From positions 1-37,525 of the IMG/VR virus record IMGVR_UViG_3300042991_000896: 37,525 bases of DNA; one strand, written 5' to 3'. The number at the start of each line of letters is the position of its first letter. Positions within the stretch are counted from its first letter, which is position 1. The DNA is from a virus. Of this stretch, positions 1 to 37,525 are shown piece by piece. A program made the position numbers and the translations under genes. Under the pieces are notes generated by a model. It had not been told where the DNA came from and did no database searches. It saw nothing but the letters and a program-made list of their open reading frames with translations.

Positions 1-2
1 TT

Positions 3-869
3 GTAAGGATTAGTTACATGGCTGGTTCTTCTCACATGGGTGACGTGGAACAACTTGAAGGCGTATTCAACGTGCTTTCAAATGATTGGCAAGTGAAGGA
101 TAAGTTTAAGGTGATGCTTGCAGGATGGGATACTGAAGGAAGCACCACAGATATTACATTCAATCAGGAGTTCGGTACTGAACTTCAGAAAAGAGGATTA
201 TGGACAAATCAAATGGTGAAAGCAATCAATAGTTCCAGAGGAAATGTCGATGCACTACCAAACTTACCTGAAGACCTTAAAGAAAAATATAGGGATAGGG
301 TATTTGATAGTAAACAGAGAGACATCAAATCAACTGAAAGCATTTATTTGTTTTATGAAAACATACTTACCGATAATCATCGCATGATTAAGAATGATGA
401 TTATATGCAGTGGTTGATGAATTTCGAAAGAAACGTCAAGTATGAAAATGAAGGTAATTTCGCAAGACGTTGGACTCAGAAAGCAAACATATATGCACAG
501 GTATTGGATGAAACAGATATAGTAATCGCACCGCTTGCAGACAATTCATTTAACAGGATGAAATCAAACTTGAAGCAGGTCGAATGTTGGACAAGGAAAC
601 TTCCAATCGTATGTTCAGATATTCCACCATATAATGTGCATGGTAGACACATGGAGAATTCAGTTCTTATACCAATGGATATGCCTAAAAAAGCACACAA
701 ATATTGGGTTAAGTATTTGAAAAAACTCATATTGGATGCTGATTTAAGAAAACAGCTTGGTGAGCAGCTTTATGAAGATTTTAAGTCTGAATATAATCTT
801 GCTGATGTCACAAAGAAACGTGCAGATTTTTACAAGGCAGCAGTGGCAAAAACATTAGCAGTTGTGTAA
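3..869 (+). CDS. Glycosyltransferase, C-terminal part (5' truncated by window)
   Basis: The reading frame is open to the left edge of the window, and the first Met (position 18) sits inside what looks like a continuing domain (ISYMAGSSHMGD), so the true start probably lies upstream. The C-terminal half resembles the nucleotide-sugar-binding lobe of GT-B glycosyltransferases (family 1/4 type): a strand-turn 'DIVIAPLADNSFNRMKSN' with a Lys followed by 'ECWTRKLPIVCSDIPPY', the usual position of the E-containing sugar-nucleotide motif, then 'DADLRKQLGEQLYE' and a C-terminal helix. Such enzymes in T4-like phages modify phage DNA, virion glycans or host surface sugars; the acceptor cannot be told from sequence. 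The stop is followed within 1 nt by the next gene's ATG, so the two are probably co-transcribed. The family call is fairly safe, the substrate unknown. Confidence 0.65.
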   Translation, partial: VRISYMAGSSHMGDVEQLEGVFNVLSNDWQVKDKFKVMLAGWDTEGSTTDITFNQEFGTELQKRGLWTNQMVKAINSSRGNVDALPNLPEDLKEKYRDRVFDSKQRDIKSTESIYLFYENILTDNHRMIKNDDYMQWLMNFERNVKYENEGNFARRWTQKANIYAQVLDETDIVIAPLADNSFNRMKSNLKQVECWTRKLPIVCSDIPPYNVHGRHMENSVLIPMDMPKKAHKYWVKYLKKLILDADLRKQLGEQLYEDFKSEYNLADVTKKRADFYKAAVAKTLAVV

Positions 870-870
870 C

Positions 871-1776
871 ATGAAGAAATTCTTTCAGAAAATACTTCTT
901 TGGATTTACATTAAGTATCATACCATTATGGTTGCGATAAGCATCGCACTATATAATACTGAAATAGATATACTTAAAGCAGACCCGAATAATTTACAGG
1001 AACGTGATAAAAGGGTTCAACGTAAATTACATAGAAATCCGTTGCTTGAAAAGTTTTATGCTGGTACGAGCGATGAGAAATATGTTCAGGAATACTATGA
1101 AGTGTTGAAAAAAGCCGATAAGTTTATTCGCACCGCAACTCCGCATCAGAAAGCAGTTGCAATGGATAAGCATCTTCGTTTTGTTGAGGAAGAAAAGGAT
1201 GCTAAAGACCAGTATGGTAGAAGGTATGACTATACTGGCTTTTTCGATGAAAATCATAAGCATGCTGGAAAGACAATTGCCGAAGTCTTAGCAATTGAAT
1301 TTGATGAAAGAAGAACGAAGGATGATGATTATGAACTTCTGCAAATATTCAATAACAAACCAGTTGAAGCTGGTGTCGCAAGGCTTTACGAAGAAATTGA
1401 AAAGGCGAAGAAAGAAAAAAGCGAATTTGAGGTTACTGTCATGAAATCATTCGAGTTTCCAATAAGAATAACACATTCTGGCGATAATCTTGCAAATAAA
1501 ATTGAGCAATTAACTGAATTTTTACATGTGAAAAAAATTGGTTTTGAACACAGGCAATTGGAATTTTTCATACCCCTGAAATTCAAAACACAGGATGTGC
1601 AGGAAGATTCTCAAATATTTAAAGAACTCACAGATGTGAAGGAAATCTTCATAAAAAATGATTATGGGGAAATGATTGCATTTGGTGTAACAAAATTCGT
1701 TAAAAGAATAATACATAATAACACCCACGAAGTTTGGAAATTTCAAGGAATTGAAATGCAACAAATGGGAATTTAA
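871..1776 (+). CDS. Hypothetical protein, about 301 aa, N-terminal hydrophobic helix
   Basis: A TTG at 862 could start this frame, but it overlaps the glycosyltransferase stop; ATG at 871 gives a conventional Lys-rich N-terminus (MKKFFQKILLWIY) and is preferred. Residues about 4-30 are hydrophobic/aromatic and may be a membrane-associating helix or weak signal anchor. The rest is highly charged and helical (many E/K, for example around 150-190), followed by a beta-rich C-terminal part with 'FPIRITHSGDNLANKIEQL'. I recognise no family. It sits between a glycosyltransferase and two small genes just upstream of the baseplate genes and may belong to the virion or morphogenesis set; that is only positional inference. 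Confidence 0.6.
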   Translation: MKKFFQKILLWIYIKYHTIMVAISIALYNTEIDILKADPNNLQERDKRVQRKLHRNPLLEKFYAGTSDEKYVQEYYEVLKKADKFIRTATPHQKAVAMDKHLRFVEEEKDAKDQYGRRYDYTGFFDENHKHAGKTIAEVLAIEFDERRTKDDDYELLQIFNNKPVEAGVARLYEEIEKAKKEKSEFEVTVMKSFEFPIRITHSGDNLANKIEQLTEFLHVKKIGFEHRQLEFFIPLKFKTQDVQEDSQIFKELTDVKEIFIKNDYGEMIAFGVTKFVKRIIHNNTHEVWKFQGIEMQQMGI

Positions 1777-1787
1777 ATTAAAATAAC

Positions 1788-2222
1788 ATGGGAAGTTTTT
1801 TAGACAATCTTAAAAATGCTGTTGAAAATGGCGAATTTAATTCTGAAGCAGCAAAGAAAATTATTGAAATTGATAAATTGGCAGATGAAAAAAGGGATGC
1901 TGAAAAATTAATTGAAAAAAGACTTGAAGAAGCGGGTATAGTAAAGTTGAAAACCGAAGACGTTGAGATTATCAATTCAGAGTACGAAGATAAGATGAAA
2001 AAGATAGAACAATTGGATGAAGCGAATGTCTGTCTTAGCGACCTTATAAACAGAGAGGAACGAATATTAGGTGAAATTCAAGAAATGATTGAACTTGCAA
2101 ATAGTGCAAAAGAAGAATATTCTGTAGAATTTGAAGCAAAAAATCCAGCATTTATGGATTTGCTGGCAAAAATAAATCACATAAACATGAAATATAATAA
2201 TTCAGTAGTTTTAAACAATTAA
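1788..2222 (+). CDS. Hypothetical coiled-coil protein, 144 aa
   Basis: Short, strongly acidic/basic, predicted all-helical protein beginning MGSFLDNLKNAV. Heptad-like runs of I/L with K/E (residues about 25-110: KKIIEIDKLADEKRD, EYEDKMKKIEQLDEAN) suggest a coiled coil and oligomerisation. Start ATG 1788 lies 11 nt after the previous stop, in an A-rich leader without Shine-Dalgarno, as usual in this window. Function unknown; in this position it could be a scaffold/chaperone-like small structural helper, which is inference only. Confidence 0.6.
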   Translation: MGSFLDNLKNAVENGEFNSEAAKKIIEIDKLADEKRDAEKLIEKRLEEAGIVKLKTEDVEIINSEYEDKMKKIEQLDEANVCLSDLINREERILGEIQEMIELANSAKEEYSVEFEAKNPAFMDLLAKINHINMKYNNSVVLNN

Positions 2223-2236
2223 AAACAATTAAATTT

Positions 2237-2707
2237 ATGGCAAAATTTCAAGATGCATCTCCCGAAGTGGAGAAACTGTTCGATGAAGTCAGAGACAAAA
2301 CTTCAATACCTCAATGGATTCAGTTTAAAGTTCTTTGCAATAACAAGCAGAAAAAAGAACCAATAAAACTTGTTAAATCAAATGAGCTTGTGGAAACACT
2401 TAGCGATGGAATCAACTTTGCTGTCGTAATCAACGAAGATATTTTCGGTGCATTGCCCGTTGAAATGCAGAAATTGGCAGTGGATGAAATTCTTGCTGGT
2501 GTTGCGGTGAGCGATACTGATTCGGTTTCATTGGAGAAACCAGATTTCAATACATATACGGGTGTATTGTCAAAATATGGTGACAGCGAGGTTATTAAAC
2601 TCAAAGAATCGGTTAAGAGTCTTTATGATGTACAAAAACAAAAGGAAGACCAAGAAAAAGCCGAGAAAAAGGGTAAAAGAGGAAGAAAGAAAAGCGTTTT
2701 CAGTTAA
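2237..2707 (+). CDS. Putative phage-metallopeptidase-like protein lacking HExxH
   Basis: 156 aa. The middle (residues about 55-115: strand 'INFAVVINEDIF', then 'LPVEMQKLAVDEILAGV', then 'KPDFNTYTGVLSKYG') has the layout of the small phage putative metallopeptidase family, in which a strand ending in I/V-N-E/D is followed by a helix with HExxH. Here the helix reads DEILA, so both zinc-binding His are absent. The C-terminus is a basic tail (EKKGKRGRKKSVFS) with an AT-hook-like RGRKK that may contact nucleic acid. It is the last gene before a strong terminator (2731-2758). The family resemblance is from memory and moderate; an inactive structural role is inferred. Confidence 0.55.
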   Translation: MAKFQDASPEVEKLFDEVRDKTSIPQWIQFKVLCNNKQKKEPIKLVKSNELVETLSDGINFAVVINEDIFGALPVEMQKLAVDEILAGVAVSDTDSVSLEKPDFNTYTGVLSKYGDSEVIKLKESVKSLYDVQKQKEDQEKAEKKGKRGRKKSVFS

Positions 2708-2730
2708 TATCAATAAATATCAAATGATAA

Positions 2731-2758
2731 ATCCCGACCATATGTGTCGGGATTTTTT
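2731..2758 (+). terminator. Rho-independent terminator
   Basis: Perfect 8-bp stem ATCCCGAC/GTCGGGAT around a CATATGT loop, followed by a run of seven T. It closes the upstream unit and lies immediately before the late-type promoter motif of the gp25-like gene. Confidence 0.9.
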
Positions 2759-2767
2759 TGTTTATAA

Positions 2768-2775
2768 GTATTTAT
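2768..2775 (+). promoter_or_regulatory. GTATTTAT late-promoter-like motif (gp25-like gene)
   Basis: GTATTTAT followed by A, 16 nt before ATG 2792 and directly after a terminator. One of a family of near-identical motifs upstream of structural and lysis genes. Confidence 0.7.
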
Positions 2776-2791
2776 AGAAAAATCTATCATA

Positions 2792-3190
2792 ATGTTAACA
2801 TATAATATCAAATTTCCTCTCAATGATGACGTAAGCACAAACACTTACTTTCAAATGAGCAGAGTAACGAAGGATGCTTTCAGTTCTGATTTATTATTAT
2901 TGTTGTTAACACAAAGGGGTGAGAGATATTACGAACCGGATTATGGTACTAACCTATTGAAATTCATTTTCGAACCAAACGATAGTATGACCGAAAAAGA
3001 TATTGAACAGGAAATAAAAAACACTGTTTCACTATATATTCCAGCACTTAAAATTCAAAGCGTTACGTTCAGTACACTTCTTGATGAAGAGGGACAACCA
3101 ATATCTGAAAATCAGTTAAATGTGAACATTAAATTCACATATAATGAAGATGCTTTTAGTGAAAACGGTGAATTAGATTTAAAATTTTAA
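2792..3190 (+). CDS. Baseplate wedge protein, gp25-like (GPW/gp25 family)
   Basis: 132 aa, matching the usual length of T4 gp25 / P2 gpW-type baseplate proteins. Diagnostic features are the Leu-rich helix followed by 'TQRGERYYEPDYGTNL' (family pattern T..GeR...P.yG..l) and 'FIFEPNDSMT' with a downstream amphipathic helix and strand 'ALKIQSVTF'. In contractile tails this protein joins the inner baseplate to the sheath and helps nucleate sheath assembly. It is the first gene after a terminator and a GTATTTAT motif and is followed 11 nt later by the gp6-like gene, the order expected for a baseplate operon. Confidence 0.88.
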   Translation: MLTYNIKFPLNDDVSTNTYFQMSRVTKDAFSSDLLLLLLTQRGERYYEPDYGTNLLKFIFEPNDSMTEKDIEQEIKNTVSLYIPALKIQSVTFSTLLDEEGQPISENQLNVNIKFTYNEDAFSENGELDLKF

Positions 3191-3200
3191 GATATAGAAA

Positions 3201-5084
3201 ATGGCAACAGACACAACAACTAATGTGATTCAATACGGAAGTAGAACTTTCGGAGAAATAAGAACCGATTTAATTGCGCTAATCAGACAGGCATACCCTG
3301 AAGTACTTAGCGACTTTACCGATTCAAGCGTAGGTGCAATGCTTATTGATTTAAATGCTGGTGTTGGAAATAACCTTGCAATTAATACTGATAGGGCATT
3401 TCAGGAAACACAATTGGAATATGCGCAACAAAGAGCATCAATTCTGAACATTGCAAAAAACATGGGATTTAACATCCCTGCAAGAAAACCTTCCGTTACG
3501 GTTGTTGACTTTACAGTTAATGTACCTGTTCTTGGTGATAGACCTGACATTTCATACTATCCACAATTACAAATCGGTGCACAAGTCACTGGTGGTGGTA
3601 AGGTGTTCGAAACACAAGAAATTATTGATTGGAATTCTGCTGTGAGCAATCTTGGCGACCCCAACCGTTCAATTATTCCTAATTTAGATTCAAACGGTAT
3701 TATTCAAAATTATAGTGTTACTAAAAGAGAAGTTGTTATCAATGGTTCAACCAATATTTTCAAAAGGGTAATTAATTCATCTGATGTAATACCATTCTTT
3801 TCAGTAACACTTCCAGACCCGGACGTGATAGAAATAGAAGGAATTATTTTATTGGAAGGCACTAATTATTCAACAAATCCACCGATTAGCTCATTTAACA
3901 CAAGCATGGATGGTAAATATGATTCAACAGTTAATAGTACAATTAATCACTATTATGAAGTTAATTATTTGGCACAGCAAAAAGTTTTTATTGAAGATGT
4001 TAGTGGCTCACAATCAACAAATACTGGTATTAAAGCAGCTAAGTGGATTGATGTGACGAAAAAATTTATTAAGGAATATACGCCAAACGGATATTGTAAA
4101 TTAACATTTGGTTCTGGCGATGCTGATGTGGATGCATTCAAAAGTGGTTTCCTTAAAGAAGGCGTGAGCAATCGTGCTTTTCTTGAAAATTTCTTGAATA
4201 ATAGCGCATTGGGTGAAAAATTAAAAGCAAATCATACTTTATTCGTAAGATATCGTACTGGTGGTGGAACTTCTTCAAATATTGGTGCAAGAACATTAAC
4301 GAGTCTTGGAAATTATACATTATTGGTTCAAGGGTCACAACAAAAATATAATCAAGCGGTACAGAGAAGTCTTAAAGTGAGTAATCCAATTCCCGCAATT
4401 GGTGGTAATGATGGATTAAGTGTTGAACAAATCAGGCAATTAATTAAATATAATTTTTCAAGTCAGAATAGGGACGTTACATTAACTGATTACTTACTTC
4501 AGCTATATAAAATGCCGGGTAAGTTTGGGTCACCATTTAGAGCAAACGCATTCAAACTAAATAATAAGGTGGTATTATCCATACTTAATATTGGGGAAGA
4601 CGGAAAGCTTTCAAATACAAGTAATAGTTTATTGAAAGAGAATATCGCTGAATATCTGTCATATTATAGGATGATAAATGATTATGTCGAAATCAAAGAT
4701 GGTAAAATATTTAATTTGGCTTTCGATATTGATGTCTTTGTGGAGAATATTGCAAATAATGCAATAGCTAATAATATAATAACACTTGTAAGAAACTATT
4801 TTGATATTAATAACTATGAAATGAATCAAGACGTATTTCTTGGAAGACTTGAAAGACAAATTCTTGAAGCAAATGGGGTGATAAATGTCATCAGTATCAA
4901 GGCATATAATAGGGTTGGTGGACAGTATTCTAATAACGTGATTTCACAAGCATTTGCAAACACAAACACAGGTGAAATTCAAATTATTAACAACACTATT
5001 TATTCAACTACCGATTCGATGTTTGAAATAAAATATCCCGAAAAAGATATAAAAGTATTTCTTAGGAAAAAGGTTGGATACTAA
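3201..5084 (+). CDS. Baseplate wedge protein, gp6-like / baseplate J
   Basis: 627 aa, close to T4 gp6 in length. The N-terminal part (residues about 10-110) has the baseplate-J layout: 'FGEIRTDLIALIRQAYPEVLSDF' then 'SVGAMLIDLNAGVGNNLAINTDRAFQETQLEYAQQRASILNIAKNMGF', where a layer of helices precedes a beta domain. A middle beta-rich insertion contains 'GYCKLTFGSGD', and a C-terminal section from about residue 400 ('GGNDGLSVEQIRQLIKYNFSSQNRDVTLTDY') matches the second conserved baseplate-J block. The protein would form the wedge ring that dimerises around the tail tube. Its stop overlaps the next ATG by one base (TAATG), indicating translational coupling. Confidence 0.88.
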   Translation: MATDTTTNVIQYGSRTFGEIRTDLIALIRQAYPEVLSDFTDSSVGAMLIDLNAGVGNNLAINTDRAFQETQLEYAQQRASILNIAKNMGFNIPARKPSVTVVDFTVNVPVLGDRPDISYYPQLQIGAQVTGGGKVFETQEIIDWNSAVSNLGDPNRSIIPNLDSNGIIQNYSVTKREVVINGSTNIFKRVINSSDVIPFFSVTLPDPDVIEIEGIILLEGTNYSTNPPISSFNTSMDGKYDSTVNSTINHYYEVNYLAQQKVFIEDVSGSQSTNTGIKAAKWIDVTKKFIKEYTPNGYCKLTFGSGDADVDAFKSGFLKEGVSNRAFLENFLNNSALGEKLKANHTLFVRYRTGGGTSSNIGARTLTSLGNYTLLVQGSQQKYNQAVQRSLKVSNPIPAIGGNDGLSVEQIRQLIKYNFSSQNRDVTLTDYLLQLYKMPGKFGSPFRANAFKLNNKVVLSILNIGEDGKLSNTSNSLLKENIAEYLSYYRMINDYVEIKDGKIFNLAFDIDVFVENIANNAIANNIITLVRNYFDINNYEMNQDVFLGRLERQILEANGVINVISIKAYNRVGGQYSNNVISQAFANTNTGEIQIINNTIYSTTDSMFEIKYPEKDIKVFLRKKVGY

Positions 5085-5848
5085 TGGAAACAATAAAAAA
5101 AACTGTACAAATGGTTATGACCACTGGTTTAACGGCTTGTACCAGTGGAACTTGTTATATAATTATACCGAATACTGGTGTTACATATGCTTTTAAAATT
5201 GGTTTAAGTGAAGAAACACAGGATATTGGATTTCTTGATGCATATATGGTAACGGGAAGTTATCAATATATTGTTGCGAATAATAAATATTATTCATATT
5301 TAATTGGTGGTACTTCTTATAATGATTTAGATTTCGCAATGTCAAGTGGAATAATTTCTGGTACAACAAATGATGCCGACTATAACGGCTACACGTACAT
5401 TCCGTATATTGTGACTGGTGGTAGTAAAAGTAGGTTGGTTGAATTGAAAAAATATGCCACAAATCTTCCATTTAATCAACAATATATTACTGGTGGCAAT
5501 TGGAACACCGATGGTGTTGATTATGTCAATACCATTGAAAATATAAGAATCATTTACTATCTTGGTGGAATACGATATGTTGATGAATTTACTGGTTCAG
5601 CTTCTGGCACAACGTTTGCTTTCGTGGGTAAGGGAATAAATAATCCAAATTTTATTAACGTCCCAATATATAAAAACCCAACAAAAGAAAATATTATCAG
5701 CAATCCAAAAATCAATGATGATGTATTTATAGTTAGACAAGAATTATCGGCATTTGAAAATAATTACAGATTAGAATTTGTAAAAAATTTATCTGAATTA
5801 GAAACGTATGCAAGCGGTAAACATTTTAATATAATTAACAATAGTTAA
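5084..5848 (+). CDS. Hypothetical baseplate-region structural protein, 254 aa
   Basis: Start ATG 5084 overlaps the previous stop by one base. The sequence is rich in Gly, Thr, Tyr and Asn with alternating hydrophobic strands and no coiled coil, typical of beta-sandwich virion proteins. Repeated motifs such as 'YIPYIVTGGSKSR' and 'ITGGNWNTDG' suggest beta-turns. It lies between gp6-like and tail-protein-I-like genes and is therefore probably a baseplate or tail component. No specific family recognised. Confidence 0.65.
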   Translation: METIKKTVQMVMTTGLTACTSGTCYIIIPNTGVTYAFKIGLSEETQDIGFLDAYMVTGSYQYIVANNKYYSYLIGGTSYNDLDFAMSSGIISGTTNDADYNGYTYIPYIVTGGSKSRLVELKKYATNLPFNQQYITGGNWNTDGVDYVNTIENIRIIYYLGGIRYVDEFTGSASGTTFAFVGKGINNPNFINVPIYKNPTKENIISNPKINDDVFIVRQELSAFENNYRLEFVKNLSELETYASGKHFNIINNS

Positions 5849-5850
5849 AA

Positions 5851-6759
5851 ATGGCAATTGGAACATACGGCATATCAAGACCAGCAGATGTAAGTGTTAA
5901 TAACATTAGCGTATATTATAATTTTACACCTAACAGAGAAACAAGTAACAATACAATATACAGCTTAGATGCAAGTGAAGTTTTAGAGTATTGTTATTTG
6001 CCCGATGATGAGCAAATAATCGCAGGATATAATGAAAATTTATTGGAAGGTCTTTATAATTTAAGGCTTCCCGCATCAATTTTTAATCAATTGGGGATAT
6101 ATACTGTTTATATCAAACCTAAAATAACTCCGTTGCTTATAATTGATTGTAGTGTATTATCCGCAGTACCAACAGTAAAGGGGATTGTGGTTAATGTAAA
6201 TGATTTACCTGAAGAAATGAGGGCAAATAATGCATTACAGGGATATAGAATTGAATATGTGAACAGTGATGGTACTAAATTGAGAAATGTTGTTCGTTAT
6301 GTTGTAACATCGAACAAAGTTGTTCCGGTCAGTGAAAATGTTGGAAACACATCACAGAAAGCAATTAGGTATCGTTTCGATGATTCAGGGACGTTAATGT
6401 TCCTACAAGTTACACCAAGTAGTTCATCAGATGTTAAGCCAAATGCGCTTCCCTTTATTGGCAACCCCGGACAAACAATTTTAATATCAAATACATTTTT
6501 TAGTCCATTGACTTTGGAAGTTGAATTGGTTGAAAATACTATTGATACTTTGTCGGATATTGTCGCTGGTGAACAGATTAAGGATGTTCAAAAGGGTATT
6601 CTTACACATTATGATAAGAATAGAGCAATAACGAAACAATTTAATTTATATGAAATAAAAGAAGATGTAACAGATGTTCCATTATTTGAAGTTAAAGAAA
6701 AGCGTGTAAGCATTGATGAAACACAAAATTTTGAAGATGTTACTAATGAGGTTCAGTAA
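5851..6759 (+). CDS. Hypothetical baseplate/tail structural protein, 302 aa
   Basis: ATG 5851 lies two bases after the previous stop, in AAAATGGCA context. Predicted beta-rich protein: strands around 'VSVNNISVYYNF', 'LGIYTVYIKPKITPLLIID', 'IRYRFDDSGTLMFLQVTP', followed from about residue 225 by a charged C-terminal tail ('HYDKNRAITKQFNLYEIKED'). The N-terminus (GTYGISRPADVSVNNIS) resembles that of several phage tail-module proteins I have seen as unknowns. It ends the first tail operon and is followed by a terminator. Confidence 0.65.
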   Translation: MAIGTYGISRPADVSVNNISVYYNFTPNRETSNNTIYSLDASEVLEYCYLPDDEQIIAGYNENLLEGLYNLRLPASIFNQLGIYTVYIKPKITPLLIIDCSVLSAVPTVKGIVVNVNDLPEEMRANNALQGYRIEYVNSDGTKLRNVVRYVVTSNKVVPVSENVGNTSQKAIRYRFDDSGTLMFLQVTPSSSSDVKPNALPFIGNPGQTILISNTFFSPLTLEVELVENTIDTLSDIVAGEQIKDVQKGILTHYDKNRAITKQFNLYEIKEDVTDVPLFEVKEKRVSIDETQNFEDVTNEVQ

Positions 6760-6783
6760 ATAATTGCGAAATTCTAATTTTAA

Positions 6784-6818
6784 AAAATCCCGATTCATTG
6801 GATTGGGATTTTTTATTT
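6784..6818 (+). terminator. Rho-independent terminator
   Basis: Nine-base stem AATCCCGAT/ATTGGGATT with one G-U pair, loop TCATTGG, then a T-rich tail. Followed at once by the GTATTTAT motif of the 1459-aa tail gene. Confidence 0.85.
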
Positions 6819-6822
6819 TATT

Positions 6823-6830
6823 GTATTTAT
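6823..6830 (+). promoter_or_regulatory. GTATTTAT late-promoter-like motif (1459-aa tail gene)
   Basis: GTATTTAT followed by A, 17 nt before the GTG start at 6848. The conserved spacing supports the GTG start. Confidence 0.7.
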
Positions 6831-6847
6831 AGTAAAACATATAATTT

Positions 6848-9800
6848 GTGGCAAAAGTAAAAGTTGTAAATACAAGGCTTGATTCCAATCTTAATGGTAC
6901 TAATTTTAATAACATTCCATCTGAAACTATTTTTTCATTCGGTAGTTTTACCGTAACGTCAAATTTCGATGGAAGAACACCAATAGATTATACCAACGAG
7001 TTGAGTTCATTTGTGCGTCCAGTTACATTGGAAACAATGGGTGTAACTGATGTGCAATCACAAATATTACACACATACGCAACCAATGCCGTATTAAATC
7101 TTGATAAGTCAGACCTTAACACTTTTGTTAGATATGGTTCAGCATATGAATTCCTAAGAACCACTATTGAGAGAATCATTCTCACGTATCCGGGCAGTTT
7201 GTTTATGAATAGTCAGCTTAACATGGGCGGCAATGCCACATTTTTTGACTATTCTGCAAACACAATGACCAATACAACCACATTAAGAATACCCGTCAAT
7301 TCTGTGGTAAATAAATTTGGATTAGTTTATAATAAAGGAAATCAAAGTACTCCTGATGATAGTGAACTTAAAAACTTAAACTTATCGTATGATAAATATG
7401 TTGTCTGGTCATCAGAAAATCCATCAGGGAATTCATATTCAATAATTGGATTCACGGGATTTACAACAACAAATCCTTCAATACTATTAGAAGTATCAGG
7501 TATTCCATTCTTAAATTTTACGGGAACTTCAGATTCACTTGACTTTCACATTAAGCCAAATAATTTAGTTTTTGAAGAATTTAGAGCATTATTGAATGAT
7601 TATCAGAAATATATGATTTCTGAAAGGGATAGCACAAATGGATTTAGTTTCATTCTTAAAGACCCGACATTGCTTGATGATGGTAACATTGTTTATGGCG
7701 ATTCGACAATGTTGTGGACGACAGGTGACAGATATAACATTGATATTGACACACCTAATTATAGAAACTTCCTAAATAGTGTTTTAACGATTGGAAGTAA
7801 GTATGATGCAATAAAAACCGATTTAATTGCAAGGTTTTTAACACCTGCTTCACTTAAAACATATGACCTTACTGAAGAAGGTAAAATGACAAAACTTCTT
7901 AGGGTTTATGGTAGGGAATTTGATGAATTGAGGCAATTTATTGATTCTTTGGTTAATATAAATAAAGTTACTTACGATAAAATCAATAACATTCCAGACC
8001 AACTAATTAAAAATCTTGCGAGAACGTTTGGATGGGATTATTTTTCATTGGTTAATGAAAATGAATTGGTTGATACCTTTTTAACCATTGATTCGAGCGA
8101 AAGAAACTTAAATGAAGATTTACTCCCTGCGGAAATTGATATTGAATTGTGGAGAAGAATTTTATTGAACACAAATTATTTTTGGAAGTCAAAAGGTACT
8201 CGTGAAGCGATAAAATCAATGTTTCTTTTGATAGGTATTCCAGAACCATTTATAAATATTACAGAATATGTATATACTGTTGACGGTAAAATAAATCCAA
8301 ACACAGTTCCATTGACATTGGAAGAATTGCCTTCAGTATCATTACCTTATGATAGTGAAGGCTATCCTATTGCACCAATAGAGTCGAACAGTTTTTATTT
8401 TCAAGTTTCTGGCGATACAGATAGTGGTCAGGCATATATGGATGTGTTCCGTATGGTTGGATTTAATTTAACACCGATTGTTGATAATAAAAAATCTTGG
8501 GTTCAAACTGGTGCAACTACAAGAATTGATGATACTACGCCACAATATTATCAGGAAGATAGTAAATTGGTTTTGAATACGAAAGAAGTTGATGTTGCGC
8601 TTGATACAGCACGTGGTATTGAATATGATGTGTTTGATTATATTAAGAATACAGACTTTCCAGCTAATTCAAGCGGATATACATTGCCATTCAAGTATAT
8701 TAACATTTCTTTAGGTGTCACTTCACCAACCACATTCACATTACCATTCGAATACAACCCAAGCAACATTCAAGGCGATTTAGAAGTTAGATTTAACGGT
8801 ATGTTAATGAATGGTGCGAAATTGTACACAGGTGGTACAAGCACAATTAGTGAAACGTTTAGTGATGGTACTGATGGGCAATATGTTGAATATATTGTTT
8901 CTGGAAATACCATTACATTAAACCCATATTTAGGCGTGGGTGCTGTAAATAATGCATATCGTAGGGACGTTATTCAGGCAACATATATTTATTCTGCAAC
9001 AACAAGTCCGGTTACGGGCATTACTGTGCAGTATATTGTAACGAGAATTAATCCAAGCATAATCGGTACAGTGATTCCCCTTCCATCAAATGCAAGTGGG
9101 GATGTACAGGTGACTATGAATGGTATTGCGCTCACAAAAGGAACGCCACAATTTACTGCTGATTATATTCCAGACCCGGCGAATCCAAATCAAATTATCA
9201 TTCAAAATCCATTGATTACTGGATATCTTAATGACGAAAATGCAAAGGAAAGATTTGTACAGGTTGCATATGTTGAAGTTATTGGAAGTACAAGTATAAC
9301 TGCAAGAAGTGAAATTTACAGAGCAGATAGCTTCAATACTGGTAAATTATATTACAATTCATTAGCGGGTAAATTTGTTTATAAACTTAACTATAAGGTA
9401 AATAATGCGAATGAGGTTAAAATATTAATTGATGGCATTGCGTTAGAACCATTAATAGATTATAGTATAAACATTTCAAACCCATATGAAATTTTCTTAC
9501 CAGCCGGAATTAAATATGGCAGTGTAATTAGTGCATATTATCTTGTAGGCGGTGTCGATTATTATACCCCAATTGTTGGTGATATATTTGGACTTGGCGA
9601 TATTAGTCAATTATCGTTTCTTGAATTTATTGAATTGATTCAAAGAAGAATGATAAATGCAAGAAATAGGAAAACTATCGCCGATTTTAAGGGTGGTTGG
9701 TATCCTACATTACTAAATATCTATATTCAATATTTGAAAAGAGGGGAACTTGAACCAAACAATCCATTATTATCAAATGGCTATACTTTTGAAAATTTAT

Positions 9801-11227
9801 ATTCGTTTTTGAGTAAATATAACGCATTTTTCCAAAGATTTGTTGACCAATTATTGTCAGCAACCATTATTTTAAAGAAAGGCGGACTGTTAATTAGGAA
9901 CAGTGTGTTTACTAAACAAAAATTTGCTTATAAAAGAGGGGTTAACTTATATTCGGGTGGAACTGTTTCTACTTTAGATATGAGGGGTATGACAATGATA
10001 CAATATCTTGGTGATGATGGTAGTGAATTCATAATTGCACAAACCATTCCACCGCCACCACCGCCACCCCCAACACTATATGTTGAAACAGTACCCGGAG
10101 TTCTTGGAAGTATTATTACTGGTGGTAAGAGTATTCTTGGTTATGAATTGCTTGATGAGTATGGAATTATGTATAAAAAACAAGCCGATAGCTTATGGTG
10201 TAAAAATTCACAATGTGGTTCATTAAGTGTTAGTCAATATAGCACCACACTCACTGGTTTGGATTGTAGCACTACATATCAATATGCGGCATTTATTAAA
10301 TCCAATATATATGGATATACTGGTAATTCAGAGTGTACAACAACACCTGCACCATCAGTTGCAATAACATTATCAACCTGTTCTGCGTTAAGTTGTGACC
10401 AAAACAGTATCGACATTACGGGTGGTATTCTGTTACCAAGTGTATGTGGATTGGCTGTTGATTACTATGGCATGCAATATAAAGCAATTGGCACTGTTGG
10501 TTCATTTAGTGAACTTGTAATAAGTCCCACCGCATTAACCGCAACTGCCGTAGGTGGTGTGAAAACGGTTACAATTTGTAGTGACCCTGAGAATGTATTT
10601 ACCATTCATAAAGACCTTTCCATGTCTTGGGTAAGCACTGAAGCACCAGAACCACCAGCACCGTTAGGGGTTTCTCATAATATTACATTTGGTCATAGTC
10701 TCGACCCAAATCCAAGGTCGGGATTGATATGTTATAGTGCTGCAACTAATATTGCCTGTGTTTGCGTCTGTCAAGATGCATATATTTCACCAACGAATGC
10801 GGTCAATCTTTGTTCATCGGGTGGTTGTGGGACTAATTATGTAGATTTAGAGGTACTATCATGTGGTGCGTTGGAATATAGTAAAGCAAGGTCGGCTGGT
10901 GAATGTTTCTTCCCAACATTTACTTGGTGTATGTGTAAGCCAGCAACTGCTGCCCCATATCCGATGTGTGCAGAGTTAACATGTAATGGTGTTGTGGTTT
11001 GCACAAAAACTGTATTATCTAAGTTTGCATGTTCATGTAGTGGTACTTGGAACAGATGTGTTGATTACAATGATTTAATTGAACTTGCAGTATGTGTAGA
11101 AGCACAACCGGGTCAAAGTAAACCAACCATATCAAGATTGTCATTGACAAGTATTGGTGCTGGTGTTGGCACATATTCAATTGGTTCTCCTATGAGTTTA
11201 ATTGCAGCGACTTGTGGTGGTTTTTAG
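6848..11227 (+). CDS. Large tail/baseplate protein: tail-protein-I-like body, Pro hinge, Cys-rich FnIII tail
   Basis: 1459 aa from a GTG start (MAKVKVVN), chosen because the late motif spacing fits and no in-frame ATG lies nearby. Residues about 325-480 resemble phage tail protein I: 'FLTPASLKTYDLTEEGKMTKLL', 'RVYGREFDELRQFIDSL', and the signature 'EIDIELWRRILLNTNYFWKSK' followed by 'GTREAIKSMFLLIGIPEP'. Beta-rich repeats with 'DVQVTMNGIAL' and 'EVKILIDGIAL' follow. An eight-proline hinge at residues 1068-1075 separates a C-terminal FnIII-like region ('YSTTLTGLDCSTTYQYAAFI'). There is no Cys in residues 1-1117, but 26 in residues 1118-1459. The likely role is a baseplate/tail component with a distal adhesive extension; the adhesive role is inference. 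Confidence 0.75.
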   Translation: MAKVKVVNTRLDSNLNGTNFNNIPSETIFSFGSFTVTSNFDGRTPIDYTNELSSFVRPVTLETMGVTDVQSQILHTYATNAVLNLDKSDLNTFVRYGSAYEFLRTTIERIILTYPGSLFMNSQLNMGGNATFFDYSANTMTNTTTLRIPVNSVVNKFGLVYNKGNQSTPDDSELKNLNLSYDKYVVWSSENPSGNSYSIIGFTGFTTTNPSILLEVSGIPFLNFTGTSDSLDFHIKPNNLVFEEFRALLNDYQKYMISERDSTNGFSFILKDPTLLDDGNIVYGDSTMLWTTGDRYNIDIDTPNYRNFLNSVLTIGSKYDAIKTDLIARFLTPASLKTYDLTEEGKMTKLLRVYGREFDELRQFIDSLVNINKVTYDKINNIPDQLIKNLARTFGWDYFSLVNENELVDTFLTIDSSERNLNEDLLPAEIDIELWRRILLNTNYFWKSKGTREAIKSMFLLIGIPEPFINITEYVYTVDGKINPNTVPLTLEELPSVSLPYDSEGYPIAPIESNSFYFQVSGDTDSGQAYMDVFRMVGFNLTPIVDNKKSWVQTGATTRIDDTTPQYYQEDSKLVLNTKEVDVALDTARGIEYDVFDYIKNTDFPANSSGYTLPFKYINISLGVTSPTTFTLPFEYNPSNIQGDLEVRFNGMLMNGAKLYTGGTSTISETFSDGTDGQYVEYIVSGNTITLNPYLGVGAVNNAYRRDVIQATYIYSATTSPVTGITVQYIVTRINPSIIGTVIPLPSNASGDVQVTMNGIALTKGTPQFTADYIPDPANPNQIIIQNPLITGYLNDENAKERFVQVAYVEVIGSTSITARSEIYRADSFNTGKLYYNSLAGKFVYKLNYKVNNANEVKILIDGIALEPLIDYSINISNPYEIFLPAGIKYGSVISAYYLVGGVDYYTPIVGDIFGLGDISQLSFLEFIELIQRRMINARNRKTIADFKGGWYPTLLNIYIQYLKRGELEPNNPLLSNGYTFENLYSFLSKYNAFFQRFVDQLLSATIILKKGGLLIRNSVFTKQKFAYKRGVNLYSGGTVSTLDMRGMTMIQYLGDDGSEFIIAQTIPPPPPPPPTLYVETVPGVLGSIITGGKSILGYELLDEYGIMYKKQADSLWCKNSQCGSLSVSQYSTTLTGLDCSTTYQYAAFIKSNIYGYTGNSECTTTPAPSVAITLSTCSALSCDQNSIDITGGILLPSVCGLAVDYYGMQYKAIGTVGSFSELVISPTALTATAVGGVKTVTICSDPENVFTIHKDLSMSWVSTEAPEPPAPLGVSHNITFGHSLDPNPRSGLICYSAATNIACVCVCQDAYISPTNAVNLCSSGGCGTNYVDLEVLSCGALEYSKARSAGECFFPTFTWCMCKPATAAPYPMCAELTCNGVVVCTKTVLSKFACSCSGTWNRCVDYNDLIELAVCVEAQPGQSKPTISRLSLTSIGAGVGTYSIGSPMSLIAATCGGF

Positions 11228-11241
11228 TTTAAAAATAAAAT

Positions 11242-11249
11242 GTATTTAT
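11242..11249 (+). promoter_or_regulatory. GTATTTAT late-promoter-like motif (FnIII gene)
   Basis: GTATTTAT followed by A in the 41-nt gap between two tail genes, 19 nt before ATG 11269. No terminator precedes it. Confidence 0.65.
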
Positions 11250-11268
11250 AAAATAGAAGTTTAACAAA

Positions 11269-12261
11269 ATGCAATTATTTCCAAATTATTCAGCATGTAC
11301 TTGGTGCACAACAACATTAAGCACAGGACCTGTTCTTGGTGGTGCATATGTTTGTAACATTACCAGTTTATCGGCAAGTACTGTTTATCAATATAGGGCA
11401 TATGCTGTTATTGATGATGTACCATATTATGGAAATATATTAAGCGGTTGCACAACTGCTACACCGTCAGGCATTCCATTGGTTTGTACAGGACCTATTT
11501 TACCTGCAAGTATCTCTCCCACAAGCATGTTAATTGAATGTAATGAAATGTGCGATGATTGTGGCGCACCAATTGCTGAATATGGGGCACTTTATACACA
11601 AATTTCTCTATACGGAACACCCACAACGCTATGTTATCAAAATTACCCTGCACATGTCTGCAAATCTTCAATTTGTGGTACTGTTAATGATGGTTGTAAT
11701 TATTTCACAATACTTACTGGACTTACACCAAATACTATGACATATTATAGAGCGTTTGCGAAAAATGTTAATGGTAGCGGATATGGTGATATTTGTACTC
11801 AAATAACTGCTCCCCCACCAGTAATTGCAGTTACAGCGTGCATTTGTGTTACAAGTACTTGGTATAATGAAGAACAAGGATATATTTGTTTAGACCCACC
11901 ATTAGCTTCTGGACAATGGGCACAGTTATCAATTGATTATAATCAAATAAATTGTGGTGTCACATATACGGATGTTGCACGAATTAGAATATATTGTAAA
12001 CCAGATGGCGTAGCGTATTTCAGTGAAATTACAACAGCAATAGACCCAGACTATTACATGTGCACAGATGTTAGTAGATTTTGTGGATATGGTGGTGGAC
12101 AATTCATGATTAATTGTGGAGATGAAATTTGTTTCTCAAATCAAGTTGAATATGCCATTGGTTCATGTAGTTCATTCTGTATTCACCCATATGATAGCAG
12201 TCCAGATATAAGCATATCAGCACATCCAGATTATTGTGAAAGTTGTGTGGTTATTACTTAA
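11269..12261 (+). CDS. Cys-rich FnIII-like tail protein, 330 aa
   Basis: Two FnIII-like modules can be seen by their C-terminal halves: 'ITSLSASTVYQYRAYAVID' near residue 40 and 'FTILTGLTPNTMTYYRAFAK' near residue 155, the pattern L-T-x-L-x-x-x-T-x-Y-x-x-R-A-[YF]-A common in Bacteroidota surface proteins. A third beta domain with 'DVARIRIYCKPDG' follows. I count about 26 Cys in 330 residues, several paired as C-x-x-C or C-x-C (CTWC, CDDC, CIC). There is no signal peptide, so this is not a secreted host protein. The domain match with the C-terminus of the preceding 1459-aa protein and the shared late promoter type suggest a partner tail-fibre or adhesin subunit. The N-terminus begins mid-way through a FnIII-like unit. 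Confidence 0.65.
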   Translation: MQLFPNYSACTWCTTTLSTGPVLGGAYVCNITSLSASTVYQYRAYAVIDDVPYYGNILSGCTTATPSGIPLVCTGPILPASISPTSMLIECNEMCDDCGAPIAEYGALYTQISLYGTPTTLCYQNYPAHVCKSSICGTVNDGCNYFTILTGLTPNTMTYYRAFAKNVNGSGYGDICTQITAPPPVIAVTACICVTSTWYNEEQGYICLDPPLASGQWAQLSIDYNQINCGVTYTDVARIRIYCKPDGVAYFSEITTAIDPDYYMCTDVSRFCGYGGGQFMINCGDEICFSNQVEYAIGSCSSFCIHPYDSSPDISISAHPDYCESCVVIT

Positions 12262-12281
12262 CATTAAAAATAAAATTAATT

Positions 12282-12289
12282 GTATTTAT
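12282..12289 (+). promoter_or_regulatory. GTATTTAT late-promoter-like motif (561-aa gene)
   Basis: GTATTTAT followed by G, 15 nt before ATG 12305, in a 43-nt intergenic gap. Confidence 0.65.
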
Positions 12290-12304
12290 GTTTAAAGAAT
12301 AAAA

Positions 12305-13990
12305 ATGGCATTTATTGAAAAGAAAGACCCAGTTGTTATCAATATAAAGTTAACTTCAAAAGGAAGAGAACTTTTATCGCAAGGAAATTTGGATTTCAAG
12401 TATTTTGCCATTGGCGATAGTGAGATTGATTATAATTTTGTTTCAGAAGTACAAATAACAGATTCTGAATTCACCGCATATAATTTAGGCATATTAAGAC
12501 CAGCAGATAAGAATCCCCAAATTTTATCTTTCATTACGAAAACATTATCTGGCGACCCTTATAATACAATATCAAATGTACCATCGTCACCATATGTGGT
12601 TGAAAACACCGCAGATTCTATTGGGTTCTTTACGAACATAACAAGTTCTGGTTCGACATTTATCACCGATAGTAATCACGTTAAACAACCTGATGCAATG
12701 GTTAATGTGGGTAATATTAGTGGTGACACAAAATTAACATTATTGAAAGCACCAACATATGGTACAAGCAGTGCAGAACCACAAGTTGGAGATTTATTGT
12801 TGATTAAGTGGACATATGGTTTTGATACAACTGGTCACACTATTCAGAAAACATATCCAGTGCCATATTTATTCTACAAAATTACGAATATTATTGGTGG
12901 TGGCACATTAAGTAGTGGCGCAATGACAATACTTGTTGATAGAGAATTACCTAATTTTACTGGCATGACTGTAAGCGGCATATATGCGGGAGCATTAGTG
13001 TACTATAATTTCATTAGTTTTAGTGGTGATACTGCTTTCAATATGTCATCAACGGATTATCTTGATGAAAGCGTATTATCGTTTTTGGAAAACAGTCAAT
13101 GTCCCACAATAGTGTTTCCATTTTGGAACATGTCTATCGTATTCACTGAAGAAATTGCTGGTGTTACCCCAGAAAAGCTAAAATATACACAATTTGACAG
13201 TAGAATATATGGTGGTTTTGTATCGTATATCCAAAATCAAGCACCAATATATAAAAAATTGGGCATAATTCATTATACCAATTCATCTCCTGCTAACGTA
13301 TATGCCGAAGGGTTTTATCTAAACACCCCAAGGCTTACGATTCCAACAATAATGTGGCATAAATCAACAAACGCTACAATGGGTATTACATTGGTTGCGA
13401 CAGGTGATTCAAAATTATTGGTGAGTAGTGATACTGGTATAACCTCACTTAACACAGAATATTATGATTTGGCAGATGAAAATGGCAATATTGTTGGTAA
13501 AGTATTTACAGAATTAAAAATATTTGTGATTGAAGACCAAGAATTGCTATTTGCGATGTCATATAAATCAAACAGAAATTGGACGCTTCCAAATTATTAT
13601 GCGGGTACAAGTGTACTACCCGATTGTCCTACAATGACACCTGTGGTTATGTGGAAACCAATTGATGTTTCCACACCGACATTAACTGTTGTGAGTAGAG
13701 AATATTGTCATTCAACATCTGGTGGATGGGTAGCAATTCCAAATTTAAATGAAACGTTTACGTTGGTTGGTGGTATATGTAACACTGGATATAAAATTGG
13801 TATTTGTAATAGTGCTGCTGGTTTCCCGGCTAATGCAGTAGTTGGGGCATATAATATTTCAGATGATAGCTCAATTACAGTATGTGCACCAGTATTTATA
13901 GCACCAAGTACATGTGGTAGCATCACTATAACAAATATTGACCCTAATGGTACTTTTGATGATTATTATTTTAAAGGCACGGCAAGTTAA
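12305..13990 (+). CDS. Tail structural protein, 561 aa, with Cys-containing C-terminal domain
   Basis: The N-terminus is distinctive: 'VVINIKLTSKGRELLSQG' then 'FKYFAIGDSEIDYNF', a pattern I know from unknown tail-module proteins of large myophages (LTs-GR-LLS-G, then aiGDSEIdY). A long beta-rich body follows. The last 110 residues form a separate-looking domain with six of the eight Cys that I count ('EYCHSTSGGW', 'GGICNTGYKIGICNSA', 'APSTCGSITI'), echoing the Cys enrichment of neighbouring tail proteins. It is followed 11 nt later by the next structural gene, without its own strong promoter apart from a motif copy inside this gene (13892-13899). Confidence 0.65.
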   Translation: MAFIEKKDPVVINIKLTSKGRELLSQGNLDFKYFAIGDSEIDYNFVSEVQITDSEFTAYNLGILRPADKNPQILSFITKTLSGDPYNTISNVPSSPYVVENTADSIGFFTNITSSGSTFITDSNHVKQPDAMVNVGNISGDTKLTLLKAPTYGTSSAEPQVGDLLLIKWTYGFDTTGHTIQKTYPVPYLFYKITNIIGGGTLSSGAMTILVDRELPNFTGMTVSGIYAGALVYYNFISFSGDTAFNMSSTDYLDESVLSFLENSQCPTIVFPFWNMSIVFTEEIAGVTPEKLKYTQFDSRIYGGFVSYIQNQAPIYKKLGIIHYTNSSPANVYAEGFYLNTPRLTIPTIMWHKSTNATMGITLVATGDSKLLVSSDTGITSLNTEYYDLADENGNIVGKVFTELKIFVIEDQELLFAMSYKSNRNWTLPNYYAGTSVLPDCPTMTPVVMWKPIDVSTPTLTVVSREYCHSTSGGWVAIPNLNETFTLVGGICNTGYKIGICNSAAGFPANAVVGAYNISDDSSITVCAPVFIAPSTCGSITITNIDPNGTFDDYYFKGTAS

Positions 13991-14001
13991 ATAAACTAAA
14001 A

Positions 14002-14730
14002 ATGAACGGTAATACATTTTTTATATCATATTTATTAAAATCATTGAGTGGTTATTCACAATCAATCCATTGTAACTATATTGATAGAATAGAATTAAAT
14101 GATGTTAGCCCTCTCATTGAAACAATTAGAATGGGTTTCTCTGAAGCTACGGATTTTAAATTTCTAAACGGCAGTACTGGTACAACAACTGGTTATTCAG
14201 CACATAAATTATATGCTTTGGTTCAGTTAGTTCAATATACTGATGTTGACGATTTATCTGAAGTTAAACCAGACCCGGCATTGTGGAAATTGTTTGATTT
14301 GACAAGTCAAATTGTTGGACATACTGCAGGTCAATTAATATCACCAGCAAATATGATTGGTGTAGTGTTTGAAATACCGTTGCTTGGATATTATGGTACA
14401 GGATTCACCACATATAATTTAGATTATTTAGCTTATCCAATTCCAATTGAAACGGATAAGTTATGTTTCGGTGATGAAGTTTATTTTTTTGGTAATGTTG
14501 AAACAGATATTGAAGCGATTGCATACACGAGTGACTTATCAATTAACCTATTGCTTAATGAATTTAATTCAACAACAAATCCTACTTGGGATGGGGTATC
14601 ATCTGTTGCAATATCAGAGATTGGAATTTATGATGAAAACAAAAACTTAGTGGCTATCGGCAAATTGAACAATCCAATTATTAAGGATTCAACAATTTCC
14701 AGAACAGTATCATTTGCAATAGATTTTTAA
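14002..14730 (+). CDS. Hypothetical tail structural protein, 242 aa
   Basis: ATG 14002 follows the previous stop by 11 nt. The protein starts MNGNTFFISYLLKSLSG, is beta-rich and Gly/Tyr-rich in the middle, and ends with 'AISEIGIYDENKNLVAIGKLN', a strand-turn-strand motif seen in tail-fibre N-terminal or baseplate attachment domains (xIGIYDxNxxLVAxG). That resemblance suggests a tail-fibre connector or fibre-network protein; the call is tentative. Last gene of the tail block. Confidence 0.6.
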   Translation: MNGNTFFISYLLKSLSGYSQSIHCNYIDRIELNDVSPLIETIRMGFSEATDFKFLNGSTGTTTGYSAHKLYALVQLVQYTDVDDLSEVKPDPALWKLFDLTSQIVGHTAGQLISPANMIGVVFEIPLLGYYGTGFTTYNLDYLAYPIPIETDKLCFGDEVYFFGNVETDIEAIAYTSDLSINLLLNEFNSTTNPTWDGVSSVAISEIGIYDENKNLVAIGKLNNPIIKDSTISRTVSFAIDF

Positions 14731-14777
14731 TTTTCACACAAAAAAATCCCAAATCTATAATTTTTTATAAATTCTTA

Positions 14778-14785
14778 GTATTTAT
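14778..14785 (+). promoter_or_regulatory. GTATTTAT late-promoter-like motif (RHH-RuvC operon)
   Basis: GTATTTAT followed by T, 22 nt before ATG 14808. It puts the RHH and resolvase genes in the late class. Confidence 0.6.
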
Positions 14786-14807
14786 TATAAATTATGAAAT
14801 AAAATTT

Positions 14808-15059
14808 ATGATACATATGAAAGAATTAATCACAGTTAATGGAACAAAGCCAAAATCTATTATTATTGATGGTGATTTGCACAGTAAATTTAAGATGTTG
14901 TGCAAGGGAAAAAACTTAAAAATTGGCGGTGTAATTGAAGACCTTATCAGAGCGTACTTACGTGACCCTAATGGAATACAGCGAGTAATTAATGTGGTTA
15001 GGTGTGAAATTGATGAGGAAGCACAAAGAAAATATATCACCGAAGCACTTAAAAAATAA
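14808..15059 (+). CDS. Small ribbon-helix-helix-like DNA-binding protein, 83 aa
   Basis: The layout is a short strand 'KPKSIIIDGDLHSKFKMLC' followed by two helices 'KGKNLKIGGVIEDLIRAYL', matching the Arc/CopG ribbon-helix-helix fold: a strand for the DNA major groove, a D-x-x-H-x-K-F-K helix, a turn with G/N-L-K-I-G, and a second helix. Such proteins act as dimers, often as repressors or transcription accessory factors. A second in-frame ATG at 14817 is possible (MKELITV). The stop is 3 nt before the resolvase ATG, so the two are co-expressed. Its target is unknown; autoregulation of the late motif just upstream would be plausible but is not shown. Confidence 0.6.
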   Translation: MIHMKELITVNGTKPKSIIIDGDLHSKFKMLCKGKNLKIGGVIEDLIRAYLRDPNGIQRVINVVRCEIDEEAQRKYITEALKK

Positions 15060-15062
15060 TTT

Positions 15063-15677
15063 ATGGAAAAATATGTTTGGTCATTGGATATCAGTACCAC
15101 CAATATTGGTTTTGCTTTATGGGATTCGAATGGAAAGCTGATTGAACTTAAACATCTTGAACTTAAAACTGACAAGAACGTTCCTGTCGATGATAGGGAT
15201 ATTCATAAAGCCGAAATATTTAGAAACTACATCGCTGATTACAGGGAACACATATTCGATGAATTGAATGGTGTTATTGAGCATATCGTTGTTGAAGAAC
15301 CATTGGGTGGCAGCAATAATGCAAACACCGTGTCGTTGTTATATGGGTTCAATGGTATATGTAGATATATCCTTTATACTGTATTCGGTAAATATCCGAT
15401 TAAGATATCGGTTTACGATTCTCGTAAATTGTTTTGCAGTGAATTAGTAAGGGTATCTTACAAGAAAACAGGCGAAAAAGTTGAAACCCTAACCTTCCCG
15501 GAAAAATATAAAAAAGAAAAAAAGTTGTATATCTGGGAAAAAGTTTGTAAATTAGAACCGCAAATTGAATGGTTTTACAAGAAGGACAGTAAAGAGCCAA
15601 AAGACATGTGCTTTGATATGTCCGATAGTTATGCGGTTGGATTTGCAGGACTAAAGAGGTTAGGAATTGTTAAATGA
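15063..15677 (+). CDS. RuvC-like Holliday-junction resolvase
   Basis: 204 aa with RNase H fold motifs in the RuvC order: strand 1 'VWSLDISTTNIGFAL' with catalytic Asp9; 'HIVVEEPLGG' with Glu78/Glu79 after a central strand; and C-terminal 'DMCFDMSDSYAVGF' supplying Asp185 and Asp188. These acidic residues bind two metal ions and cut four-way or branched DNA. In a T4-like cycle a resolvase removes branches before packaging, doing the job of endonuclease VII, which fits its late-type promoter. Its stop overlaps the next ATG (AAATGA, 4 nt). The middle of the protein (residues about 130-165) is Lys-rich. The RuvC-type call is good; exact substrate is inferred. Confidence 0.75.
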   Translation: MEKYVWSLDISTTNIGFALWDSNGKLIELKHLELKTDKNVPVDDRDIHKAEIFRNYIADYREHIFDELNGVIEHIVVEEPLGGSNNANTVSLLYGFNGICRYILYTVFGKYPIKISVYDSRKLFCSELVRVSYKKTGEKVETLTFPEKYKKEKKLYIWEKVCKLEPQIEWFYKKDSKEPKDMCFDMSDSYAVGFAGLKRLGIVK

Positions 15678-15981
15678 AAGAAGCATATTTAATTCAGTCG
15701 TTAGAGGATAGTTATTATAAAATCGGAGTATCCAAACATCCGAAGAAAAGATTAAAACAGTTACGGACAGGTAATTCATCAGAATTAAAGCTGGTCGAAT
15801 CATACCCGTCTGATTTGCACATCAAATCGAAAAAACGTTACAGCGTAGATATTCTCATCTTCAAAAAGAGGGGGAGTGGCTTGATATGGGCATTACCAAT
15901 GAAGTATCGTTTCTTAAAGAATGCCAGAAAATCGAGGAAACATTAATATTTCTTAAAAAAAATAGTAGTGTATTTATATAA
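15674..15981 (+). pseudogene. GIY-YIG/T5orf172-type nuclease gene, broken by a one-base frameshift
   Basis: The frame from ATG 15674 starts as a good GIY-YIG-like (T5orf172/Mug113) domain: 'AYLIQSLEDSYYKIGVSKHP' then 'KKRLKQLRTGNSSELKLVES'. After codon 47 (about 15814) it turns into unrelated basic sequence and stops at 15946. The other half of the family is found in the -1 frame from 15814: 'FAHQIEKTLQRRYSHLQKEG' followed by 'EWLDMGITNEVSFLKECQKI', ending at TAA 15979-15981. The joined product (PSD then FAHQIEKTL) matches the expected family order including the GEW motif. A single missing T in the run at 15814-15816 would explain this. Either a real inactivating deletion, a homopolymer sequencing error, or less likely a programmed shift. 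Confidence 0.75.
15970..15977 (+). promoter_or_regulatory. GTATTTAT motif at the end of the GIY-YIG gene
   Basis: GTATTTAT followed by A, overlapping the last codons of the frame-corrected GIY-YIG gene. It is 80 nt before the next ATG (16058), farther than the 14-22 nt usual here, so its function is less certain. Confidence 0.4.
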
Positions 15982-15985
15982 AACC

Positions 15986-16016
15986 TTGACAATTTGGTTT
16001 ATTTGTTTTAAGTTTG
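15986..16016 (+). promoter_or_regulatory. Bacteroidota-type promoter for the HTH-phosphoesterase gene
   Basis: TTG (15986-15988), 20-nt spacer, TAAGTTTG (16009-16016), an exact match to the TAnnTTTG -7 consensus of Bacteroidota housekeeping promoters. The -7 element ends 41 nt before ATG 16058. Confidence 0.6.
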
Positions 16017-16057
16017 ACAAAAATTTCGAAATAAATTTTATTTAATTTATATTAATC

Positions 16058-17596
16058 ATGGCATCGGAACGAATTAAAAAAGCAGTAGAAATAATCAAAT
16101 ATGCAATCAAAAATCAAATATCGGTTAAAGAGGCATCCGTCAGATGTGGATGCTCTGATACGTATGTGAAGAACACAAAAGCAGTTGTCTATGAAAAATA
16201 CGACAATGGCGAAATTGGTGACGAAGATTTTACAGTCTTTGACACAGCTTACAAAAATTACACAACCAACAGAGGCGTTGTGGCGAAAGCCGAAGACACG
16301 AAAGTAGATGAATCGGATAAACCCACAGACCTTCCCCCAGCAGTAAACGGTAATGAGAAATTAAATTTCGAACAGTTTGGTAACAAAGCAACCGTTAATT
16401 TTTTCACTGATGATAAACCCAAAACACCAGACCCAAATGAACCAAAACCAAATGAAACAATGTTGGAAAATTTAGCAACTGGTGAAGAAAGCTACCCTAA
16501 AAATCACATAAAAACACTTGATGAACTTCTTGACTATCTTAATGTAGATAGAGAAATCTGGAAAGTTGAAAGAACACGTCTTAATAAATGGGATGTTACA
16601 AGCTGGCAAGATGGTTATGCCAGAACAATTCAGAATTTTCAAGTAAGAGCAGACCTTATCAGGGATATCCAAGTGGTTAAAGAAAAACTTGCTGGTGAGA
16701 TTTTCATTAATATGATTAAAAACTATCAGCCACCTGTCTTTATGATGGATTACAATGATGTTCCACAAACCGATGAAAACAATCTTCTCGAAATATCAAT
16801 ATTTGACTTACACATGGGTAAGTTAGCGTGGGGTGGTGAAACCGGAGAAAATTACGATACAAAAATCGCTCGTGCAAGATTCTTAGAATCAATTGAAAAA
16901 CTTCTCCATAGGGCAAGTGGGTTTGATTATTCACACATATTATTCCCTGTTGGAAACGACTTCTTCAATAGCGATACCATATTCAATACCACCACGCAGG
17001 GTACTCAGCAAGACGAAGACTTGCGTTGGCAGAAAACATTTAATGTAGGTACAAGACTTCTTGTTGATGCAATAAATATGTTGAAACAGTCTGGTAGAGC
17101 TGTTGATGTTATTGTCATCCCCGGTAATCATGATTTCGAACGCAGTTATTACATGGGTAAATTCCTTGAAGCTTGGTTTAACCATGACCCTGCTGTGAAC
17201 ATCAATAATGGCGCATCGCCAAGAAAATATTATCGTTTTGGTAAAGTATTGCTTGGTTTTACTCATGGTAGTGAAGAAAAAGAAAGTTCACTTCCACTTC
17301 TTATGGCAACCGACATCGAATCAAAGCCAATGTGGAGTGAAACAATTTATCATGAATGGCATTTGGGACATATTCATAGAAAAAGAAATGTAAGTTACAG
17401 GGTTACTGATAGTAAAGAAAGAACATTAAATGAAGATTTGGGTGTTACCGTCAGGTATCTTTCAAGTCTCACAGGTACAGAAGAATGGCATCATAAGAAA
17501 GGATTTGTCGGTGCAATTAAAGCAGCAGATGCATTTATTTGGAACGATGAACTTGGACTTGTTGCCCATCTGAATTCAAACTTAATAATACAATAA
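16058..17596 (+). CDS. Metallophosphoesterase with N-terminal helix-turn-helix
   Basis: 512 aa. Residues 5-45 look like a helix-turn-helix ('ISVKEASVRCGCSDTYVKNT'). A Pro/Asn-rich linker (about 90-145) follows. From residue 245 the calcineurin-like phosphoesterase motifs appear in order: 'DLHMGK' (Asp250, His252), 'GND' (299-301), 'GNHDF' (356-360), 'THG' (His403) and 'GHIH' (437-440), so all expected metal ligands are present. Related phage proteins are annotated as DNA repair exonuclease-like. It is distinct from the Mre11 domain encoded at 20 kb, giving two phosphoesterases in one region. The HTH suggests DNA targeting. Its host-type promoter suggests early or middle expression. Substrate unknown. 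Confidence 0.78.
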   Translation: MASERIKKAVEIIKYAIKNQISVKEASVRCGCSDTYVKNTKAVVYEKYDNGEIGDEDFTVFDTAYKNYTTNRGVVAKAEDTKVDESDKPTDLPPAVNGNEKLNFEQFGNKATVNFFTDDKPKTPDPNEPKPNETMLENLATGEESYPKNHIKTLDELLDYLNVDREIWKVERTRLNKWDVTSWQDGYARTIQNFQVRADLIRDIQVVKEKLAGEIFINMIKNYQPPVFMMDYNDVPQTDENNLLEISIFDLHMGKLAWGGETGENYDTKIARARFLESIEKLLHRASGFDYSHILFPVGNDFFNSDTIFNTTTQGTQQDEDLRWQKTFNVGTRLLVDAINMLKQSGRAVDVIVIPGNHDFERSYYMGKFLEAWFNHDPAVNINNGASPRKYYRFGKVLLGFTHGSEEKESSLPLLMATDIESKPMWSETIYHEWHLGHIHRKRNVSYRVTDSKERTLNEDLGVTVRYLSSLTGTEEWHHKKGFVGAIKAADAFIWNDELGLVAHLNSNLIIQ

Positions 17597-17597
17597 A

Positions 17598-18149
17598 ATG
17601 GCAAAATCGAATTTAATTAAATTAGCTAAAGGCAGTGACAAAAAGGGAAAGCCTGCAAGAAAACCCGTTGAAAAGAAGGTTGAGGAAAAACCTTTATCAC
17701 CGGAAGAAGAACGTGACTTAAAAGCTAAACAAAAAGTGAAAGAATTATTGAACGATGTTGAACTCGTTCCCAAAGAAAACGAGGAAATTCTCGAAATCGA
17801 AGAGAAGAAAATTGAAGGCGTTGACTGGCTTACAGAAGAAGTTACTAAACTAACTTCCCAAAATGAACAGTTGAAAGAAGATTATAGAAAAATCTTGGAA
17901 GAGAATAAAAGGTTAAAGGGTGGAAAGCCGGGAACTGTTGTAGCACCTTCTGCACCAGTAGATGATTCAGTTGTGCAAGCAAAACTTGTTCAATTATTTC
18001 ATGAATTACAGTCGAATTATATGAAAAATCCCGGCATGAGTCCTGTATATCCCGGTGTACCAAATTTCACAATTCATCCTGTGGCATTTATGGAGAGAAT
18101 GATAATGTTCTTCCCATTCTTAGGTAAGGAGAGAAGGTACAAAGCGTAA
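17598..18149 (+). CDS. Hypothetical charged coiled-coil protein, 183 aa
   Basis: ATG 17598 is one base after the phosphoesterase stop, so the two are co-transcribed. The N-terminal 60 residues are low-complexity K/E/P ('KGKPARKPVEKKVEEKPLSP'). Residues about 75-110 form a probable coiled coil ('EVTKLTSQNEQLKEDYRKIL'). A Pro/Val linker and a C-terminal domain with 'MFFPFLGKERRYKA' follow. No enzyme motif. The close coupling suggests a partner of the phosphoesterase; that is inference. Confidence 0.6.
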   Translation: MAKSNLIKLAKGSDKKGKPARKPVEKKVEEKPLSPEEERDLKAKQKVKELLNDVELVPKENEEILEIEEKKIEGVDWLTEEVTKLTSQNEQLKEDYRKILEENKRLKGGKPGTVVAPSAPVDDSVVQAKLVQLFHELQSNYMKNPGMSPVYPGVPNFTIHPVAFMERMIMFFPFLGKERRYKA

Positions 18150-18168
18150 TTTTCATAATTATATTATA

Positions 18169-18205
18169 AAAATGCTCTAAATTCTTTGATTTGGAGCATT
18201 TTTTT
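18169..18205 (+). terminator. Rho-independent terminator overlapping the primase promoter
   Basis: Nine-bp perfect stem AAAATGCTC/GAGCATTTT with a 16-nt loop, then a T run. The -33 TTTG of the primase promoter lies inside the loop. Confidence 0.85.
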
Positions 18206-18215
18206 CTTATATTTG
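18185..18215 (+). promoter_or_regulatory. Bacteroidota-type promoter for the primase (near-leaderless)
   Basis: TTTG (18185-18188), 19-nt spacer, TATATTTG (18208-18215), matching TTTG/TAnnTTTG exactly. The -7 element ends 4 nt before ATG 18220, so transcription should begin at or next to the start codon. Confidence 0.65.
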
Positions 18216-18219
18216 CTTT

Positions 18220-19269
18220 ATGGTTAGGGGTCAAGAATTTCACGCTATCATTCAGAACATCTTTGGTGATGTGAACGGCTACTTGCAGTCAGAACAGGTG
18301 CAGGTAAACTGTCCACGTTGTCAGGAAAGAGAGGGATTGTCATATCCTGACGGTAAATTTAACTTGGAGATAAACACAGCGAAGCGTATGTTTCGTTGTT
18401 GGAAGTGCGATGAACCACGTTTCTCAGGGTCACTTGGAAGATTGGTTAAAATGTTTGGTTCACATATTGATTACGATGTTTATAAATCATATGCAGGAAT
18501 TTTTCACGATTATTCAGTTGACGAAGATGAAAAAGTATATGCACCAGTAAAGCTTCCAGAAGAAATGATACCGTTTGCACAAATGGAATCAGCAAATGCT
18601 GAACATTTTGAAGCCTATACTTATTTAATTGCCGAAAGAAAAATATCAAGAGAATTGATTTTAAAATATCGGCTCGGTTTTTGTACGACTGGAAAATATG
18701 CAAAAAGAATTATAATACCATCATATGACATTAATGGTGAAATAAATTATTTTGTTGGAAGAAGCTATGACCCGAAAGAGAAAAAAGGTAAGAAAAAGTA
18801 TCTCAATCCCCCTGCAGATACAAGTAAAATCATTTTCAATGAGGGTTTTGTAAATTGGGATTCTACTGTATATCTTGTTGAAGGTGCGTTTGAAATGTTA
18901 TCGTTTCCCGCAAACATCATTCCGATGTTGGGAAAAACATTATCAACCACATTGTTTATGAAATTGAAAGAATTAAAGCCTGATGTTGTAGTATTGTTAG
19001 ACCCTGATGCTTACAAAAATGCTGTGGAATTGTTTTATACTCTGCAGACTATTTATGTTGGCTGTGAAGATAGGGTTAAGATAGTTAAATTGCCGACTGA
19101 GGAAGACTTAGACGAATTGAGAAGAAATCAGGGTGTAGATGCTGTGATTAAGAGTCTTCGTACCGCAAGAGGATTAACTGTCGATGATTATTTTATCCAA
19201 AAGTTAGAAAAGCCATATGGTAAAAGAGAATACGGAAGAATTGACTTTAATTCAAAATACGTTAAATAG
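18220..19269 (+). CDS. DnaG-type DNA primase (zinc finger plus TOPRIM)
   Basis: 349 aa. An N-terminal zinc ribbon has Cys31, Cys34, Cys60 and Cys63 ('VNCPRCQ', 'FRCWKC'), used for template recognition. A central segment with 'RKISRELILKYRLGFC' and 'RIIIPSYDINGEINYFVGRSY' matches the RNA-polymerase core of DnaG. A TOPRIM domain contains 'VYLVEGAFEML' (conserved Glu) and 'VVVLLDPDAYK' (the D-x-D pair). The protein is short compared with bacterial DnaG and lacks a helicase-binding domain and any helicase domain, so the helicase must be encoded elsewhere. It would make RNA primers for phage lagging-strand synthesis. Its 3' end overlaps the sigma factor gene by 53 nt if ATG 19217 is used. Confidence 0.82.
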   Translation: MVRGQEFHAIIQNIFGDVNGYLQSEQVQVNCPRCQEREGLSYPDGKFNLEINTAKRMFRCWKCDEPRFSGSLGRLVKMFGSHIDYDVYKSYAGIFHDYSVDEDEKVYAPVKLPEEMIPFAQMESANAEHFEAYTYLIAERKISRELILKYRLGFCTTGKYAKRIIIPSYDINGEINYFVGRSYDPKEKKGKKKYLNPPADTSKIIFNEGFVNWDSTVYLVEGAFEMLSFPANIIPMLGKTLSTTLFMKLKELKPDVVVLLDPDAYKNAVELFYTLQTIYVGCEDRVKIVKLPTEEDLDELRRNQGVDAVIKSLRTARGLTVDDYFIQKLEKPYGKREYGRIDFNSKYVK

Positions 19270-19936
19270 AAATCCGCAAGCTGAGAAAATATTTTACACG
19301 AAATATAGAAAAGTAGTAAAAAGTTATCTAAAACATAAGTACCCAAAACTTATTGTTGATATTGACGATTGTGTATCTGATATATTAATACAGGTTTTTT
19401 CAAATCTCAGTAAATATGACCCTGAAAAGTCAAGCGTCAAGACTTGGATATTGGTTATTGCAAGGCATTATATGATTGATATGTGGAGATGCGGAACAAT
19501 AACATATCAATGTTCAATTCCATTAAATCCTTCGTTCGATAATGTGTTTACGATAAACAATAGTGGTGAATATTACAATAGTGGGTACTGTACATCAACC
19601 TCACTCGGCAATGAAGTTCTTTCAACAGAAAATGTTGGGGGTACGATAAATGCTGGAAATAGTTCGTTCACAGCAACTAATGGGATGGCGTTTGTTGCAA
19701 ATTCATTTAGTATATCTTGTAACATCACTGCATTTGAGAATTGCAGTTCATTGAATCATATATCGAATCAATTATCTCCTTCAGATTATACTCTATTGGA
19801 TATGAAATATGTTCAAGGTTATGATTATTGTGAGATTGGAAAAGAATTTAACCTCACAAGTAACACAGTCAGCAATAGAGTTAACTACCTAAAAACCAAA
19901 TTGAAGAAAAATAATTTGGATTTGATTTACGAATAA
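19217..19936 (+). CDS. Phage-encoded sigma-70 family (ECF-like) sigma factor with unusual linker
   Basis: 239 aa. Residues about 20-93 resemble sigma region 2: 'AEKIFYTKYRKVVKSYLKHK', 'DIDDCVSDILIQVFSNLSKY', and 'SVKTWILVIARHYMIDMWRC', the last matching the W-L/ARN..iD..R helix that melts the -10 element. Residues 186-235 form a region-4 helix-turn-helix: 'LSPSDYTLLDMKYVQGYDYC' then 'EIGKEFNLTSNTVSNRVNYL'. Between them lie about 90 residues rich in Ser/Asn/Thr/Gly, much longer than usual. ATG 19217 lies within the primase end; a TTG at 19241 is an alternative start. It is the obvious candidate to recognise the GTATTTAT motif, as gp55 does for T4 late promoters. Sigma assignment is firm, target is inference. 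Confidence 0.75.
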   Translation: MVKENTEELTLIQNTLNRNPQAEKIFYTKYRKVVKSYLKHKYPKLIVDIDDCVSDILIQVFSNLSKYDPEKSSVKTWILVIARHYMIDMWRCGTITYQCSIPLNPSFDNVFTINNSGEYYNSGYCTSTSLGNEVLSTENVGGTINAGNSSFTATNGMAFVANSFSISCNITAFENCSSLNHISNQLSPSDYTLLDMKYVQGYDYCEIGKEFNLTSNTVSNRVNYLKTKLKKNNLDLIYE

Positions 19937-19964
19937 AAAGGTCCGTCAATATTGACTAACCTTT
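19937..19964 (+). repeat. Interrupted palindrome upstream of the Mre11-Rad50 promoter
   Basis: AAAGGT ccg TCAATATTGA cta ACCTTT: 6-bp outer arms flank a perfect 10-bp palindrome. No T run follows, so it is not a typical terminator. It ends 14 nt before the -33 TTG of the next promoter and could be an operator. Confidence 0.5.
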
Positions 19965-19978
19965 ATCGGTAAAAATCC

Positions 19979-20009
19979 TTGCATTTATTGGGGGTTTTAG
20001 ATATATTTG
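19979..20009 (+). promoter_or_regulatory. Bacteroidota-type promoter for the Mre11-Rad50 fusion
   Basis: TTG (19979-19981), 20-nt spacer, TATATTTG (20002-20009), exact TAnnTTTG; ATG 20025 is 15 nt farther on. The -33 lies in an 18-nt sequence (19969-19986) repeated exactly at 33204-33221. Confidence 0.7.
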
Positions 20010-20024
20010 TAAAAAATTTTACAC

Positions 20025-23000
20025 ATGATTAAGAAAATAGCACATTTAGCTGACATCCACATCCGTAAGACTCCCACACGCAACGAAGAATATCAATTTG
20101 TATTCAATAAATTAATTGCTTCATTACAAAAAGAAAAGCCAGATAGGATTGTGATTGTTGGTGACTTGGTTCACGATTATCTTGACCTGCAGGGTGAACA
20201 ATTAATCATGGCTAATGAATTGCTCAATGAATTGAGTAAAATTGCTCCGGTACGTGTTACCAGAGGTAATCACGATTGTAGAAAGAAAAACCTAAAACGT
20301 GTTGATAGTATTAAGGCAATTGTAAAGACACTCAACAATTCAAGTGTAATATATTACGACAAAACTGATGTTTATTATGATGAAAACATTGCTTGGTTTG
20401 TCTGGCATCACGGAGATGTGAAAAACAATCCTTGGAAAAGCAAAGAGGGTAAAATATATGAAAAACTCAGGAGTACTTCAGTCACCAAAGATGAAGAGGG
20501 TAAATATACTGTCCCTGAATATTATGCAATTGATTTATTTCATGACCCGGTAAATGGATGCAAATCTGTTACTGGTTTTGACATGAAAAGCAAGTCACTC
20601 TACAAAATAAGTGATTTTAAGGGCGATATTTCAATGTTTGGTGACATACACCGTGCACAATTCTTAGATTCGGCTCAAACGAAAGCATATTGTAGCTCAT
20701 TAATTTCACAAGATTTTGGTGAGGGTGATGATAATTTTCATGGCTATTTGATGTGGGATGTTGAAAACAAAGTCGCTGAACTCATACCAATTAAAAATGA
20801 GTATTCTTTCAAGAATGTCAAAATAACACCATTCACAGACTTTGATGATTTGGATTTTGAAATAGAAAATCCAACCAAACACATGAGGGTTAGATTTGTT
20901 TGGGGTACGCTTCCACAGGGTAGAACGAAAGATAGTGAAAGGAAAGTGATTGAATATACTAAATCAAAATACAAGAATATAGTCATTTCACATAAGAATG
21001 AATTTCTTGAAAGTGAAAAAATTGATGTAAATGAAACCATCACGTTAGAAAACGTTTCAAATAAAGCAGTTCAACATGAGATTTTTAAAGAATTCCTTGA
21101 AAAAATCGGTACAAAAGAAGAAGTGATTAATGATATCATTGCCCTTGATGAAGAAATTTTAAATGAAATTGACATCACAGATGAAGTTGGTGGTGAGTGG
21201 AATATCATTAAGTTCGGTGGAGAAAACTTCATGTCATACGCCAATTTGGAAATTGATTGGAGAGAAATGGATGGTTTGTTTCAGATTACCGGGATAAACA
21301 CTGCCGGGAAAACCACCATTATGAAGCTTATATCATATGTTCTTTTCGGTAAAACATTAGAAACCGAAACCAGAATGAAGTATGGTGACATGCGTTTCAT
21401 TAACAACAGGAATGGTGCTAATCATTGTGAGGCATATCTTGTAATTGAATCGGGTGGGGAATATTATGGTGTTAGAAAAAGAACAGATATAACAAGAACA
21501 AAAGGTGGAGAAATCAATGGCGCACCAACTGCATTGAGTTATTATGTGCTTGCTACACCAGATGATGAAATGAATGAAAACAATTCTTTGGAAAAGTTGG
21601 ATGAAGATAGGAAAGTAAAGACTCAAAAGAGAATTGAAACTATTATTGGGTCATATGATAACTTCATGCGTATTGTTATGACGACATCCGATACGTTGAA
21701 CAGGATATTGTCGAATGATATGGCAGTTTTTATTGATTCGTTGCTCTATGATAGTGGCTTGGATATATTCGACAAGAAACTTGAAGGATTAAAAACATAT
21801 CAGAAAAAGGTTAATGATTTAAGCAGGGTAACTTGTAACATTGAAACAACGACACTGCAGAATACAACATTAAATGATGAGATACGCATACTTGAAGCTG
21901 AAATAAGTGAGATTGAAACAGTGAAATTACCTGATGTTCAAAATAGAATCACTAAGGGTAGAGAGTATATCGAAACACTCACCAAGAAATTATTTAAAAT
22001 TGACCCTGAAATTTACACTCTGGACGTAAGTAAAACCAAAGAAGATATTGCTGCTCACCAGAAAGAGAAAGACGATTTAAATGCACGCAAAAGCGTCATA
22101 GAGGAAAGTATCAAGCCATTGAAGGAAACCTATGACGAAAAACGTCTGGAAGAACTGAATAAGAAGAAGGATGACCATAAAACGAATGAATATAATTCTA
22201 AAATTAATATCAAGGCGCATGAACTGGACATCACCAATGCAGAACATCAAATTGAAATAATTAATGGCGAAATTCTTAGATTAAAAGAAGATGGTGCAAA
22301 ATATAAAAAAGAAATCGCTGAAATAAAAAACAGTAAAGTTTGTAGCCAGTGTGGACAGGATATTAACAAACCGGAACACTTGGAGCATATTGCAAACACC
22401 GTTAAGGCAAAAGAAAAACTTATGTTCGAAGTTGCTGAGAAAATTAATACAAAAACAGCAGGTAAGGCAACACCACAAAGCATCATTGATGCGAGAAAGT
22501 TAGACATCGAAAAAATCGGGAAGAATATTGAAACAGAATCTCTTAAAATGATTGAGATTCTTACTGAAATAGGCAGTCTCACCAATGATAAGAATGATGT
22601 TGAAAAACGGAAGGAACTTCAAAATGAGTTAAATCAAATCCCAATTAAAATTCAGGTCGAGGAACTTAAAATTGTCGCACTTCAGCAGAAGATTGATAAT
22701 CACGAAAATAGTTTAAAACAAATCGAAGAAAATCAAAATATTGAAAAGGGTATTGCTGCAGCTAAACTTAAAATAACAGAACTTGAAACTGAGGAAACTG
22801 ATGAAAAGGAAAACGTTCTCATAAGGAAAGCATCTGTTGCCGAAAAGCAAATCAAAATCAAGAACAACGAATTGCTGATAACGGAATTCAAACTTCAGGA
22901 GCATCGGGACATGGTAATGAATCTATATAAGAAATGTGTGCATAGGGACGGTATTCCGAGACAAATGCTTGCAAATTATATTATTCCAAAAATTAATTTA

Positions 23001-23387
23001 ACGCTGGAAAATATATTATCAGTAGCACCATTCAAAGTTTGGCTTGATGTGGATGATTTAAGACCTAAATTAATATATAACGATAGACCCACAGCAATTA
23101 TTGATTGTATCAGTGCCAGTGGTAAAGAAAGAACGTTTTCAAGTGTTGTACTGAAGTTTGCGTTAAACCAAATCAATGTGAAGGCAAAACCAACGATTTT
23201 CCTACTCGATGAAGTCATGGGTAAGTTGGATGAAAATAGTGTTGAAGAATTTATTGAGATATTACAAATGATTAAAAAGAACATGAAGAAAGTTTTAGTC
23301 ATCGAGCATAATCATGAAATCAATCCTGACTATCTGATTAATGTAGAGTTAGGTGAGAATGGAATATCGTCAGTAGTTGTGGAATAA
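20025..23387 (+). CDS. Single-chain Mre11-Rad50 (SbcD-SbcC, gp47-gp46) fusion
   Basis: 1120 aa in one open frame. Residues 1-380 are an Mre11/SbcD/gp47 nuclease: 'HLADIHIRK', 'VIVGDLVHDYLD', 'VTRGNHDCRK', 'VWHHGD', and 'FGDIHRAQ'. From about residue 390 a Rad50/SbcC/gp46 ATPase begins ('NIIKFGGENFMSYANLEIDW') with Walker A GINTAGKTT (423-431). Long coiled-coil arms surround a zinc hook CSQCG (Cys773, Cys776). The C-terminal lobe has a signature-like 'SASGKERTFSSVVLKFAL' near residue 1030 and Walker B 'PTIFLLDEVMGKLDE' near 1055-1070, then 'VLVIEHNHEI'. The complex resects double-strand ends for recombination-dependent replication. In T4 and bacteria the two subunits are separate genes, in this same order. 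All key motifs seem intact. Confidence 0.88.
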   Translation: MIKKIAHLADIHIRKTPTRNEEYQFVFNKLIASLQKEKPDRIVIVGDLVHDYLDLQGEQLIMANELLNELSKIAPVRVTRGNHDCRKKNLKRVDSIKAIVKTLNNSSVIYYDKTDVYYDENIAWFVWHHGDVKNNPWKSKEGKIYEKLRSTSVTKDEEGKYTVPEYYAIDLFHDPVNGCKSVTGFDMKSKSLYKISDFKGDISMFGDIHRAQFLDSAQTKAYCSSLISQDFGEGDDNFHGYLMWDVENKVAELIPIKNEYSFKNVKITPFTDFDDLDFEIENPTKHMRVRFVWGTLPQGRTKDSERKVIEYTKSKYKNIVISHKNEFLESEKIDVNETITLENVSNKAVQHEIFKEFLEKIGTKEEVINDIIALDEEILNEIDITDEVGGEWNIIKFGGENFMSYANLEIDWREMDGLFQITGINTAGKTTIMKLISYVLFGKTLETETRMKYGDMRFINNRNGANHCEAYLVIESGGEYYGVRKRTDITRTKGGEINGAPTALSYYVLATPDDEMNENNSLEKLDEDRKVKTQKRIETIIGSYDNFMRIVMTTSDTLNRILSNDMAVFIDSLLYDSGLDIFDKKLEGLKTYQKKVNDLSRVTCNIETTTLQNTTLNDEIRILEAEISEIETVKLPDVQNRITKGREYIETLTKKLFKIDPEIYTLDVSKTKEDIAAHQKEKDDLNARKSVIEESIKPLKETYDEKRLEELNKKKDDHKTNEYNSKINIKAHELDITNAEHQIEIINGEILRLKEDGAKYKKEIAEIKNSKVCSQCGQDINKPEHLEHIANTVKAKEKLMFEVAEKINTKTAGKATPQSIIDARKLDIEKIGKNIETESLKMIEILTEIGSLTNDKNDVEKRKELQNELNQIPIKIQVEELKIVALQQKIDNHENSLKQIEENQNIEKGIAAAKLKITELETEETDEKENVLIRKASVAEKQIKIKNNELLITEFKLQEHRDMVMNLYKKCVHRDGIPRQMLANYIIPKINLTLENILSVAPFKVWLDVDDLRPKLIYNDRPTAIIDCISASGKERTFSSVVLKFALNQINVKAKPTIFLLDEVMGKLDENSVEEFIEILQMIKKNMKKVLVIEHNHEINPDYLINVELGENGISSVVVE

Positions 23388-23400
23388 ATTGCATTTTTTA

Positions 23401-23408
23401 CTATTTAT
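23401..23408 (+). promoter_or_regulatory. CTATTTAT variant of the late-promoter-like motif
   Basis: CTATTTAT, differing from GTATTTAT at the first base, 15 nt before ATG 23424. The short intergenic gap and the spacing match the family. Confidence 0.5.
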
Positions 23409-23423
23409 TGGTAAAGAAAAAAA

Positions 23424-24575
23424 ATGGATTTAAAAAAATACAATGAATTAAGGAAAAAAATAAGTACCAAGGATTTTGAAGGCAACAACAAGGGGTTGGA
23501 TAGGTGGTTATGGAGATTTTCTTTTATTGGTAATGCCAGTGCAATCTTCTTTGCATATTTCTTAGTATATCCGGCATTGTTAAAGACAATTACGTTGCAT
23601 TTCATGAGTGGTTTTTGGGGTAATGCAATTGCGTTTTCATTGGGTGTAATTTTCCTAACAATATTCGAAGTTACTAAAAGATATTTGGTTAGAAATTTTT
23701 CCAGTGATTACATGGCTAATCGCAAAAAATTAAACACGAAAATTATTGGATGGTTTACAACTGCACTTGCAATAATTATGCTCAGTTTTTACTTATCAAT
23801 TACCGGGTCAAAGAATCTGGCATCAACAAGCGTTTTTAAAAACGAAGTTATTGAAACAGAAGTTTCAAGTGTGACTGATAGTCTCACATTAGTATATGAT
23901 GCGAGAAAGAAAACATATCTCAATGATAATGAAAGGTTGAGAGTAGTTACAAACGATTTACGTGAAAGATTGGCTGAAACACCTTTGAATTATATGTCTG
24001 CACGCAGGGACTATCAGTCAAGCATTGATAAAAACGCAAAAACAATTGCAGACAATCAAGCCGAAATAAGCAAAATTGATTTAGAATTAAACGCAAAGGT
24101 TTCTGAATTAAAGAATGAATTAATCACCACAAGAGAAACACACAAAACAGAAGATACGAAAAACATATTTCTTTTCACAATAATTGTAATTTTCAATGAG
24201 TTGATTATTATTGGAGGTATCTATTTCAGGGAATATTTTGAACATACTTTATTTGAAATCAATCACCAAAAATTTGAGAAAATTTATCAAAAGAAAGATA
24301 GGTATCGTGCATTACTTGCATTTGTTTATGGTGACGGCAAATTAGTTCCCGGCGACCAAGTTTTACCGGGTCAACAACTCAAAGAAATAGTTGCGGAAAA
24401 AACAAACATACCTAATTCAAATAAACTTGTTGATGAATTCTTGCAAGATATGGATAGATTGACTATATTTGTGACGCACGGAAAACGTAGACGCATTTCG
24501 GCATCCTATATTGAGGCTGTGGATATTGTTGAAAGATTTGATGATGCGTTTAGAGTGCTTGAAAATATGAAGTAA
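23424..24575 (+). CDS. Four-TM membrane protein with large coiled-coil loop, 383 aa
   Basis: Hydrophobic segments at residues about 33-53, 64-82, 108-126 and 248-267. Between the third and fourth lies about 120 residues of charged helical sequence ('ARKKTYLNDNERLRVVTNDL', 'IDKNAKTIADNQAEISKIDL'), a probable coiled coil. With four segments both termini are on the same side, and the coiled coil and a short loop are on the other if the topology is simple. The C-terminal 110 residues are soluble and contain 'FVTHGKRRRISASYIEAVDI'. No family recognised. It follows Mre11-Rad50 but has its own late-type motif. Candidates include envelope-associated control of lysis or superinfection exclusion; neither is supported by a motif. 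Confidence 0.6.
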   Translation: MDLKKYNELRKKISTKDFEGNNKGLDRWLWRFSFIGNASAIFFAYFLVYPALLKTITLHFMSGFWGNAIAFSLGVIFLTIFEVTKRYLVRNFSSDYMANRKKLNTKIIGWFTTALAIIMLSFYLSITGSKNLASTSVFKNEVIETEVSSVTDSLTLVYDARKKTYLNDNERLRVVTNDLRERLAETPLNYMSARRDYQSSIDKNAKTIADNQAEISKIDLELNAKVSELKNELITTRETHKTEDTKNIFLFTIIVIFNELIIIGGIYFREYFEHTLFEINHQKFEKIYQKKDRYRALLAFVYGDGKLVPGDQVLPGQQLKEIVAEKTNIPNSNKLVDEFLQDMDRLTIFVTHGKRRRISASYIEAVDIVERFDDAFRVLENMK

Positions 24576-24576
24576 T

Positions 24577-24768
24577 ATGGCAAATACTGAATCAAAAGAA
24601 AGGGGTAAATTGTTAAAAGAATCATTAAAAATAGTAGATGAACTCGCCAAAAGTGATTTGAATGGATTGGTCGAAAAATTTACAAGTGATGATTTTGATT
24701 ATGATAAATTGCAAGATTTGATTAAAAGAGCAAAAAGATTGAAAGACAATAAATTGTGGAAATTATGA
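24577..24768 (+). CDS. Hypothetical small helical protein, 63 aa
   Basis: ATG 24577 follows the membrane protein stop by one base, and the gene's TGA overlaps the deaminase ATG (ATGA at 24765-24768), so it is embedded in a coupled operon. The product is highly charged and helical (MANTESKERGKLLKESL; DLIKRAKRLKDNKLWKL). No function recognised. Confidence 0.55.
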   Translation: MANTESKERGKLLKESLKIVDELAKSDLNGLVEKFTSDDFDYDKLQDLIKRAKRLKDNKLWKL

Positions 24769-25235
24769 GTAAGACAAATTGGGATTTAAGATTTATGGAA
24801 CTGGCAGACCATATTGCACAGTGGAGCAAGGACAGAAGTACAAAAGTGGGTGCGGTTATTGTAACCGATAAGAACCCCGTATCAATGGGATATAATGGAT
24901 TTCCCAGAGGTTGTGATGATGAGGCAGAAGAAAGACATCAACGACCAGAAAAATACGATTGGGTATTACATGCAGAGGAAAATGCGTTGATTAATGCTGC
25001 TCGTAATGGACAGGTAACTAAAGGTGCTGACATGTATGTGAACTGGTTTCCATGTGCAAAATGTGCTGGCATGATTGTGAATGCTGGTATTAAAAGAATA
25101 TTCTGTGACAAAGAACCTGATTTCGATAATCCCCAATTTGGTGCTGGTTTTAAATTGGCAATAAAAAAATTACAGGAAGGTGGCGTTGAGATAGTTTACA
25201 TGGACTACGATGCCAATAGAAGTGTAAAACAGTAA
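24765..25235 (+). CDS. Deoxycytidylate (dCMP) deaminase
   Basis: 156 aa from ATG 24765. A GTG at 24756 would add three residues but the 4-nt ATGA overlap with the upstream stop favours ATG. The zinc-dependent deaminase motifs are both present: 'VLHAEENAL' (His69, Glu71) and 'WFPCAKCAGMIV' (Pro96, Cys97, Cys100). The N-terminal 'MELADHIAQWSKDRSTKVGA' and 'SMGYNGFPRGCDD' are typical of the dCMP deaminase/ComEB family. It converts dCMP to dUMP, feeding thymidylate synthesis for AT-rich phage DNA. The next gene starts within the stop codon (TAATGG). Confidence 0.85.
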   Translation: MSKTNWDLRFMELADHIAQWSKDRSTKVGAVIVTDKNPVSMGYNGFPRGCDDEAEERHQRPEKYDWVLHAEENALINAARNGQVTKGADMYVNWFPCAKCAGMIVNAGIKRIFCDKEPDFDNPQFGAGFKLAIKKLQEGGVEIVYMDYDANRSVKQ

Positions 25236-25852
25236 TGGAAATTGACAATATAACATATGGTGTTAAAGAAATCAATCACTATAAAACTCAAAACGTAAAA
25301 AACCAAATTGTCTTAGCTACGAGTTTAAGAAAGGATAGTTATCACATTACCAGACTTCAACACAAAGAATTTGGTAAAACAAAAGGGTGGAATACATTCA
25401 CAATATCACGAGACGGAACAATATATCAGCACTATAACCACAAATTCCACAGTGATTTTCTTGGCATAAAAGAAGCGGATAAACAGTCTGTTTCAATTGT
25501 TTTGGAGAACATGGGTTCGCTATTCGAAACATCAACCGGAAAGCACATAAATTGGCTTAATGAGGTTTGTGATGAAGAACACATTATAACCAAAAACTGG
25601 TTCGGATATAATTATTGGGAAAATTTGGGGGATGAACAAATATCAAGCACTGTTAATCTCTGTAAACAACTTTGTGAACAATTTAACATACCAACCATTT
25701 GTATTGATTTTCACCATTACCATAAAGATATTGTAAAATTTAGGGGAATTGTGTTTAGAAGTAATTACATTCGGGATAGTAGCGATATTAATCCATTGTT
25801 TGATATTGAGAAATTTAATGCCATGCTAAAAGGCAAAATCGATAGTGAGTAA
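25235..25852 (+). CDS. N-acetylmuramoyl-L-alanine amidase-like protein, active site degenerate
   Basis: 205 aa with the amidase_2/PGRP layout: 'NQIVLATS', 'FTISRDGTIYQHYNHKFHSD', 'SVSIVLENMGSL', and a C-terminal 'GIVFRSNYIRDSSDINPLFD'. Compared with the intact amidase at 32016-32771, the three probable zinc ligands are gone: first His of LHHT becomes Ala28, the His of THVSF becomes Arg, and the Cys ten residues later becomes Ile; the DGtIyQ strand and sIxIexxN strand are kept. The fold is therefore probably retained without hydrolase activity, leaving a peptidoglycan-binding or structural role. ATG overlaps the deaminase stop by one base. Confidence 0.65.
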   Translation: MEIDNITYGVKEINHYKTQNVKNQIVLATSLRKDSYHITRLQHKEFGKTKGWNTFTISRDGTIYQHYNHKFHSDFLGIKEADKQSVSIVLENMGSLFETSTGKHINWLNEVCDEEHIITKNWFGYNYWENLGDEQISSTVNLCKQLCEQFNIPTICIDFHHYHKDIVKFRGIVFRSNYIRDSSDINPLFDIEKFNAMLKGKIDSE

Positions 25853-25860
25853 GTATTTAT
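25853..25860 (+). promoter_or_regulatory. GTATTTAT motif overlapping a start codon
   Basis: GTATTTAT whose last two bases are the A and T of ATG 25859. A transcript starting about 10 nt downstream would miss both ATG 25859 and ATG 25865, unlike all other copies. Confidence 0.4.
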
Positions 25861-26446
25861 GAACATGAACAAACTAATTCAAATAATTAATGAAGAAATT
25901 TCGGCAATTCGTAAAAATAAGGGGAGAAAAGCAGATTGGTATGCGTATAGCAATAATGAAACATCAAAAGAAAAGCAAAAAGAACTTCAGATAGTTGATA
26001 CAGATAAACGCAAAGCATGGGAATGGCTTGCAAAATTGCTTGAAAGGGTGATTAATGAAAGGCATGAAATGCTTGATGATGACAACGGGGAAACAAAATT
26101 AACCGAACCTAAAGATTCTGCAACACCAATTAACGAGAATAAAAATAAATCGGACTATTCTCAAACAAAAGAGTCACTTTTGAGGTCGAAATCAATCGAT
26201 GTGGAAATGAAAAAAGAAATTTTGAAATATTTGGGTGGTGGTTCGACATATCACGAGGGTGGTAGGGTAACGGGGTTAATTAAGCCACAAGAATTAAAAG
26301 AAAAATCAAAAAAGACTGATGGCGTTGGATTTGGGGCAGATAAGGATGGCTTTTTCGTATATACACATCGAGCACGTTCGAAATCACATTTAACACCGGA
26401 TAAAATAACTATAAAAGAAATAGATTTTATAGATTCTACTGGATGA
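25859..26446 (+). CDS. Hypothetical protein, 195 aa, conserved C-terminal motif
   Basis: Two in-frame starts (25859, 25865: MNMNKLIQ). The N-terminal part 'KLIQIINEEISAIRK' resembles the short INEEI leader peptides of other proteins in this window (28249). The middle is low-complexity and charged. The C-terminal 45 residues, 'GVGFGADKDGFFVYTHRARS' followed by 'KSHLTPDKITIKEIDFIDSTG', look like a compact conserved domain I have seen in unknown phage proteins. Function unknown. Confidence 0.55.
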   Translation: MNMNKLIQIINEEISAIRKNKGRKADWYAYSNNETSKEKQKELQIVDTDKRKAWEWLAKLLERVINERHEMLDDDNGETKLTEPKDSATPINENKNKSDYSQTKESLLRSKSIDVEMKKEILKYLGGGSTYHEGGRVTGLIKPQELKEKSKKTDGVGFGADKDGFFVYTHRARSKSHLTPDKITIKEIDFIDSTG

Positions 26447-26454
26447 TTTAAATA

Positions 26455-26462
26455 GTATTTAT
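26455..26462 (+). promoter_or_regulatory. GTATTTAT late-promoter-like motif (171-aa gene)
   Basis: GTATTTAT followed by A, 14 nt before ATG 26477 and 8 nt after the previous stop. Confidence 0.65.
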
Positions 26463-26476
26463 ATAAAATTAAAATT

Positions 26477-26992
26477 ATGAACAACAAAAGTATAAATAGT
26501 CAGACTACTCCAAATCAGATGCGAATGTTAATGAAACGTATACGTACTGGTAATTTCATGGAAGAATCAAAAGGAACTTCACATACCGATAAGAATGAAA
26601 CGATAAAATATGAATTAAACATGTATGATATGTTGAAAATAACACGTAAATTAAATGAGCAAATCGAAGAAAAAATAGAAAACAAAAAAAACGTATATGA
26701 CCAAGGTATTGAAGAAGAAAAATTCAGAAACTTCTTCAATAGCATGAATGTAAACATCAAGTTTCAAGATTTAGAAGTATATAATAATTTGGTTTTCTGG
26801 GGCGGTACAATTGACGGAATAATTCAGTTTGTTTATAAGGTAACACCTGACGAGGTAACAAGCGGTGTTGAGTTTAATTATTTGGAAGATTTTTCACCAG
26901 ACAATCCACAAAATGAAGAAATTGTAACAAGGGTAGAATCGTATTACGACACATTTTACAAATATTGGAGAGATAATGTCTTAGAACAATAA
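26477..26992 (+). CDS. Hypothetical protein, 171 aa
   Basis: Begins with a disordered Asn/Ser/Thr segment then 'QMRMLMKRIRTGNF', followed by a helical region ('YDMLKITRKLNEQIEEKIEN') and a mixed alpha/beta C-terminal domain ('NVNIKFQDLEVYNNLVFWGG', 'IDGIIQFVYKVTPDE', 'RVESYYDTFYKYWRDNVLEQ'). The 'VFWGGTIDGIIQFVY' strand pair suggests a small folded domain. Flanked by its own motif and a terminator, so it is a single-gene unit. No family recognised. Confidence 0.6.
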   Translation: MNNKSINSQTTPNQMRMLMKRIRTGNFMEESKGTSHTDKNETIKYELNMYDMLKITRKLNEQIEEKIENKKNVYDQGIEEEKFRNFFNSMNVNIKFQDLEVYNNLVFWGGTIDGIIQFVYKVTPDEVTSGVEFNYLEDFSPDNPQNEEIVTRVESYYDTFYKYWRDNVLEQ

Positions 26993-27001
26993 AAAAGATT
27001 G

Positions 27002-27031
27002 AAACCTGACAGAAAATGTCAGGTTTTTTTA
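27002..27031 (+). terminator. Rho-independent terminator
   Basis: Perfect 10-bp stem AAACCTGACA/TGTCAGGTTT, loop GAAAA, then a T run. Closes the single-gene unit at 26477. Confidence 0.92.
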
Positions 27032-27066
27032 TTTTAGTGTATGAGGCCCTTTTGCTTTATTTTTTA

Positions 27067-27074
27067 GTATTTAT
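27067..27074 (+). promoter_or_regulatory. GTATTTAT late-promoter-like motif (spanin-like gene)
   Basis: GTATTTAT followed by T, 17 nt before ATG 27092, after a terminator. Confidence 0.7.
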
Positions 27075-27091
27075 TATAAAAAATTATAATT

Positions 27092-27910
27092 ATGAAAAGT
27101 ATTTGGAGTAAATTGTTGGAATTAATTAAGGGCAATAAAGTTACAACATTTGTAATTGCACTTATATTGATTTTATTAGGAATTGTCTATTTTCAGAATC
27201 AGAGAATTTCACATTGGAAAGATAAGTATCAAACAGAGGTTAAATTAAAGGATGCCTTAATTGATAGTGTGAAGTATTATCAGAATGCGAGAAAAGAATG
27301 GGTTGCCGAAAAGCTCACAATTCAAGAAACCATTAAGAACCTTGAAAAGATGTACGGTCAATTAAGTGATTCACAAAAAGAATTGATTGCCAGAATTAAG
27401 GAGCTAAACAAGAAGAACGAAGTTATTGCTGCTGCATTGATTACAACAGAAACCAAAATTGATTCTTTACTTATAATAGCAGGAAAAGATGGAAACGAAG
27501 TGACTGTTGATACAACAAAGAAAATGATTAATTTCAATAATTTAGCTGCAAAAGATACTTCCTTTGTTTTTGATATTGATGTGAATAGCGTGCTTCCAGC
27601 ACATTTGGATATTAAGCCGACTATGTTATTCAAATCAATTGAAATACCCAATAAACAATTTGCAACATTTCAATGGAAGAATGATAAGAAAAAGGGTTAT
27701 CCTATTTCATTCAGCATTAGTAATTCGAATAAATATGTTAAGGTTGTTGGTCTTGAAAGCTATGCTATTCCACCGCTCGATAAATTGAAAATCAATCCAA
27801 CTGGTTGGCAAAAAGTGGGAAACTTTTTCATAAAAAATGGTAGAACTGTACTATATGTCGGGGTAGGTGCTGCTGCCGGAGCAGGTGCGGTTTATTTGAT
27901 GACGAAGTAA
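27092..27910 (+). CDS. Membrane-anchored coiled-coil protein, i-spanin-like layout, 272 aa
   Basis: An N-terminal transmembrane helix (about 17-34, 'TTFVIALILILLGIVYF') is followed by a coiled coil (about 40-125, 'KNLEKMYGQLSDSQKELIAR'), a beta-rich domain (about 150-240) and a hydrophobic Gly/Ala C-terminus ('TVLYVGVGAAAGAGAVYLMT'). N-in/C-out topology with a periplasmic coiled coil is the plan of inner-membrane spanins and of unknown Bacteroidota-phage anchored proteins. The extra C-terminal hydrophobic segment could insert in a second membrane, giving a one-protein bridge (u-spanin-like). Function is inferred from layout only; nearby lysis-type genes (31523, 32016) lend weak support. Confidence 0.55.
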   Translation: MKSIWSKLLELIKGNKVTTFVIALILILLGIVYFQNQRISHWKDKYQTEVKLKDALIDSVKYYQNARKEWVAEKLTIQETIKNLEKMYGQLSDSQKELIARIKELNKKNEVIAAALITTETKIDSLLIIAGKDGNEVTVDTTKKMINFNNLAAKDTSFVFDIDVNSVLPAHLDIKPTMLFKSIEIPNKQFATFQWKNDKKKGYPISFSISNSNKYVKVVGLESYAIPPLDKLKINPTGWQKVGNFFIKNGRTVLYVGVGAAAGAGAVYLMTK

Positions 27911-27949
27911 TATACCCCGTGAAGTGGGGGACATTTTAGTTTGTTTCAA

Positions 27950-27986
27950 AGGACGCACGTTTGAATAAGATGTGCGTTCCTTTTTA
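27950..27986 (+). terminator. Rho-independent terminator with bulge
   Basis: GGACGCAC pairs with GTGCGTTCC (one bulged base), loop of 13 nt, then TTTTT. A smaller CCCC/GGGG hairpin sits upstream at 27914-27929. The 132-nt gap holds nothing else that I can see except the promoter motif at 28015. Confidence 0.75.
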
Positions 27987-28014
27987 TTTAATGTCATTTT
28001 TTTAAGTTATTTAA

Positions 28015-28022
28015 GTATTTAT
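28015..28022 (+). promoter_or_regulatory. GTATTTAT late-promoter-like motif (28043 operon)
   Basis: GTATTTAT followed by A, 20 nt before ATG 28043, downstream of a terminator. Drives the 68-aa, 1094-aa and holin-like genes. Confidence 0.7.
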
Positions 28023-28042
28023 AAACAACAGATAAACATAAC

Positions 28043-28249
28043 ATGAATACAAACGATATTAAAGGGATTGTTAAGGATGAAATCAATAAGTTCGTTGACG
28101 ATTCTTTGGATAAAGAAATGAAGAAAGTGCTTCGTAATTCAAATAGTCAATCACGTGATGAATTGATTAGTACGATTAAGAATGCGATGGAAGCAGTTTA
28201 TAAAGTGTTGTGGCAGAAAAGAGATTTTTGGAAAACTGATATTAAGTAA
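28043..28249 (+). CDS. Hypothetical small helical protein, 68 aa
   Basis: All-helical charged protein (KGIVKDEINKFVDDSLDKEM, then 'MEAVYKVLWQKRDFWKTDIK'). The aromatic-rich C-terminus looks conserved among unknown proteins of large phages. Its TAA shares a base with the ATG of the 1094-aa gene, indicating coupled translation; it may assist that protein's assembly. No known domain. Confidence 0.6.
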   Translation: MNTNDIKGIVKDEINKFVDDSLDKEMKKVLRNSNSQSRDELISTIKNAMEAVYKVLWQKRDFWKTDIK

Positions 28250-31200
28250 TGAAAAAAATTAACGAAGAAATATTCAAACCAACATTAAAAAAGCCTGTGA
28301 ATAAACAATCACAGAACTTTGAAAAAACTTTTAAAAAGACTATGACTCAATTTAATCCCACAATGAAGTTAAATGAGACTGACGGGTTATTAACCGAAAA
28401 AGAACAGTCTTTAAAGAAGAAGATTTTCAGTCTTTCTAAAATGGAAGCGTTGGTGTTTTCTGACCCGAAATTATCTGCAGTCTATGAAGAAATGGCAGAG
28501 AATGGTGAAGAAAAATATGGTTATCATTACAATGAAACCATCATGAATATGATTTTCAATGATTACGTTCTTAACAGTCCAAAATATTTACAAAAATATA
28601 AAATGGCAATTCCAAAGGAAAAGAAAAGGAGAGACCAAAGTGGAATTAATCAATTAAAGAAAGCTGGTGAAGAAAAAATGGCACAAAGTGGTTTACCTAA
28701 AGCCGATGAAAAGAAACCTGAAAAAGATTTAGCACCATCTGGCTTACCAAAACCGGATGTTGTTGAAGCTGGTGAACCCTTAACAAAGGTACAGTTCTTG
28801 GTTAATGAAAGAGACCCTGAAAATCCAAATGTGTTCGCATATTTTCCAGAAGAAAATTACGATGTGGCTGGCAAATATAAAACAGGTTATTCACATATAG
28901 GACAACACTCTGCTGTTGACCCACAATATGCTGCAGAAAGCAGACCTGCAACACCAGAAGAATACACCGACCTTAAAGCAGAACTTGAAGGCGTTGGTTA
29001 TAATCTTGAAGTACTCAATCAAACCAATGAAACTACTGGTTCTGGAAGTTCAGGTGCTTATGTAGGTGCTGCAGCTTGGAAAAAGAATGGCGGTGATTTA
29101 GCTGAAACCACATCTGCAAGTAGTGCTGGTGGTGCTGCTGGTTATGTTGGATATGCAGGTCCTGCTGCTTGGGGTAGCGGTGACTTGATGAAAGCTGGTG
29201 GCAAATCAAAAGTAATGCGTAAACCAATGATTCCGGGTGGTACTTTCATTCAGGAAAGCAATTATTTGATTGATTCAAGTGGATTTGAGAAATTCATTGA
29301 AATGCTTAATGAAGATATTGATTTATCGTATCAAACAGAATTAGGAAAAGAATATAAACAAACACATACTGGCAGTAATCATGGTTTAGGTGTAAGAGAA
29401 TTACCAACATCACCCAGACGTGATGCTTTAAAATCAGATATAGATGCCAATACTGAATTATATGTTGGTCAGGATGTTGATAGGATGCCGAACAAAGACG
29501 TTGATATATTGCATGTTGATATGACAACACCAAATTCAATGTTCCCAGACCCTAAAAACCCTGTTTTACGAAACGATGGTATAGCTGGTGATGTTAAGGA
29601 ACAGACTGTGGATAGAGCAAGTGCAAACAATAAAATTATTGATAAAACCGCTGCATTCACAAGTGATGTGGTAAAAAATTGGAGCAATAAAGATGCACAA
29701 ATTGAATTAAATACAATAAATAGTAGGAAAATGGATACGCCGAATTTAAACGAAAAGTCGAAATCAAAATCACAACAGCGTTTCATGGGTATGGTTCATG
29801 CAACACATAAAGGTGAACTAAGTCCTGATGAAGTTGGTGGTGATGTTGCAAAGGCAGCAGCTTCAATGACAAAAAAAGATGTAGAAGATTTTGCAACAAC
29901 AAAACATAAAGGTTTGCCAGAAAAAATTGACGAAGAATATCGTGTTTCAAATCCACAACCATTAAAACAAGTTGGTTGGTTGCCAATAAGAACCTATAAA
30001 ACAGGCGGTGCTGCAGTTTTCGAAAATGATGATTATGGAAAAACACAGGGTGCATCATATATCGTTGGTTCACCATACGAAATGGAATATGTGGTAAAAC
30101 CATATAAATTGGGTGATAATGAAAATAATTATTTGATACAACAAAATCCAAAATTTTGGATAAGACATATCAAAATTGATGACAATACCAATAAAATATA
30201 CTATTTAGATGATGATGGTAAGTATAAATTTTTTGCCAATAATCAGGGTATTGAAATAAATCCCAATAAAAATTGGAGTCATAATATTGACACCGAAAGA
30301 TTTTTACAAAAAATTGAAGATATGAAAAAACAAGGGGCAACATTTAAATTAGATGATTCTGACGTTAACGAAGATACACAAACTATGATACAAAATAACG
30401 GAACATCGATGTCTAACAAGGCAACCCCTGCTGGCGACCAGAGCAGCAACATGGATACAGGCGCAAGGTCAAGTGGTGGAATGAGCGAAGCTTTAGAATT
30501 AGAGTCTGCCAATAAATTATTAGAAGAATTAAATAACGAATTGGAAGCATTTTCAATTCATCAAAATAAATTAAAGAAAATGAGTGAAGATAGAAAACCA
30601 TCGTCATTGGTTATGAAAGACCGTCTTGGCAATGACAATGAAAAGAATTTCAAAAGCGATTTGCAACAAAGCGGTACTAAAGAAATTATTGATGTTGAAA
30701 AAGAACTTCAATACAAAGACCAGCAAACTAATATTGGTGATGACCCACAAAAATTAGCTCAAGATATTGAGAAAGCTGAAATCAAAGCAACAGATGCTAA
30801 AGGCGAAGAACATTTGAAAAATGTTGGCGATTCACCAAATGATAAGGGCGATGAAATCCCTAAACGTAATTTAAAGGACGAAGAACAGCACGAAGTTGAC
30901 ATGTATCGTAATGGACAGCATAGCTGGGTTTATGACAACGAACCTGACAAACGTTTTGAAGACCGTATGAGGGCTGATATGGGTGATGACATCTATAAGA
31001 TAAGACAGGAACAAATGAAATTCCGTGCCAAAGCACCTATGTATAATAAGGATACACAGCCAGTTGGAGATGGTATTGATAAGGTTCAATTTGATAAAGA
31101 AAAATCAGGTTGGAATGATAGGGAAGGACTTATGGAAACTATGGTTACAGGCAGGTTTGTTGATGCTCTTGGCAAAAAATTCATTATGGATTTCAGGTTA

Positions 31201-31533
31201 AATGAAGCGAAAGTTGTTAAAGAATCGAAAGAAGTTGAAAGCATGTTCGAATTAGATTTTACCGGATTCGGCAACAAATATGTAAACAGAACACAGGATA
31301 ATAAGGTGATTGTTAATGAAACAGTTGAAAACGTATTATCTGAAAGTAAATATTTTACCGATGGTAAAAGCATATTTGTTATGAAAAATCCTGTTCAAAA
31401 AATAAATGAAAGCGAACAGAAGGTTCAAAAACCAGTGGTAAATGAACAAGTCAATAAAATGAAACACTTACTTGGCTACAAACCTAATCAGTTTGTTGAT
31501 ACTAAAAATGTGAGAAAAAACCGTGGATTTTAA
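28249..31533 (+). CDS. Large virion-type protein with DUF3008-like segment, 1094 aa
   Basis: Mostly low-complexity, hydrophilic and apparently modular. It begins with 'MKKINEEIF', has two 'SGLPK' repeats in residues 145-170, a Gly/Ala/Ser segment (about 265-310) followed by 'KPMIPGGTFIQESNYLIDSS', and at about 503-560 a DUF3008-like block ('SQQRFMGMVHATHKGELSPD', 'TKKDVEDFATTKHKGLPEK'). A folded region (about 565-690), more disordered acidic sequence, and a C-terminal 'MKHLLGYKPNQFVDTKNVRK' follow. Such mosaics occur as scaffolding or internal head proteins of large phages, but that is only a suggestion. The stop overlaps the next gene by 11 nt. Confidence 0.6.
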   Translation: MKKINEEIFKPTLKKPVNKQSQNFEKTFKKTMTQFNPTMKLNETDGLLTEKEQSLKKKIFSLSKMEALVFSDPKLSAVYEEMAENGEEKYGYHYNETIMNMIFNDYVLNSPKYLQKYKMAIPKEKKRRDQSGINQLKKAGEEKMAQSGLPKADEKKPEKDLAPSGLPKPDVVEAGEPLTKVQFLVNERDPENPNVFAYFPEENYDVAGKYKTGYSHIGQHSAVDPQYAAESRPATPEEYTDLKAELEGVGYNLEVLNQTNETTGSGSSGAYVGAAAWKKNGGDLAETTSASSAGGAAGYVGYAGPAAWGSGDLMKAGGKSKVMRKPMIPGGTFIQESNYLIDSSGFEKFIEMLNEDIDLSYQTELGKEYKQTHTGSNHGLGVRELPTSPRRDALKSDIDANTELYVGQDVDRMPNKDVDILHVDMTTPNSMFPDPKNPVLRNDGIAGDVKEQTVDRASANNKIIDKTAAFTSDVVKNWSNKDAQIELNTINSRKMDTPNLNEKSKSKSQQRFMGMVHATHKGELSPDEVGGDVAKAAASMTKKDVEDFATTKHKGLPEKIDEEYRVSNPQPLKQVGWLPIRTYKTGGAAVFENDDYGKTQGASYIVGSPYEMEYVVKPYKLGDNENNYLIQQNPKFWIRHIKIDDNTNKIYYLDDDGKYKFFANNQGIEINPNKNWSHNIDTERFLQKIEDMKKQGATFKLDDSDVNEDTQTMIQNNGTSMSNKATPAGDQSSNMDTGARSSGGMSEALELESANKLLEELNNELEAFSIHQNKLKKMSEDRKPSSLVMKDRLGNDNEKNFKSDLQQSGTKEIIDVEKELQYKDQQTNIGDDPQKLAQDIEKAEIKATDAKGEEHLKNVGDSPNDKGDEIPKRNLKDEEQHEVDMYRNGQHSWVYDNEPDKRFEDRMRADMGDDIYKIRQEQMKFRAKAPMYNKDTQPVGDGIDKVQFDKEKSGWNDREGLMETMVTGRFVDALGKKFIMDFRLNEAKVVKESKEVESMFELDFTGFGNKYVNRTQDNKVIVNETVENVLSESKYFTDGKSIFVMKNPVQKINESEQKVQKPVVNEQVNKMKHLLGYKPNQFVDTKNVRKNRGF

Positions 31534-31918
31534 TAAAGTATTTCACAAAGCAACTGAAAGCATAACCGAAGAACAGTTTTGGGAAGCTTATAATAAGTTT
31601 CAGCCAAATGGTTGGACTAAGTTTATCTTCAAATATTTTCCGAAAGAAACGAAACGTGAAGATAGGTGGTTGAAAAACATATTCATTGGTGTTGAATTAG
31701 TGTTGTTTCTTACAGGTATGCTTGGAACAATATTGGAATGGAGCAAAATGGCAATAGGAATACCAACAATCACATTTGGAATACTATTAACCATACTTGT
31801 ATTAGGTGGATTTGTTGCGGTGTTCATGAATAATTTCAGAATCGGCAAAATCAGGAAAGAACTTGGTGGTATATCAAAAACTGAATACAATAGATTGGTA
31901 GAATTGTATTCCGAATAA
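31523..31918 (+). CDS. Two-TM membrane protein, holin candidate, 131 aa
   Basis: Starts within the end of the 1094-aa gene (11-nt overlap). Two hydrophobic segments at about 52-72 ('NIFIGVELVLFLTGMLGTIL') and 78-102 ('IGIPTITFGILLTILVLGGF') follow a charged amphipathic N-terminus and precede a basic tail ('NNFRIGKIRKELGG'). Two-TM topology, small size and position directly upstream of an intact amidase gene fit a class II holin. Membrane protein is certain; holin is an inference from context. Ends at a strong terminator. Confidence 0.6.
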   Translation: MDFNKVFHKATESITEEQFWEAYNKFQPNGWTKFIFKYFPKETKREDRWLKNIFIGVELVLFLTGMLGTILEWSKMAIGIPTITFGILLTILVLGGFVAVFMNNFRIGKIRKELGGISKTEYNRLVELYSE

Positions 31919-31941
31919 GAAAAATTTTACTTATATTTGTG

Positions 31942-31978
31942 GGGTGTTAATTCAATTAGCACCCCATTTTTATTTTAT
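31942..31978 (+). terminator. Rho-independent terminator
   Basis: Ten-base stem GGGGTGTTAA/TTAGCACCCC (one G-U), loop TTCAA, then a T-rich tail. Separates the holin-like gene from the amidase. Confidence 0.9.
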
Positions 31979-31991
31979 AATTAAGAGCAAA

Positions 31992-31999
31992 GTATTTAT
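31992..31999 (+). promoter_or_regulatory. GTATTTAT late-promoter-like motif (amidase)
   Basis: GTATTTAT followed by G, 16 nt before ATG 32016, directly after a terminator. Confidence 0.7.
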
Positions 32000-32015
32000 G
32001 TGAAAATAGATTAAC

Positions 32016-32771
32016 ATGATTAGTTTTAATAAATTATCGTTTGGCTTATTAATGGATACATTAAAACAAGCCGAAAATCAAAAGAACGGTGAAGTTGTTG
32101 AACTCCTTAAATTAAATTTAAGCGAAATTATTCAAGTTGACTTCCCAGATGACCAGTATTTTAGAGAACAAACCGATAAAAAACAAATAGTTTTGCATCA
32201 TACAGTTTCTGGTCAAGGCGTTGACGGTGATATTTCTTGGTGGAGACAAACTGCTGAAAGAATCGGTACTGCAATTATTGTCGGTTGGGACGGTAAGATA
32301 TATCAATGTTTTTCAACAAAATATTGGGCACATCACATTGGTTCAAAAGCAGCTAACAACAAAGCATTGAACATGGCATCTATTGGTATTGAAATTGATG
32401 CTTGGGGTGGTTTAATGCGATACAATAGACAATGGTATCCGGCAAAGTGGGATGAAACATTAAAACAAAATGTTCCAAATCTTACCGTTCGTCCAATACA
32501 AAATGTTCAAACATATCCAGATGGATTCAAGGGATTTTTTGGCTTTGAGAAATACACCGATGCTCAAATTGAGGCAGTGAGAAAACTTTTGGTGTTTTGG
32601 AACGAAAGATTTGGTATTCCACTTACATATAACGAAGATATGTGGGCAGTATCAAACAAAGCAATGAGCGGTACACCGGGAGTTTGGACACACGTTAGTT
32701 TCAGGGAAGATAAAAGTGATTGTTATCCTGACGATAGATTGATTACTATGCTCAAATCATTAACCAAATAA
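32016..32771 (+). CDS. N-acetylmuramoyl-L-alanine amidase (endolysin candidate), motifs intact
   Basis: 251 aa. After about 45 N-terminal helical residues comes an amidase_2 domain: 'QIVLHHTVSG' (His61, His62), 'IIVGWDGKIYQCF', 'YWAHHIGS' (His106, His107), 'ASIGIEIDAWGG', and 'WTHVSFREDKSDCYPD' with His226 and Cys236 ten residues later, the spacing of the His-Asp pair in AmpD. It would cleave the MurNAc-L-Ala bond of peptidoglycan in lysis. There is no signal peptide, so it needs a holin; the two-TM gene upstream is a candidate. Cell-wall binding domain not evident. It has its own late-type promoter and is paralogous to the degenerate protein at 25235. Confidence 0.82.
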   Translation: MISFNKLSFGLLMDTLKQAENQKNGEVVELLKLNLSEIIQVDFPDDQYFREQTDKKQIVLHHTVSGQGVDGDISWWRQTAERIGTAIIVGWDGKIYQCFSTKYWAHHIGSKAANNKALNMASIGIEIDAWGGLMRYNRQWYPAKWDETLKQNVPNLTVRPIQNVQTYPDGFKGFFGFEKYTDAQIEAVRKLLVFWNERFGIPLTYNEDMWAVSNKAMSGTPGVWTHVSFREDKSDCYPDDRLITMLKSLTK

Positions 32772-32772
32772 A

Positions 32773-33207
32773 ATGGGGAGCACAGGGCAAAAATATATAA
32801 TAGTTAAGGACAGGGTGGAAGTATATAAAGATTTTGCATTAAATCTGTTATATTACATACATCATTATTATATTGATAAAGAAAGTCTTAGCCAAGACGA
32901 AGATATTTCCAATCATTATTCATGGTGTTTTAAAAAGGTTTGTGATGAATTTTTGAAAGAAGGAATTGATTTTACGAAAAATGATGTTTTAAAGCAATAT
33001 TTTTATAACTATTACTATCATCAATTTTATAACATAAAAAATGGCGTGTACCAAGACACTTCGTTAGAATATTACGAAAAATTTTGGAGAAACATATTTG
33101 AAATCGACAAGCAAAAGAATAAAAACATTATAAATGTACTTATCGAAATTTATAATGTCTTCGATACATCTATCAATCAGGAGAAAAATATTTTAGATAT
33201 CGTGTAA
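32773..33207 (+). CDS. Hypothetical protein, 144 aa, Tyr-rich
   Basis: ATG 32773 is one base after the amidase stop. Helical with many aromatic residues: 'NLLYYIHHYYIDKESLSQDE', 'HYSWCFKKVCDEFLKEGIDF', 'YFYNYYYHQFYNIKNGVYQD'. The layout (YYIDKESLSxDEDI then HYxWCFxKVCDEF) looks like a conserved unknown family of large phages. No catalytic motif recognised. Co-transcribed with the amidase. Confidence 0.6.
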   Translation: MGSTGQKYIIVKDRVEVYKDFALNLLYYIHHYYIDKESLSQDEDISNHYSWCFKKVCDEFLKEGIDFTKNDVLKQYFYNYYYHQFYNIKNGVYQDTSLEYYEKFWRNIFEIDKQKNKNIINVLIEIYNVFDTSINQEKNILDIV

Positions 33208-33213
33208 AAATCC

Positions 33214-33244
33214 TTGCATTTTGTATTTGTTATCACTATTTTTA
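33214..33244 (+). promoter_or_regulatory. Host-type promoter upstream of the 33284 operon
   Basis: TTG (33214-33216), 20-nt spacer, TATTTTTA (33237-33244; seven of eight to TAnnTTTG). The -33 region lies in an 18-nt exact copy (33204-33221) of the Mre11-Rad50 promoter's -33 region. Confidence 0.5.
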
Positions 33245-33283
33245 CAAGCACAAAAATAATATTATTTTAATTTAAAGAGAATT

Positions 33284-33592
33284 ATGGCAAATTTAAAGCT
33301 CGACCTTTTAAACAAACTAAGAAACGACAAGTATTATGAGGAACTTGAATTAGTGCGTCTTGCACAAGACCCGAATATGAATTACAAGGAAAAAATTGAT
33401 TCTATGCATAATAGACTTGAGAAACTTGCACTTTTAAACGCAGAAATGGGACTTGTAGAACAGTACTTCCAAGAACCCCTACAACAACAGCCACAGCAAA
33501 TACCGCCACAGCAGGTAGCACCAGAAGGAGCACCAGTTGCAGCAGGACAGCAGCCTGTAAGAGTTCATCAGGGGCAGACTCACGGTGAATAA
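33284..33592 (+). CDS. Hypothetical protein, 102 aa, Gln/Pro-rich tail
   Basis: The first 65 residues are helical and charged ('NDKYYEELELVRLAQDPNMN', 'KIDSMHNRLEKLALLNAEMG'). The last 37 are Gln/Pro/Ala-rich ('QQQPQQIPPQQVAPEG'), an extended low-complexity tail. Start ATG 33284 lies 39 nt after the host-type promoter. First gene of a cluster of small genes ending with the exonuclease-like gene. Function unknown. Confidence 0.55.
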   Translation: MANLKLDLLNKLRNDKYYEELELVRLAQDPNMNYKEKIDSMHNRLEKLALLNAEMGLVEQYFQEPLQQQPQQIPPQQVAPEGAPVAAGQQPVRVHQGQTHGE

Positions 33593-33595
33593 CAA

Positions 33596-33790
33596 ATGAT
33601 GATATTGTCTGAAACATATCAAGCACTTTTTATATCTTCCATCATTTTTATGATTTATATTCTTGGTGATTTAATTGTAAAAATGTATGGAAGGTTTAAA
33701 TTGAACAAAGAAACGAGATTTAAATTAACTAATTTTGAAAAAGTGATGTTATTGGTTTCGTTAACAGTTTTTCTTTCATATTTAATATAA
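33596..33790 (+). CDS. Small two-TM membrane protein, 64 aa
   Basis: Two hydrophobic segments, about 10-30 ('ALFISSIIFMIYILGDLIV') and 47-64 ('FEKVMLLVSLTVFLSYLI'), joined by a basic loop ('KMYGRFKLNKETRFK'). ATG 33596 is followed directly by a second ATG. Lies 3 nt after the upstream stop. Could be an inhibitor or small holin-type protein, but nothing in the sequence decides this. Confidence 0.55.
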   Translation: MMILSETYQALFISSIIFMIYILGDLIVKMYGRFKLNKETRFKLTNFEKVMLLVSLTVFLSYLI

Positions 33791-33794
33791 GCAA

Positions 33795-34283
33795 ATGAAA
33801 ACAATTGATTCAGCGTTACAACCAATCACTGGTTTTTTATTTTCAATAACACGAGACACGGTTAATGGTTGGTATGAAATCGAAATTGGTCTCCCAAAGG
33901 GATGGGTTTTCGATGAAAATGATGAAATTAAGTGTGAGATACTTAATAAAACAGATGCTGGGAGTTTAGTCAAAATATCTCCCAAGAAATCTGACATTCT
34001 TATTGATGATTTGGTTTCATTTGTGGAAATTATAATCCAGACTAATAAAAGAATTGCTGAAAAGGAAAAGGAGTTCACAGATAAAATGGAAGAAATGAAA
34101 ACGGCTTTAGAAAAAGAAGCCAGAAAATTCTATGAAGAACTGGATGAACTTAAAGAAAATTCCTTCAAAAGGGTTAATGAAAACTTCGTAACTGAAAAAA
34201 AAGAAACCAGAGGCAGAAAACCAAAAAACTTAACTGCCCCTGAAAGCACCGATAATAGTACCACAGTAGTTACCACAGAATAA
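33795..34283 (+). CDS. Hypothetical protein, 162 aa, beta domain plus coiled coil and AT-hook
   Basis: Residues 10-60 form a probable beta domain ('GWYEIEIGLPKGWVFDENDE', 'LVKISPKKSDI'), then a long helix/coiled coil ('IAEKEKEFTDKMEEMKTALE', 'EARKFYEELDELKENSFKRV'), then a C-terminal AT-hook-like 'ETRGRKPKNL' and a Thr/Ser tail. The AT-hook suggests minor-groove DNA binding, suited to AT-rich DNA. The function is unknown, but the gene looks like part of a conserved set with its neighbours. Confidence 0.6.
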   Translation: MKTIDSALQPITGFLFSITRDTVNGWYEIEIGLPKGWVFDENDEIKCEILNKTDAGSLVKISPKKSDILIDDLVSFVEIIIQTNKRIAEKEKEFTDKMEEMKTALEKEARKFYEELDELKENSFKRVNENFVTEKKETRGRKPKNLTAPESTDNSTTVVTTE

Positions 34284-34290
34284 AATACAC

Positions 34291-34644
34291 ATGGCATTAG
34301 ATAAGAAAATATTATCAATCGATTCCGATGATGATAATAAAGATTATCAAGCATTCGATGAATTTCTCCAAGAAGACACTAATCGTAAAAAAAATCACAC
34401 TGCTTCTGAAATAGAACAGATAGGCGATACTTTACTTGAGGAAATCGAAATTAAAAAAACAAGGCAAGAAATTAAAAGGGGGAAGCACATCCTTTATATT
34501 TTGAAACATGACGACAGGATTTATAGTGAAAAACTATTAAAATCATATAGTTATGAGGACATATATAACATTTATCTTGAAGTTAAGCAAACAAAACGTT
34601 CGGCGATTGCAAAATTTTTTCATTTTCTCTTTAACTTTGACTAA
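34291..34644 (+). CDS. Hypothetical acidic/helical protein, 117 aa
   Basis: The N-terminal 50 residues are acidic and disordered ('ILSIDSDDDNKDYQAFDEFL'). The rest is helical and basic ('GKHILYILKHDDRIYSEKLL', 'EDIYNIYLEVKQTKRSAIAK') ending in an aromatic tail FFHFLFNFD. ATG 34291 is 7 nt after the previous stop. No family recognised. Confidence 0.55.
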   Translation: MALDKKILSIDSDDDNKDYQAFDEFLQEDTNRKKNHTASEIEQIGDTLLEEIEIKKTRQEIKRGKHILYILKHDDRIYSEKLLKSYSYEDIYNIYLEVKQTKRSAIAKFFHFLFNFD

Positions 34645-34652
34645 AATTTTCA

Positions 34653-34660
34653 TATATTTG
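34653..34660 (+). promoter_or_regulatory. TATATTTG -7-like element before the exonuclease-like gene
   Basis: Exact TAnnTTTG element 21 nt before ATG 34682. A TTTGAC at 34636-34641 is only 13 nt upstream, too close for the usual 17-23-nt spacing, so only the -7 half is supported. Confidence 0.4.
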
Positions 34661-34681
34661 TAAACACAAAAACATAAAATA

Positions 34682-35488
34682 ATGGCGAAACAGCTATTTG
34701 AAGACGTTTTCAACAAAGGAGTAATCCACGAAATTTTATTCGTAAACACTAAAGCGGTATTGATATTCCCAACAGTAAAGGAACTTGAAGTAGGCAATAA
34801 ACCGCTTTTTGACCGTTGGAATTATATATTAAAAACCAAGTATGAAAATAATATTCCAGTGGAACAGATGGTGGATATGGATGCATACAGCCAAAAGAAA
34901 TATCAAGATAACGCCCCCTATCTCCCTGAATATACCCGTATTATAGCAATAACAATTGGAAATGTCTATGCGGAAGACGGGAAGTTGAAAAGGCATATTC
35001 AAAAATTCGTGAACGAAGATGAATATCACGTACTTGCACAGTTCATGGATATTTTGTATCATCTGTCAAGTGAGGGCACAAAATCAAGTCCCAATTACTT
35101 TCCAATACTCTGCGGTCACAACATAATATCATATGATATTCCAATGTTGATAAAAAGATTTTTAATCCACAGAGATAAGTTTGAGAACAACAAAGAATTG
35201 CCATTAATGCTTAAAAGAGCATTAAATATAAAACCTTGGGAATCTGGAATTATCGACACTGTAAATGTTTGGAAATTTAATGGCTTCGATACCACATCAT
35301 TAATGTTAATTTCAGATTTCCTTGAACTTAAAAAAACTGTTGATTTAATGTCAATGCCTGAGTTATCAAAATATTATTGGAATAATGTTAAGGAAAAACC
35401 TTCGGAAACGTTGGAGTTTATTTCTCTGCAGTCAGCAACACAAACTAATTTGGTCGTGCAATTTATGAATATATTGAGGCAACTTTAA
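34682..35488 (+). CDS. DnaQ/PolB-type 3'-5' exonuclease-like protein, catalytic motifs degenerate
   Basis: 268 aa resembling the predicted PolB-exonuclease-2 family: exo II 'CGHNIISYDIPMLIKRF' (Asp152), 'GIIDTVNVWKFNGFDTTSLM' and 'LISDFLELKKTVDLMSMPEL' followed by 'KYYW'. In active relatives exo I reads about LIF-D-I-E-TV; here it reads LIFPTVKE (residues 27-34), so the Asp and Glu of the D-x-E pair are missing. In the exo III position 'SLQSATQTNLVVQF' lacks the expected Asp. The protein probably folds but is unlikely to degrade DNA, suggesting a binding or regulatory role. Followed by a terminator. Confidence 0.6.
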   Translation: MAKQLFEDVFNKGVIHEILFVNTKAVLIFPTVKELEVGNKPLFDRWNYILKTKYENNIPVEQMVDMDAYSQKKYQDNAPYLPEYTRIIAITIGNVYAEDGKLKRHIQKFVNEDEYHVLAQFMDILYHLSSEGTKSSPNYFPILCGHNIISYDIPMLIKRFLIHRDKFENNKELPLMLKRALNIKPWESGIIDTVNVWKFNGFDTTSLMLISDFLELKKTVDLMSMPELSKYYWNNVKEKPSETLEFISLQSATQTNLVVQFMNILRQL

Positions 35489-35516
35489 CCACACATATAT
35501 CTTAATTTTAAAATTG

Positions 35517-35550
35517 TGGGGTAAATTAATAAAATTTACCCCATTTTTTT
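35517..35550 (+). terminator. Rho-independent terminator
   Basis: Perfect 10-bp stem GGGGTAAATT/AATTTACCCC, loop AATAA, then A and seven T, directly before the GTATTTAT motif at 35551. Confidence 0.93.
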
Positions 35551-35558
35551 GTATTTAT
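35551..35558 (+). promoter_or_regulatory. GTATTTAT late-promoter-like motif (tail fibre)
   Basis: GTATTTAT followed by A, 16 nt before ATG 35575 and immediately after the terminator T run. Confidence 0.72.
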
Positions 35559-35574
35559 ATGAAACAGAAAAGAC

Positions 35575-37455
35575 ATGAGCATTAAATTTCTTAGTTCAAT
35601 AAATGCAAATAGGGTTACTGGAACAACATGTGTAATTTCACCAATAGTTTGTGCAAGTGCACACGCTTGCGCACCAATAGTTGTTGCTGGTGGCTTATCC
35701 AATGTGCATGCTACTGCAACATATCAAGGTAAAATTGATACCACGCTTAATTATCAAAACTATTTTCTTTTTAAGGATGAGGCAAATACGATTAATTTTT
35801 CAATTGCCAACGGTGCTTCTTCTGGCTCAACTAATTTCTTTCCATATTTTAGGAGTAAAGTAACATCAGCAAATCCTGCCTTATATTTTCTTGGAAACAG
35901 CGTTAATGGTCCGAGTGCAGGAACTGGTCTTATCACATTTGATGGTCGTATTAATGATACGGGTACGGGTTCATCAACAATAACACTTGTTAATTTTGTT
36001 AGCGGATATGAACAATCTAAAACAAAAATAATGGCAGATGGTACGGTTTGTACAATGGGAAATATTAATATGTTTGGTGGCAGTAGCTTGGGTTTAGTTG
36101 CATCTGCTGGTAGTAGTGATAGTGGTAAGATTGTATTTTATAGTGGTGCAAGTCCCACATGTGAATGGGGAAGAATATGGGTAGATTCTCTTAGTGGATG
36201 CTTACAATATCGAAATGCTTGTGATGCTTTGACCACAAGATGTGTATGGCATAGTGGTAATTTTAGTGGTGGTGGGCTGGTTTGGACCGGTTCAACGAAT
36301 AATGGTGTTGGTACATATAGTAGTTCTGGAACAATTTGTGCAGAACCCAATCTAACCTTTGATGGCACTTCATTAGTTTTTGCTGCTGGTGCTACCAGAT
36401 GTATTTGTATGGGTATTGGTAATGACACTTTGTGTATAAACGGTGCAGATACTAATTTAACTAAAGGCGGGGATATTAAAATTCAAGCGGGTGAAGGCTT
36501 TACTAAAACAGGTGGAACTGTTTGTATTATTGCTGGTGATGGTGATGTTTATGGTAGAGTAACCTTAGTTCAAAACAATATAGAAAAATTAGCAACAACA
36601 ACAACAGGTGTGTTAATTTGTGGAAATATAGGTTTAGCAACTGGTGCTGAAAGAATAATATGTTTTAATCAGGCAGCAAGTAGTACTGGTTCGCAATTAA
36701 CTGTTTGTGGTAATCAGGGTGCTGCAACATCTGTTGGTGGTGTGGTTAAAATTATTGGCGGAAATGGTGGCTCAACAAGTGGTACTGGTGGTGCTGTTTG
36801 TCTTGCAGGTGGTGGTACAACAAGTGGTATTGGTGGTGCTGCTTACGTTATTGGCGGTTCAACAGGCACTTGTGGTGGTGCTATTAATATTTGTGGTGGT
36901 GGCGGACCGACCTGTGGTGGTACTGTTAATATTGCTGGTGGCAGTCTTGGTGGAGAAGTTAAAATATATACAAGCGGTACTGATGGCGATTTAATACTTC
37001 ATGGTTGCTATAATGGCGGTAGTGGTTATGTTGGTTTATATTATAATAATCTTCAAAAATTATATACTGTAACAAATGGTATTTGTTTAGGTGCAAATTG
37101 TGGTTTTGGCACGGATTGGGTTGCAACATCTGATTGTAGATTAAAAACAGATATTCAACCAATTACAAATGCACTTTCAGTTGTAAATCAATTATGCGGT
37201 ATTTGCTATAAACTTTGCGATGACATTGAAAATGAAAATCGCATTGGTTTAATCGCACAAAACGTTTTACCAATATTGCCTGAAGTTGTGTCACGTAGTC
37301 AACCAAGTGAGGATGATGTAAAATATGGCATTACTGATGATAAATTGGGAATAAAATATGATAAATTAACAGCACTCTTAATTGAAGCAATCAAAGAACA
37401 ACAAGAACAAATAAATGAATTGAAACTTGAAATTGAAAAAATAAAAGCACATTAA
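35575..37455 (+). CDS. Cys/Gly-rich tail fibre with C-terminal S74 intramolecular chaperone
   Basis: 626 aa. The C-terminal 108 residues are a peptidase S74 chaperone: 'TSDCRLKTDIQPI' with Ser519 and Lys524 as the probable Ser-Lys dyad, then 'RIGLIAQNVLPILPEVV', 'YDKLTALLIEAIKEQQEQIN' and a coiled coil. In S74 proteins this domain helps trimerisation and is cut off just before that Ser. Upstream, about residues 380-470 have short repeats G-G-x-V-x-I-x-G-G separated by Gly/Ser/Thr, suggesting a beta-helix. I count 27 Cys, spread along the fibre, often at alternating positions next to repeats (NICGG, PTCGG). Likely the receptor-binding fibre. Own late-type promoter. Confidence 0.82.
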   Translation: MSIKFLSSINANRVTGTTCVISPIVCASAHACAPIVVAGGLSNVHATATYQGKIDTTLNYQNYFLFKDEANTINFSIANGASSGSTNFFPYFRSKVTSANPALYFLGNSVNGPSAGTGLITFDGRINDTGTGSSTITLVNFVSGYEQSKTKIMADGTVCTMGNINMFGGSSLGLVASAGSSDSGKIVFYSGASPTCEWGRIWVDSLSGCLQYRNACDALTTRCVWHSGNFSGGGLVWTGSTNNGVGTYSSSGTICAEPNLTFDGTSLVFAAGATRCICMGIGNDTLCINGADTNLTKGGDIKIQAGEGFTKTGGTVCIIAGDGDVYGRVTLVQNNIEKLATTTTGVLICGNIGLATGAERIICFNQAASSTGSQLTVCGNQGAATSVGGVVKIIGGNGGSTSGTGGAVCLAGGGTTSGIGGAAYVIGGSTGTCGGAINICGGGGPTCGGTVNIAGGSLGGEVKIYTSGTDGDLILHGCYNGGSGYVGLYYNNLQKLYTVTNGICLGANCGFGTDWVATSDCRLKTDIQPITNALSVVNQLCGICYKLCDDIENENRIGLIAQNVLPILPEVVSRSQPSEDDVKYGITDDKLGIKYDKLTALLIEAIKEQQEQINELKLEIEKIKAH

Positions 37456-37462
37456 AATAAAA

Positions 37463-37525
37463 GTGTTCTCTGCCAATGGTCAATTCATTGGTATTAGCAG
37501 ATTAATTTTGGAAAAAATTAAAAAG
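37463..37525 (+). CDS. Possible start of another gene (cut by window end)
   Basis: From GTG 37463 the frame is open to the window edge: 'VFSANGQFIGISRLILEKIK', a coding-looking sequence. It lies 7 nt after the fibre stop. No ATG is available in frame; GTG is also used at 6848. Alternatively noncoding; an imperfect inverted repeat (CTGCCAATG...CATTGG...GCAG) spans 37470-37500. Confidence 0.35.
   Translation, partial: MFSANGQFIGISRLILEKIKK

Follow-up and report, generated by a model that had tools for sequence, protein, structure and literature searches.

The window and its relatives

The window analysed in this study is an IMG/VR virus record of 37.5 kb, taken over its full length, and all of its genes lie on the + strand. 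The window is a piece of a T4-like huge phage that has not been cultured. Its gene products include T4-type baseplate wedge proteins, endolysin-type amidases and a tail fibre, as well as a RuvC-like resolvase, a DNA repair exonuclease, a DnaG-like primase, a gp46/47 fusion, a dCMP deaminase and a sigma factor. Among named DNAs, the closest at the protein level is LR756501, a 735-kb uncultured phage (gp46/47 identity 38%); closer relatives are encoded on many longer contigs of IMG/VR, which reach up to 371 kb. Judging from promoter sequence, the host most likely belongs to the Bacteroidota, because the TAnnTTTG box of Bacteroidota sigma-A precedes the replication genes. One close relative of the window sigma factor was contained in a Bacteroidota MAG contig (L227).

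The promoter-like elements and the sigma factor gene of the window are as follows (all on the + strand; gene starts in parentheses; orthologue fractions give the conservation of the element).

2768..2775, +, GTATTTAT before the gp25-like baseplate gene (2792); AAA in register; terminator 2729-2755; orthologues 3/3
6823..6830, +, GTATTTAT before the gene of a 1459-aa virion-type protein (6848); terminator 6781-6815; orthologues 30/46
11242..11249, +, GTATTTAT before gene 11269; without A at +12; orthologues 22/35
12282..12289, +, GTATTTAT before tail-region gene 12305; orthologues 35/36
14778..14785, +, GTATTTAT before the ribbon-helix-helix/RuvC-like resolvase operon (14808); orthologues 38/38
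15970..15977, +, GTATTTATATAAAA, distal promoter-like site 88 nt before exonuclease gene 16058
16009..16016, +, TAAGTTTG, host-type box before the exonuclease gene (16058); orthologues 37/39
18208..18215, +, TATATTTG, host-type box at the head of the primase-sigma operon (primase 18220-19269); primase orthologues 20/35 with TAnnTTTG, 0 with GTATTTAT
19217..19936, +, phage sigma factor, 239 aa, candidate reader of GTATTTAT; Sigma70_r2 7.5e-13; phrog_1740
20002..20009, +, TATATTTG, host-type box before the gp46/47 fusion gene (20025); orthologues 31/34
23401..23408, +, CTATTTAT variant before gene 23424; [GC]TATTTAT in orthologues 19/22
26455..26462, +, GTATTTAT before gene 26477; orthologues 20/20
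27067..27074, +, GTATTTAT before gene 27092; terminator 27001-27027; orthologues only 4/18
28015..28022, +, GTATTTAT before genes 28043/28249; terminator 27951-27979; orthologues 15/18
31992..31999, +, GTATTTAT before the endolysin gene (32016); terminator 31939-31967
34653..34660, +, TATATTTG, host-type box before the 3'-5' exonuclease-like gene (34682); orthologues 3/3
35551..35558, +, GTATTTAT before the tail-fibre gene (35575); terminator 35516-35544

Occurrence of the octamer in the window

An earlier note on this DNA had listed 11 octamers ending 14-22 nt before start codons, and all of them were recovered, 10 as GTATTTAT and one as CTATTTAT (23401); the first base of the motif lies 22-30 nt upstream of the ORF start. 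Terminators were likewise found directly upstream of the six sites for which they had been named (2768, 6823, 27067, 28015, 31992 and 35551). A twelfth promoter-like site, at 15970, was absent from that list, and 11 of the 12 carry an A at motif position +12. The remaining occurrences of GTATTTAT look like chance ones rather than promoters, those at 5723 and 13892 being intragenic and without AAA and that at 25853 overlapping a start codon.

With a base composition of ∼65-74% A+T, an AT-rich octamer might be a chance word. In total, GTATTTAT occurs 14 times in the window, on the + strand only, whereas whole-window dinucleotide shuffles gave an expectation of 3.8 for both strands and reached 14 or more in none of 100 trials. 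When the 60-nt leaders were shuffled separately, 0.06 sites were expected 18-32 nt before starts (largest value 2, n=300), compared with 10 observed. The facts given in the earlier note were correct, and the case for them is stronger than it had claimed. These shuffles, together with the conservation across the clade described below, refute the chance word, whose probability we regard as negligible. A scan with the sigma-70 consensus was uninformative, as the number of promoter-like matches was about that in shuffled sequences.

Distribution and orientation in relatives

The same GTATTTAT element was present in dozens of relatives of the window, and in a gp46/47 tree the motif-bearing contigs formed a single clade (support 100/100). 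It should be noted that one row inside this clade (L174) was scored as having neither motif on the basis of a 23-kb locus; its full contig has four extended sites. No GTATTTAT was found before starts in the 50 kb searched from each of the cultured relatives PTm1, MA9V-1 and Mel-JY01. We also considered whether these phages could be identical with the published bS21 phages, for which late-stage metatranscriptomes are available (PMC9723584). S21 was absent from all 18 contigs tested and present only in LR756501; this identity was rejected, and the RNA evidence from bS21 phages is therefore not transferable to the clade.

The spacing proposed from the window held in the relatives. In three genomes, G011 (328 kb), G004 (349 kb) and G007 (299 kb), GTATTTAT was found 18-32 nt before starts 56, 55 and 42 times, respectively, compared with 1, 2 and 2 times for its reverse complement in the same interval and 0-10 times for other permutations of the octamer. 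Shuffling of leaders gave 0.64 expected sites, compared with the 56 observed.

This dependence on orientation bears on the T4 late promoter, which had been said to read differently. That is correct for the octamer, but it had been overlooked that the T4 consensus TATAAATA (PMC1524935) has exactly TATTTATA as its reverse complement, so that the sites might be T4-family late promoters on the opposite strand, with transcription leading away from the gene or both ways. We consider this very improbable. In the direction of transcription, TATAAATA was not enriched at 18-32 nt (1, 6 and 3 sites in the three genomes), the last A needed by the T4 box was present in only 65% of sites, divergent neighbours were not in excess (39/163 motif genes vs 126/432), and the upstream terminators face the same way. 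On the basis of orientation, neighbours and terminators, a T4 site read backwards was rejected, with transcription running from GTATTTAT into the gene.

Architecture of the element

In full, the element reads (A)GTATTTAT(A)NN-AAA, or GTATTTAT-N3-AAA for short. A logo of 178 sites gave (A)G-TATTTAT-(A)NN-AAA, in which G reached 86% and A reached 91% at +12 and 84% at +13. At 12-16 nt upstream, T was faintly enriched, and no -35 box was conserved. The A at motif position +12 remained fixed for start-codon distances from 20 to 34 nt and became blurred when sites were aligned on the start codon. Since the AAA is phased to the octamer and not to the start codon, its behaviour suggests a transcription start or an initially transcribed sequence.

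The near-fixed distance to start codons could also be explained if the octamer were a translation signal or mRNA leader element reflecting the Bacteroidota ribosome-binding context. Motif-less phage genes, too, show an A peak, although a weaker one, at -11 to -13, which matches the translational A-tract known from Flavobacterium johnsoniae (PMC6847099). However, the octamer preceded only 18 of 642 genes with an upstream gap of <30 nt, compared with 146 of 581 remaining genes, so that operon-internal genes mostly lack it; it is located after terminators and absent from replication genes, and its AAA register tracks the octamer rather than the ATG. A translation signal was thus rejected as the main cause, and we regard it as improbable. 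With a promoter, the usual spacing of 22-25 nt might let the presumed start-site As double as the A-tract of the ribosome.

Two probable promoter classes by gene content

The -7 box of the Bacteroidota primary sigma factor, TAnnTTTG (PMC9723704), occurs in the same phage genomes at replication genes and at the sigma operon. It was found within 50 nt of exonuclease, gp46/47 and primase orthologues, where GTATTTAT almost never occurs; orthologues with one class of promoter almost never have the other. In the window, exonuclease gene 16058 has both the distal GTATTTATATAAAA site (15970) and a host-type box (16009). GTATTTAT itself does not match this box and is found before other genes, and it thus does not qualify as a Bacteroidota sigma-A promoter.

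In G011, genes led by the motif included those for terminase, portal, prohead protease, baseplate hub, and virion and tail-spike proteins, whereas TAnnTTTG preceded genes for a helicase, ribonucleotide reductase, exonuclease and a second sigma factor. The motif also precedes several homing endonucleases in this genome, and thus not all motif-led genes are virion genes, a point that counts against the mechanism proposed below. The split between structural or lysis genes and replication genes is that expected of late versus early or middle genes, which suggests late timing for the GTATTTAT class.

A candidate sigma factor

The 5' end of the sigma factor gene overlaps the 3' end of the primase gene, in the operon behind the TATATTTG box. 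Its product belongs to the sigma-70 family (PF04542, 48.5 bits; cut-off 24) and comprises sigma2 (residues 3-92), a hypervariable, disordered linker rich in Asn, Ser and Thr (94-174) and a strongly conserved sigma4 (170-232). The best Foldseek matches of its AlphaFold2 model were ECF sigma factors (sigmaE and SigW), whereas the Pfam ECF models scored below their cut-offs (Sigma70_r4_2, 21.5 bits vs 25.7; Sigma70_ECF, 16.8 vs 21.1). The gene is conserved: of 59 neighbourhood loci, 53 have it beside the exonuclease-primase cluster.

A profile search covered 26 contigs, 13 of them motif-bearing. A near-full-length orthologue (E <1e-34) was detected in 12 of these 13 and in none of the motif-less contigs, most of which are short fragments. 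The exception, G025, has 14 motif sites and no detectable sigma factor in 266 kb of sequence of unknown completeness. LR756501 contains only a weakly similar sigma factor at another location, near 491.8 kb, and no evident orthologue. This co-distribution is consistent with a direct link between motif and sigma factor; it is weak evidence and no proof, because both follow the same tree.

A search for an RNA polymerase beta subunit found none in the window or in 13 relatives, and a phage-encoded multisubunit RNA polymerase was rejected on this basis; the host core enzyme is therefore the likely partner of the sigma factor. A search of 11 genomes with PF02916 gave no T4-type clamp, which counts against the mechanism proposed below. 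The C-terminal tails of the sigma factors are EIIYE-like and the C-terminus of the DNA polymerase is unlike them; a clamp-binding tail common to both was thus not seen.

The window sigma factor is probably the reader of GTATTTAT. Alternatively, the same late promoter might be read with the help of another phage factor (a second sigma factor, a distant gp55, or the host sigma factor with a phage activator), the window sigma factor serving something else. Three observations favour this alternative and count against the mechanism proposed below: G025 has the motif without a detectable orthologue, 6 of 14 records tested contain two or three Sigma70_r2 proteins, and sigma4 is conserved although the promoter has no -35 box. 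On the other hand, the second sigma factor is patchy while the window type is nearly universal in the motif clade, and the motif does not fit the TAnnTTTG of the host sigma factor. We therefore regard another reader as rather unlikely, though it is the most serious of the alternatives.

Proposed mechanism

The reading of the earlier note, a -10-like late element used by a non-host sigma factor, was the best supported and is very probably right with regard to mechanism, with late timing and the sigma link as its presumptive parts. It is favoured because the element is orientation-specific, located after terminators, phased to AAA and rare inside operons, and because it is conserved among orthologues, lies before genes for structure and lysis, is unlike the host-type box of replication genes and occurs with a conserved sigma factor gene in the window. 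GTATTTAT would thus very probably be a real clade-wide promoter of late type with a candidate sigma factor. In our opinion, it is likely that GTATTTAT-N3-AAA is a -10-only late promoter of T4-like design, used by host RNA polymerase with a phage sigma factor in a clade of huge phages of Bacteroidota-type hosts.

In the first stage, host sigma-A promoters (TAnnTTTG) would drive the replication genes and the primase operon, which ends in the phage sigma factor gene. The sigma factor would then bind the host core RNA polymerase and direct it to GTATTTAT, one helical turn before the start site. The transcription start would coincide with the AAA or adjoin it, 11-13 nt downstream of the octamer's first base, giving leaders of ∼9-13 nt whose first As fall at -11 to -14, where Bacteroidota ribosomes favour A. 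The genes so expressed would be those for structure, lysis, packaging and the resolvase.

Comparison with known systems

Like the T4 late promoter (gp55/gp33/gp45), the element is an 8-bp, -10-only box about one helical turn before the start, which is here placed by the AAA register, and has no -35 box (PMC2988020, PMC1524935). Both are AT-rich downstream and precede structural genes, and both would use a phage sigma factor on the host core enzyme. The octamers differ, as shown by the counts above; gp55 lacks sigma4, whereas the candidate sigma factor has a conserved sigma4 and a long disordered linker, and the search with PF02916 gave no T4-type clamp. The best reading is a system T4-like in design but outside the T4 family. 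The ECF (group 4) sigma factors, such as E. coli sigmaE and SigW, share the sigma2-linker-sigma4 plan and differ by the ∼80-residue linker of the window protein and by its presumed promoter, which has neither a -35 nor a CGT-type -10.

A precedent for drift of a late promoter alongside a diverged phage sigma factor is Aeromonas phage Aeh1, with the late promoter CTAAATA and a diverged gp55 (PMC1524935). In contrast with Aeh1, whose promoter is still a variant of the T4 box, the whole octamer differs between neighbouring clades here.

Most jumbo phages have no RNA polymerase of their own, and it is only presumed that these use their sigma factors on phage-specific promoters (PMC13282480, PMC7824862). 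GTATTTAT is very probably such a phage-specific promoter, belonging to an uncultured clade, and together with the window sigma factor provides a concrete, testable pair for phages of this kind. Searches of openly licensed papers gave no earlier description of the motif. In addition, the GTATTTAT rule marks likely late genes across dozens of uncultured genomes.

A different octamer in the neighbouring clade

In LR756501 and contigs G031-G033, GTATTTAT was not found before starts; instead, ATATATA was enriched 23-33 nt upstream of them. In the gp46/47 tree, the ATATATA contigs formed a clade neighbouring the GTATTTAT clade (support 99/97). The element of LR756501 and its neighbours is likewise -10-only and lies 22-32 nt before starts, with TTAATATATA in place of GTATTTAT in the octamer region. 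Its full form in LR756501 is TTAATATATA-N5-AAA; A reaches 96-97% at +12/+13, which is the register of the GTATTTAT element. Neighbouring clades that share a layout and differ in octamer represent a natural experiment. We tentatively suggest, with somewhat less than even confidence, that huge phages of the LR756501 lineage share one late-promoter chassis (no -35, an octamer 22-32 nt ahead of the start codon and, 11-14 nt into the octamer, an AAA), in which the octamer and the sigma factor were exchanged together, TTAATATATA giving way to GTATTTAT or vice versa. If true, dozens of promoters would have been re-coded wholesale in one lineage, with the start-site As doubling as an A-tract.

Sigma factors

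Within the sigma-70-family protein encoded by the window (19217-19936), a candidate reader of the late motif, the linker (residues about 92-174; 19490-19740) was a hypervariable stretch with a high content of Asn, Ser and Thr, and the domains on either side of it were conserved. Several related contigs possessed a second, distinct sigma gene, which in G011 and G007 had the host-type box TAnnTTTG upstream:

G011, C1:10692-11481, second sigma gene
G007, C1:30928-31495, second sigma gene
G004, C1:292627-293194, second sigma gene

Probable late element in other phages

On the gp46/47 tree, the first contig to branch within the motif clade was G025 (L164), which contained 14 extended motif sites and in which start codons were preceded by copies of GTATTTAT and also of ATATATA. 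No sigma-70-family gene was detectable in this 265,845-bp contig. The 735-kb LR756501 and other neighbouring huge phages carried TTAATATATA-N5-AAA instead of GTATTTAT-N3-AAA, 22-32 nt upstream of the starts (L249-L268 of LR756501; L269-L286 of contigs G031-G033). At LR756501 258540-302133 (L110), some ATATATAG copies lay just 12-16 nt upstream of the start codon; if these are promoters, the mRNAs would be leaderless or almost so.

Genes associated with the probable late motif, and lysis genes

Many homing/HNH endonuclease genes in G011 were preceded by the late motif, as if these selfish genes had taken it up. They included:

L063:1298-2218, homing/HNH endonuclease
L073:2631-3626, homing/HNH endonuclease
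L070:181-1005, homing/HNH endonuclease
L062:15406-16119, homing/HNH endonuclease

At the exonuclease gene of the window, a GTATTTAT site and the host-type box TAAGTTTG were arranged in tandem (15970-16016), and dual early and late control is possible. The window also encoded two separate amidase-type lysis proteins (25235-25852 and 32016-32771).
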